Below, in pieces: positions 1-64,000 of a stretch of 64,000 nt of DNA (position 1 is the stretch's first letter; the number at the start of each line of letters is the position of its first letter). The stretch spans positions 5,310,270 to 5,374,269 of the forward strand of contig OZ020265.1 in the NCBI GenBank assembly GCA_963971285.1. The letters are read 5' to 3'. The notes below the pieces were generated by a model. It saw only the letters and a program-made list of their open reading frames with translations, was not told the DNA's origin and made no database searches. The translations under genes were made by a program, and so were the position numbers. Source of the stretch: Astropecten irregularis (lineage: Eukaryota > Echinodermata > Asteroidea > Paxillosida > Astropectinidae).

Positions 1-77
1 TACTACATTTTTCCTAAAGAAGTGATCCACGTCGAATACAATCATACTTTCACATTTTATAAGGAATCGATTTATGG

Positions 78-83
78 TTTATT
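78..83 (-). terminator. Candidate polyadenylation signal AATAAA
   Basis: The minus strand reads AATAAA about 40 bases after the stop codon of the fibrinogen-related gene, a normal position for a 3'-end signal. No other copy lies closer to the stop. Confidence 0.5.
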
Positions 84-122
84 TTCTCGATCTTTTTTAT
101 GGGCTTTTTTCGTTAACCAGGT

Positions 123-755
123 TCAATCGCGAATTTCACGTATTTTCATGGTGGTTCCTTTCAGTGAATAATATTTCTCCTTCCATGTATCCCAGCGTAT
201 TGGTTTCCTAGCATTGTATTGGGCATTCAGATGGCTATCTGCATATCTCTTAAACCACCAGGCGCCTCTATAATTTCTTGCACAGGAACATGACATTATA
301 TCATTCGTTACATCCTTTGTTGAGAACCCATACCCATTATGATATGATAGAGAATCACCAGCATCACCAGCAGTGCTACTGGCATCGTATTTGCCAATAT
401 TCAGAGTGTACATAACCGGATATATTTTGAAATTCTCGTATTTTGCCCATGCTGTGTTGTTCTCCCAGTCCTCCAAATCAACTCGTAGCTCCCATGTTCC
501 TCGTGAATCATCAGACGTCAGAGGCACTAAGTTATCATTGCCAAGCCAGAACTCACCGGTCAGATTACCGAAGCCAGACTGGTACTCGGTCCAGTTACGG
601 TAGAAGTCCACATTGCCGTCTTGTCGCCTCTGAAAGACCGTCCACCCACCGCCATCAGATTCCATATCACAGTAGACCGGGATACCGCTATCAAAGATGC
701 AACATGGGTAGATTGTGTACACACTGCTTGAATTATAACCGGCATCTAAGAGCAT
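123..755 (-). CDS. Fibrinogen-related domain (3' half of an interrupted PAN-FReD gene)
   Basis: This 210-residue stretch is an almost complete fibrinogen C-terminal domain of the ficolin/tenascin type, a secreted lectin-like fold used in invertebrate immunity and adhesion. Hallmarks seen: YCDMESDGGGWTVFQRR near residue 30, GEFWLGN, a calcium-loop region GDSLSYHNGYGFSTKD, and CARNYRGAWWF near the end, closing with MKIR. In most family members a cysteine follows the WWF/WWY motif by a few residues; here that place reads KRYADSHLN, so the C-terminal disulfide partner is missing. The reading frame is open upstream of this Met as far as a TAA at 795-797, and beyond it the same frame encodes a signal peptide and PAN domain. 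I read the two halves as one gene. A lineage-specific pseudogene, readthrough or a sequencing error would all explain the stop. Confidence 0.82.
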   Translation of the reverse strand: MLLDAGYNSSSVYTIYPCCIFDSGIPVYCDMESDGGGWTVFQRRQDGNVDFYRNWTEYQSGFGNLTGEFWLGNDNLVPLTSDDSRGTWELRVDLEDWENNTAWAKYENFKIYPVMYTLNIGKYDASSTAGDAGDSLSYHNGYGFSTKDVTNDIMSCSCARNYRGAWWFKRYADSHLNAQYNARKPIRWDTWKEKYYSLKGTTMKIREIRD

Positions 756-794
756 CTTGCAACTCCTCTTTCGATCAAAGGAGCTATCACGTAA

Positions 795-1133
795 TTATAA
801 GAGATGTGTGTCTTCATCGCCATCAAAGTAAACACTCCCATGAGATCCGATGAGGTACTTACAGTGATTCGTTCGTGTCATATTATTCAGTTCGCAGAGA
901 TTACTACCTTTATAGTAATTGAATGATTTGCAAGTCACATCCAAGTTGCATACCTTTCCACAGATGATATGATAACGCACTGTGTAGTTCGCATAAGCAA
1001 ACCCAATCAAAGTTCTATTCTCAGCGGCATGGAATGTCAACGCGCGTTGCTTGCAATTATTCAGCAAGGCAGCCCCGGCAGTTATTTGTAGCCCAAAGTA
1101 TGTGAAGATACTCAAAAGTGCCGAGGAAATCAT
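795..1133 (-). CDS. Signal peptide + PAN/apple domain (5' half of the PAN-FReD gene)
   Basis: The 112-residue product starts with a hydrophobic signal peptide (about residues 1-22, MISSALLSIFTYFGLQITAG). A PAN/apple-like domain follows, with the cysteine spacing CGKVCNLDVTCKSFNYY...LCELNN. PAN domains bind protein or carbohydrate. The ORF ends DTHLL-TAA at 795-797, and the next codon in the same frame continues into the linker of the fibrinogen-related domain. No GT-AG intron of plausible size fits between the halves. The Met at 1131-1133 was chosen because it opens directly into the signal peptide. Confidence 0.75.
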   Translation of the reverse strand: MISSALLSIFTYFGLQITAGAALLNNCKQRALTFHAAENRTLIGFAYANYTVRYHIICGKVCNLDVTCKSFNYYKGSNLCELNNMTRTNHCKYLIGSHGSVYFDGDEDTHLL

Positions 1134-1930
1134 GGTCGGATTTGAATGTTCAAGATTTGATCGCCCAACAAAGAACTGACAAAATGTTTCAGGTTGATCT
1201 TGGCAAATTAGTTTTTTTAAAGCGAGACAATTTGAAGTTCAACTTTGCGTTACTTATGAAGAAGCCAGCGATCTATCAGTCTTGCCTATGGGTTAGGAAT
1301 AGAGTGTATCGCAAAGCGGTTTCGTGGCAAATATACAGTTTGAAATATCAACCCAATATTATATAGGCTTAATCTGCAATGTCACCCGGGTACTTTCTGT
1401 ATAAAGATACATGGCCTGTACTGATTGGCTGATCTGCTCCTACGTCATTGTCACCGATTTAGGTCGCGACATGAAATGAGGACCCTATTGGAACGTGCCA
1501 CTGCTTACGTGTCTTTCAGGCAACCACGTGCAAAAGAAAAGTTTCAAAAATAAAAGATCATAAATTCATTCTGTGTAAACCTACATCTCAATCTACCCTG
1601 ACCCTGAAATGGCTAGCCCCACCCTTCCCATCCCTTCAAACCTTTTGTCCTGATCGTCCCGTCCAATTATGTGTATATTTGCTTGCATGTTCTTGTCCTC
1701 CTGTCATTTAGCCATATAATGAACCCGCTATGATAAATATGCGTAAGACTCTCCTTACTCCAAGCAAAAATAAACGATGAATAACAATTTCCTCGTTACG
1801 TTGGCCCTTGGGATGGAAATTGGACAGAATGTAAAGTGTTTAACGCCTGGTAAGCAAAAAGCTGTTGAATTCTTGTAAAATGATTTCAAGCAAGTACGGG
1901 GACCACTGAGGCAGTATAACTAAAGACGAA
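1134..1930. other. Non-coding, nothing recognised
   Basis: AT-rich sequence upstream of the PAN-FReD gene. No domain, splice pattern or clear core promoter could be supported. Confidence 0.5.
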
Positions 1931-1934
1931 TTCA

Positions 1935-4900
1935 CATTGGGAATGATTTATGTGGTACAGACGAAAGAGGCTCTCGGCGGTTCAATAGCAATTGACAAAA
2001 ATAGAGCAGGAATGACAAAGAACATAAGAAGAAAGTGAAACAAAAATGAAGACAAGACAAGCTTTCTCTCTTCGGGTAAGGGTTATGTATTGCGTGTGTT
2101 TTGGTACATGTAAACGTGACTACTAAAACGGGACCCCCGTAGATGCAGTGACCGTGTACATTTGCTGATGTTTACAAGAGGAGAGCGAAGCATAAATAAC
2201 AAACTAGGCGGCGTACGTTTCTCGAAGGGAAATCAAAAGCAGGTCGATACAAACGAAACAGAAACATGGACAGAAACAGTAACATAAAAAAAACCGGCGT
2301 GCGGCTCTCGAAGCAACAGCTGGTCGGTATACAAAACCAAACTGATAGAGAAACAGAAACGGAAACAAAAACGAGAAATTGAAACAGAAACAGAAACAGA
2401 AACAGAAATTGAAATTGAAACAGAAACAGAACAAAAACAAAAACAAACAAAACAGAACAGAAAATTATTCAGAAACTAGTTTCCTCTGTGCGACATTTAA
2501 CCCTTGAAATTGAAAAGTAACCGTTTATTAATTCATTGAGTTGCCGGGTGAAATATTTAAAATGAAAGTAAAACATGACAGATTATCCAACAAAATTTCA
2601 CTTTTTATTACAAAACTCTAGCAGTATGGAGGTAAATACTTATCAATAACGGTTATAGTAAATATATTATAACATTGCGCAAACATCACACGTTCGCGAT
2701 GTTAATAGAGAACACAAGGGGATTGGTTTGTGGCTGCGCAAAAAGTAGCATTAGAGGGGCAATGGGAAAAACTAGAATAAGTAGAAAAAGAAACAGCAGC
2801 AACAGAAGCAGAAAAGACAAAGACAAAAAAAGGTACAAGTTATTACAGAAAAAAAAAGAAAATGAAAATGTGAACGGGAAAAACAAATGTAAATAAAAAG
2901 CACAAAGAATTTACAATTCATTTTTAAAAGATAACTTTATTTTAACTAAGTTCTATCAGAAAATGATTCATTATGAGGAAAAAGGGAAAACAAGACAGAG
3001 ACAAACAAAACAGGATAAACAAAGACAAAGAAAAGGAAATACAAATGCAAAATACCACAAGAAAGAAAAAGGAAAAAAAAAGAAAATGAACAAGAACAGA
3101 GGAAGGGAGACGAATGCAAGTTATTCAAGTTGCACAAACCTCAACTCTCTCAGCGAAATTCAAGAAACTAAATTGAAAATCATGTATTGTTTGTGTTTTG
3201 GTAAATGTAAACCTGACTACTAACAAGGGACCCCCGTAGATGCAGTGACCGTGTACAATTGTCGCTGTCTACAAGAGGAAAGCGAAGCATAAAAAAAAAA
3301 ACTAGGCGGCGTGCGGTTCTCGAAGTGAAAGGAAAAGCAGGTCGATACAAACGAAACAGAAACATGGACAGAAACAGAAACAGAAAAAAACCGCGTGCGG
3401 CTCTCGAAGCAACATGAGGTCGATATACAAAACCAAACTGATAGAGAAACAGAAACAGAGACTGAAACATTAACTTAAACATAAATTAACACAGAAACAG
3501 AAACAGAAATTGAAACAGAAACAGAACAGAACAAAACAGAACAGTAAATTATTCAGAAGACTAGTTTGCTCTGTGCGACATTATACCTTGAAATTGAAAA
3601 GTAACTGTTTATTAATTCATTGAGTTCCCTGGTGAAATATTTGAAATAAAACTAAAACATGACAAATTATCAAACAAAATTTTACTTGTAATTACAAAAC
3701 ACTAGCAGTATGGAGGTAAATACTTCTCAATAACGGTTATAGTAAATATATTATAACATTGCGCAAACATCACACGTTCGCGATGTTAATAGTTAACACA
3801 AGGGGATTTGTTTTTGGCTGCGCAAAAAGTAGCATTAGAGGGGCGATGAGAAAAACCAGAATAAGTAGAAAAAGAAACAGCAGCAATAGAAGCAGAAAAG
3901 ACCAAGACAAAAAAGGGTACAATCTATTACAGAAAAAAAGACAAAGAAAATTAAAATGTGAACGGTAAAAACAAATGTAAATAAAAAGCACAAAGAAATA
4001 CATTTCATTTTTAAAAGATAACTTTATTTTAACTAAGTTCTTTCAGAAAATGATTCAATATGAGGAAAAAAGGAAAACAAGAAATAACTGTTTACAAATA
4101 AAAGGGTAGTGAGGAGATCAGGTGTGAAATCTATGTCGAGCAAGTAACTGGGTATATCTAGTGGAGCACTAAAGGGCCATTAAGTAGACATACATGTATA
4201 AACGTCAGAACAAAAATTAACAATGAAAACACAATTACAGTTCACAAAGGTAACTAAGGAAATAGAGAAGTACAACAAAAGGATAAAAAGACAAATGTAA
4301 GAACAAGTAAAGGAAAATGATAAAATTTGGGACAGGGAAAGAGAAAGGGAAAGGAATAACACTTATTCAAGTAAAACAAATCTCAGTGCTGTCAGCGCTG
4401 TCATAAACTAAAAGGCTTTTGTAGATTTTGTTCTTTCCCATCCTCCAAATGCCCATATGTAAAATAAAAGAATCTAAATTGAAAATCTTGTATTGCATGT
4501 GTATAATGCTGCATGTAAACGTGACTGATAAAAAGCATCGAGGCAGTGACCGTGTACAAATGTCGCTGTCTACAAGAGGAAAGCGAAGCATAATTCACAA
4601 ACTAGGCGACGTGCGGTTCTCGAGGCCAAAGGAAAAGCAGGTCAATACAAACGAAAGAGGAACAGAACAAGAAGTATAAGCATACGCATGGAATTATTGT
4701 AGATGTCAGAAAATTATTTTGTTTTCTGCGACAATATCCCTTGCAAGTGAAGAGTAATTGTGTGTTTGTTAATTTTAAAACTTCATAAGTCTTAGCTACT
4801 CGACAATCATTGATTAACCTAAGGAAAAAAATAAATTTAAAAAGAAACATTACAATTATCCAACAAATTGTCACTTAAAAAACCCACCAACATAATGGCA

Positions 4901-6900
4901 GATACAAATACTTAAAAACTCCGTTGAAACCTATGTTCCGGATTCCATGTCCTCAGTAATCCACCCTCCCTATTTAGGGAAATTAATACAAATAAACCTA
5001 TCCAAATTTGATTGCTTGTGTTTTTACACCTGATTACGTCACGATAACGTCACTCTATGATTCTGCCAAGTTTGATCAAAATCAGAGGTTGTTTATTAAC
5101 CAAAAAGTCGTACAGAAAAATACAAATATTTCCCCGTTGAAAACGTGTTCAAAGTCAATGGGAATATACAAATATTCAAAACTCTACACAAAATAAAGCG
5201 ATGACGTCATCATGGCGTCATTGTTGTACGGCCATTGCTACACACGGGTCCTTCATTGGTATCAGTTTGATGATGATCCCAACATGCAAAAGCACTAAAG
5301 TCGTGTGTAGAATAAACGTGTACAAATTAAATGGGCTTATTGGAGAAGAAGAGGGTGCCGAAACAAACAAAAAACCAATCCGAACAAAAAAAATTACTTG
5401 TTCGCACTTGCGAGCGCGAAAAAGTCAACAAACAATACTGAGAAATGCGTAATCTAACGTTGCAAAGAGACTTCTGAACGGTTTTCATGTAGTGTAAAGA
5501 GGTTAACTAAAGGACACTCAATATCACAACACTGCTCAAACAGGACACGTGCGCGATGTCACTGAGGCATTCATAATAATGAAGGCGACAAGCGATAATT
5601 TATTTGTGGCTGGGCGAAAAAACAGAAGAGGGTCTATGGGAATGAAAAAAAAGGAAAAATTGAAGTTAAACAGACGAAGACAAGGACAAGGACAAACACT
5701 AAACCCAAACACAAAGTTTGTGTTTCCTTATGTGGATTTCCCTTTGTTTTCCTGTACTGGCCAAATGGACATCTTGAAACCATTTTGTATTTGAACTGTA
5801 ACCATCTTTTTATGATGAAATTTGGACCGATTAATATCCCTTGAATGATAAACTTCAATTTGCGACAGATAGAGACACATTGAAAATGTCTCCCTTTGGC
5901 CTTTGCTTTAGGAGGAAAACATTGTGTGTCAACATAACGTCTTGGAATCCTGCATTTTATGGACGTCCTTTGTCGTGAAGTCTACAGTGTGTATGCTACA
6001 CTTGTGCAGAATTACAAACACAGGAAAAATGGGGGGGGGGAGAGCAGAGAAAAGCGAAAAATAGGAAAGGAAATAAAAAAAAAAATAAACAAGACAGAGA
6101 CAAAGAAAAGAGGATAAACAAAGAAAAAGAAAATGAAATACACATGCAAAATACCACAAGAATGAACATGAAAACAAGGAAATGAACAAGACAAGAGGAC
6201 AGGAGACTAATGCAAGTTATTCAAGTTGCACAAACCTCAACTCCCTCAGCGAAATTCTAGGAACTAAATTGAAAATCATGTATTGCTTGTGTTTTGGTAC
6301 ATGTAAACGTGACTACTAAAAATGGACCCCCGTAGATGCAGTGACCGTGTACATTTCTCGAAGTGAAAGGAAAAGCAGGTCGATACAAACGAAACAGAAA
6401 CATGTACAGAAACAGAAAAAACCGGCGTGCGGCTCTCGAAGCAACATCAGGTCGATACAAACTAAACTGATAGAGAAACAGAAACAGAAGCAGAAACAGA
6501 AACAGAAACAAAAACAGAAACAGAAACAGAAACAGAAACAGAAACAGAAACAGAAACAGAAACAGAAACAGAAACAGAAACAGAAACAGAAACAGCAACA
6601 GCAACAGCAACAGAAACAGAAACAGAAACAGAAACAGAAACAGAAACAGAAACAGAGACAGAGACAGAGACAGAAACAGAAACAGAAACAGAAACAGAAA
6701 CAGAAACAGAAACAGAAATTGAAACAGAAACAGAAACAGAAACAGAAACAGAAACAGAAACAGAAACAGAAACAGAAACAGACATAAATTTCGGTTCTCG
6801 AAGAAAAAGCAGCTTGATAAAAACTGAACAGAAACAAAAAAAGAAACAGAACAAGAAACAGAAACAGAAACAGAAATAGAAACAAAGACGGAGTTTCTGT
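1935..6900. repeat. Four degenerate copies of a ~1.1 kb tandem block
   Basis: The landmark 'gcagtgaccgtgtaca' recurs near 2145, 3242, 4542 and 6340. In the first copies it is followed by 'acaagaggaaagcgaagcata', 'ggcgtgcggctctcgaag' and a purine-rich (cagaaa) tract. Copies 1 and 2 are about 1.1 kb apart and match throughout, including 'attgcgcaaacatcacacg'. Copies 3 and 4 are rearranged. The long ORFs here come from the low-complexity tract and are not genes. Confidence 0.8.
6470..6890. repeat. (CAGAAA)n hexanucleotide microsatellite
   Basis: About 400 bases of nearly pure CAGAAA units, with interruptions of CAGCAA, CAGAGA and TTGAAA. The 6-base period is a multiple of three, so open frames appear on both strands (Lys-Gln, Phe-Cys, Val-Ser and Leu-Phe repeats). 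Confidence 0.95.
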
Positions 6901-7429
6901 ATCTTCCTTGAAATTTGTGCCCATGAATCTGCTTATATCAAAGTATGATAGTAGGCCTACCTGTGTACGTGTATTTCGAAATGTCATTATATGAGGGACG
7001 ATTGATGACATACGTTCCAATTATGTTCACAAAACAGTTCCACTATACGAAATGAGACCCCGAACACCTAATGGTTGTTCCCAGAACCACAATTCATTAT
7101 TGGTACTTTTGGTTTTCACTTTAATAATTTCCTCTTTTTATTCGCGGTCATGGCAACTACAATGCAACTACTTGTAGCCACGGAATAAAACAAAAATCAG
7201 AAACAATCAAGCGCATATGTGTGGTATCGGTCCTTTTGACAAGATGCCGCTTCATCCTGAATTATTTTATTTATACGGCAAACATTTAGAGAAAGAACAG
7301 GGCCGGGGGGTCACTCAACAAGGATGCGGCTTTTTCGATCAATATACTTATCTAATAATTGTGGTTTCCTGGGTTTTGTTCGTGGTTTTATGGCTTCTGA
7401 GTGCCAAACGAACAACAATAATTGACCAT

Positions 7430-7500
7430 TATGAACACCACCAGCACAGAGCACTGGTCGGGGATTTCAGTTGGTAGCTGGTTCGAATCCCGTGTAGTCA
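7430..7500 (+). repeat. tRNA-derived SINE fragment (B-box)
   Basis: Contains 'gctggttcgaatcccg', a RNA polymerase III B-box/T-arm sequence, after a D-arm-like 'atttcagttggtag'. The core 'gctggttc.aatcccg' recurs at about 62668. The anticodon arm is missing, so this is not a tRNA gene. Confidence 0.4.
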
Positions 7501-7589
7501 ATTTGTTATTGTTTACTTTTCAACGCCGTAATAATTGTTAAACTCACACAATATCCCATTAAACCCTATGGATTATAAATGCAATCCAA

Positions 7590-7740
7590 TTTATTAAAAT
7601 ATCATATGGTGTGGCGGGTAAATATAGTATGAGTAAATAATAAGTATACAACCTCAATCTTAGCTTATACCTCAAGTTAAACGTCAAGCTACAAAGCAAC
7701 TGTAACAACAAACTAGACAATTATGTATGTTGAAGAAAAA
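7590..7740. repeat. Outlying copy of the 115 bp satellite
   Basis: 'aacctcaatcttagcttatacctcaagttaaac' style sequence with 'gtcaagctacaaagcaact' matches the monomer of the array that begins near 9355, but lies about 1.6 kb away from it. Confidence 0.6.
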
Positions 7741-8029
7741 AAGAACATAAGGCTTTTCCGAAGTTTTGAGTCTTCCCTTTTCCATGGTATAATACACATT
7801 ACAGAAACAAGCCCACTTTATGAGCACCACACTCCACTGAGACAATCCCCATGAAACAGATTGCAGCCATCTTCCTGTGCCAGCTGGTACTAATCAGGGC
7901 ATTAAGTAAATGATAGCTTAAGTGGTAAAGTCGACATATAAAGTGCTGGTAATTTACCAAACTAGCCCAAGTACACAACTTTGAACAAAGTCAATGGTGT
8001 TTTCTGACAATAATATTAGAAATTCATAC

Positions 8030-8640
8030 AATTTCAAGGGATGACGCATTAATGACGTAACTTCATACTTTCAATATCAACCTATATTTGACCAGAATAC
8101 TTAATTTCGAAGCAATCGGCCATTTCCTTCTTTGTGTATTTTTCTGTCATTTTTAAAGACACCATGATGACGTCACATTTTTTTTTATACGGTGTTCAAC
8201 TTGTTCAGTATGTTTAAGAATTATCTAAAAGGAAATTAAAGAATTCTTGTTTCTTTCACAAGATGACGCGTGATGACGTCATGATGTCGTCATTGCAATT
8301 TGTCGATAAAACACTTCTCTACTATAATATACATGCCAAGTTTGTACCTAGTCGATGCTATGGTTTGTTCTAAATTATCATGTAATGTTTGCTCGTTTAA
8401 TATACGCCCACGTTACTGGTGATGACGTCATATCAATGTGTCAATATAACACTTCACCCTAAGATATATACCAAGTTTCAACCCAATTGAACTTATGGTT
8501 CGTTCATAATTCATGTTTGAATTTTGCCCTTTTAAGACAATGTCACGTGGCAAACGGTATCTAAATGATGATGCAAATGGCCGGCATACAACTCTGTTAT
8601 AGGGACATGTTTGGTTAGCTTGGGTCATCTATTTCTTTAT
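8030..8640. repeat. Degenerate repeat carrying TGACGTCA palindromes
   Basis: Three perfect TGACGTCA palindromes (8168-8175, 8274-8281, 8423-8430) recur every 100-150 bases, next to wording like 'ccaagtttgtacctagtcga' and 'ccaagtttcaacccaattga'. This points to diverged tandem copies. Another perfect copy lies at 5202-5209. The motif equals a CREB/ATF site, but the repeat context makes a regulatory role uncertain. Confidence 0.5.
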
Positions 8641-9350
8641 TGTGCACTGTTTTAACTTGTTCTTCTATGCTCTTATTTGGTTAAGACCGGCTGTTTAAAA
8701 GTAACCAAAGTGTGATTTACTATGCCTATGTACAAAGTACATGAGATTTTGAACTAAAAGAAGTAGATGAAGACAACGAAAAAACAATCCTTAAACAAAA
8801 ACAAAAAAAACATTTTGCAATCACAATCGGAAAAGCCCAAAATCAACATTCGAATTAAAAGAAAATATATGGTCACGATTTTTACGAAGAGACAAATTTG
8901 CCACGGGGCGTTGATTCATTGTTAAGAGAAAATCGACTTTAAAGTTGAACCCTTTTGAAATTGAAGATTACCCCTACTTTATGAGGGCATGTTTAAAATA
9001 TTTGTATGCCAATTTGAAGCTCGAAAGTCAAACTGATACGAGGTGCTATTCAAAAGTTAATTGACCCCTTTAACGTCCATAGATACTTATCTCTCCAAAA
9101 TTAAAACAAGAAAAAAGTTTGGCTAGAACTCGACTTTGTCTCTTTGTGAAAATGTTAAATGCCATTTCGGTGATATTTGCCCTTTTTTTATTGCCGTTAT
9201 CTGTATTATTTTATTTGATTTCAACAAATTGGTTCTGTAAGATGTCCCTTGCAATACCTTCAATCGAATTAGGCCAAAAAAGAAGCATTTCAAATTTCAA
9301 AAAAAAAAAAAATAGATTTTAGTCAATTTTGTCTCTTCGTGGAAACGGCG
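8641..9350. other. Non-coding, nothing recognised
   Basis: AT-rich, with a short A-tract near 9300. No coding signal, hairpin or duplicated copy within the window was found. Confidence 0.4.
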
Positions 9351-9354
9351 ACAG

Positions 9355-11735
9355 TATAACGCAACATCTTGGTAAGTATGTTATAAAACAACAAGCTACA
9401 AAACAGCAACAAAATATAATTTGCAAATTATAATTAGCATCATGCAATATATCGGTAAGTCCGGTAAAAAACTATCCCAAGTTAAACTTCAAGCTACAAA
9501 ACAACTGTAACAATTTTTTTTTTTTTTAAGACCATGCAAAATCCGGGTAAAAATACGGTATAAAAAGAAAATATTTAACTATAACTAAAGCTAAACCTAA
9601 AGCTATAAAACAACAACATTTGAAACTTATATGGGAATATCATGCAACATCTTCGTAGTACAGTATACAACTCAATATTAGCTTATACCCCGAATTAAAC
9701 CCTTACACAATAAAACAAAACATTTTTAACCTCCAAATTATATAAGATTATCATGCAAAATCTGGGTAATATAGTATCTAAATCCAATATAAGTTTAAAT
9801 TTCAAGTTAAACCTCAAGCTACAAAACAAAACAAAACACTTTTAACCTCCAAATTATATAATATTATCATGAAACATCTGGGTAGTACAGTATACAAATC
9901 CAATATAAGTTTTTACCCCAAGTTAAACTTCAAGCTACAAAACAAAACAATTCTAACCTACAAATCATATAAGAATATCATGCAACATCTTGGTAGTACG
10001 ATATACAAACTCACTACAGTATTAGTTTATACTCCAAGTTAAACCTCAAGCAACAAAACAAAACACTTTTAACCTCCAAATTATATAAGATTATCATGCA
10101 ACATCTTGGTAGTACAGTATACAAATCCAATATAAGTTTATACCCCAAGTTAAACTTCAAGCTACAAAACAAAACAATTCTAACCTACAAATCATATAAG
10201 AATATCTTGCAACATCTGGGTAGTACGATATACAAACTCACAATTAGTTTATACTCCAAGTTAAACCTCAAGCAACGAAACAAAACACTCTTAACCTCCA
10301 AATTATATAAGATTATCATGCAACATCTGGGTAGTACAGTATACAAATCAAATATAAGTTTATACCCCAAGTTAAACTTCAAGCTACAAAACAAAACAGT
10401 TCTAACCTACAAATCACAAATCCAAATTACATCAGGTTATTATGCAACATCTGGGTAGTACAGTATACGAACTAAATATCAGGTTACGCTCTAAGTTTTA
10501 AGAGCGGAATGTTCACCACTCAACAAACCTAGCTTGATTTGTCAGAACAATAAGCCTTAAATTTCTTGACATGAGAGCAAAAACTATTTATCTCACATTG
10601 AACACAGAGTCTTTTTGATGATTTTTCTCTCAGCCCGCAAACTCCTAAAAAATTAGATTATCTTAATTTCGTCAACGGGGCAGTAGACAAATCTGTGTGA
10701 TTTCGTGACAGATATGGGAGCCTTTTGTTCAAAAGAAAATTCAACATCCAAATGATTAAAAATACATCATGCAACATCTGGGTAAGTACGGTATGAAACC
10801 GAATTCTAAGCTACATCTAAAGTTAAATCTCACGCAACGAAACAACAACACTTTAAACCTGCAAATTAATTAAGGATATCATGCAACATCTGCGTAGTAC
10901 AATATGCAGATTCAATATCGGCATATACTAGTTCAACCTTAAGCTACAAAGCAACAATAAAAATTCAACATCCAAATTATATAAAAAAAAACAGCATGCA
11001 ACATCTGGATAAGTACGGTATGAAATATACTTCTAAGCTACATCTAAAGTTAAACCTCACGCAACAAAACAACAACATGTTAAACCTGCAAATTATATAA
11101 GCATATCATGCAACATCTGGGTAGTACAATATACAGGGTGTCCCAAAATAACGCAACACTTGCGTCGGGAGCCATCATATTAAAAATGAACTGTTTATCA
11201 CTTCAAGATTCAAACCTATGATACAACCGTGTCTTGGCTATTACCATATAGAATTTCAGCAAAAAATGACTAAAATTGAGGGTATAAACTAAGACTGAAT
11301 TACCCAACCTGAAAACCCGATTTTCATCTTTCTTTCATACACATTTTGTGTCTTTTGACCACTTGTTCTGAAAAACTGCAAATTTGTTTTTACAAAAATA
11401 CTTTTTCAATATGTCTAATTTTTTGCCCGATTTTGCGTAGATTTTTACATAGTGACAGCCAAGAATTGGTTGTATCACATATCTAAATCTTAAAGTTAAA
11501 TTTCAGTTTAATGTTAACATAATGGTTCCCGACACAGTGTTGCGGTTTTGTTTTTTTTCTGGGAAAACCCTGTACAAACTCAATATCGGTTTATACCACA
11601 AGTTCAGCCCTATAGCAACAGCAGCAAAACAACATGTTAATCTCCATGCAACATCTGGGTAAGTACGGTATGAAACCGAGTTCTAAGCTATACCTCAAGT
11701 TAAACTTCAAGCTACAAAACAACAAAACTGAAAAC
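9355..11735. repeat. ~115 bp tandem satellite, about 16 diverged monomers
   Basis: The phrase 'atcatgcaacatctgggtag' recurs at roughly 110-120 base spacing, for example near 9870, 9978, 10097, 10207, 10319, 10442, 10768, 10880, 10996, 11107 and 11646. Each is followed by 'gtacagtatacaaa', 'ccaagttaaact' and 'caagctacaaaacaa'. Central copies near 9.9-10.4 kb are the most alike. The array is interrupted by the MITE at 11134-11572. Confidence 0.88.
11134..11572. mobile_element. Tc1/mariner-type MITE (439 bp)
   Basis: Imperfect terminal inverted repeats of about 45 bases start CAGGGTGTCCCAAAA on the left and, reversed, CAGGGTTTTCCCAGAAAA on the right. Both then share a CGCAACACT..GTCGGGA core. 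The element is flanked by TA on each side and interrupts one satellite monomer. The CAGGGTGTCCC start and TA target are typical of mariner-like elements. There is no transposase ORF, so it is non-autonomous. Confidence 0.8.
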
Positions 11736-11739
11736 CTCC

Positions 11740-12970
11740 AAATTAAATACGACTATTGTTGCCGGAAATGTTGACAGTGTACATTCTGCATTATGAAATT
11801 TTCATTTTAAAACCAGCCAACAAATTGTGAAGACACATTGAGATAGCTATGGAAGTCGTCAAATCAAAGAGAAAATTAAACAGCTGTTATTGTGCATGAC
11901 ATTTTAATAATTATATTGCTACTTTTACAGTAGTGGTTTTGATGACGTTGTTTTAATGTTATCATAAATTTTGGATTATTACATTTGTTTGCAATGGATG
12001 AGAGCCAACAAACATAGAAAAACGTATTCAAGTTATTATGTAATGCAAAAGGCCTATTCCTTAGTCAAAAACCATTTCGCATTTTTAATTAGAAGTCATA
12101 CATACACCGTAATTATGTATTATCCAATTATGTGTAATGTGTAATTACATGTGTAATAAAACAATTTCACGAAATAGCATCAGTTCAACATATTGTTTCA
12201 GATATACGTGGTCATATCTGAGTATACTACAATACCTGTAGGACATAACTCACGATATAAAGCAGACAGAGAAGTGATATTAGAAATTTAGACAGTCACT
12301 CTTGCAAAGTAGTCTCTATTCCAATGAAATCATGGAGTGCAGTCTTTAGTGGATAAATCTAGGCAGAACGGTTGGTTACTCCCGCTAGCGATTTGTTTTC
12401 CCGCGAGGGAGTTTTGATATATTGAAAATGTAGTCTCATTCAAGGTGATGCAGTTCATGGTAGGCGACAGGATTGTAAATCACACGACCAGTAGCATCTC
12501 CTCTATCAGCCTATAGTTTATTCAATGTAAGAAACAAACATTTGGTTCAATCAGCTTTCGCAAGAATAATGAAAAACTGTCTGCTGCAGGGGCGTTTCAG
12601 GGGAGGGGGTGGGGGGTCTGCAAAGCGAGATTTTGCCACAGAAAAAAAAATAGAAAAAGTTAAAAATGCAATTGGAAACAAAACTTGCTTGAAAATACTA
12701 TACCTTCCTTCAGCTATCACTTGAAAAACCGGCCATGTACGTTTAGGTGTTTTCTTTTCCGACCTATTCTTTAAAATACATACAAGACACAAATGACCCT
12801 TGTAGACCCTAAAAGAAAATGAAGGTTTGTTTCTAGAAGTACGCCTGTTCTGCCAAAACCATGAATTGCTTGTTTTTATGTGTGCAATTGTTATTCTATG
12901 TGTGGTCATTGTGGATGTTTGAATATTTTTTCCTAGCAAACACATAAAAACAATTAATATGTACAGCTTA
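11740..12970. other. Non-coding; contains a copy of the stalk-intron repeat
   Basis: 12180-12480 repeats intron sequence of the stalk units ('gcagacagagaagtgatatt', 'cagtcactcttgcaaagtag', 'gatttgttttcccgc'), seen again near 15470, 15950 and 16120. The terminal exon and stop of the EGF-SEA gene should lie somewhere below 12972, but I could not identify them. Confidence 0.5.
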
Positions 12971-12971
12971 C

Positions 12972-13052
12972 CATTGGGTTCTGCTCATGGAGTGCTGCCT
13001 CCATCCCTGAAGCCAAATAAGGGCGCATGAATGAATGCCCGCCTGGCAAATC
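12972..13052 (-). CDS. Cytoplasmic-tail exon
   Basis: 81 bases, phase 0-0, between acceptor TTTACAG and donor GTAAGC. Encodes [20 protein letters not shown] and LHEQNPM. It follows the transmembrane exon in matching phase. No known motif; identified by clean splice sites and an open frame only. Confidence 0.65.
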
Positions 13053-16000
13053 CTGTAAATGAATTCACACATAATAAAGCCTTTAAATCGTGGCTATTCT
13101 AGATATATATATAATTTAGTATGGCTAAAAGATGCAGTGAGGATGTTTAAAATATTGTAAAACTTTGTATCGGATTGCTCAAAGTGATAATGAAGTAAAT
13201 CGGTGTCTAACCTGCTGCAGGTATGGTGAACGGCTTACAGGCCTCATCATACGATTCAGGCGTCCTTCTTCATCCTTGTATTCGTTGGTACGGTGTAGGC
13301 CTATACCACCTCTGTACATGCTGTGATGGTCATCTTTTGGATCACCGGGATACACATCGCGGCCGCTATGGTATTTGCGTCGTAGTATCAGACAGGTACA
13401 GAAAACTAAGCCCACTAGCGCCACTACGAAGACAATAGACCCGATGGTGATAAGGACTGCAGTCAAAGCATCTGGACAACAACAGATCATAATACAATCT
13501 ATTAAGCACTTAAGAAGGAAATATTCAAAAATCGAACTTACACAAGATAAGCCGTAACATGTCTATGACTAGCCATATAAATAGAGTATATTCACGGACA
13601 CAAACTTACAGAAAACTAGAGTTCATGATTGTTAGAAACAGCGCATAAGGCTTTTCCGCATATGGTATTTTAAATGATATTATAGATATGCCATACAAAG
13701 AAAGGGATCAATCAATGGGACAAATGAAAAAATAAATCATGATCCTAGCTCTAACCACTTTCTAATGAGGAGCTACTTCCTGTTTGACCGGAAGTAGAGG
13801 TCACAGAGGTCAAGCAATGTGTCACAAAAAAGACCTTGCCAAACATTGATATTTGGTGAAAGAATCATGATCCTAGCTCTTACCACTTTTAAATGAGGAG
13901 CTACATCCTGCTTGACCGGAAGTAGAGGTCACAGAGGTCAAGCAATGTGTCACAAAGAAAGACCTTGCCAAACATTGATATTTGGTGAAAGAATCAGGAT
14001 CCTAGCTCTTAACACTTTTAAATGAGGAGCTACATCCTGTTTGACCGGAAGTAGAGGTCACAGCGGTCAAGCAATGTGTCACAAAAAAAAACCTTGCCAA
14101 ACATTGATATTTGGTGAAAGAATCATGATCCTAGCTCTTACCACTTTTAAATGAGGAACTACATCCTGTTTGACCGGAAGTATAGGTCACAGAGGTCAAG
14201 CAATGTGTCACAAAGAAAGACCTTGCCTAACGTTGATATTTGGTGAAGGAATCATGATCCTAGCTCATACCACTTTTAAATGATGAGCTTTTTAATGAAA
14301 AGCAAAGGCTTTGCGCTTGCGCGAAAAAGCAAAAAAGCAAAAAAAAAACACGATTTTCGCTTCCGCGAAAAAGCCCAAAACAGAAAAAAAAGGGCTTTTC
14401 GCTTCCGCGAAAAAGCCCCCAAAAAAATCACACGATCACATTAATTTAGTAAATATCTGCAGTGGGGCTGCTTGTAAAATGGCTGAAATGGCATTAATAA
14501 ACGAGTCAATAATTATAAACTATGTAAAAGTGCAATATGTCTCTGATTCATTTCAAATATTCATTTCATTTGAATGCGCTGGGTTGAACAGGGATCTCTT
14601 ACGGTTGGATTAGGAAGAACGTTTATGTTCATTCTCCGAGTTCTAGTGAGATTAAGAATTGAAATTTTTGACAATTGTTACCTTCTTTATCTGGCGTTTC
14701 AGTAGATGTACTTGATGGTTCTGCAACGAACATAAAAATGAACGGCAAATAAGAATAACAGCTATGTATGGGGGAAGTACTCAAATATTGTAGGTCTCCG
14801 ACGACACCATGTAGTCTCCAAGGTAGAAGTAGAGTTTTCAAGGTGTCACGGTGACCGTAAACTGCGATAGACATGGTATTAATACTAGAAATGCTGATTA
14901 ATTAAATGTAGTTTCCTCCAGACCGAATAGTAAATGTTCTTATAGATAACGGTCTAATAAATATGCAAGTGCTAATGTTGGGAATAATATTCCGTCATAG
15001 ATCACAATTCTCCTTCCTTTGACAATTGTCAACATTTATATAAAAACTTTATTTTAAATAGTTGATTTCTTCGTTTATCGTTTTTGCTCCGTTTAAGTGT
15101 TCTTGTATAATTTGTTTATACAGGACATCGATGTAAACAGCTTAGGCTGATCGTTATTTTATGCTGAATAACGAAATCCTTGATAATAATTTAAATGAAC
15201 ATAACTATTTTAACTGACAATTGTAGATACAGAACGTGTATTAATGCCTATAGCAATCCATTTAACACATACAGTTTGGAGAAAGAATTGCTGGATCAAT
15301 GATTGAAATTTGAGACTCCTTTACCTTCTGTACTCGGCATTCCGGTGGATATGCCAGAAATTCCTGTAACAGAAAGGCAGACATAGATTCAGTTACCGGT
15401 ACGGGCCTACACTTTCATGTTAAAATTATGTTTTATTACAATACCAGTAGGACACCACTTGCCATATAAAGCGGACAGAGAAGTGATATTACAAATAAGA
15501 CAGTCACTCTTGCAAAGTAGTCTATGTTCCAATGAAATAATGGAGTTCAGCCTTTTGTGGATAAATCTAGAAAGAACGATTGGTTTCTAGACGTTTGCAA
15601 ATGATATTTTGCAAACGTGCGATTTGTTTTCCCGCCTGGGGGTTTTGATGTTTTGAAATAGTATTCTCATTCCAGGTAATGAAGTTCAAGGTAGGCGATC
15701 GATACAGGATGTTTATGTTTTATAAAGGCCTATAGAAATCCATTTTACACATACAGTTCGGAGAAAGAATTGCTGGATCAACGATTGAAATTTGAGACTC
15801 CTTTACCTTCTCTACTCGGCATTCCGGTGGATATGCCAGAAATTCCTGTAACAGAAAGGCAGACATAGATTTAGTAACCGGTACGGGCCTACACTTTCAT
15901 GTTAAAATTATGTTTTATTACAAAACCATTAGAACACCACTTGCTATATAAAGCGTATAGAGAAGTGATATTACAAATTAGACAGTCACTCTTGCAAAGT

Positions 16001-19000
16001 AGTCTATATTCCAGTGAAAACATGGAGTTCAGCCTTTAGTGGATACATCTAGAAAGAACGATTGGTTTCTAGACGTTTGCAAATGATATGGTGGGAAAAC
16101 GTACGATTTGTTTTCCCGCCAGGGGTTTTGATATATTGAAATTGTATTCTCTTTCAAGGTGACCTAGTTCAAGGTAGACGATCAATACAGGATGTTTTTA
16201 AAGGCCTATAACAATCCATTTAACACATATAATTTTGAGAAAGGATTGCTGGATCAACGATTGAAATATACAACTCGTTTACCTTCTGTACTCGGCTTTC
16301 CAGTGGATATGTCAGAAACTCCTGTAACAGAGATGTAAACATAAAGATTCAGAAACCGGTACACGTTGATGTTAAAATTATGTGTTTTTGTTTAATTCGT
16401 AAAAATTCATCCCTGGTAGGCATTATATGTGGATATCTCATGTTTTGACACTGCTTTACCTTACAATGGGTCCTTTGATTTGTTCATGGGAGATTTTTAC
16501 AGTGATACAACACACCATTGATTAAAGGTAGTATCATACTTTGGTACCATACCGAAACAGACATTTTCACAGATATACCTATAACTTATAGGGTATAAAT
16601 ATGGTGATGGTAGAAACATAACGTTCAAATTGTTGCTGCCTGAAATGTTGCATTTATCCAGAAAATGGTAAAACCAGTGACCCAAAAAGATCAACGATAA
16701 AAGAGAAAAGACTTAGAAATACTGTGCCCGTTTTTTAATGTTTTCTCAAAAAGTGTGCCCGTATGGGACAAAAAATTCCACAGATTGCTGCAATTGTATC
16801 TTCCTTGTTATTTGTAGCCAATAAATCTGTTTTTTTTTTCTTTGACAAAAACCAAAGTACGATATTATCTTTGAAAACAATCAAAAGAAAGTAATACAAA
16901 TAATGCATCTATGCCCGGTTTTCTTCAATTAATATCTGATTATAACACACATTCCGTGCAAATTTCGGAATCACAAAAATCGGATAAAAATGTCTTACCT
17001 CTGACTATGATAGATTGAACAGGTATAGCAGTACCATCAACATTCAATGCATTATCACTGAAAGCTTGCTGAACAGCAGCATTTGATGGTATGTCTTGAC
17101 TGTCAGCGTATGATGCTACAAAAGTTGCAATAACACTCCCCCTTGAAAATTCCACGACCTTTACCGCCAGTACGGGGCTAAGTAATTTAAGTATATTCTT
17201 ATTCTGCAGAAATGAGAAAATGCAGTTATGTTCAAGTCTGTTAGATAAGAATGAGTATCAATAGAGCGACCAATTCTAAACCGCCTTTAATGCAAATAAA
17301 TGTTCTTTAGTCATAAGGGTAGGCCCACTGGCGTAGACAGGGGGGGGGGGTGGGGGGCGGCAGGGGGCAGGGGGCAGGGCCCCCCTCCCTATTCCGCCCC
17401 CAAGACAACACCAACGTGTCTTAATGCTTGCGCACGTATTCAGTAGGCCTAGTGCATCCAATGCGCAGGCCTGGTCAAGCCAGCATTGGCTAAAATGTAC
17501 ATGTTGCCCCCCCCCCCCCCCCCATTAAAAAATCCTGGCTACGCAACTGGGTAGGCAATGTAAATTTTATCAACAGAGTATTGAAGTGTAGCCCCATTTT
17601 CATTTGGATAAATTGAAAAAATTGCCATAAAAAACATTACCAGATTTTCCAGTACAGCAGCCATTTTTTTAAACGCTTCGGTGGTAGGATTGCTGTAAGC
17701 CCCGTGGAAGTTCAATGAAGGCATGGTCATAGATACTGTTAAAGATGGACGAACTAAATTTGGAGGTAAAGAAAAATAACACAAGAGTTTTGAATGTGTT
17801 ACAGATCATGGATGAGATTCCAATGACATTTGAATCAACATTCTAAGTTGATGTAAGACTTTGAGTAATGTAATACTTGCAGGAACACGCAATGATATTT
17901 ACATGTGCAAGAGCTGTCTCTATTCTTAAAGAACCCATCTCTGACGCGACATTCACATGTATATCCTGCAGTACTTGTGATTGGTTGACAGTCCTCTGTA
18001 TCGGAGCAGGGGCTGATGGTGGATAAACAAGGGTTGTTCCCTGAATGCAAAAATAAAGAAAAGTATAAATGGATATACAAAAAAATATATACAACATTAT
18101 TCCCCGACGAAACTAAATATTGTAAGAAGTTAAATACTGACCAAAATCACAGTCTGTATCTATGGACGAATATTGCGCATTTCTTGTATCAGAAACAAAG
18201 TGTATGCCTATTGTTGTTTTTGTTGTTGTTAAGATAATGATAATAAAGCCTGGAATTTTAATGGAGGCTTGTTAAAAAGAAAGAAAGATAAAATTTTTAT
18301 AAATATTACCTGAACAGTCGGGCCACGAACGAGTCAATGGACAAACACACTCACAAGCCGCTGCATCAAATTGCTGGAAATTTACACAGCTAGAAGATGA
18401 CAATGAACATGCTGTAAAAAAAACAATGTGTGAATTGTTCTATTAATCACAAAAACCAAAATAAGTTATAATTTCCGTAAATAAAGCAGGGCGTTCCCTG
18501 TCAATATTTTCGGTAAGAATCTCAGTAACATGTTGCCCAGGTAGGGCAACGCACCTGCGCAACATGACTTTGGGCCATGTGTACACAAGCAACATTTGGC
18601 TAACATGTTATCGAGATGTTGATGAGATGTTAGTTGTAATATCTTGCATTGTAACTTCCTATTTGGTTTTGCTCTGTAATTGGCATATCTCTGTCATGGG
18701 TTGTCTAATAAGAATATAAATGAACGGACTATTCAAATGGAATTATGAGAGCACATCATGCGGATTATTGTGAAATTAACCACTTGTCAGCAAGCGTTCG
18801 GGATCAGATATTTTGGGGTAATATACTTTAATAAGCATTCACCTGTTTCACATTTGGCCCCTGTGTAACCAGCATCACAGTTAGTACATGTGAAGACCAA
18901 ACCATCCTTTACACATTTTCCTCCATTCAAACAAGGGCTGGGATTACAAATATCAGCTGTCAAGAGAATCAGAAAGAAACACATATGGCCTCGACACAGA

Positions 19001-22000
19001 AACATTTATCGTGAAAATAAGTTTTTGGGGGAATTTTGGTTTTGCTATACAACTTTCCATTCAAATTAACTGCATCTGATTTCCTTTAAATATTGAAAAC
19101 AGTAATATGTATTGGAGAAATAATTATGTTTTGGATTTGCATTCACCTGTCTCACAGTTCCTCCCTGTGTATCTCAAAGCACAGTTGCAGGTGTAGGTAG
19201 CAAGGTCAGCTGCTGCGACACATGTTCCTCCATTCATACAAGGGTTGGGAGAACAAACATCAGCTGTCAGCAAAACCAGAACGGAAACAAGTAGAGGTAT
19301 TATGTATGTCTGCAACAGAACGTATGGCTTTCCGCTTTTCTCTGTAATTACATTTAACGCTAATAATGCAAAGGTTTCAAAGAAAAGCCATTCCAGAAAT
19401 ATAGACAATTGACAAATGAACCATGACCATACCCCGTACAACTTTTGATTAAGAGTTACTTCCGGATTGACCAGAATGTAGATGTTGCAAAGTTCAAGTG
19501 ATGTGTCGTAAAGAAATACCTTCCCTAACGATGACGAAATAATCGTGATACTAGCTAGCTCTTACAACTTTTGAATGAGGAATTACCTTTTGTTTGACCA
19601 GAAATTGGCGTCACAGAGCTCAAGCAATGTATCACAAAGAAGAACCTTCCCTAACATTTACATTCGGCAAAAGAATCATGTTACAAGCCCTTATCACATT
19701 CGTCATGAGGTCAAACAAATTGTCACAAAGAAAGACCATCTTTAACCATGACTTTTGTCGAAAGAATAACTTTATAGCAAACAGATTTTGCTTGTTAGTT
19801 GACACCTAACAGCGTCATCTTGATGTAGTTCACCGCAGCACATCTATGTTGTTTTGACTATGCCCATGCAATTTTTTTTATACCATGCGTGAATTTGTTC
19901 TTCTCTAAAAACAAATTCTGCAACTCAAGTTTGATTTGTAAAAAAAATACTTATATTATTGCTCCATCATAATATGTGAATATGATATCATCGGAAAACT
20001 TGATTATCCTTCTATACTATGATGTATCATTTGTTATGCTAATGTAATCATGATATTCACAGCCCTGATTTATATGCTGCATTGTAAGAAATGAAATGGT
20101 GGAAAAATCGTCGGTTTCAGTAGTTAAATCTAAATCGTTATGAGGATGGACTGCGTTTGAATGGTGTCGTAGCACTGATTCGTGAAAAGTCAACACATGG
20201 TGGAAACTCAATGCATTTTCCAACATTTCACTTCTGACTTTGCCCTATAAGCAGGAGAAATATCATTGTTAAGAAGACAAATTCATCTTTCCAATGATAC
20301 AAGTTTCAAAAAAAAAAATGTCTCAACCGGATTCCAATACAAGTCATGAAAAGATTGTGACAGGTTAGGAACATGAAGGCAATGCTAACCAAACACATCA
20401 TTCACAAAGAGAACGACGCATACTCACTTACAAGAGAATAAACTACAAACATAAACAAAGGCGGTAAACGTCTTGAAAGAAAAACACGACAAAATGGAAA
20501 GATGGCTTGGGGCTAGGCTTGGTGCTTATTATGCTTACGCTATTTGAGGTCCACAAAACGAAATGAAGGGATTGGGCCACATGATGAAGCATAAGAAAGG
20601 CTCCAGCTTCGCCATGTATCTCAAGCCCTTCATATCATTTAGGACACAAAATGGCAGTAGCAAAATAAATCCCAAGCCTAGCCTCAAGCCTTATTTCGTA
20701 AAGGCCCATACTTTTGTATTTATTGATATCTGACCGTACGAAGACCCAGCGGGCGCCCTTGTGTAAACGGTCTAATCTCTTTACACGCAGACAGAACGAT
20801 ATTTCGTTACCGAAACGAGCCGGTAAAAATCTCTTTCTGTTTAGATTCTGGATCAAGATTTGGGCTTAAAAGTTGGTAATTGACATCTGTATTGATCATA
20901 GGATTGATTGGGATGTATAATTACTGCTAATTCAAAGGGGTTGAGATGGTTTTATTTATAACATCTTACCGTTTTGCCTTGGCATCTCCGTCGGGACTAA
21001 ACGTGTATCAGCTTTACATCTTATGTGCACATAATGTCTACATAATGTCACAAAGTATAGTTCAGTATCATGTACATAATATACATGTACGTACGTGCAT
21101 TGTGTGTGTGGAAATTTTCGCTGACCTTTGGTCGATTTCACAAAGATTTGCGATTCATCTTTTAGATGAGTTGTTCATGTTTCCATAGCAGCTTGTATTG
21201 TGACATCACGCGTTGCTTAGCAATAAAGATTGATACCCATGTTGCGATCTGTCTTACTCTTTCGTGAAATCAAGCCTTTTGTCATCTCCATGGTAACTCA
21301 AGTTCTGTGCAGACGCGCGTGTAGAGCGCATGCTGACTTATTTATTATGATGTTATTTGGCATGATTGTCACAATGTGGGTATCATCATAATCATTATTC
21401 ATATGTCTTAAATTGTGTGTAATATTGCACTTGATATGGTTGAGGCTTGAGATCAGTGTTAACATGTTACACTAGAGGAACCAGCCCATGAGTGTTGGAT
21501 GAGTGAAGCTTTATAGCCATACTTGTATCCTTAAAATAATTCGACGTCTATAATAGCTTTAACTTCATCATAACTGTACATTGTAAAGCGTACCTATATT
21601 TTCAGCACTTTTCAATCGTTATTTGCAAATATTATTTCATTAATTTAAAGGGATTTTCGGAGATTTAGTTTCACCTTGAATGATTTGAAGCTTGATTCAA
21701 GATCTATGCAACCAAACGTGTGTTTATTTGTCTTCACTTTCTTGGCTTCCTTACCGGAAGACACACATTTGGATCCTAATTATCCCCGATCCCTTTAACT
21801 CCAAAGGGCTATCATCTCACAAATTGGAAGGCCCATTCCTACGCCACATAATTTCCCTAGCATTTTCAAAAGTGAGCAGTTCTCACCAAAGCGTGAATTA
21901 GTTTAGGATGTTTTGGTGTCACATGAGAGTTGATAGCTTAAAATCTACTAAAAACATTTGGTAGTTTCAGAAATACATGCCTTTACATAAAAGTTACACA

Positions 22001-25000
22001 CAATATGTTTATTTTTAATTAATTAACATATTTCTAAACCATTTATAGTCCGGACTAATTACATTAGCACTAAAATTTGGTTATTAACGAAAATGTCGAA
22101 GAAATACTATCCCGATCAGAACGTATTTCATGTAGTCATTACGTTTTATGTGTATTCACCTGTTTCACAGTTGGTCCCTGTGTAATCGGCAGTACAACGG
22201 CAAGTATAGCCGGCAATAGAGGTTGCTAATTGACACGCTCCTCCATTCATACAAGGGTTGGTATAACAAGGATCTGTGAAGAAAATCAGAAAGCAACATA
22301 TCATGATTGTTTTTATTGTCCCTGGACATGCTGCACCCAATGGTTGGATCCTGTCTTCCTTTAATGTGTATTTTCAAGTCCACTTGTGATCTAGCAATTG
22401 AGAAAGATCCTACTTGGATCGAGATGCCAGACTCTCTTTTAAGTATCTTGCAGATTCAAAAGGATAGAGATGCTTATCAAAACCTATGGTTAATTAACTG
22501 GAGAAACACAATGATGCAAACTTAATTTGTTGCACGTGCATTATGAATAAATCTATACATGTAAATATAATGCTCTCTGGGTCATGACCTATATTCTACA
22601 ATTGCATTGTATGTACTGCAAAGGGCACTTTGAAAGTGCATTCATCTAGATAATTCCAATTATTGGTGTGTCAGCCAACGAGATTTGCTTCTGCTTAACT
22701 AAAGCAAACATCTTCGGAACGTATTTTCATAGCAAAGGTTTTTATAGTCTTTGTTTTCAGATTTCAGACAGGGTCCTTCCAGTGTCGTAGGCCGAGTCAC
22801 GCGCACACCATCATCATCATGTTCGTCCATCCTCGGGGATGATGACCACGACATCACTAGAGGTTATCTACTTTGCACGGGTCCGTCTGTGGCTGTAAAG
22901 TCCAATGCGGGCCCGGAAGAACCTTCCGCAAATCGCGCAGGAGAACTCTGGTCCTGGTGGTGCGGCGGACTTGTCCCTGGCTTTGCGGGCAGCTCTCTTG
23001 AGTTCAGCTTCCTTGCGCTGTCTCTCCTGAAAGGCTGCAGCACCCCGGATAGTGGCTCCTCGCCATAGGCCTTTGTCCCTGGCAAACTTTTCCCAAGACT
23101 TTGTGTCAATGTCCAGGTTTGAGAGGGAGGCTTTGAGTGAGTCCTTGAAGCGTTTGCGAGGACCACCTGCAGTTCTCTTGCCTTGCACAAGCTCGCCATA
23201 GAACAGCTTCTTAGGGAGTCTCTCGTCCTCCATGCGTACCATGTGCCCTGCCCAGCGTACCTGGGTCTTTGCACGGAGGGTGTGGATGCTGGGCAGTCCT
23301 GCACGGCAGAGGACTTCTGTGTCTGGTACTCTGTCTCTCCAGGAGATGCGTAGCAGTCTGCGCAGGCAGGTCAGGTGGAACTGGTTCAGCTTCCTTGCAT
23401 GTCGGCGGTACACTGTCCATGACTCGCAGGCATACAGCAGTGTGGGGAGTACAACTGCTTTGTAGACTTTCAGCTTTGTGTTGATGCTGAGACCCTGAAG
23501 GTCCCATACATTTGTGCCTAGTCTGCCAAAGGTCGTACTTGCTTTTGCCAGCCTGTTTCTGATCTCACCGTCTATGTGGATAGCTCTAGAGAGGGTGCTT
23601 CCAAGGTATGTAAAATGTTCCACCCCTTGGAGGGGCTGGCCATGGACGGTAACAATCGGGGGAGCATATTCTTTCCCTGGGGCTGGCTGAAACATGACTT
23701 CTGTTTTCTTCATGCTGATTTGCAGCCCAAAGTCGTCACAGGCGCCTGAAAACTTGTTGACGCAGTTCTGGATCTCAGTCTCGGAGTGCGCATTAAGAGC
23801 ACAATCGTCAGCAAACAGGAGATCACATACATGGTCTTATTTGGCTTTGGTCTTGGCCTGGAGGCGTCGAAGATTGAATAATCTGCCATCGGTGCGATAG
23901 CGGATGGGGATGCCAACTTGACTGTCCTTGAAGGCATCTGACAACATGGCTGAGGAGAGCATGCTGAAGAGGGTGGGGGCCAGAACGCAGCCCTGCTTGA
24001 CGCCGTTGGAGACCTTGAAAGGCGCTGAGGTTTTGCCGCTGTCAACTACTCTGGCATGCATTCCATCATGAAATGATCTCACCATGGTGATGAACCTATC
24101 GGGGCAGCCAAACTTTGACATTATTTTCCACAACCCTTCACGACTGACGGTGTAAAAGGCCTTCGTTAAGTTCACAAAGGTTGTGTACACGTCGCAGTTT
24201 TGTTCCTGGCATTTCTCCCGGAGCTGTCGCGCTGCAAAGACCATGTCGATTGTGCCGCGTCCAGTCCTGAACCCGCACTGGCTCTCTGCAAGGAGGTCCA
24301 GCTCAATTGCACCAGCAGGCGATTTAGGAGGACACGGGCAAAGATCTTGCCTGCTATCGGCAGTAGAGAAATGCCTCGGTGGTTGTCGCAGCACTGCCTG
24401 TTGCCCCTTTTCTTGTACAGGTGGACGATTGACGCGTCCTTGAAGTCCTGCGGAATGATCTCTTCGTGCCACATCTTCTGGAAGAGCTCTGTGAGCTTGG
24501 ACACAAGGTGCGGGCCGCCAGCATTGTAAACCACCGCTGGGATGGCATCCTGTCCAGGCGCCTTGTTGGTGGATAGGAGGGTGATAGCTTTTTTCACCTC
24601 GTCCTCTTCAGGTGTTCCAGCCAAGGACGCGTTCATGGTGACTTGAGGCAGTTGGGCGATGGCTTCCTCTTTTATGGATGAGGGGCGGTTGGGGACATTC
24701 TCAAAGTGTTCCGCCCACCTGTCTAGGATCTGTTCTTTCTCTACCAGGAGTGTGGTGCCATCATCTGCAAGTAGGGGGGAGCTGCTGGATGCTTGGGGGC
24801 CGTAGATGGAGCGAAGACCTTCGTAGAAGCGTCGCAAATTGTTGGTGTCCGCATAAAGCTGGATCTCGTCAGCTTTCTGGCTGTACCAAGAATCTCGCAT
24901 CTTGCGGAGCTTGGCCTGGGTGGTTCGGCGTACGGCATTAATAGCATCCCTCTTGGATGTAGACTTCTTGTCATTCTGGTAAATCCCGAAGAGCCGATGC

Positions 25001-28000
25001 TTCTCATCCAGTTTCCGTACTTTTGGCCCAAGAACTTCGAGTGATGTGTTGTATACAAGGTATCTGAAAGAAACCCATGCTTCCTCGACGGTACAATGGT
25101 CCAGCTCGAGGTCTTCCAGCTTTGGGTCCAGCTCCCGGCAGAGTTCCTCATCTGACATTCCAGACAGCAGCTTGGTGGTGTCCAATCGCTTAGCTGTCTT
25201 TGCACCCGGGGGACGCCGTTTGGGCTAGAGACAGATGTTGAGCTTGGAGTACAGAAGCCTGTGGTCAGTCCAGCACTCAGCTCCACACATCGCCTTTGTC
25301 ACCTGCACATCGCGTCTATCCTTCCTGGTGATGACAAAGTCTATTAGATGCCAATGCTTGGAGCGGGGGTGCATCCAGGTTGTCCTGTTTCGGTGAGGCA
25401 GGCGGAAGGTCGTGTTCGTAATGAGCAGGTTGTGCTTAGCACACAGCTCCAGGAGCAGGAGGCCATTGCTGTTGCACTTTCCAGCGCCGTTTCTTCCGAT
25501 GATGCCCTCCCAGGTGTAATAGTCTGTGCCTACTCGGGCATTAAGATTCCCAAACAGGAGAATTTTGTCTGTGCTCGGCACTGATCGGATAGTAGTGACC
25601 AGGTCTTCATAAAACCTCACTTTTGTTTCGTGAGGGTTCGTCATAGTGGGTGCGTAAGCACTGATGAGTGTGGTATGGCGTTTGCCTGCTAGAGGGAGCC
25701 GAAGGGTCATGAGCCTGTCAATTATTCCCTTGGGTAGTTCCCAGTTGACAGCAAATCCAACTCCAAACTCGCGACGTTCTTCCTTGCTCCAGCCATTCCA
25801 GAAAAACGTATAGCCTGCTCCGTCCTCAGTCAGCTGTCCTTCCTCAGCAAACCGGGTCTCACTCAGCGCAGCAATCTCAATGTTGTAGCGTGAGAGTTCT
25901 TTGGCAATGAGAGCTGTTCTTCTGTCAGTTCTTTCTGTCCTGGGATTATCCAGGAGGGTTCGCACATTCCACGAACCGATTATAAGGGGCTTTCCCCATT
26001 GCTTCTTGTATTTCCTACCGCTGAAGTGGGATCTCTGCCAGCCGCGGTGTGCTGGCCAGAGTAGAGTGAAGCAGGCAATTTTTGGGACATGTTTTCTAGT
26101 ACGCTCCTCATGCCATGGAGGTGAGCAGTGCGGTCCTAGAAAGGGCTGCTCAGTCGCTCAGGGGTCTGCCGGACTCCAACGCTGCTTCAGTCCCGTTGCA
26201 GAACGACCACTAGGCCTGAGCCGCCTACGTGTAGGTTCCTGACTACAGCTGCCAGTGTATCCTCACCTGCTGATCCGTCATTTCCCCATCGCCGTAGGAC
26301 TTTAGGTAGTTTGAGTTTGAGTTGTGATGTCGTGACTCGCACGTTAGGTTGATTAAAGTGCCCTGCGTCGGCCTCACTCTCTCGTCCTGATACATCAAGT
26401 CCAGTGGCACGAAGAATGTCGCCCCACTCCGGCCCCACTCCGGCTTTTCTGTCGGGGTTTACTTCCTTAGCCTTTGCTTCTCCCGAAGCTCGCGCAAGGC
26501 AGCGAGGCTATGTAACCATATAGTTGGGACCATAGACAGGTTCTACCACTCCGGGCCAGAGTGGACCTGGGAGCGATGGAAACTAAGGGGTGGCTCCACA
26601 CTCCCCAAGACATTAGAACTCCCGAACCAAAGCCTTGCCACCGGATGCAGTTTAGTGTCATACCCAGGACACTCTTTGGAGCACCCTCGCAGCATGGATG
26701 CACCACGAGGGTTCACCCTATGAGATCTGTGTCCGGTTAAAGTGGAGCATTTCATAGTACACGGATAGGTAAGCCCGTGTTGCAATTGTTGGTGTATCAA
26801 GGGAAGCCTGTTTGGAAATTGTTGGTGTTTTAAAGGAAGCTTGTGTTGCACTTTTTGATGTATGGGAGCCTGTGTGGCAACGTTTAGTTTAAGTCACATG
26901 GAGCCTGTGTTGTGATTTCTTTTAAGAAGTTAATTAATTAATTTGTTTTTGGCTTGGTTTAGGGTAGGGCGGTAGGACACTGGTCGGGAAGTGTAAGTGC
27001 GATCCGAGTAATACGAATTGTGTCAATTGTTAAATTTGGGAATATTATTGGGTTTTAAGAATAAATTATTTTACAGACACAGCGTTATTCAGTTCCTTTA
27101 TTTGAGACTTGAAGGTTAGTCTGACAGATGCTCAGAACGTATATACATGTAGTCATACTGTTTATATGTGTATTCACCTGTTTCGCAGTTGGTCCCTGTG
27201 TAACCACCAGTACAAATACAGGTGTAGCCGGCAGTAATAGAGGCATCTAATAAACAGGCTCCTCCATTCAAACAAGGATTTACATCACAAGGATCTGTAA
27301 AGACAATCAGAAAGCAACAAATCATGAGTCCTTCTCCCAGGACACGATGTCCCCTTGTTCGGACACTATAATCCATTGTATCGATCTTCACTTGCATGTC
27401 CGCTTGTCATCTGAGAAGATCGTACTGGTATCGTAAAGATAGAGATTGCATGCAAAGCGTGTGCTTCACAGAGGAAACGCAGTGATGCAAATTTAATTTG
27501 TTGCACGACCTCTACTCACCTACACGCATCTCCCGGATACATGTCTAAGGTATCCCACTTTGGAGGTGCGAAGGCTTACCTGCACTGCAAATGGCAGATT
27601 CAAAGTATTTTCGTCTATACAAATGATGATGTCTCATCCCGTGCGATTTGAAACTCTTAACCTAAAAGAACCATCCTTATCAGAACGCACATGTAGTAAT
27701 GATGTTTTAATGTTTATTCACCCGTTTTGCAGTTGGTCCCTGTATAACCAGATGTACAATTACAAGTGTAGCCCGCAGTAACGGAGGAATCTATTTTACA
27801 AGCTCCTCCATTCACACAGGGGTTGGTATTACAAGGATCTGTGAAGAGAATCAGAAAGAAACAAATCATGAGATCTGTATCTTCTCCCTGGATATGATGC
27901 CCTATTGTTCGGATCCTGTCTTTACTTGCATGTTCTTGTCCGCTTGCCAGCGAGCATATGAGAAGTAGTGATGTGATCGAAATGCTAGGCTCTCCTAAAA

Positions 28001-31000
28001 GTATTTAACAGATTTCAGGAGGAACGAGATGGCAAACAAAACGTTTGCTCAATATGATAAAACAAAAGCTATGGTCAACGGGATAAACATAATAATGCAA
28101 ATTCAAGTGTTTTAATGTGAATTCACCTGTTTCGCAGTTGTTCCCTGTATAACCAGCTGTACAGTTACAAGTATAGCCGACAGTGACAGAGGAATCTAGT
28201 ACACAAGCTCCTCCATTCATACAAAGGTTGGGGTTGGCTTCACAGGGATCTGTGAAGAGAATCACAAAGAAACATATCATGATCTTTCTTTTCTCCCTGG
28301 ACATGCTGCTCTCCATGTCCGGATCTTGCATTTCATCTTAGCATATCTTCACACTTGCTGCTTGGTCTTGTCCGCGTGTCATCTAGCATCATGAGAATAT
28401 CGTACTGGGATCGAAATATATTTTGCATATTTCAAAGGTACTCAGATGGCAAACAAAAGCTATGGTCAACAGGAAAAACAACATGATGCATATTAAATTT
28501 GTTGCATATACATCGCTTACTTGATTTAATGTCTTAATTGCACAGGCCTGTGAGTGACTTTCAAGATTTCAGTACAAAAGAAGGCTATCCAATATGGGCA
28601 TAGATCACCGGGGAGGGAGTGGAGGGGGTAGGGGGGGGGGGTAGGGGGTAGTAGTTGGTTGTTCCCCAACTACCAATTCATTTTTTGTTTATGTCTGTAT
28701 GTTTTTATTGGTTCACAAACGTATATGGAAGTACGACCCATCTTCAGGACTACCGCCAGGTCTGAGGACTTGTCTACACAGACTGCTCTCCACATTCTCC
28801 TGTCTTGTGTCATCTACCACAAAGGTGGGATATGTATTCGAGAAGTGGCATTTAAGGTAAGTGGACGATCAAAAAAGAAGGTAGGTTTGCTTTAAGTGGA
28901 CTAACATCAATAATTCAACATGCGTGCGTGGATAAATCGAACCAATATCACCCGTAAGTGTAAATGTTGCCCCTTTTCCAAGTGAATCGAGGGAAAAAAA
29001 CGTCCCTCGCGTATACATGAGATCCTCCATAACTTATTAACATGCAGTCATATGTTTTAATGTGTTTTCACCTGTTTCACAGTTGGTCCCTGTGTAGCCA
29101 GCAGTACAAGTACAAGTGTAGCCGACAGCAGTAGTGACATCTAATACACAGGCTCCTCCGTTCAAACAAGGATTGTCATTGCAAGGATCTGTGAAGAGAA
29201 ACAGAAACAAATCACGAGATCTTTCTCTTCTAACTGGACTTGCTGTTAATATCCAGTCTTTCATTAATATGTATCTGCACTTGCACGTTAATGTCTTTTA
29301 GGCTTCTCAAGTAGCATTTTAGAAAGATCCTGCTGGAATCGGAATGTTAAGCTCTCCAACAAGCATTTTGCAGATTTCAAAAGGATAAAGTTGGCAAACA
29401 AAACCTATTCCCATCAACTGGATAAACACAATGATGCCTATAGAAAGCGAGATATCATGAAATCTTTCTCTTCTCCATGGATATGCTTCTTCATTGTTTG
29501 TCTGCATTTTGCAGATTTCAAAAGGATAAAAATGGCTAACAAAAACGTATTTGCCATCAACAGGAGAAACACAATTCAGCTTGTTCCAAGGTATCCCACT
29601 TTGGAGGTACGACGGCTTATCTGCGCTGCAAATGGCAGATTCAAAGTATTTTCGTCTATATTTCCAAATGATGATGTGTCATCCCGTGCGATTTGAAACT
29701 CTTAACCTAAAAGAGCCATCCTTATCAGAACGCACATGTAGTAATGATGTTTTAATGTTTATTCACCCGTTTCGCAGTTGGTCCCTGTATAACCAGACGT
29801 ACAATTACAAGTGTAGCCCGCAGTAACGAAGGAATCTATTTTACAAGTTCCTCCATTCATACAGGGGTTGGTATTACAAGGATCTGTGAAGAGAATCAGA
29901 AAGAAAGAAAGAAATCATGAGATATGTATTTTCTTGTATCTTGTATGTTATTATCCGCTTGCCAACGAGCATTTGTGAAGGTCGTGATGGGATCGAAATG
30001 CTAGACTTTCCTTTAAGCATTTTACATATTTCAGGAGGAAAGAGATGGCAAACAAAACCTTTCGTCAACATGGGAAAACAAAAGATATAGTCAACTGGAT
30101 AAACATAATGATGCAAATTCAAGTGTTTTAATGTGAATTCACCTGTTTCGCAGTTGTTCCCTGTATAACCAGCTGTACAATTACAAGTGTAGCCGACAGT
30201 GACAGTGGAATCTAGTACACAAGCTCCTCCATTCATACAAAGGTTGGGGTTGGCGTCACAGGGATCTGTGAAGAGAATCACAAAGAAACATATCATGATC
30301 TTTCTTTTCTCCCTAGACATGCTGCTCTCCATGTCCGGATCTTGCATTTCATTTTTGCATATCTTCACACTTGCTGCTGGGTCTTGTCCGCGTGTCATCT
30401 AGCATCATGCGAATATCGTACTGGGATCGAAATGTATTTTGCAGATTTCAAAGGTATTCAGATGGCAAACAAAAGCTATGGTCAACAGGAAAAACAACAT
30501 GATGCATTTTAAATTTGTTGCATATACATCGCTTACTTTACTTAATATCTTTATTGCACAGGCCTGTGAGGGACTTTCAAGAATGCAGTACAAAAGAAGG
30601 CTATCCAATGTTGGCATAGATCACCGGGGAGGGAGTGGAGGGGGGGGGGGGGGTTGGGGGGTGGGTAGGTGGTAGTAGTTGGTTGGTCCCCAACTACCAA
30701 TTCATTTTGTTTATGTCTGTATGTTGTTCTTGGTGCACAAACGTATATGGAAGTACGACCCATCTTCAAGACTACCGCCAGGTCTACACTGCTCCCCACA
30801 TTCTCCTGTCTTGTGTCATCTACCACAAAGGTGGGATATGTATTCGAGAAGTGGCATTTAAGGTAAGTGTACGATCAAAAAAGAAGGTAGGTTTGCTTTA
30901 AGTGGACTAACATCAATAATTCAACATGCGTGCGTGGATAAATTCAACCAATATCTCCCGTAAATGTTAATGTTGCCCTTTTCCAAGGGAATCGTCCCTC

Positions 31001-34000
31001 GCGTATACGTGAGATCCCCATAACGTATTAACATGCAGTCATATGTTTTAATGTGTATTCACCTGTTTCACAGTCGGTCCCTTTGTAGCCAGCAGTACAA
31101 TTACAAGTGTAGCCGACAGCAGTAGTGACATTTAATACACAGGCTCCTCCGTTCAAACAAGGATTGTCATTGCAAGGATCTGTGAATAGAAACAGAAACA
31201 AATCACGAGATCTTTCTCTTCTTACTGGATATGCTTCTTCATTGTTTGGATCCCGTCTTCCGTTAATGTGCACTTGCATGTTCTTGTCCGCTTGTCATGT
31301 AGCATTCAAGAAAGATCCCGTTTGGATCAATGTGCCAGTCTCTCCTGTAAGAATTCTGAATATTTCTATAGGATCGTAAAGATCTCCTTTTTGGAGGTAC
31401 AATGGTCATTTCTGTACTGCAAAAGGCAGTTTCAAAGTACATCCGTCTAATTTGTGTTCCAATTATTGGTCTACACCCCGTGTGATCTGTTGCTACTGAC
31501 CCAAAGCGCGCATCTATCCTCCGAAAATATTTACACGTAGGCTTATGTATATGTATTCACCTGTTTCACAGTTTGTCCCTGTGTAGCCAGCAGTACAAGT
31601 ACAAGTATAGCCGGTAGTGGTAGTAGTAGTGGCATCTAATACACAGGCTCCTCCGCTCAAACAAGGATTGCCATTGCAAGGATCTGTGAAGAAAACAGAA
31701 ACAAGGCATGGAATATTTCTCTTCTCAGTGGACATGCGGCTTGTCAAGTCGCATTTTAGAAAGATCCTGCTGGAATCGGAATGTTAGGGATCTGTGAAGA
31801 GAATCACAACGAAACATATCATGATCTTTCTTTTCTCCCTGGACATGCTGCTCTCCATGTCCGGATCTTGCATTTCATCTTTGCATATCTTCACACTTGC
31901 TGCTGGGTGTTGTCCGCGTGTCATCTAGCATCATGAGAATATCGTACTGGGATCGAAATGTATTTTGCAGATTTCAAAGGTATTCAGATGGCAAACAAAA
32001 GCTATGGTCAACTGGAAAAACAACATGATACATATTACAAATATGGAAAAACAACATGATACATATTAAATGGGGCTCAATGTTGTCGACCTCCTCGTGG
32101 TGAGCCCTGGTAACTGATTCTTCAGGCGAACGACAACAACCAGAGACAGCAGCAGCAGCTACAGCTACAGTCTAAACTTCCAACTCACTGCATCAGCCAC
32201 ACATCCACATCATGCAATCTGGTGCCAACCCAGAACACGTGCCCTTTTCAGGGCAGGCGTCGCAAGATGTCATAAGGGACGGCATCACTGTGCTACACCT
32301 GAATGTGGAAGGTCTTACCAAGGCCAAGACATCGATCATCGAGCATTTAGTACAAGCTCATAAACCTACCGCCATCCTTCTTCAAGAAACCCACATGAGT
32401 GTCAGCTCCCGACTCAAAATTCCCGGTTTCACCTTGGCCGCCTCTACAGAGAGTGACATCCATGGGATAGCCACCTTCGTCAGGAGCTCTGCAAGGTGGA
32501 CAGCGATTGCTACCTCCCCTCAAAACTCTGCAGTGGAATGGACAGCTACCAAAATCGAAGGCGTGTCCACCATTAATATATACAAGCCCCCTACAACCCG
32601 GCTCCTCGCAGACACTATCCCTGCCTTTGACTCGTCCTGCATCTACGCTGGCGACTTCAACTGCCGAAGCACTACCTGGGGATACAGCTCAACAAACCCA
32701 GACGGAGCAGCACTCGAGGACTGGGCCTCAGTGTCCGGTGTGCAACTCTTGTTTGACCCCAAGCAACCAGACAGCTTCCACTCCGGAAGATGGAACACCA
32801 CCCCAAACCCCGACCTTGCATTTGCAAAACTCAACGGCCCCTCACCTCACCGCACTATTCTGGAACCCTTTCCCAGGTCCCAGCATAGGCCATCACTGAT
32901 CACTCCAGACAACCCAATTGAACCAATACCTACCAAACCTGTGAAGAGGTGGAACTTCCTCAAGGTTAGATGGAACCAGTTCACAAACCTGGTGGACTCA
33001 GGAACAGATATTAAACCTTCCCTCTCCATCCTCCTCCAACCCCGACCTTGCCTACTCTGCCTTCTGCAAACTCACCATCAGGGCAGCAAAGAAGGCCATC
33101 CCTCGCGGCTTCCGCCGGCGGTACATACCCAACTGGGATGAGGAGTGCGACACACACTACAATGAATACCTGCATGCTGAACCCGGCGAAGAGGCAGCCT
33201 CAAAAGCATCAGACCTGACAGAGTGCCTTGACAAAAAGCGCAGAGAGCGATGGGAGGAAACAGTCCAAGGCATCGACTTCGGCCACTCCAGCAGAATGGC
33301 CTGGAAGTCCTTCAACCGCCTCACAGGCAGAAGCTCCAGACCAACATAATGCCCTGTATCAGCCAACTCAATCGCTGAACAACTTCTCGCGAATGGCCGA
33401 TTCACGGACACTGCAAAAGGCCACACCCGTTCCGTCAAGCAGGAAACCACAAACCTCTGGCAAGCCCCAGGAGCAGATGGCCACATGACAACACCCTTCA
33501 CATCTGAGGAGCTCTCCACTGCCATCGGACAACTGAAGAGCGGGAAAGCCCAAGGGCCAGACAACATCCCACCAGAATTCTTGCTACACTGTGGCCAAAA
33601 CTGTCAGAACTGGCTCAAGGAGTTCTACTCTTCCTGCCTCAACAGGCTAGCAATACCCAAGATCTGGCGAAGGGCCACAATCATTGCCCTACCCATACCC
33701 AACAAACCAACAGACAACCACAAGAATTACCGCCCAATCTTACTTCTCTGCGTTCCATTCAAGATCCTGGAGCGACTCCTCCTGGCCCGCCTGGACCCCA
33801 CCATAGACCCCCAACTACCCGACAAACAAGCAGGATTCCGCCGCGGACGCAGCACCGTCCACCAAATCGTAAAGCTGACGAACGACATCGAACTACTATA
33901 CTATGTCGGGAACGCCAGAAAGGCGTCACGAGCCAAACAACGAATCATCTCCCTCCATACATCCCGATCCAGCATGCAGGAGCGCAGCTCTTCGGCACTG

Positions 34001-37000
34001 GTGAAAGCCGGTATCATTCTTGAGCTGGTCCACGAAGGTGAGATGCCTCCTTCCCCGAGTGGTATAGCCTTGCTTTGGCTCCCACAAGATGGTCGTGCAG
34101 GCAGACAGCTCAGGATGCCGGACACAGTGTCCAGCTAGCTTCAGTCGCCGCTCTCGGATCTTTTCTGATACTCTTGGCATTCCTGCATAGAGATCTATGT
34201 TCTTCATGTGGCTAAGCCATGACACATCTTGGGCTGTCCGCAGCATACGGGTGTAGCAGCCATCCAGGGACTTCTCCATCTTGGAAGTGAGGGTCCAACT
34301 TTCTGCTCCGTACAGTAGTACCGACTCAACCGTTGACACGAATAGTGACCTCTTGAGCGTGTTGCTGAGGGCAGACGTCCAAACCTTCTTCATTTTGTGA
34401 AGTACGGACCACGCCTGTCCCCGTCTGGTTCTGAGGTCCTTCTCGCTGGAGTCCATGTAGGCACCAAGGTACTTGAAATCACCCACTACCTTGAGCAGCT
34501 TGTTTTCTCTCGTGTGGACAATTGAGCAGTCAGTGTTGTATGCGAGAACATTCGTCTTCCTAGAGTTGAGATGGAGACTGATCTTAAGACACTCGTCTTC
34601 TACTACCAATAGGAGGGCACGTGCTTGCTCCACTGTGTCAGAGACCAGCACGATGTCGTCGGAAAATCCCAGGTCAGTGATAACCACAGGTACTCGTCGG
34701 CTCCTACGTGGAACCAGGGTGCATGTTCTTGTCCGCTTGTCATGTAGCATTCAAGAAAGATCCCGTTTGGATCAATGTGCCAGTCTCTCCTGTAAGAATT
34801 CTGAATATTTTTATAGAATCGTGAAGATCTCCTTTTTGGAGGTACAATGGTCATTTCTGTTCTGCAAAAGGCAGTTTCAAAGTACATCCGTCTAATTTGT
34901 GTTCCAATTATTGGTCTACACCCCGTGTGATCTGTTGCTACTGACCCAAAGCGCGCATCTATCCTCCGAAAATATTTACACGTAGGCTTATGTATATGTA
35001 TTCACCTGTTCCACAGTTTGTCCCTGTGTAGCCAGCAATACAAGTACAAGTATAGCCGGTAGTGGTAGTAGTAGTGGCATCTAATACACAGGCTCCTCCG
35101 CTCAAACAAGGATTGCCATTGCAAGGATCTGTGAAGAAAACAGAAACAAGGCATGGAATATTTCTCTTCTCAGTGGACATGCGGCTTGTCAAGTCGCATT
35201 TTAGAAAGATCCTGCTGGAATCGGAATGTTAGGCTCTCCTACAAGCATTTTGCAGATTTCAAAAGGATAAAGTTGGCTAACAAAAACGTATTTGCCATCA
35301 ACAGGAGAAACACAATTCAGCTTGTTCCAAGGTATCCCACTTTGGAGGTACGACGGCTTATCTGCACAGCAAATGGCAGATTCAAAGTATTTCCGTCTAT
35401 CCAAATGATGATGTGTCATCCCGTGCGATTTGACACTCTAAACCTAAAAGAACCATTCTTAACAGAACGCACATGTAGTAATGATGTTTCAATGTTTATT
35501 CACCCGTTTCGCAGTTGGTCCCCGTATAACCAGATGTACACATACAAGTGTAGCCCGCAGTAACGGAGGAATCTATATTACAAGTTCCTCCAGTCATACA
35601 GGGGTTGGTATTACAAGGATCTGTGAAGAGAAACAGAAAGAAAGAAATCATTAGATCTGTATCTTCTTGTATCTTGTATGTTCCTATCCGCTTGCCAACG
35701 AGCATTTGTGAAGGTCGAGATGGGATCGAAATGCTAGCCTTTCCTTTAAGCATTTTACATATTTCAGGAGGAAAGAGATGGAAAACAAAACCTTTGGTCA
35801 CCATGAGAAAACAAAAGATATAGTCAACGGGATAAACATAATGATGCAAATTCAAGTGTTTTAATGTGAATTCATCTGTTTCGCAGTTGGTCCCTGTATA
35901 ACCAGCTATACAATTACAAGTATAGCCGACAGTGACAGTGGAATCTAGTACACAAGCTCCTCCATCCATACAAAGGTTGGGGTTGGCGTCACAGGGATCT
36001 GTGAAGAGAATCACAACGAAACATATCATGATCTTTCTTTTCTCCCTGGACATGCTGCTCTCCATGTCCGGATCTTGCATTTCATCTTTGCATATCTTCA
36101 CACTTGCTGCTGGGTGTTGTCCGCGTGTCATCTAGCATCATGAGAATATCGTACTGGGATCGAAATGTATTTTGCAGATTTCAAAGGTATTCAGATGGCA
36201 AACAAAAGCTATGGTCAACTGGAAAAACAACATGATACATATTACAAATATGGAAAAACAACATGATACATATTAAATGGGGCTCAATGTTGTCGACCTC
36301 CTCGTGGTGAGCCCTGGTAACTGATTCTTCAGGCGAACGACAACAACCAGAGACAGCAGCAGCAGCTACAGCTACAGTCTAAACTTCCAACTCACTGCAT
36401 CAGCCACACATCCACATCATGCAATCTTGTGCCAACCCAGAACACGTGCCCTTTTCAGGGCAGGCGTCGCAAGATGTCATAAGGGACGGCATCACTGTGC
36501 TACACCTGAATGTGGAAGGTCTTACCAAGGCCAAGACATCGATCATCGAGCATTTAGTACAAGCTCATAAACCTAACCTACCGACAGCTCCCGACTCAAA
36601 ATTCCCGGTTTCACCTTGGCCGCCTCTACAGAGAGTGACATCCATGGGATAGCCACCTTCGTCAGGAGCTCTGCAAGGTGGACAGCGATTGCTACCTCCC
36701 CTCAAAACTCTGCAGTGGAATGGACAGCTACCAAAATCGAAGGCGTGTCCACCATTAATATATACAAGCCCCCTACAACCCGGCTCCTCGCAGACACTAT
36801 CCCTGCCTTTGACTCGTCCTGCATCTACGCTGGCGACTTCAACTGCCGAAGCACTACCTGGGGATACAGCTCAACAAACCCAGACGGAGCAGCACTCGAG
36901 GACTGGGCCTCAGTGTCCGGTGTGCAACTCTTGTTTGACCCCAAGCAACCAGACAGCTTCCACTCCGGAAGATGGAACACCACCTCAAACCCCGACCTTG

Positions 37001-40000
37001 CATTTGCAAAACTCAACGGCCCCTCACCTCACCGCACTATTCAGGAACCCTTTCCCAGGTCCCAGCATAGGCCATCACTGATCATCACAGACAACCCAAT
37101 TGAACCAATACCTACCAAACCTGTGAAGAGGTGGAACTTCCTCAAGGTTAGATGGAACCAGTTCACAAACCTGGTGGACTCAGGAACAGATATTAAACCT
37201 TCCCTCTCCATCCTCCTCCAACCCCGACCTTGCCTACTCTGCCTTCTGCAAACTCACCATCAGGGCAGCAAGAAGGCCATCCCTCGCGGCTTCCGCCGGC
37301 GGTACATACCCAACTGGGATGAGGAGTGCGACACACACTACAATGAATACCTGCATGCTGAACCCGGCGAAGAGGCAGCCTCAAAAGCATCAGACCTGAC
37401 AGAGTGCCTTGACAAAAAGCGCAGAGAGCGATGGGAGGAAACAGTCCAAGGCATCGACTTCGGCCACTCCAGCAGGGATGGCCTGGAAGACCTTCAACCG
37501 CCTCACAGGCAGAAGCTCCAGACCAACATAATGCCCTGTATCAGCCAACTCAATCGCTGAACAACTTCTCGCGAATGGCCGATTCACGGACACTGCAAAA
37601 GGCCACACCCGTTCCGTCAAGCAGGAAACCACAAACCTCTGGCAAGCCCCAGGAGCAGATGGCCACATGACAACACCATTCACATCTGAGGAGCTCTCCA
37701 CTGCCATCGGACAACTGAAGAGCGGGAAAGCCCAAGGGCCAGACAACATCCCACCAAAATTCTTGCTACACTGTGGCCAAAAATGTCAGAACTGGCTCAA
37801 GGAGTTCTACTCTTCCTGCCTCAACAGGCTAGCAATACCCAAGATCTGGCGAAGGGCCACAATCATTGCCCTACCCATACCCAACAAACCAACAGACAAC
37901 CACAAGAATTACCGCCCAATCTCACTTCTCTGCGTTCCATTCAAGATCCTGGAGCGACTCCTCCTGGCCCGCCTGGACCCCACCATAGACCCCCAACTAC
38001 CCGACCAACAAGCAGGATTCCGCCGCGGACGCAGCACCGTCCACCAAATCGTAAAGCTGACGAACGACATCGAACTACTATACTATGTCGGGAACGCCAG
38101 AAAGGCGTCACGAGCCAAACAACGAATCATCTCCCTCCATACATCCCGATCCAGCATGCAGGAGCGCAGCTCTTCGGCACTGGTGAGGCCCGTATCTTTC
38201 TTGAGCTGGTCCACGAAGGTGAGATGCCTCCTTCCCCGAGTGGTATAGCCTTGCTTTGGCTCCCACAAGATGGTCGTGCAGGCAGACAGCTCAGGATGCC
38301 GGACACAGTGTCCAGCTAGCTTCAGTCGCCGCTCTCGGATCTTTTCTGATACTCTTGGCATTCCTGCATAGAGATCTATGTTCTTCATGTGGCTAAGCCA
38401 TGACACATCTTGGGCTGTCCGCAGCATACGGGTGTAGCAGCCATCCAGGGACTTCTCCATCTTGGAAGTGAGGGTCCAACTCTCTGCTCCGTACAGTAGT
38501 ACCGACTCAACCGTTGACACGAATAGTGACCTCTTGAGCGTGTTGCTGAGGGCAGACGTCCAAACCTTCTTCATTTTGTGAAGTACGGACCACGCCTGTC
38601 CCCGTCTGGTTCTGAGGTCCTTCTCGCTGGAGTCCATGTGGGCACCAAGGTACTTGAAATCACCCACTACCTTGAGCAGCTTGTTTTCTCTCGTGTGGAC
38701 AATTGAGCAGTCAGTGTTGTATGCGAGAACATTCGTCTCCCTAGAGTTGAGATGGAGACCGATCTTAAGACACTCGTCTTCTACTACCAATAGGAGGGCA
38801 CGTGCTTGCTCCACTGTGTCAGAGACCAGCACGATGTCGTCGGCAAATCCCAGGTCAGTGATAACCACAGGTACTCGTCGGCTCCTACGTGGATCCAGGG
38901 TGAAGCCAAGCTCTTCCTCGCGACCGTCAATGGCCTTCCTCAGCGCGTAGTCTAGAACCACGATTTAAGAGGAATGGAGAAAGAGTGTCACCTTGCAGCA
39001 CTCCTGCTGAGATGTCGAACAGCTCTGTGACCCCGTCGGGCGTGATAACCCTTGCCCGGGTGTTTGCGTAGGATGCTGAGATTGCCTGTACCAGCTTTTC
39101 TGGCATTCCGTACGCCCTGAGGATGCTCATCATCTTGCCCGGATGGATAGAGTCGAAGGCCTTTCGGAAGTCAATAAAGGTGAGGACTGCTGGAAGATGT
39201 TTGCTCTTAACACCTTCAATGATCCTCCGCAGAGCTATGATCTGGCTCACCGTTGATCTCTTCTGGCGAAACCCGTTCTGCGTAGGTCTTAGGAGTGGGT
39301 CGAGCGCAGGCCGAATCCGGTTGAGCAACATCCGGTTGAAGGTTTTTGCAGTGATAGAGCTGAGACTGATTCCACGGTAGTTGTCAGTAATTGTGAGATC
39401 GCCCGTCTTTGGTACTGGGATGATGTTGAGAATGTCCCATTGCTCCGGTAGTTCCCCCTTCTCATATGCGTTGTTTATGAAGTCTAGTACTAGATCATCT
39501 ATGGGAATGTATTTCAGAACCTCCGGGACAACACCATCTACTCCACAGCTCTTTCCACCTTTGAGCATCCCCTTCGTCCTAACGTACTCCTCCTGTGTGA
39601 AGGGACCGTCATCGATGTCCAGATCCTCAAAAACTTGTTCCACCTCTGCCTGGTCATCAAGCACCACCGGTTCAGCCCCGAGAAGTTTCTTGAAGTGGTT
39701 GAACCATGCCTCAACTCGTTTCTCGCTGGACTCACCCTTGACTTGAGAGGGATTGGAGGGCTTCCTGCCAGTGATCTCATTTATAAGCTTCCAGCTCATA
39801 CTATGCTTCTGGTTTATCTGAGCTTTTTCCACTTGTCTGATTTTCTTGGCCAGCTCCTCTTCCTCTACCAGGACGACATCGAAGACAGCTTCGAAAATCG
39901 TCACAAAGCGGGCGTTGTTCTGGTAGACCTCACCGCGGCTTATGACACCGTCTGGCACCAGGGCCTTACCTTGAAGCTCCTCCGGAGTGTTCCAGACCGC

Positions 40001-43000
40001 CACCTTGTACGGTTCATATGTACTATCCTCTCCAACCGCAGCTTTATACTGAAGACAAGCGATTGGCAGGCCAGCCGCCCTCGGCGCCTCAAAAATGGAG
40101 TCCCCCAAGGATCAGTATTGGCCCAATTGCTTTTCAACCTGTACATCAGCGATCTGCCCTCCACAACATCAAGGCAGTACGGATACGCAGACGACCTCGC
40201 CCTCTTACACTCAGACAGATACTGGACAACAGTAGAGGAGACCCTTACCTCAGACATGTCACAAATAGCAGGGTACCTGAAAACGTGGAGACTGAAACTA
40301 AGTGTTGCAAAAACAACCTCCACAGCGTTCCATCTCAATACCAAGGAGGCCCGCCGCCAACTCACAGTCAACGTCAACGGGTCACCCCTGCCGCACAACC
40401 CTACTCCCACATACCTCGGAGTGAAACTGGATAGGCAGCTGACGTACAAACAACACCTTGAAGCGTTGCGCGCCAAAGTCTCCTCCAGGAATAACCTCCT
40501 ACGCCGACTAGTAGGCTCGTCTTTGGGAACAACCGCTTCCACCTTAAGAACCGGCGCCCTCGCCCTTGTGTACAGTGCGGCAGAATATGCCTCTCCAGCA
40601 TGGAGTCGCAGTGCACATGTCAGGAAACTCGACACCACCCTCAACGAGACCATGAGGATTGTCACCGGCTGCCTGAAACCCACCCCAACGGAGCTCCTCC
40701 CGGTACTATCTGGCATCGCACCAGCCGCCCTACGCAGGGAAAACCACACACACAGACTTGTGAGTAAGGCCTCGCAGGATCCAACACATCTCTTGCACAA
40801 GCTTGTTGCAGACTCCCAAGACCTTGGTCGCCAACGCCTACCTTCCTGGCGCCCGTTCTCCCGCCACCCAGCAACTCTTGGTGGACCCCAACACACTTGA
40901 AGCATGGAGATCCAGCTGGCAGGAGACCCCCGACCCCTCAACTTTCAGTCGACCCAAACACAAGCCTACCACCGGGCGCTGACCTTCCTCGGAAGAACTG
41001 TTCAACACTAAACCGGATACGGACGGGTGTTGGCCGATTCAACGCCAACATGCACCGCTGGGGTCTGCGCCCATCAGCAGCCTGCCCATGCGGAAGCCGA
41101 GGAACAGACCGCCCACCACATCATCCACGAGTGCCCCATCTTCCCCCCACCCAATGACCTGGACCTCGATAATCTCAGGCCTGAAACAGTGAGCTGGCTG
41201 CAGCGGCTGAGCGACATTGCCTAGCTGCCTCATACGAAAGAAGAAGAAGATACATATTAAATTTGTTGCATATACATCGCTTACTTGACTTTATGTCTTT
41301 ATTGCACAGGCCAATGACTTTCAAGATTGCAGTACAAAAGAAGGCTATCCGATATGGGCATAGATCACCGGGGAGGGAGGGGGGGGGGGGGTAGGGGGTT
41401 GTGGTTGGTTGGTCCCCCACTACCAATTCATTTTTTGTTTATGTCTGTTTGTTTTTATTGGTTCACAAACGTATATGGAAGTACGAGACACCTTCAGGAC
41501 TACCGCCAGGTTTGAGGACTTGTCTACACTGTTCTCCACATTCTCCTGTCTTGTGTCATCTACCACAAAGGTGGGATATGTATTCGAGAAGTGGCATTTA
41601 AGGTAAGTGTACGATCAAAAAAGAAGGTAGGTTTGCTTTAAGTGGACTAACACCAATAATTCAACATGCGTGCGTGGATAAATCGAACCAATATCACCCG
41701 TAAATTTGAAAATGTTGCCCCTTTTCCAAGTGAATCGAGGAAAAAAAAACGTCCCTCGCGTATACATGAGATCCTCCATAACGTATTAACATGCAGTCAT
41801 ATGTTTTAATGTGTTTTCACCTGTTTCACAGTTGGTCCCTGTGTAGCCAGCAGTACAAGTACAAGTGTAGCCGACAGCAGTAGTGTCATCTAATACACAG
41901 GCTCCTCCGTTCAAACAAGGATTGTCATTGCAAGGATCTGTGAAGAGAAACAGAAACAAATCACGAGATCTTTCTCTTCTCACTGGACTTGCTGTTAATA
42001 TTCAGTCTTTCATTAATATGTATCTGCACTTGCATGTTAATGTCTTTTAGGCTTGTCAAGTAGCATTTTAGAAAGATCCTGCTGGAATCGGAATGTTAAG
42101 CTCTCCAACAAGCATTTTGCCGATTTCAAAAGGATAAAGTTGGCAAACAAAACCTATTCCCATCACCTGGATAAACACAATGATGCCTAGAGAAAGCGAG
42201 ATATCATGAAATCTTTCTCTTCTCCATGGATATGCTTCTTCATTGTTTGGATCCTGTCTTCCATTAATGTGCACTTGTATGTTCTTGTCCGCTTGTCATG
42301 TAGCATTCAAGAAAGATCCCGTTTGGATCAATGTGCCAGTCTCTCCTGTAAGAATTCTGAATATTTGTAAACGATCATAGAGATGGCAAACAAAACATAT
42401 ATGGGCAACAAAAACACAATGATGTATATTCAACTTGTTGCATATGCATATCAAATAAATACATGAATGTATTATGCTCAGTGGGCCACGAGCTCTATTC
42501 ACCTACATGTATCTCTCGAATCCGTGCCCAGGGTCTTCTTTTTGGAGGTACAATGGTCATTTATGTATTGCTAAATGCAGTTTCAAAGTACATCCGTCTA
42601 ATTTTTGGTGTACCACCCCGTGTGATCTGTTGCTACTGACCCAAAGCGCGCATCCATCCTCCGAAAATATTTACACCTAGGCTTATGTTTTTATATGTAT
42701 TCACCTGTTCCACAGTTGGTCCCTGTGTAGCCAGCAGTACAACTACAAGTATAGCCGTCAGTACTAACGCCATCTGATACTAATACACAGGCTCCTTCAT
42801 TCAAACAAGGATTAACATTGCAAGGATCTGTAAAGGATAACAGAAACAGAAATGGAATCTTTCTCTTCTCATTGGACCTGCTGCTAGTATCTATTCTTGC
42901 AATAATATGTATCTGCAGTTGCATGTTTAGAGCTTGCCGGCTTGTCAAATAAAATTTCAGAAACTTAAGATCAAGCTGGGATCAGAATGCTAGGCTACCC

Positions 43001-46000
43001 TACAAGCATTTTGCAGATTTCAAAAGGATAGAGATGGGAAACAAACAATATTTCCTTCAACATGAGAATCACTATAATGTATTTTCAGCTTGTTTCATTT
43101 GCATTATGAATAAACACATTGGCCTAAATGTAATTATAAAGCTCAGTGGGTCATTATATTCAGCGACAATTTTATCTCGTGTCTATCCGTGCATAGAGTG
43201 TCCCATTTTGTGGATACAATGGCTTGCTTACATGTTATGGCAGGTTCTAAGTGCATTCGTCAAAATATTTCAAATTATTAGTGTTTTTCGCTATGTAATC
43301 TGTTGCTATTGACCTAAAACAACTATCTCAAGAACGTATTTACACGTAGTCTCGTGTTTTGATGTGTAATCACCTGTTGTACAGTTGGTGCCTGTGTAAC
43401 CAGCAGTACAATCGCAAGTGTAGCCGCCAGCCGCCAAGTTGTCTGAATTACAGGCTCCTCCGTTCGAACAAGGATCGTCATCGCACGGAGCTGTGAAGAG
43501 AAACAAAAACAAAGCATGATATCTATCTATTCTCATTGGACATGGCTGTTCGTATCCAGTCTTGCATTGATATGTATGTGCCCTTGAATGTTAATAGCCT
43601 TTCTGCTTGCCAAGTAACATTTGAGAAAGACCCTGCTGGAGTCGAAATGTCAGGCTCTTCTACAAGCATTTTGCAGATTTCGAAAGGATAAAGTTGGCAA
43701 ACAAAACTTATTGCCATCAACAGGACAAACACTATAATTCATATTCAGTTTGTTTCATATTCACTATGAATAAACATAATTTTATACATGTATTTATAAT
43801 GCTCTTTGGATCATGACCTCGATTCACCTACATGAATCTCCTGCATCCGTGCCTAGAACCTCCCTTTTGGGAGTTAAAATTGCCCTTTATGTACTGCAAA
43901 GGGCACATTTAAATTGCATTTGTCTAGATATTTCCAATTAATGGTGTTTCACCCTGTGAAACTTGCTTCTGCTGGCCATGCACATAACTTACGATCATGT
44001 ACTCATGTGTTTTGTTATGTATTTACTTATTTCACAGTTGGTTCCTTGGTGATAATCGCTGATACAATTACACTGGAAGCCGGGAAAGGTATTCCCATTT
44101 AATACACACTTTCCTCCGTTCTTACAAGGATCTCTATCGCACGGAGCTGTGAAGAGAAACAAAAACAAAGCATGATATCTATATATTCTCATTGGACATG
44201 GCTGTTCGTATCCAGTCTTGCATTAGTATGTATCTGCACTTGCATGTCAATATCATTTCGGCTTGTCAAGTAGCATTTTAGAAAGATCAAGCTGGAAGCG
44301 GAATGTTAGGCTCTTCTACAAGCATTTTGCAGAATTCGAAAGGATAAAGTTGGCAAACAAAACTTATTGCCATCAACAAGACAAACACTATAATGCATAT
44401 TCAGTTTGTTTCATATTCACTATGAATAAACATATACATGTATTTATAATGCTCTTTTGATCATGACCTCGATTCACCTACATGAATCTCCTGCATCCGT
44501 GCCTAGAACCTCCCTTTTGGGAGTTAAAATTGCCCTTTATGTACTGCAAAGGGCACATTTAAATTGCATTTGTCTAGATATTTCCAATTAATGGTGTTTC
44601 ACCCCGTGAAACTTGCTTCTGCTGGCCATGCACAGAACTTACGATCATGTACTCATGTGTTTTGTTATGTATTTACTTATTTCACAGTTGGTCCCTGTGT
44701 AATGAACGGTGGTACAATTACACTTGTAGCCGGTAGCAGAATTGACATCTAATACACAGGTTCCTCCGTACAAACAAGAAATGTCATTGCAAGGATCTGT
44801 GAAGAGAAACAGAAACAAATCACGAGATATTTCTCTTCTCACTGGACATGCTGTTAATATCCAGTCTTGGATTAATATGTGTCTGCGCTTGCATGTTAAT
44901 AGCTATTCGGCTTTTCAAGTAGCATTTGTAGAAAGGGCCTGCTGGAGTCGGAATTCAAGGCTCACCTTATACAAACATTTTGCAGATTTCAAAAGGATCA
45001 AGTTGCCAAACAAAACCTATTGCCATCAACAGGAGAAACACAATGATGCATATTAAGTTTGTTTTAAGTTTGTTTCATATGTACTATGATTAAACATACA
45101 TAAGTAATTATATGCTTTGTGGGTCATGACCTCGATTCACCTACATAATTACATTCCTGGAATGCGTGCCTGGAGTCTCACAATTGTGCGGTACCTTGGC
45201 CCTTTACTTACTGTAAATGGCAGTTTCAACGTACACCCATCTGTATATTTTCAATTTGCTTCTGCTTACCTTAAACAAACATTCACAGAACGTATTTTCA
45301 TGTAGTCGTGAGTTTTAATATGTGTTCCCCTATTTCACAGTTGATCCCTGGCAGTTTCAAAGTGCTTACATCTAGATATTTCCAATTATGGTTGTGTCAG
45401 CCAATGAGATTTGTTTTTGCTGACCCAAAGCAAACATCCTCGGAACGTATTTTCTTGGACGCTTGTGTTTTTCTATTTTATTCACCTGTTCCACAGTTGG
45501 TCCCTGTGTAGCCAGCAGTACAATTACAAGTGTATCCGGCAGTAGAAGTGGCATCTTATTATTATTCAGTTTGTTTCATATTCACTATGAATAAACATAT
45601 ACATGTATTTATAATGCTCTTTGGATCATGACCTCGATTCACCTACATGAGTCTCCTGCATCCGTGCCTAGAACCTCCCTTTTGGGAGGTAAAATTGCCC
45701 TTTATGTACTGCAAAGGGCACATTTAAATTGCATTTGTCTAGATATTTCCAATTAATGGTGTTTCACCCCGTGAAACTTGCTTCTGCTGGCCATGCACAG
45801 AACTTACGATCATGTACTCATGTGTTTTGTTATGTATTTACTTATTTCACAGTTGGTCCCTGTGTAATGAACGGTGATACAATTACACTTGTAGCCGGTA
45901 GCAGAATTGACGTCTAATTCACACTCTCCTCCGTACAAACGTATCCTCCATAACGTATTAACATGCAGTCATATGTTTTAATGTGTTTTCACCTGTTTCA

Positions 46001-49000
46001 CAGTTGGTCCCTGTGTAGCCAGCAGTACAAGTACAAGTGTAGCCGACAGCAGTAGTGTCATCTAATACACAGGCTCCTCCGTTCAAACAAGGATTGTCAT
46101 TGCAAGGATCTGTGAAGAGAAACAGAAACAAATCATGAGATCTTTCTCTTCTCACTGGACATGCTGTTCGAATCTAATGTTGCATTGATATGTATCTGCA
46201 CTTTCATATTAATATATTTTCGGCTTGTCAAGTAGCATTTTAGAAAGATCCTGCTGGTATCGGAACGCCAGGCTCTCCATTCAAATTGATAAAGATCAAA
46301 CAAAAGCTATTGCCATCAACATGAGAAACACAATGATGCATATTAAGTTTGTTTCATTTGCAGTATGAATACACATATGAGCATTTTCACTGTAACACCC
46401 GTTACATTTAATGGGTACGCTCCTTTATTTTCCATCCTCTGGTTATAAGAGTAACTTGAATTTTGTGTTCATCTTTTGTATTTTAATACTTTTTAATGCA
46501 TGATGAAGTGCTACGATTATTCATTATTTTTCCTGAAGAATCCCTTCGATTCCAAAGCATAATTGAGCCAACTTAAGATCCAAAACTTACAGAATCTCCT
46601 CAAATGTTGAAGCACAGAAAGCCCAGCCTATGATAACTTGTCATACTTACACAATATATTATCTGCACTATACGGCCACTACCGACATAGATACACATCT
46701 AGAAAATACTTGATTTTGGTGATTTTAGAATGCTATTTGCTATTTCAATTCAGATTCACTGCATAGACGGGCTGAAGCTGAATCAATATTTTGTTTTCTC
46801 AGTCTTTTTTATGTCACGTATTCACCTAATTCACAGTTATCCCCTGAATAACCAGCAGGACAATCACAGCTGTACATAGTAGTATCCGAGGTATTTACTG
46901 TACACGTTCCTCCATGCAAACACGGGATGGTAGTAGTACAGACGTCTGCGAATTGAATCAGGAACAGAAAATTATTAGATCATTATCATTTATATTTTCT
47001 TTGATACAAGGTAATTGAATATTGAATTTATTACACAAACGTGGCCACGTATACAATCAAAGAGGAAAATCAAAAGAGTACGCATCAGGAAACAAACTTA
47101 AATTGAAATCCCCTACAAAAGAAAAACGACTAACCGTAAGCCACTACTTTTAAACAGAAACTTCAATCCATTTGAAGGCTGAGCAAACATACTTTTGTAT
47201 TTCTTTCTCAATTGTGGTACATGTATGTCTTATACAGTATAATGCAGAAACATTATTTAAGTCATTCAGAACATCAACTCAAATTACCTGCACCCACTCG
47301 TGTATCTTCACTCGCATTATTTTCCCCACTTATCATCTAGCATTTTTAAGAAAGATCGTGCTTTAGGAACAAAACGTCAGACCGAGCTCACGTAAAGCAC
47401 TTCGTAGATTTCAGAAGAATCGGGGTGGCCAACAAAACAAGTGATCAACAGAAGAAACACGATAATTCACATTATGTTTATTACATCTGTGTCATACCAC
47501 CAATAGAGGCGCTCTATTATCTTCCAGAATGGCTGATTAAACTGAGTCATAAAAGCAGACGTAGCTCTCCGTGTACCTTGTATATCTAGGCTACCTACGA
47601 ACATGGTGGCAGCGGTAAATTAGTTGAATTACTACAAGCAAACACCGCTGCACAGTAGCTGAACACTTTCGAGCGATTCTGGTGTGAACTGGAGTCGGTA
47701 AACCGAAAGTTTTGAGGCCGTTTTCTATGCACGAAAATCACGTGGATTGCCCAGGAGTCCCATTGACTGTACGTGTACACTGTGACTGTATACCTCCGTG
47801 CACACAACGACACCGTGGCGACCAGACTTGCCGTGCCACTCGTGTAAGCTGTTTTTGTCCTATACATAACCTGGTGTATTATAGTTCAACCACCATGGCG
47901 GAGAACACTAGCCTTAATCCCAGGATGAACTGGAAAAATCATGATCAGTCGAATGCCATCCTCATCTTCAAACAACAATGTGCACTGTACTTCTCGGTGA
48001 AAGACACACCAGTGGCCAAACAGGTAGATCATATTCTACTCTTCATGGGTGCACAAGGGCTCCGCATATACAATTCATGGAGTCTGCCCGAGGATGAGCA
48101 GAAAAACCCTGATGTTGTGTGGGAGAAGTTCATGCAACAAATACAGCCGAAAGAGAAGTTCCGAGTGGCCAGGCTGTACCTACAGAAGTTCGCACAGAGA
48201 GACAGTGAGACAGTCGATGAATTCCTGTCCCGACTCAAACTACATGCCAAGACATGCGACTTCAAAGATGACCATGAGCTCGAAGACAGAGTGATCGAGG
48301 AATTCGTCGCAGGCGTCAGGTACACAGAGCTGCAGAAAGAGCTTCTTGCTAAAGACAAGAACCTCACTCTCCATCAAACACTCGAGTTGGGCCGTACCCA
48401 TGAAACCTCCATCAACCACAAGCGCCAATTAGCCCAAGTCCAACCGAGAGACCTTGCCGTTGATGCTGTCCGTACCGGCAGAAAATGTCGCAACTGTGGA
48501 GGTTCTCACCCCTTCCGACCGAAAGACCGCTGTCCTGCATATAACGCCACATGCCACAAACGTGGCAAGCTGAATCACTGACGAAACGTGTGCCGTTCCG
48601 GTTCGACTAACCAGAGCCAGCAACCCCGTTCCAGATCCAAGTCACGGGACAAGTCCGATAAGCGTCGTCAACATCGATCCAGATCCAGAGGAGGGGCAGC
48701 AAACCAGCGTGATGTTGACTCAATCTCACAGTCAACCCAAAACACCAACCTCGAGGACGAGTTCGACCGTGCAACAGCAATGCCACGAACCTCGATCCTA
48801 CGTGGTTCAAACTCCCAAAGGAAGCACCCTACGTCGCAATCGCAGACACATTCGCGACCTGGAACAGTCAAAAAAAGGGTAACCTTCAACCTTGACTCAC
48901 CACAACTTACGCAGCGAGGTCCAGCTACAGTACTCCAACTCCAAATGCCCAGATGACCGCACCTACTGACAACAACTCCGGAGCCAATCAACAGCAACAA

Positions 49001-52000
49001 TATCAAACGCGCTCTGGACGAACTGTTCGAAAACCACAATAACTAGACTTGTGAAGACTCTATCTACTTCAAGTTCCATCCAACCTGAACTCACTAATTA
49101 AGGCGTTTAATTGACACCAACATTTTCAGCACTTGATTTTATTCCAAGTGAACACTATCTTGAGTCAAATTAAGATCAATCTGCATTGATTATGTTTTGC
49201 TACATCATTTTGCGATCAAAACTTGTTTTTGTTTTTTCACGAACAAACGTTTGCTATAAAGACTGCTAAATCACCACCTTTTTTCTTGGGACACTGCAAT
49301 TTAAAGCACAATCCAAAACTCTAAACACTCTATTGCTACTTTATTACTGGACACGTTCAATTTTGGAGATTTCATTCAGTTTATTTCTTCTTTTTTTTCT
49401 CTAATAAATCACTCCTAAATGATAAATAACTTGTGTTTGGAACCAGGAGAAAAAATAATTGCAATCATTTTTTTTTTCAAACAAAACAAAAAGGAGGATG
49501 TCATACCACCAATAGAGGGCGCTCTATTATCTTCCAAGATGGCTGATTAAACTGAGTCATAAAAGCAGACGTAGCTCTCCGTGTACCTTGTATATTTAGG
49601 CCACCTACTAACAATCTGCATAAATTTATTGAAGCCGCTTGGGTCACGACTCCACCCCCACCCCATGTTTTATGAATATGTTTGTTTTTGGTCAAAATGT
49701 TGTTGTTTTTTATTATGTATTTACCTATTTGACAGTTGAACCCCGAGTAGCCAGAATCACAATTACAGGTATATGTATCCAGGGAGGTTGATTCTTCGCA
49801 AGTTCCTCGACCTAAACAAGGGTCACCATTAGCAATACAATCAGCTGTAAAGAGAATAAAACAGAATAATATTATGGGATAATTCTTGACACCCTGGAAA
49901 CAATGCATCCAGTTCTTCCGACCCTCTCATTCATGTATGTGTGTGTGTTTCTTTACATGCATTTTGTCATCCTGTATTTTAGCCTTTATCAGGGATCCTG
50001 GTATTTGTCCGAAAAGCCAGACCCTCCAAACCCCAAGCATTTTTCAGATTTCAAGAGGATAGGCCTACAGATGGCCAAAAAACAAGAGGTCAACAGGAGA
50101 AAAACGATCATGCATATTCAATGTATTGCATATGCATTATGAATCAAAATACATGTATAATGCCGTGTGGGTCACGACAAGCAACCCTTTTGCTAAGTAC
50201 CCGAACAAACAAATCCACCCCGTGTATATAAATCTTCCCAAACCGACCGTATTTACTGACAGCATTTACAACACTGTTTTTCATGAAGCATCCATTTGCT
50301 TCCAAAGCCAAATCGACCCAACGTCAAATCCAAAGCTTACACCATCTCCTCATATGTTGATGTACAGAAAGCCTAGTCTGTGATAACTTGTCATAGGGCC
50401 TACTTATTGTCTTTATAAGCTGCACTACGGCCACTACCGACATAACTACAAGTCTAGAAAATACTTGATTTTTTGTGACTTTTGTTTTAGAATACAATGT
50501 CCGTTCAATTCAACTGGATGGTGGAACTGAGGGCCTGTTTGTTTCACGCAAAGGATCATGAATCCTTCGGATCCGGATCCCATTTTAGCGTACCCTGCAT
50601 AGGATGTGGATCCGAAAAATGGGATCCGGATCCGCAGGATTCGTCCGAAACAAACAGGCCCTGAATTCCTTTCAAGAATGAAACAAATTCATTAAAAACA
50701 TTTGTTTTTCTATGCCACGTATTACCGATTCTACAGTTTTCAAATGCGTAACCACGAGCACAAGTACATCGATACATAGTAGCATCCGTGGTATCTACTG
50801 TACACGTTCCTCCATTCACACAAGGTGTTTGAGAACAAGCATCTGTGAAGAGAATCAGAAGAAGGAAATCATGAGATACTTCTTTGCTCTTTGGACATTC
50901 TCCACTTCGTTCCTCTTATTCACTCATTTATTTGTATGTCTTGCAATTTCTTGTCATGTAGATTTTCAGAAAAATCCTGCTACGACCAAAACGCCAAGTC
51001 CTCCTTGCCCCAACGATTAATTTAGATTTTTAAATGATGGAGATGAGCATAAAAAAGGTGGCCGACAGGAGAATCATTATAATGCGGATAAAACTCACAT
51101 GTTGTTTAACTTTAATTGTGGTATGGTATTATTATGTGTGGCCCCACTAACACACACCTCCACTCCGCCATCAATAGCCCTCCAAAGACCTGCGCCTTTA
51201 ACTTTAAATTTCGGGGTGCGCCAGGCGTCTAGCAGTTTCAATGTTCATATATCGAGTTCTTTCCAATTTTGGTTTGCCATCCCATGACATTGTTTGATAA
51301 TGTTCTGCATATTTCCCAACACTTGTACATACATGATGTATAACAATTGACATACTCAGATAGATCCTAAGGTCCGATCCTGGTATATTTTAAATAATGA
51401 CATTTTTGGGGAGGGGGATCTACGCCTACATATTGCTTACATATAATTCTTTTGTCACAATAATTATGTTATTGGGCGTATTACAATAAAAAGGTCTTAA
51501 ATTGTGGGTTTAAGGATGCTGACTTTCTCTCTTAGCCGGTCTTGAGTAAGACAATGAAGTAAGCCCACTTCTTTGTTAGCACCTAATGAAGAAATTCATT
51601 CCCTCGGGGTTACTGAAAACAAAAAATCAACTCCGTGACATGCTGTTGCTGAACGGTTTGTATCGCAATGGAAAATAAAATGTGAAAAATCGGACCTTAA
51701 GCTAGTCGGTATCATCATTATCATCATATTATCTGCAGGATTCAGTCTAACCATGAGAAACCACTATGTCGGCGCAAGACTATTCTGTTTAAATCTATTA
51801 TTCAAGGAGCAAAGTTTTGAAATATCGATACACTTAATGATACTGTTGACCTTATACAGGGTTTCTGCTGATAACTTATTGATTTCTTTAAAAGCCATAT
51901 TTCCCTGTATTAACTTACTTTTTACAGTTTTTAAGTTTTTGAAGTTTTAAAGTTTTAAAAGCTTTTGAAGTTTTAAAGTTTTAAAAGCTTTTGAAGTTTT

Positions 52001-55000
52001 AAAACTGTTGGTGATTTTATAATTTTATAATTTTTACTTTTAAAGTTTTGAGAATCCTCTTATTAAGGAGCTCAACAACCGTTACATCTATGGTTTGACT
52101 TCATAAAATGGAAGTTTATACCATTAACAGCTTGGCTAGGTAGTATGTGGCTTTAAATTGTGGTATCAAGTTTCATAAAATGTGGTATCGTTTGAGGAAC
52201 AAAAAAAAACAAGAAAAACTTACCCACAATGCAACTGAAAAAAAGGGCCTTGGTCGTATTTTCTGCCCCCCTCCTCAAGTCCTTGATATGTATTTTGGTG
52301 AATGATTATGTGATTTTATAATTCATAATCCACTCCGAGATAAATGACATTTAGCTTAATAAAAAATAATAATAAAACGAATTTATAGAGCGCAGACAAT
52401 CGCGAAAAGAATTTCACCTCAGGGCGCTTAAACAGGTATCTAAGAGAGCAAATAAAAATAGTTAAAATTGTACACCATATACTACATAACGAATTAACAT
52501 TATCAAAAAGATAAAACCGGTAGAAATATACAAGATACTAAAAATATATTCATTATACGTTATCAGTTTCTAACTAACTAAAAATGCATCATCAGCTTAA
52601 ACCCATTTGTTGAATTTCCTATTGGTTTTATTATTTTGTGGGGCGAAATATTACAATAATTTTGGGAATATTACACAAAAGTACTACCATAATTTGAGGT
52701 CACATAGTACCTAGAAATGTTCCCTGAGGTCTGCTCCATCAATTTCTTAAGTCAGACCTTAGAGTTGAGAAGTCGATTTTTTTCATGGTCGGGGCTCATT
52801 GAATATAATAAGGGACTATTCCAAACGAAGACAGTTTTAAGCAGGCTAGACCAACTGTCTCCAGACCGTTTAAGACCGGCTAAGACAAAAAGACAGCTTT
52901 AAGACTGTTTATTTCAATCCACCAATGACACGAACTCACCGTTTTGACATGTGACCCCTCTAATACCAACAGGGCAACTACAGTTGAAGCTCGACATGTC
53001 ACTTGCCAAGATACAAGTGCCTCCATTCGAGCAAGGGTCATCATTACAACTAGCTGTAAAGGGAATAAAAAAGAGCAAGATTGTGGTATACTGTCAACTC
53101 CATCGACACAATGACCCCCCTTTTAGATCTTGTAGTATACACTCCATATAAGTATCTTTACTTGCAGATCATTTTATCACATGGTTATGATGTGTATTCA
53201 CCTATTTTACATGTTGACCCTCCATAGCCAGCAGGACAATCACAGGTGTAGCTCCTTCGGTTATTTGCCACTGCACAAATTCCTCCATTCATACAAGGGT
53301 CACCATTAATAGTACAGTGAGCTGTCAAGAGAATCAGAAAAAAAAGATCATGGGGTGGTTTTTTTTTTTCTCACTCTATCAACACGTTGTCCCTTTGTAT
53401 CAATTAAGTCATCGATTTATGTGTATTCTCACTTGCATGTTCTTGTCCTCTTCTCAATAGACCGATCCAGTAGGCCACGCCCACCATAGCAACGGCCAAG
53501 CAACGACGCACACGCGTGCGCGTAACGTGTCACGATCGCCAACACGCGTTGCACGCCCATCACCGAAAGCGCTTATCTCTATGGGACTCTGGTTTTGGAA
53601 AAAGTCAAAAATGTACGTTTCGTCTCTTACCAGGCCATCGAGAGTCAGAATTACAACAGTGAAAATATAAACACCATCAATCTGTAGCAGAAAGATACTG
53701 TACTTGTGAAGCTGTGCTGCATTTGCAGAGGAAGGTATTTATTGTTTTTCCCAGTTCATAAACGTAAACACAACTGTAATCAATACCGCCAGCTCCAGCA
53801 TGAGATCACCAAAATGGCTGCTGCAATACACGGGTTTACACTTCTAAAAAAGCGCATGCGTGATAGTGCCTCGTTTCGAAGTCGCGATCAAAACCACCGA
53901 AGTGTAAACCCGTGTATTGTCTTCGACAATGGACGGGCTTACACTTCAAAAAGTGCGCATGCGTGGAAGTGCCTCGTTTTGAAATTGCGATAAAAATCTA
54001 AGATGGCCGCCATGGTGTAAACCCGTGTATTGGTGATCCGATTTTCGCGGCTGTGATTGGTCAATGCAAAATAGGGCGGGGCTTAATGGATCGGTCTATT
54101 GGACTTATAGCAAGATCTTACTGGGACGTAATGTGAGACCAAACACCCAATATTTTGTCAATTTTAAAAAAGATAGATATGGCCAACAAAACAGTTGGTT
54201 AACAAGAGAAACACGATAAATGCATTTTCAATTGGGCATTGCATATGCATTGTGAATAGTTATACTGATGCCATATGTGCATGCGTTTCGTCCCACAATA
54301 ATTGTAATGGCTCGACCTGAGCCCGACTCGAGTTACATTATTGACTCAACTCGAGTCAATGTTATCAAATGACTCTATTCTAGCCTCTCATTAGAATGAG
54401 TCGATTCGACTTGAGCCCTCCACCCTGGCAAATATTTAGATTATATGCGTTTTTTTTTGTCCGTTTTGTAGCGCAGTGGCCGTCTGATCTGCCTTCACGC
54501 ATGATGCATGCAACAAGCACACACCAACGGCACTGACTTTTTCCAACCAACTTGTAGTTTTGTACCATGTTCAACTCTTAAATAGTTGAATGTACATGTG
54601 CATGTTTATGTTTTTAACAGTGCGGTAAGTACATTCTGGTAGGTGCAGCTGAATGGTAATCGGCAGCAACGTTTTTCATTGTCAGTGGGCAATATAACAC
54701 ACCGTGAGATACAACAATGTTTTACATGTGATGTATTCTAATGGCACCAAAGTAAAGCGTTTAGATATATTTATTGTGGAATTCACATTATGATGTATAC
54801 AGTGTGTTTCAGTGTTCAAAAACCTTAATAAGTAAGTTGAAAATTGAGGCACTCGAAAAGCAGCATTGCTTGCATGATGGCTAGTATAGTACGACTAACT
54901 ATACATACCCTCATCGGCATTTTTATCAACAGATAAAACATTTCCATTAAAACTGATCTGGAGCTAGATGCGTTACAATAAACGAACACCCACATGTTTG

Positions 55001-58000
55001 CTCATTCGTTTTTGATGTGTACTCACCTGTTTCACAATTTGAATATGCGTAACCAGTTTCACAAGTACACTGATACATAGTAGCATCCAAGGCATCTACT
55101 ACACACGTTCCTCCATTCATACAAGGGTTGGTAGTACAGACATCTGTGAAAAGAAATAGAAACATTTTTCTGATCACCTCGTCCAGTTGTAATCCTCTTC
55201 ACTTGCAGGTTCTTGTTCTCCCGTGATCTATAGCCTTTAAGACATGTACTGCTTTGTTCTAAATTTATGCCCTCCTTTACTCATGAAACTACGTTGGTTT
55301 CAAAAATAGGGATGACCATCGAAAAAGGTGTTAAAAAACAGCGTATTATATATGCAACTTCTTAGAAAGGTAATATTAATAATATTATTTGCATAGTCGA
55401 TTGTTGACTATTCTGTTTGTAAATTCAAGTTCCCTTCAAATCACCTGGAGTTTATTATCTTTCAGAAATATAAACATTCATTAAAATGAAACTGTCCTAT
55501 GTTATGGTTTGTATTCACCTGTTTCACATGTGGCCCCTTCATAGCCTGCAGCACAGATACAAATGTAGCTCATCATGTCATCTGCCTTTGTACAATTCCC
55601 TCCATTCAAACAGGGGTTAGTATTCTCATCACAAAAAGCTGCAAAGAGAATTTGATAGAAAATATGAATTCTTAACACCCTCAACAGTCTCAGCCACTTT
55701 GTTCGTATCCAATAATCAATTTCCAAGTATTCACAGATGTATGTTCGTTGTCAAAATGTGTTTGATGTGCATTCACCTGTTTCACATGTGGTCCCTGTGT
55801 AACCATCAGCACACATACAGTTGAACGTTACCAAGCCAGACGAGGTTATACAAACTCCTCCATTTAAACAAGGGTTATCACCAATAGAACAGTCAGCTGT
55901 CAAGATAATTAAAAAGAATTAATTCACTGGATAGCTAAACACTATTCTACCTATGTTCGGACGCTCTCATCCATTTAAACATAATCTTCTCTTACATGTC
56001 ATTTTGACACTGGCCAACAAAATAAGTGATCAACAGGAGAAATACTATCCACGATGCACATATTATTATTTATATTGCATATGCATTATGAATAAACATC
56101 TTCAACGCCATGTCGGTCACGACCTCATCCCCCTCCATTTCCATTAAAACTTATCTGGAGCTAGATGCGTTACAAGAAACGAACACCCACATGTACGCTC
56201 ATTCGTTTTTGATGTGTATTCACCTATTTCACAATTTGAATATGCGTAACCACGAGCACAAGTACAGTGATACATAGTAGCATCCGAGGCATCTACTACA
56301 CACGTTCCTCCATTCATACAAGGGTTGCTAGTACAGACATCTGTGAAAAGAAATAGAAACAAAATATCATGAGATTTTTCTTTACTCATTTTTCTGATCA
56401 CCTCGTCCAATTGTAATCATCTTCACTTTTTTTTGGTTTCACATGTGGCCCCTTCATAGCCTGCAGCACAGATACAAATGTTTCTCATCATGTCATCTGC
56501 TTTTGTACAAATCCCTCCATTCAACCAGAAGTTAGGCCATACAAAAATTGTTGTATTGGAGTAACGGAGGGTTGGAAAATAGGGTAGGGCGGGCGGATTT
56601 TATTTTAATTTAATTTTTCCTGTATTAAATGCTTTTTCCCCCTGTATATCACAGTATTTGACAAGTCAAACATTGTGAAAATACGACGCACTCCCGGTTT
56701 TATTGGAAGTTCCGTGTTTACGGAGGAGCATCATCGAATTTGCGATTCCCTCCCCCGAATTTTGTATTTTTGTATTTTTTTTTTTTTTTTTGGGGGGGGG
56801 TTTAAAATGTTTACGGTCGGGGCATATTTTTGGGTCGGGCGGGTTACACCAAAATACAACATTTTTTGTATGGCCTTAGTATCCTCATCACAAAAAGCTG
56901 CAAAAAGAATTTGATAGAAAATATGAATTCTTAACACCCTCGACAGTCTCAGCCACTTTGTTCGTATCCAATAATCAATTTCCAAGTATTCACAGATGTA
57001 TGTTCGTTGTCAAAATGATGTGTTTGATGTGTATTCACCTGTTTCACATGTGGTCCCTGTGTAACCATCAGCACACATACAGTTGAACGTTACCAAGCCA
57101 GGGCGTTCTAAACAAACTCCTCCATTTAAACAAGGGTTTACAACAGAACAGTCAGCTGTCAAGATAATTAAAAAGAATTATTTCACTGGATAGCCTAACA
57201 CTATTCTACCTTTGTTCGGACACTCTCATCCATTTAAACATATCCTCTCTTACATGTCATTTTGACACTGGCCAACAAAATAAGTGATCAACGGGAGAAA
57301 TGCGATCCACGATGCACATATTATTATTTATTGCATATGCATTATGAACAAACATCTTCAACGCCATGTCAGTCACAACCTCAACCCCCTCTATGTTGGA
57401 TGCGCGCATAGAGTATCAAGTTTTGGGTAAAATTGGCCTACAGGTAAAATGACAGTGTAGATGTTTATTTATCCAATCCTTTGAAATGTCTGGTGTATGA
57501 ACCGGTTTTTTTTTTTTCCAATCATCACCCAAACAAAATGTCAATTGAAAATGACCGTATTATCACCATTAGTTTTCAGGAAGCACTCTTTCAAACAAGG
57601 GTTACCATTTACTAGTACAATTAACTGTGAAAAATAAATAAGAAAGGAAACGATCAAGGGATAGGCCTATTAAATTCCAAAGACCATCAACAGCCTGCCC
57701 TCTTTGTTCGGGTGTTCTCATCCATTCATGTGTATCTTCATATTCTGTTATCGTATGTTATAATGTATTTTCACCTGTGCCACATGTGGCCCCACCATAA
57801 CCTGCAGGACAATCACAGCTGAAGCTCTTCAAATCGCCTGCCAATATACACGTGCCTCCATTCCAACATGGGTTGCCATTCAAAGAACACTCAGCTGTAA
57901 AAAGTATTAGGGGAAAATAAGATCAAGGGGCAATTCTAAACACCCTCTACAAAACGCCCCGCTTGCATGATCTTGTCCTCTTAACATTTAAACATCAAGA

Positions 58001-61000
58001 AAAATCGTGCTTGGATCAACAATTTACATAAATTGCTAAAACAAAGCCTGTGGTTAACAGGATAAACGCAATAACGCATATTTTGTTCGTTCCTCTCCAT
58101 GTTGAATACAAATGCCCACCGCCATGTGGCTGCAACTGGTAGTGTGGGAGTGTATTTATGTAATTCGTTACGTGCGAGAGTATGGGGTTTTGTTGTACAC
58201 ACAAAAACAAATCTACCTTGAAAATACCAATGTTATTAAACCAACCTTACTTGACCATTGGTTTTCAGAAACCACCGCTACGCATTCTAAGCCCAATATA
58301 GAGCAAATTGGACAGCTTAAAGCTAGATATTCTTCTCAATAAGTTAAGCACAAATCTTAATGTAAGTGATAACTTGTCATAATTTAAACATTACCTACAA
58401 TACGGCCACTTCCCTTAAACTTTTGAATAAAGAATACTTTGTTTGATGATTTTTATTTTTACAATTGCAATTCAAATTGAACTGAAGCCAATCACCTTCA
58501 AAAAAAAAAGAAAACGAAAACAGTTATCAACCTTTTTTCCCGTAGGTTTTGATAAGTATTCACCTGTTGCACAGTTAAAATATGCCCATCCAGGAGGACA
58601 ATCACAGCGGTACATTGTAGCATCCGATGACAATACTGTACAAGATCCTTCGTTTATACAGGGGTTGGAAGTACATACATCTGTGAAGAGAATCAGAAAC
58701 AGAAAATCGTAAGTTTTTTTTTTCCTTCTTGTGGGGGGGGGGGGGGGGCCAAAAAAATTGAAAGCAAAAAACTTTGTTTGGTTAACCAATAACTTTAATA
58801 TTAGCATACCTGGTATAATGACCAAATATTGAGCAAAGTGCGCATGCATCACGGCTGTGTGTCGCATCAACTGTCGACATCAACATCAATAAAGGTTGGT
58901 GCTGAGCGTGAAGCAACGCCCCGCGCGGTATGTTGAAGGCTACAGAAAGCATTAAATCACGGCCGTCACGCTGCAAATCGCGGTAAGGTATAACGTTGCT
59001 GCAATACGTGTTAACAGTTGCAATCGCCAACTAAACTTACAGGTACAATACATGGTTAGTAAAGGTCTCAGAACAGCACTCAAACTTTGTCTGATCCAGC
59101 CTGATAATAAGCCTTCGAAAATCTGAAAATCTCAAGCGGACATCTGAGTTATTGAAAAATAGCGAATGGTTTTGATCCCACCATGACATCGAAACCATTT
59201 CCCAACTCTGTTTTACTTAATTCTAGATAAATTCACCTTTAAATGCGGAAACAATGTTACCGGTATGTATGCACCAGCACCGTTTTGATAGCCCTTAATG
59301 GTTACACGTAAATCCTGTGAACATTTCTTTTGTTTACCATGTGGGGGTACACTCTGCTTCATATGACAGTTTGGAAGTCATGGAGCCATTTCATGTGTTA
59401 ACGAACATTCGCTGCTGGTTGGCATGGGCCGCTAAAGATTGCTACTCATTTGGTCTTTTCGAAAGACGGCGTGACAAAATGCATATTTTTTTTGCAAATC
59501 ATCACTGATTGTTTTATTTCTGATGGATTCAGCAATAACTGTCCATGTTTATGAAACGTGTTCAAATTGTGGTTATTATTTTATGCTAGGCGTTGATGGC
59601 TCTCCATAATAATTATATAGTTTCTGCCATCTTGGTTGGCAAAAAACGCGGTCTGTGACTTTGAAGAAATGTTTATATCGATCATTACAAACAGTTTCTA
59701 CTGCGAAAGTCGCATCGTACAATATATACAGGAGTTGACCAATCAGGGACATCACCAAGGGCAACAACGCGCGCGTGATAAAACTTCTTCGCCACGCGCG
59801 CCCTGTTGTTGCTGTATTCGTATACTGTATTGTGCACATAATATACTGTGCGCGTATTAACATGTCTGTGTCTTCTAGCCACACACGGTGGCACGACCAA
59901 AGCTAGCTAGGGGTTCGTATTCACGGCCAGGAAGATCTAATGCCGTCAAACCAAGCGGCTTTTATGCCAAATAAAATGATATCTCACTACCAACAGACAG
60001 ACAAATTGCTGGCAAAGTTGTCCATGGATACTTCATGGTAAATACTAACTAATTCATCGTGTAATAACACACGACCCTGATAGACATCCCTTCTTCGTGA
60101 ATGGTATAGTCCAACAGCGCTCAGCATGTCCAGCGGATCCCGGCAAAAAGATTAATGAAAGGAGGAATTTGTTTGGTCTAGGGTACGGGGGTTTAGTTTC
60201 TTCAATACTTTTAAATGACCAATCAAAATGAAGCTTATGAAATACTGCATATCATGGTTGATGAGCATTTTACGCTAGGCAATGGGATGTGTGCCAAAAG
60301 CCTTCATGTATATTACACAACACAACACAACGGCGATCAACATCAGACACGCGTTGCCAAACGAATACGGAAATACGCAGTATTCCCGGGAGACAAAGGC
60401 TGATGTCTACCTCCTACCTCTTGCTTTATGGTACGAGGTACGGGTTATTAGTAGCTCATTTAGCAAAAATCACCCGATATATCATTAAATTGTTCTATCT
60501 TCCTCTAGAAATTGGATGTGCATTATGTTTAAAGTTCCTCAAAACCGTCACAAGGCCGTAGCAATTTTGGGGTGTGTGAAATCACTATGGGGAAGTTTTT
60601 GAACGTGGTTTGTGTGTACTAAACGGTGTACGCGCTGTCTATGGAAGATGCGACTCATGTGTTTGTAATGTATCGTTTTGATGTACCCACTCCATGAGAC
60701 TTTGGGGATAATTACCACAAGTAAAATCAACCCTCAAAATGTAATCGTTCCCGAACCGGCCGTATTTAGACCGTCATTACGCGTCAGTTTAGACTGACGG
60801 TATACATACGCTCCAAAAGGCCCAATAGAGCTACCTACATGTACATAGCCTAAAATGAACAAAATAGTATTATTCCCTTAAGCACAGACTACCCAGGCTG
60901 TGATAGAATTATTATTACACTATAAAGTTGAGGACCCATTTTTTTTTTTTATAATTCAAAAAGGATTTATTATGACTTTTTTTTTTTTATTCAAATTCAC

Positions 61001-63015
61001 TTCACAAAAGGTCAATTCAACACACTGAGCAGCGGTTTGTATCGGATTTGCGACAAATAATACAAGACCATCAGCCCCCAACACGCAGATTCAGAATTCT
61101 CCCGAAGACGGCGGGAGCATACTGACCAGACCGACGAGTTAACCGGCTCTTTTTAGAGCCGCCCCGTACACACAAAATACATAAATAATTATATAGCATT
61201 ATGTTGTTGATGTATATTCACCTGTTTGACATGTTTCGCCCTCGTAACCCCGATGACAGTTACAGCTGAAGCCACCACCTATGACTACACAATTTCCTCC
61301 AATCCCACAAGGGTTACTGGAACAATCACCTGTGACAATAAAAACATACAATAAAGATATAATGAAATAGAAATCAGTCAATTGAGTCAGACAGTAGAAT
61401 TAATGTTCTTCATTCCCACGATATTCTGCCTTTTTCCTGATCCTCTTCCGTGTATACTAAACTTCAACAGCGTTTTCTTTTGTCATACTTTATTGTGTGT
61501 ACTCACCTCTGTTACATGTTGACCCTGTATAACCTGCAACACATTCGCAGGAGTAGCTCCACGAGTCTAGTACTGTACAAGTTCCTCCATTCAAACAAGG
61601 GTTACCATTACTAGTACAATCAGCTGTCAAAAGAATTATAAAGAATATTACGCCTATGTCTGTGGAAAACAAACATAATGTAATATAGAAGAACGAACTT
61701 TATTTTCTTAATTTTTTTTTAAGACTTGGATTATAAATTTAAATAAATTGTAATCTGTCACCCGATGACGTATGATGACGTTAATGTTCGGTTTACATCG
61801 ACACTATAGGGACTTTTTATGGACCGTTAACATCGGTTGTTTAAAATTGACCAAAGAAGACAAGAAGAAAAAGAGGGGATGAAATAAAAGGAACAGAAAG
61901 GCTTTTCGCTCACGCAAAAAAAGCCATAAAAATCTTTTCGCTGAAGCTTAAGAGTAAATAAGGGACTGAAAGTCTTTTTATAGGTAAAATTTTGCAATGT
62001 TCAAGGTCGGGTTTCTACTACACAATTCACATCATGTCAAATTGATTTTGTTAAAGGATGTGGCTAGGTTGATCCTTAAAGCTTTACATTTAATGTGTAC
62101 AAATTATAACTGGGTTATTTTTCAAAGTGCGAAAAAATACATAACTTATAACCCATATGGTAGTGCTCTAATTTTCACAAATACCACATATTATTGAGAT
62201 ATTTGTTTTGTAGAAAAAAAAATAACCTGGAAGAAAATTATTCCTCCTTCACAAGATCGCTGGATATTTAACCATTTCTTTTTTCACAAATTACCTCGAG
62301 GCTGTCCTTGAGTTATATGAGAAGAAAATAGATATTCAATTTGGTTTTTGTTTTTTATGAGGAAGAAGAAAAAACAAAGGCTTTCCTCTTCCGCGAAAAA
62401 GCCAAAAATATAGGCTGTTGATGACTTTTGATTGATTAAAATTCCATCTATATCCTCTTCGTGTGACCCCCATGTACCGTTTCTCTAATTGCAGCAAAGC
62501 TTAAGCTGTGCATGTGTATTTCAAATGCATACATGTATGTGATTGGTTTCATGACTTCTTACTGTCAAACGAACAAAGGGTAACGACTATTACAAGGAAG
62601 ACCATCAACATAGGACTGGATATTTCAGTCAGTAAATGCGCCGGTACGGTATTCTGGAGGTCGCTGGTTCAAATCCCGCTCCAGTAACTTTATCTGTGAC
62701 CACGTTTCAATGACTTAAAATAAAGTTAGTTTCCCATGCAATATATTTTTTGCACGACCCCCATAAATCTAAAATCAACAATAATTTATCTTGGTGATTT
62801 TTGTTTTGAAATTCAATTTCCGTTTTAGTTGACTGGAGCTCAAGTCCTTTAGAAAATCAAGCAATTGTTTTCCTCATACATTTTTTATGTGTATTTACCT
62901 TGTTCACAGTTTTGAAATGCGTAACCAGGAGTACAATGACAGATGTACATAGTAATATCCGAGGGATCAACTGCACACCTTGCTCCATTCATACAAGGGT
63001 TGGAAGTACAAATAT
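12972..63015 (-). CDS. Large EGF-repeat / SEA-domain single-pass membrane protein gene (partial)
   Basis: One multi-exon gene read right to left. Domain order is 37 EGF-like exons, a SEA domain, a Ser/Thr-rich stalk of four mini-exons, a transmembrane helix and a short cytoplasmic tail. Every EGF exon begins after an AG in phase 1 and ends at a GT in phase 1, so exons can be added, lost or skipped without shifting frame. Each carries Notch-type spacing D-x-C-x3-5-P-C-x-N-G-G-x-C...C-x-C-x2-G-Y-x-G-x2-C. The 5' end (signal peptide and further domains) lies beyond the right edge, and the last exon was not found. Known EGF-SEA-TM proteins are cell-surface adhesion or mucin-like molecules; no orthologue is claimed. 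I assume one transcription unit because phases match throughout and no start or stop exon was seen between. Two genes remain possible. Confidence 0.8.
13212..13471 (-). CDS. Transmembrane + juxtamembrane cytoplasmic exon
   Basis: 260 bases, phase 1 to 0. After the splice the product reads [29 protein letters not shown], a single transmembrane helix. A stop-transfer RRK follows, then a polar tail with two tyrosines in acidic or basic context ([19 protein letters not shown]). The CTC at the inner membrane face could be palmitoylated (inference). Acceptor TGTTGTTGTCCAG, donor GTTAGA. Confidence 0.85.
13736..14290. repeat. ~128 bp tandem repeat, 4.3 copies
   Basis: Units start 'atcatgatcctagctct' near 13736, 13863, 13992, 14120 and 14250 and contain 'tttgaccggaagtagaggt' and 'caagcaatgtgtcacaaa'. 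Copies differ by only a few bases. Older relatives lie at 19440-19760. Confidence 0.9.
14295..14420. repeat. Cluster of TTTTCGC/GCGAAAA short hairpins
   Basis: Three adjacent copies of a short near-palindrome built on TTTTCGCTTCCGCGAAAA. Related hairpins stand alone at about 61900-61925 and 62379-62403. Confidence 0.65.
14682..14720 (-). CDS. Stalk mini-exon 4 (39 bp)
   Basis: Phase 1-1 mini-exon encoding [13 protein letters not shown], between acceptor CGTTGCAG and donor GTAAC. The Ser/Thr/Pro-rich product suggests an O-glycosylated spacer just outside the membrane. Same length and phases as the three upstream mini-exons. Confidence 0.65.
14721..15324. other. Intron between stalk exons, nothing recognised
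   Basis: AT-rich intron. Its right end (from about 15250) begins the tandem stalk unit. Confidence 0.4.
15325..15363 (-). CDS. Stalk mini-exon 3 (39 bp)
   Basis: Phase 1-1 exon encoding [13 protein letters not shown]; acceptor CTGTTACAG, donor GTAAAGG. Nearly identical to the next copy at 15807. Confidence 0.7.
15807..15845 (-). CDS. Stalk mini-exon 2 (39 bp)
   Basis: Encodes [13 protein letters not shown]; identical splice signals to mini-exon 3. The single Thr-to-Arg change shows recent duplication. Confidence 0.7.
16283..16321 (-). CDS. Stalk mini-exon 1 (39 bp)
   Basis: Encodes [13 protein letters not shown] between CTGTTACAG and GTAAAC. It joins the end of the SEA exon (AGA G) in phase 1, giving Arg-Gly across the junction. 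Confidence 0.7.
16322..16998. other. Intron, nothing recognised
   Basis: No repeat copy or coding signal seen apart from short A/T runs. Confidence 0.4.
16999..17203 (-). CDS. SEA domain, second exon
   Basis: 205 bases, phase 0 to 1. Begins [19 protein letters not shown], then [17 protein letters not shown], and ends [15 protein letters not shown]. The G-S-V-I within the central strand matches the SEA autoproteolysis site (G^S-V-V-V type), so the mature protein is probably a non-covalent heterodimer cut between this Gly and Ser. This is inferred from the family. Acceptor CATTTCTGCAG, donor GTAAGA. Confidence 0.85.
17326..17549. mobile_element. hAT-like MITE (224 bp)
   Basis: Inverted ends CACTGGCGTAGACAGG and, reversed, CAGTTGCGTAGCCAGG enclose G-runs and C-runs. 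The flanks ggtaggcc (17318-17325) and ggtaggca (17550-17557) match at 7 of 8 bases, as expected for an 8 bp hAT target duplication. It lies in the intron that splits the SEA domain. Confidence 0.65.
17641..17735 (-). CDS. SEA domain, first exon
   Basis: 95 bases, phase 1 to 0. Encodes [20 protein letters not shown] then [12 protein letters not shown], the first strand and helix of a SEA domain. Acceptor ATCTTTAACAG, donor GTAATG. Continues in frame into the exon at 17203. Confidence 0.82.
17903..18040 (-). CDS. EGF-like exon directly before SEA
   Basis: 138 bases, phase 1-1, six cysteines with spacing unlike the array: [28 protein letters not shown], ending RDSSCT. A divergent EGF just ahead of a SEA domain is common in mucin-like membrane proteins. 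Donor GTAAAT, acceptor TGCATTCAG. Confidence 0.78.
18310..18411 (-). CDS. Short cysteine-rich EGF-like exon
   Basis: 102 bases, phase 1-1, encoding [16 protein letters not shown] then [18 protein letters not shown]. Six cysteines, but no NGG motif and a compressed first half, so it is a degenerate or specialised EGF. Splice sites are intact (acceptor TTTTTACAG, donor GTAATA). Confidence 0.7.
18843..18956 (-). CDS. EGF-like exon [15 protein letters not shown]
   Basis: 114 bases. The second half reads [17 protein letters not shown]; an Asn is inserted between C4 and C5 (C-T-N-C instead of C-x-C), which is unusual for the array. Confidence 0.88.
19147..19263 (-). CDS. EGF-like exon [15 protein letters not shown]
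   Basis: 117 bases. CMNGGTC fits the O-fucose consensus C2-x4-S/T-C3. The C5-C6 loop reads [10 protein letters not shown], lacking the usual Gly before Tyr. Confidence 0.9.
19440..19760. repeat. Diverged copies of the 128 bp repeat
   Basis: About 2.5 older units ('gtttgaccagaaattggcgt', 'caagcaatgtatcacaaaga', 'cattcggcaaaagaatcatg') matching the array at 13736-14290 some 5 kb away. Confidence 0.75.
19761..22159. other. Long intron, no coding signal
   Basis: 2.4 kb without EGF exons, relics or recognisable transposons. The part near 20.4-20.9 kb is less AT-rich, but no family was recognised. Confidence 0.45.
22160..22273 (-). CDS. EGF-like exon [15 protein letters not shown]
   Basis: 114 bases, the first class A exon on the left of the array. 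Ends [12 protein letters not shown], with Asp in place of the usual Gly before Tyr. Confidence 0.92.
22868..23836 (-). pseudogene. LINE RT C-terminal part with FADD box and C2H2 finger
   Basis: Just after the in-frame TAA at 23837-23839 the frame reads [13 protein letters not shown], the catalytic Asp-Asp box. It continues through [19 protein letters not shown] and [19 protein letters not shown] to a C2H2 finger [19 protein letters not shown] at the end. The stop separates it from the upstream RT motifs. Confidence 0.85.
23837..24300 (-). pseudogene. LINE RT middle part
   Basis: Contains [20 protein letters not shown], then a '[11 protein letters not shown]' block where active RTs normally carry F-x-D-x-x-K-A-F-D, and [19 protein letters not shown]. 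The first catalytic Asp region therefore appears mutated. A frameshift near 24300 separates it from the preceding piece. Confidence 0.8.
24300..25224 (-). pseudogene. LINE linker and RT N-terminal part
   Basis: In frame after the TAG at 25225-25227. Includes a helical linker, [19 protein letters not shown] and [20 protein letters not shown], the fingers and palm entry motifs of a LINE RT. Confidence 0.82.
25225..25992 (-). pseudogene. LINE APE-type endonuclease
   Basis: Reads [47 protein letters not shown] and [12 protein letters not shown]: the Asn, Glu, metal-site and Asp-His blocks of an APE-like nuclease. GNLNAR replaces the usual G-D-F-N-A-R, so a catalytic Asp is lost. The frame is open further upstream to about 26.1 kb. 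Ends at a TAG. Confidence 0.85.
27178..27294 (-). CDS. EGF-like exon [15 protein letters not shown]
   Basis: 117 bases; second half [14 protein letters not shown]. It directly follows the upstream end of the LINE. Its downstream intron flank matches that of the exon at 22160, so these two were neighbours before the LINE inserted. Confidence 0.92.
27722..27838 (-). CDS. EGF-like exon, T type ([15 protein letters not shown])
   Basis: 117 bases. Ends GTNCKT with donor CGG^GTGAAT; the Lys replaces the Glu found in sister copies at 29767 and 35504. Confidence 0.92.
28137..28259 (-). CDS. EGF-like exon, N type ([14 protein letters not shown])
   Basis: 123 bases. Two extra residues between C1 and C2 (EANPNL) mark this subtype, shared with 30143 and 35876. 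[14 protein letters not shown] fits the EOGT O-GlcNAc consensus. Confidence 0.92.
28590..28990. repeat. G-rich intron block, copy 1
   Basis: Starts 'gggcatagatcaccgggga' and runs through a long G-rich stretch to 'caactaccaattcatttt', 'cgtatatggaagtacga' and 'gtggcatttaaggtaagt'. Nearly identical copies at 30590 and 41335. Confidence 0.88.
29072..29188 (-). CDS. EGF-like exon, D type ([17 protein letters not shown])
   Basis: 117 bases. Near-identical sisters at 31063, 41821 and 45993. Reads [18 protein letters not shown] in the second half. Confidence 0.93.
29767..29883 (-). CDS. EGF-like exon, T type ([15 protein letters not shown])
   Basis: 117 bases. CMNGGTC gives an O-fucose consensus that its sister at 27722 (NGGAC) lacks. 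The next intron holds an extra duplicated 'cagatttcaaaaggataaa' module. Confidence 0.92.
30143..30265 (-). CDS. EGF-like exon, N type ([14 protein letters not shown])
   Basis: 123 bases; differs from 28137 by Glu to Asp and Ser to Thr. The donor is intact here, unlike the copy at 35876. Confidence 0.92.
30590..31010. repeat. G-rich intron block, copy 2
   Basis: Same order of landmarks as copy 1, with a 13-base G run near 30640. It lacks about 20 bases ('aggacttgtctaca' region) found in copies 1 and 3. Confidence 0.88.
31063..31179 (-). CDS. EGF-like exon, D type
   Basis: 117 bases. Differs from 29072 by an Asn in LNVTT (a new N-x-T glycosylation sequon) and GYKGTDC in the last loop. Acceptor has tgtgaataga instead of tgtgaagaga. 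Confidence 0.92.
31561..31683 (-). CDS. EGF-like exon, X type ([17 protein letters not shown])
   Basis: 123 bases with a run of six Thr codons before GYTC. The sister at 35006 is the other half of the tandem duplication and differs at only two residues (Thr/Ile, Glu/Gly). Confidence 0.93.
32212..33141 (+). pseudogene. LINE1 APE endonuclease (left copy)
   Basis: Reads [41 protein letters not shown] and SQHRPSLIT: the Asn, Glu, Asp-x-Asn and His blocks of an APE-like nuclease, all present. A one-base insertion near 33087 relative to the right copy throws the frame off after HQGSKE. The nuclease is intact but its link to the RT is not. Confidence 0.85.
33485..33891 (+). pseudogene. LINE1 RT, N-terminal fragment (left copy)
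   Basis: Contains [38 protein letters not shown] and [20 protein letters not shown], the first RT motifs. It stops at the LINE2 junction, before the catalytic Asp residues. Confidence 0.85.
33892..34720 (-). mobile_element. LINE2 3' fragment (left copy)
   Basis: Opposite-strand RT C-terminal region with [17 protein letters not shown] (Ala-to-Ser next to the catalytic Asp pair compared with the right copy) and [18 protein letters not shown]. Cut at 34720 by the duplication breakpoint. Confidence 0.87.
35006..35128 (-). CDS. EGF-like exon, X type (right duplicate)
   Basis: 123 bases; Thr run followed by [17 protein letters not shown]. The last Cys is followed by Gly rather than Glu, as at 42705. 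Confidence 0.92.
35504..35620 (-). CDS. EGF-like exon, T type ([14 protein letters not shown])
   Basis: 117 bases; NGG changed to TGG. CMTGGTC keeps the O-fucose consensus. Its counterpart in the left duplicate is deleted. Confidence 0.9.
35876..35998 (-). pseudogene. EGF-like exon, N type, with destroyed splice donor
   Basis: The 123-base coding part is intact ([36 protein letters not shown]), but the donor reads ACAG^ATGAAT instead of ACAG^GTGAAT (plus-strand 'at' at 35874-35875). The exon is probably skipped. Because it is phase 1-1, skipping costs one EGF and no frameshift. A one-base sequencing error would be the alternative. Confidence 0.8.
36419..37560 (+). pseudogene. LINE1 endonuclease region (right copy)
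   Basis: Same protein as 32212-33141, but about 30 bases near 36575 are deleted, removing the Q-E-T-H catalytic block. [14 protein letters not shown] is retained. The frame runs on through [19 protein letters not shown] and ends at a frameshift before the RT. Confidence 0.85.
37667..38073 (+). pseudogene. LINE1 RT, N-terminal part (right copy)
   Basis: RT fingers motifs as in the left copy ([33 protein letters not shown]). Broken at LTNDIE by the LINE2 insertion; the frame resumes at 39883. Confidence 0.88.
38074..39872 (-). mobile_element. LINE2, 5'-truncated, nested in LINE1
   Basis: A 1.8 kb insertion flanked by the 10-base duplication acgacatcga (38064-38073 and 39873-39882). Its 3' end is at the left. 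It starts within the region before the RT, so it is a typical 5'-truncated retrotransposition. The clade is distinct from LINE1 and from the LINE at 22.8 kb. Confidence 0.92.
38083..39872 (-). pseudogene. LINE2 reverse transcriptase
   Basis: Right to left: [70 protein letters not shown] (first catalytic Asp), [15 protein letters not shown] frameshift near 38960 follows, then [17 protein letters not shown] (Asp-Asp box) and [17 protein letters not shown]. All RT catalytic residues survive, but the frame is broken once. Confidence 0.88.
39883..41224 (+). pseudogene. LINE1 RT palm, thumb and C-terminus
   Basis: Resumes with [44 protein letters not shown] and [15 protein letters not shown] frameshift near 40895 follows, then a cysteine-rich tail with [20 protein letters not shown] and [10 protein letters not shown], typical of jockey-like LINE C-termini. 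Stop at 41222-41224. Confidence 0.88.
41335..41760. repeat. G-rich intron block, copy 3
   Basis: Same block as at 28590 and 30590, directly after the LINE1 target duplication. LINE1 therefore landed between an N-type exon and its G block. Confidence 0.88.
41821..41937 (-). CDS. EGF-like exon, D type
   Basis: 117 bases; [18 protein letters not shown]. Identical in protein to the exon at 45993, showing recent exchange between the two ends of a 4 kb stretch. Confidence 0.93.
42705..42827 (-). CDS. EGF-like exon [17 protein letters not shown]
   Basis: 123 bases. NEG replaces NGG, and a longer C3-C4 loop reads [11 protein letters not shown]. Acceptor ATCCTTTACAG. Ends NCGT. Confidence 0.9.
43374..43490 (-). 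CDS. EGF-like exon [17 protein letters not shown]
   Basis: 117 bases. Starts Ala-Pro-Cys with an acidic first loop, like the exon at 44027, and ends [14 protein letters not shown]. Donor GTGATT. Confidence 0.9.
44027..44146 (-). CDS. EGF-like exon [14 protein letters not shown]
   Basis: 120 bases. The last loop is [13 protein letters not shown], without the G-Y-x-G motif. Donor AA^GTAAAT. Flanking introns match 44677 and the relic at 45842. Confidence 0.88.
44677..44796 (-). CDS. EGF-like exon [14 protein letters not shown]
   Basis: 120 bases. NPC is changed to ISC and NGG to YGG. The C5-C6 loop [11 protein letters not shown] is one residue longer than usual. CLYGGTC keeps the O-fucose consensus. 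Confidence 0.88.
45320..45352 (-). pseudogene. Tiny EGF exon remnant
   Basis: Only the last ~30 bases of an EGF exon ('ctatttcacagttgatccctg') survive, fused to intron words 'gcagtttcaaagtgc'. A recombination scar. Confidence 0.55.
45486..45556 (-). pseudogene. Truncated EGF exon (3' half)
   Basis: Encodes [18 protein letters not shown] then TNCGT with an intact donor, but the first half including C1-C3 and the acceptor is replaced by 'attattattcagtttg'. Confidence 0.8.
45842..45940 (-). pseudogene. Truncated EGF exon fused to another unit
   Basis: A copy of the exon at 44677 that breaks off at 'ccgtacaaac'. It runs straight into 'gtatcctccataacgtatta', the flank of the exon at 45993. Lost acceptor and first loop; a clear unequal-recombination junction. 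Confidence 0.8.
45993..46109 (-). CDS. EGF-like exon, D type (rightmost class A)
   Basis: 117 bases, [18 protein letters not shown]. It marks the boundary between class A exons (left) and the class B/C array (right). Confidence 0.93.
46110..46825. other. Intron with a duplicated segment
   Basis: 46540-46760 ('tgataacttgtcatact', 'acggccactaccgacata', 'tctagaaaatacttgatt') matches 50290-50490 and, more distantly, 58270-58430. These are introns downstream of class B exons on the minus strand. Confidence 0.7.
46826..46945 (-). CDS. EGF-like exon, class B ([15 protein letters not shown])
   Basis: 120 bases; acceptor CAATTCGCAG. The class signature D-T-T-M-Y-S-C follows C3. CLHGGTC fits the O-fucose consensus. 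Confidence 0.9.
47895..48956 (+). pseudogene. Gypsy-like Gag with interrupted zinc knuckle
   Basis: From the Met at [17 protein letters not shown] the frame carries a retrotransposon Gag core ([36 protein letters not shown]). A CCHC-type region follows, with first knuckle [10 protein letters not shown]. The second knuckle has Arg at a cysteine position, and a TGA at 48579-48581 interrupts the frame. The same frame continues to 48956 with an Arg/Ser-rich basic tail. The frame is also open upstream to 47712. I describe the breaks only. Confidence 0.85.
48953..49042 (+). pseudogene. Residual pol C-terminus
   Basis: A 29-codon frame ending [11 protein letters not shown], then stop. Similar R-S-G-R-x-x-R/K-P endings close many Gypsy Pol proteins. 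Protease, RT, RNase H and integrase are absent between gag and this tail, pointing to a large internal deletion. Confidence 0.6.
49725..49844 (-). CDS. EGF-like exon, class C ([16 protein letters not shown])
   Basis: 120 bases. NGG is changed to GRG. Ends [12 protein letters not shown]. It sits directly left of nothing coding; the LTR element inserted about 110 bases away in its downstream intron. Confidence 0.9.
50531..50661. mobile_element. Harbinger-like palindromic MITE (131 bp)
   Basis: Almost entirely palindromic: GGGCCTGTTTGTTTC at the left and its complement at the right, with repeated ggatccggatccc inside. The 3-base flanks are tga on both sides. A GGGCC start with a 3 bp duplication fits PIF/Harbinger elements. 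Confidence 0.75.
50726..50842 (-). CDS. EGF-like exon, class B ([14 protein letters not shown])
   Basis: 117 bases; [18 protein letters not shown]. The donor is CG^GTAATA. O-fucose consensus present; the O-glucose consensus is lost (C-S-Q instead of C-x-S). Confidence 0.9.
50843..52939. other. Long intron; one short tandem repeat
   Basis: No EGF relic. 51940-52010 is a ~33 base tandem repeat of 'ttttgaagttttaaagtttt'. 52370-52430 ('cgaatttatagagcgcag...agggcgctta') resembles a dispersed repeat common in invertebrates, but no family name can be supported. Confidence 0.5.
51935..52015. repeat. ~33 bp AT-rich tandem repeat
   Basis: About 2.5 units of 'gaagttttaaagttttaaa' plus 'agctttt'. Confidence 0.8.
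52940..53053 (-). CDS. EGF-like exon, class C ([14 protein letters not shown])
   Basis: 114 bases. The last loop [12 protein letters not shown] replaces G-Y-x-G by G-I-R-G. Donor CG^GTGAGT. Confidence 0.88.
53202..53321 (-). CDS. EGF-like exon, class C ([16 protein letters not shown])
   Basis: 120 bases; [16 protein letters not shown]. The neighbouring intron carries the foldback element at 53455-54101. Confidence 0.9.
53455..54101. mobile_element. Foldback element with terminal inverted repeats
   Basis: Ends CAATAGACCGATCCAGTA and, reversed, CAATAGACCGATCCATTA, about 28 bases with three or so mismatches. The interior has two inverted or duplicated modules around 'gggtttacacttc' and 'gcgcatgcgtg'. 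No clear target duplication; if the element starts at GACCGATCC it would be flanked by TA. No transposase. Confidence 0.7.
54310..54420. repeat. Short foldback rich in gactcgagtc
   Basis: 'gcccgactcgagttac' and 'caactcgagtcaatg' pair in inverted orientation, as do 'ggctcgacctgagcc' and 'gattcgacttgagcc' more loosely. Possibly a MITE core. Confidence 0.45.
55027..55143 (-). CDS. EGF-like exon, class B ([17 protein letters not shown])
   Basis: 117 bases; [14 protein letters not shown] style ending ([10 protein letters not shown]). Sister of 56224, from which it differs at several residues including loss of the Ser needed for O-glucose. Confidence 0.92.
55519..55638 (-). CDS. EGF-like exon, F type ([16 protein letters not shown])
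   Basis: 120 bases; [19 protein letters not shown] then ATCET. Acceptor CTCTTTGCAG. Intact partner of the MITE-split exon at 56436. Confidence 0.92.
55777..55896 (-). CDS. EGF-like exon, class C ([16 protein letters not shown])
   Basis: 120 bases; [16 protein letters not shown]. Sister of 57039. Confidence 0.92.
56224..56340 (-). CDS. EGF-like exon, class B ([17 protein letters not shown])
   Basis: 117 bases; [20 protein letters not shown]. Carries both the O-glucose (C-T-S-N-P-C) and O-fucose (C-M-N-G-G-T-C) consensus sequences of Notch EGFs. Confidence 0.92.
56436..56897 (-). pseudogene. EGF exon, F type, split by a MITE
   Basis: The two halves (56436-56534 and 56876-56897) match the exon at 55519. 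The donor side is lost (T-run instead of the cacctg junction), the second cysteine codon reads TGG (Trp), and a 341-base element sits inside the coding sequence. Cannot be spliced or fold. Confidence 0.85.
56535..56875. mobile_element. Harbinger-like MITE (341 bp) inside an EGF exon
   Basis: Ends GGCCATACAAAAATTGTTGT and, reversed, GGCCATACAAAAAATGTTGT. Flanked by the duplication tta (56532-56534, 56876-56878), the PIF/Harbinger target pattern. The empty site is preserved in the sister exon ('gggttagtattctc' near 55617). Confidence 0.9.
57039..57155 (-). CDS. EGF-like exon, class C ([15 protein letters not shown])
   Basis: 117 bases; [19 protein letters not shown] then TTCET. One codon shorter than its sister at 55777. 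Confidence 0.92.
57575..57625 (-). pseudogene. EGF exon relic with frameshift
   Basis: Acceptor-like TTTTTCACAG then NCTSKW and a stop. Resembles the start of the exon at 61507, with one extra A shifting the frame before the N-P-C. The rest of the exon is gone. Confidence 0.7.
57775..57894 (-). CDS. EGF-like exon, class C ([16 protein letters not shown])
   Basis: 120 bases; [16 protein letters not shown]. Trp after C2 is unusual. O-fucose consensus present. Confidence 0.9.
58564..58680 (-). CDS. EGF-like exon, class B ([14 protein letters not shown])
   Basis: 117 bases; [20 protein letters not shown]. Both O-glucose (C-T-S-N-P-C) and O-fucose (C-I-N-E-G-S-C) consensus sequences are present. 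Trp replaces Tyr in the last loop. Confidence 0.92.
58681..61221. other. Long intron without EGF relics
   Basis: A G-run at 58733-58748 and a purine/pyrimidine-poor middle. No transposon recognised. 60755-60795 forms a small hairpin (cgtcagt-ttag-actgacg). A histone-like stem-loop is listed separately at 61145. Confidence 0.45.
61145..61160 (+). other. Histone 3' stem-loop-like hairpin
   Basis: GGCTCTTTTTAGAGCC forms a perfect 6 bp stem with a TTTT loop, within the consensus of metazoan replication-dependent histone mRNA 3' ends (stem GGCTCT/AGAGCC, loop TTTC usual). No histone coding sequence was recognised upstream. Confidence 0.35.
61222..61329 (-). CDS. EGF-like exon [14 protein letters not shown]
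   Basis: 108 bases, the shortest intact array exon; [23 protein letters not shown] fits the O-glucose consensus. NGG is replaced by IGG. Confidence 0.9.
61507..61623 (-). CDS. EGF-like exon, class C ([16 protein letters not shown])
   Basis: 117 bases; [16 protein letters not shown]. Only 177 bases of intron separate it from the next exon at 61329, the shortest intron in the array. Confidence 0.92.
61624..62898. other. Intron with two TTTTCGC-type hairpins and a SINE fragment
   Basis: Hairpins at 61900-61925 and 62379-62403 match the cluster at 14295. No EGF relic seen. Confidence 0.5.
62630..62692 (+). repeat. tRNA-derived SINE fragment
   Basis: Ends 'ggtcgctggttcaaatcccg', a Pol III B-box with a nearly pairing T-stem, preceded by 'atttcagtcagtaaatgc', similar to the D-arm side of the fragment at 7430. 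Confidence 0.4.
62899..63015 (-). CDS. EGF-like exon, class B ([14 protein letters not shown])
   Basis: 117 bases, the most upstream exon visible; [22 protein letters not shown]-x-C is changed to NGARC. C-T-S-N-P-C keeps the O-glucose consensus. Donor AAG^GTAAAT, acceptor TTCACAG; the initial Asp is inferred from the class. Confidence 0.9.
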
Positions 63016-64000
63016 CTGTGAAGAGAATCAGAAACATTATTTATCATTATCATTTATCATTATATTTTGACAGGAATATTTCCTTTTGGGCAATCCTTCG
63101 GGAGCTGATTGGATTATTATGTAGTTATTGTATTTGTTTTGTCCTGTTCTATTGAAAGTGTTAATTGTTGTTCTTGTGCTTTGTAACTTGTTCTTCCCGA
63201 GAAATGAAATAAATACTAAATACTAAACAGAAAATTATGAGATATTCCTTTACTCCCTGAAAAATCCCCCTTTTAAGGCATAAAAAGACTAAGAATTCCA
63301 AATTCAGTATTATGTATATTAGGGTGTAGTGAATTTAAAAAAAATGACTTTGAAGTTCTGAATAGGCTAAAAGAAAATGCTCTGGCAATATATAAGACCT
63401 ACCAGAGTGAAAAAAAAAATCTCAAATATTTTGCCCAACCAAAAAATGGATTGAAAATTTGATTAAAAACTGCTGAGTCATGCTGAGTCAGCGTTTTATT
63501 ATTTTTTTTTAAGGTTTTCAATCAAAGTTTCATTTCTCTGATTTTCCTTTTGAATTTGCAACAAGGTGACTTTGGGCAATACATGTACATTTAACTTGTT
63601 TCACCAATGATTTAATTAACTAATCATTTTAATTGATTTGAATCAAGGAAAATATGTTAAATATCAATTGAAGTCCTGGTGCATAACACATGTGCATACT
63701 TTAAAAGGACATGTAGGCCTAAGCATCAATATTTTGCTTCAGGGAAATGTTTTCATCTACAAAAGATGCTAGTCCCTGTCTATTCTGTTTTAGTATAATG
63801 TAAACATATGCCTCATATTCTTGACAAATGTTTGGTACTAGTTTGTTAGGGATGTTTGGTCCAGGCTTGGTAAGAGTATAAGCTCTGGAAAAGTGAGGAA
63901 AAAAAATCAGCTTGTGTCGAATGAGATTTATTTTCATGTAGCAGCTTTATAAGTGATATAGACTTGGTGCCACGCTTCTGTAAAAATGTCCAATCAATAT
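63016..64000. other. Intron to the window edge
   Basis: AT-rich, no further exon found. The gene continues to the right because the exon at 62899 starts with an acceptor. Confidence 0.5.

Follow-up and report, generated by a model that had tools for sequence, protein, structure and literature searches.

The 64,000-nt stretch of the Astropecten irregularis genome analysed here (the window; C30:5310270-5374269, C30 being contig OZ020265.1) carries a predicted gene that is a member of a family in which the membrane anchor is constant, and the neighbour of this gene on the same contig is a putative coding satellite with an estimated 186 exons. On balance, it is probable from the predicted architecture that the family encodes SEA-cleaved, membrane-mucin-like surface receptors, whose length would evolve via unequal exchange of exon units. 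Relatives were searched for in a single assembly of 475.7 Mb in 168 contigs, and no paper on this EGF-SEA-TM family was among those listed by literature searches.

Structure of the window gene

Joining 46 exons of the minus strand, from 63015 to 12436, after their splice sites had been re-read, yields one open frame of 1,755 residues, which has no internal stop and ends in a single stop codon at 12438-12436. Acceptors are AG in all 46 exons of the model and donors are GT in 44 of the 45 non-terminal exons, the sole exception being exon 22 (35998-35876, minus strand), with the donor AT. This exon is probably skipped in splicing and, since it is open and symmetric, its skipping would leave the frame undamaged. 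From 63015 down to 17903, the minus strand of the window holds 37 exons of EGF type, as many as the earlier note had counted, and 35 of them match Pfam EGF (PF00008) at E<=0.001 when each exon is taken singly. Exon 36, a six-cysteine module, matches no Pfam family, and exon 37, with six cysteines in an EGF-like order, matches no EGF family in Pfam. These exons are followed in the same frame by a Pfam SEA domain encoded by two exons, four stalk exons of 39 nt, a transmembrane (TM) exon and the tail, which agrees with an array ending in SEA, stalk and TM and, given SEA, TM and tail in the predicted protein, with the cell-surface type that had been proposed.

The exons and related features are listed below in window coordinates, with (-) for the minus strand; EGF exons given without further remark are in phase 1-1, match Pfam EGF and lie in the joined frame.

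62899-63015 (-): EGF exon 1; phase 1-1; Pfam EGF, AG/GT splice sites, joined frame
61507-61623 (-): EGF exon 2
61222-61329 (-): EGF exon 3
58564-58680 (-): EGF exon 4
57775-57894 (-): EGF exon 5
57039-57155 (-): EGF exon 6; phase 1-1; duplicate of exon 8 (self-comparison, Pfam EGF, joined frame)
56435-56524 (-): dead EGF exon relic without splice sites; profile match
56224-56340 (-): EGF exon 7; phase 1-1; duplicate of exon 10 (self-comparison, Pfam EGF, joined frame)
55777-55896 (-): EGF exon 8
55519-55638 (-): EGF exon 9
55027-55143 (-): EGF exon 10
53202-53321 (-): EGF exon 11
52940-53053 (-): EGF exon 12
50726-50842 (-): EGF exon 13
49725-49844 (-): EGF exon 14
46826-46945 (-): EGF exon 15
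45993-46109 (-): EGF exon 16 (type a); phase 1-1; identical to exon 21
45843-45938 (-): dead EGF exon relic, 5' part missing; profile match
45487-45555 (-): dead EGF exon relic, 5' half missing; profile match
44677-44796 (-): EGF exon 17
44027-44146 (-): EGF exon 18
43374-43490 (-): EGF exon 19
42705-42827 (-): EGF exon 20
41821-41937 (-): EGF exon 21 (type a)
35876-35998 (-): EGF exon 22 (type b); open, donor AT instead of GT
35504-35620 (-): EGF exon 23 (type c)
35006-35128 (-): EGF exon 24 (type d)
31561-31683 (-): EGF exon 25 (type d); phase 1-1; differs at 2/123 sites from exon 24, of which it is the youngest duplicate
31063-31179 (-): EGF exon 26 (type a)
30143-30265 (-): EGF exon 27 (type b)
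29767-29883 (-): EGF exon 28 (type c)
29072-29188 (-): EGF exon 29 (type a)
28127-28249 (-): EGF exon 30 (type b)
27722-27838 (-): EGF exon 31 (type c)
27178-27294 (-): EGF exon 32
22160-22273 (-): EGF exon 33
19147-19263 (-): EGF exon 34
18843-18956 (-): EGF exon 35; phase 1-1; counterpart in the C30 relative; Pfam EGF
18310-18411 (-): exon 36, six-cysteine module; phase 1-1; conserved in the C30 and C16 relatives
17903-18040 (-): exon 37, divergent EGF-like module; phase 1-1; conserved in the C30 and C16 relatives
17641-17753 (-): SEA exon 1; phase 1-0; Pfam SEA
16999-17203 (-): SEA exon 2 with the GSVIA motif; phase 0-1; Pfam SEA
16283-16321 (-): stalk mini-exon 1 (13 residues); phase 1-1; joined frame
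15807-15845 (-): stalk mini-exon 2; phase 1-1; joined frame
15325-15363 (-): stalk mini-exon 3; phase 1-1; self-comparison, joined frame
14682-14720 (-): stalk mini-exon 4; phase 1-1; joined frame
13212-13471 (-): TM and proximal tail exon; phase 1-0; TM/tail match, joined frame
12972-13052 (-): tail exon; phase 0-0; 26/26 residues compared identical in the C30 relative
12436-12510 (-): last coding exon with the stop codon; joined frame
31275-34721 (no strand): youngest duplicate block, one copy; EGF exon 25 and retroelement, without b and c exons
34720-38902 (no strand): youngest duplicate block, other copy; EGF exons 24, 23, 22 and retroelement

The earlier note had described a gene built entirely of phase 1-1 exons, which holds for all 37 EGF-type exons and all four stalk exons and fails for the SEA exons (1-0 and 0-1), the TM exon (1-0) and the tail exons (0-0). 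EGF modules in symmetric 1-1 exons are a known rule, and the phase pattern alone is thus expected rather than surprising. Both ends that had been assigned to the gene have to be moved: the last coding exon reaches 12436 instead of stopping at 12972, and the array, instead of starting at 63015, continues upstream of the window with EGF exons at window-relative positions 66268-66152 and ~68795-68679. The window gene therefore has at least 39 EGF-type exons and, measured from the most upstream of those found, extends over ~56 kb to its stop codon. No signal-peptide exon or gene start was found upstream of 68.8 kb; a scan for phase-1 signal-like exons, with GTRAG donors only, gave two chance-like candidates at 62611 and 33175, and comparison with the 4.8 kb upstream of the array of the C30 relative gave mainly a shared dispersed repeat and otherwise short matches at chance level.

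Exons 1-34 together with the two upstream ones served to build a local EGF profile, so these 36 match it by construction. A scan of 154 kb with this profile yielded 44 matches on the minus strand and 3 on the plus strand; 40 of the former are strong, 38 in the window (three relics included) and two upstream. As 36 of these 40 are the profile's own sequences, the informative results are the other four, namely exon 35 and the relics near 56524, 45938 and 45555, and the plus-strand control, where no match in the 154 kb was strong and the best of the three had E 0.013.

Gain and loss of EGF exons in the window

Self-comparison of the window finds introns copied along with EGF exons. Three exon types, a, b and c, recur in sets (exons 21-22-23, 26-27-28 and 29-30-31) within blocks of roughly 87-95% identity. 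The youngest block, 31275-34721 compared with 34720-35233 and 35993-38902, is 98.3-98.8% identical, with 34 differences at 3,423 aligned sites (~1%, gaps not counted), which are distributed as 2/123 in the exon and 4/391 and 28/2,909 in non-exon sequence. Between its two matching parts, the copy at 34720-38902 carries b and c exons that the copy at 31275-34721 is without, and this presence in one copy only points to recent gain and loss of EGF exons; judging from the a-b-c order elsewhere, the loss would have taken place in the copy at 31275-34721. The three EGF relics at ~56.5, 45.9 and 45.5 kb, none of which is a complete exon, together with the one broken donor, also point to losses of EGF exons. 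The co-duplicated introns, the ~1% block with its copy lacking two exons, the relics and the broken donor thus bear out the earlier proposal of an array that wins and loses EGFs by entire 1-1 exons. The stalk mini-exons have been duplicated in the same manner, the unit at 15239-15884 being 88.6% identical to that at 15721-16362.

Excerpts of published work report sea-star heterozygosities of 0.32%, 0.96% and 5.16%. The ~1% divergence of the youngest block falls within these reported values, and polymorphism is thus plausible, as far as those excerpts go; the duplicate could also be an assembly artefact in which two haplotypes were wrongly placed in tandem. Pieces of non-LTR-like retroelements (endonuclease, reverse transcriptase) lie in introns of the array at 22868-26157, 32176-34138, 36577-38319 and 38927-40900, and one pair of these pieces is ~98% identical.

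An exon satellite in the closest relative

The closest relative of the window gene lies on the same contig, on the opposite strand and head to head, its array starting ~203 kb beyond the last upstream EGF exon of the window gene. It has counterparts of exons 35, 36 and 37, the SEA domain, one stalk exon, TM and tail, and a different EGF array: at C30:5582284-5654042, near-identical 379-bp units of exon plus intron extend over 72 kb. Tandem Repeats Finder (TRF) run on 55 kb of this array reports a 379-bp unit in 107.7 copies (93% match) and three more copies besides. On its left side the array ends at ~5582284, and no convincing EGF match was found in the 4.8 kb beyond it. A 41-residue EGF query gave at least 150 matches, all listed ones being in this array and 127 of the 150 listed being 100% identical. 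Array length divided by unit length gives an estimate of 186 EGF exons, ~27 kb of the array (5583801-5611000) being known from matches only. Exon+intron units are strictly periodic in this relative and irregular in the window gene.

Among exon starts fitting the search pattern, the splice sites of the array are AG in 108/109 and GT in 109/109 cases. The 106 full units contain no stop in their exons, none is open through its intron, and their lengths fall into all three classes modulo 3 (43, 33 and 30 units); with introns not open and unit lengths in every class, the reading frame of the array rests on splicing. Mean pairwise divergence between units is 1.41% in exons and 6.04% in introns, and the exon variants comprise 10 synonymous changes on 28.7 sites and 8 nonsynonymous changes on 91.3 (p=0.0019). 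Units resemble each other most at spacings of 22, 55 and 4 units, a pattern to be expected from unequal exchange. A quick tree was made of 42 EGF exons (six sampled copies of the C30 relative and 36 window-gene exons, 34 in the window and two upstream); most of its inner branches are weak, and the six copies form one group separate from the 36 (SH-aLRT 94). The second SEA exon of the C30 relative changes reading frame, and its assembled haplotype may thus not make an anchored protein. A similar 129-bp minisatellite is present inside both C30 genes, at window 13735-14289 and at C30:5652487-5653007.

The family in the genome

The TM/tail query has 13 matches in the genome, 12 of which are convincing (two on C30, one on contig C16 and nine on contig C24); the weakest of the 12 has E 0.0175, and the thirteenth, on contig C9 with E 0.07, was not counted. 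The SEA query has 15 matches, on C30, C16 and C24, and each query matches once within the window. Seven of the eight C24 SEA matches cluster at 11.78-11.97 Mb. In the 9.1 kb read at C24:11804001-11813100, a SEA exon with a GSVIV site is followed by a long mucin-like ORF with TADPGA repeats, and a second mucin-like ORF, with TTTPEP repeats, lies nearby. Among the predicted family members, the anchor is kept and the ectodomain differs. Elsewhere, at C11:25594582-25603082, EGF matches are periodic, with three EGFs per ~977 bp, and this region is probably another EGF exon satellite.

SEA domain, stalk and tail

The SEA domain of the window gene matches PF01390 with 28.3 bits, 1.9 bits over the cut-off of 26.4. 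With exons joined by eye and approximate borders, one C24 relative scores 30.3 bits with the same family and the C16 relative scores 26.0 bits, 0.4 below the cut-off. From exon 36 to the C-terminus, a Pfam scan of the window gene found SEA only, with no LNR, no RAM or ankyrin and no Pfam domain in the tail. A profile of four SEA sequences gave four matches in PDB, all weak: the first is ADGRF1 (E 0.11), whose GSIVA lies in register with the GSVIA/GSVVA of the family in this weak match, the second is an unrelated transporter (E 0.18) and the third is a transmembrane protease; MUC1 was not recovered by this profile. With a single SEA sequence as query, no SEA protein was among the PDB matches listed.

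The autoproteolysis-type motif GSVIA sits at the expected place in SEA exon 2 of the window gene. Autoproteolytic SEA domains carry GSxxV according to an excerpt of PMC9478142, and GSVVV and GSIVA are given as autoproteolytic SEA motifs in a part of PMC6954182; SEA-like domains are described as shedding switches in a section of PMC6586460. The second SEA exon was examined at 10 loci, and 9 of them have the G-S pair: the window gene, the C30 relative, the C16 relative and all but one of the seven C24 loci; in the remaining one, L025, it was not found. The tail motif SPYLQ, or SPYME, is present at 11 of the 12 TM loci and was not found in L039, and RPYxAxGME as well as a YNPVAY-like end are common to the window gene and some relatives. 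These tail motifs may serve signalling or trafficking. The stalk of the window gene is short and rich in Ser/Thr/Pro, being encoded by four exons of 13 residues each, and a long Pro/Thr/Ser (PTS) domain is absent from the part of the gene found.

Selection on EGF exons and on the 3' part

Seven young EGF pairs, in which every exon is used once, show 5.3 synonymous and 28.7 nonsynonymous differences, which corresponds to an omega of 1.84; diversifying selection was not detected in these pairs, this omega being not different from neutral (p=0.22), and the three a-b-c pairs alone give 1.13. The 3' part (exons 35-37, SEA exon 1, part of SEA exon 2, TM and tail) has an omega of 0.42 against the C30 relative, and a smaller set (exons 36 and 37, SEA exon 1, TM and tail) has 0.44 against the C16 relative. 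Nonsynonymous to synonymous differences are 29:5 in the EGF pairs compared with 81:54 in the 3' part against the C30 relative (p=0.005).

Some EGF copies are conserved rather than diverse: exons 16 and 21 are identical and their introns differ at 21 of 220 sites (9.5%). Exons 17-20 are more divergent than their introns (107/354 vs 254/1,479 sites), their synonymous sites being raised as well, and exon-exon conversion could be behind this pattern. Between the window gene and the C30 relative, synonymous divergence is 0.27-0.61 in exons 35 to SEA and 0.06-0.18 in the TM and tail exons, and the latter look as if converted between the two genes.

Comparison with known systems

In LPA, the tandem units consist of exon plus intron. 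From the excerpts available on LPA KIV-2, the likeness lies in tandem exon+intron units that code for an extracellular disulphide domain and alter protein length, whereas the units here are of ~380 bp with one exon, reach an estimated 186 copies in the C30 relative and were seen in one assembly. Notch receptors also have a long tandem EGF array, and Notch and Delta head the PDB matches of the EGF profile. Consensus patterns place an O-fucose site in 14, an O-glucose site in 6 and an O-GlcNAc site in 21 of 37 EGF domains (35 in the window and two upstream), counts that fit a Notch-like surface EGF type. A juxtamembrane SEA-like switch is described for Notch in the section of PMC6586460 available, but the window gene has no LNR from exon 36 on, a canonical SEA with GSVIA and a short tail without a Pfam domain.

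Transmembrane mucins with SEA and EGF, such as MUC13, share the SEA domain beside EGF modules, the TM and the tail. In chicken Muc13, as described in an excerpt of PMC1552070, one PTS repeat is encoded per exon, and the resemblance extends, as far as this excerpt goes, to one repeat per exon and a length that recombination or splicing can change. Unlike these mucins, the window gene has no long PTS domain and its repeated unit is an EGF fold; no sequence link to MUC1 was recovered in the PDB search. The sea urchin protein EBR1_5, for which a part of PMC5521101 describes TM, SEA and HYR repeats, is likewise a membrane protein of an echinoderm in which SEA goes together with an evolving ectodomain of repeats, but its repeats are HYR, not EGF, and the likeness is one of described architecture. 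The SEA domain of ADGRF1/GPR110 shares the GSIVA autoproteolysis site in register with GSVIA/GSVVA (the motif as given in the excerpt of PMC6954182), but this protein is a G-protein coupled receptor and the similarity is weak (E 0.11).

Proposed mode of action and alternative explanations

The window gene would make a sea-star type I membrane protein. Its extracellular part would run from a long rod of EGF domains through two cysteine modules, both conserved, and a SEA domain with GSVIA to a short Ser/Thr/Pro stalk, behind which come the TM helix and the conserved tail, and the protein may work like a membrane mucin or a SEA-switched adhesion receptor. The SEA domain would cleave itself, the long ectodomain would remain non-covalently attached until shed by ligand or force, and the conserved tail would signal or traffic. 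With one EGF encoded by one 1-1 exon, units of exon plus intron could be copied, dropped or replaced with the reading frame intact; that units were duplicated and lost can be read from the sequence, and unequal exchange would be the route. The anchor is kept and the array of the ectodomain turns over independently from member to member, as the window gene and the C30 relative show; a C24 relative has mucin-like exons.

The proposal of cleaved receptors has to be weighed against simple structural elongation, in which the EGFs form a passive spacer or a rod of the glycocalyx, comparable to a membrane mucin that lacks PTS, without recognition specificity, and the number of EGFs drifts nearly neutrally. 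This is a distinctly less probable account that nevertheless deserves attention: omega in young EGF duplicates does not differ from 1, the C30 copies are near-identical in protein (the 127 of 150 listed matches at 100%), which fits a rod and not a repertoire, and C24 relatives have mucin-like repeats. However, the constraint on exons in the C30 satellite suggests that EGF sequence matters, as does the identity of exons 16 and 21 despite 9.5% intron divergence, which exon conversion could also produce, and the conserved tail suggests signalling. A fast-evolving recognition receptor (self/non-self, gamete or pathogen) with diversifying selection on its EGF domains is unlikely. The excess of exon over intron differences in exons 17-20, the omega of 1.84 and the turnover of the ectodomain against a constant anchor agree with it, but this omega is not significantly above 1, conversion also explains exons 17-20 given their raised synonymous sites, and the C30 relative is homogenised rather than diversified. 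The self/non-self or pathogen role that the earlier note had floated finds no support in the sequence, and diversifying selection is not significant (omega 1.84, p=0.22).

Several independent short genes, which that note had named as the outcome that would overturn it, or a decaying pseudogene array instead of one transcription unit, would be compatible with the broken donor, the three dead relics, the transposon pieces in introns, the gene start that was not found and the signal-like ATG exon at 62611. A single open frame running through 46 exons with 44/45 donors and 46/46 acceptors intact, and the presence in the window of just a single match each for SEA and TM, make this highly improbable. 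A bolder form of the favoured SEA-cleaved receptor is a length-variable system, with a constant SEA-TM-tail anchor and an EGF rod whose length is set per allele by satellite-like unequal exchange (at least 39 diversified units in the window gene, an estimated 186 homogenised ones in its neighbour), so that rods of different length in different individuals would have consequences for how cells recognise each other or how high the glycocalyx stands; this remains speculative and rather doubtful.

Exon shuffling through symmetric 1-1 exons is well known from textbooks; what is unusual is a family caught in several of its stages: old diversified exons, a ~1% diverged duplication minus two exons, dead relics and a 72-kb exon satellite, the C30 array, in which exons are conserved while introns drift. 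The family makes the growth of extracellular repeat proteins, the splicing of ~200 near-identical exons and polymorphism in EGF number testable. It is also a warning to annotators, since such arrays resemble satellites and may be masked or collapsed.

Other features of the window and genome

Outside the array, the window contains a Fibrinogen_C domain ORF at 123-1238 on the minus strand with a PAN-domain ORF just upstream, representing a fibrinogen-related gene or genes, as well as AGAAAC hexamer arrays and a 111-bp minisatellite at 2349-6884 and 9627-10414. ORFs at 47688-48956 on the plus strand resemble retroelement gag by eye, the first one being without a Pfam match.

For starfish mitochondrial genomes, the part of a review at hand describes an inversion that takes in 16S, ND1, ND2 and a portion of the tRNA cluster. 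The mitochondrial contig has its tRNA cluster inverted in the starfish manner, which speaks for a sea star and against amphioxus as the source; the GFP family PF01353 had no match in this genome or in any control genome, so its absence is uninformative on this point. What is probably a nuclear copy of mitochondrial DNA lies at C25:9951047-9952018, and a COX1 gene without TGA codons at C131:32162-33484, on a contig that is perhaps bacterial. The mitochondrial contig (code 9) carries tRNAs in the order -L -G -Y D -M V -C -W A -L -N Q -P, followed by COX1, R, ND4L, COX2 and K, with ND4L and COX2 recognised by eye from translations; we take its exact tRNA order to be that of asteroids.
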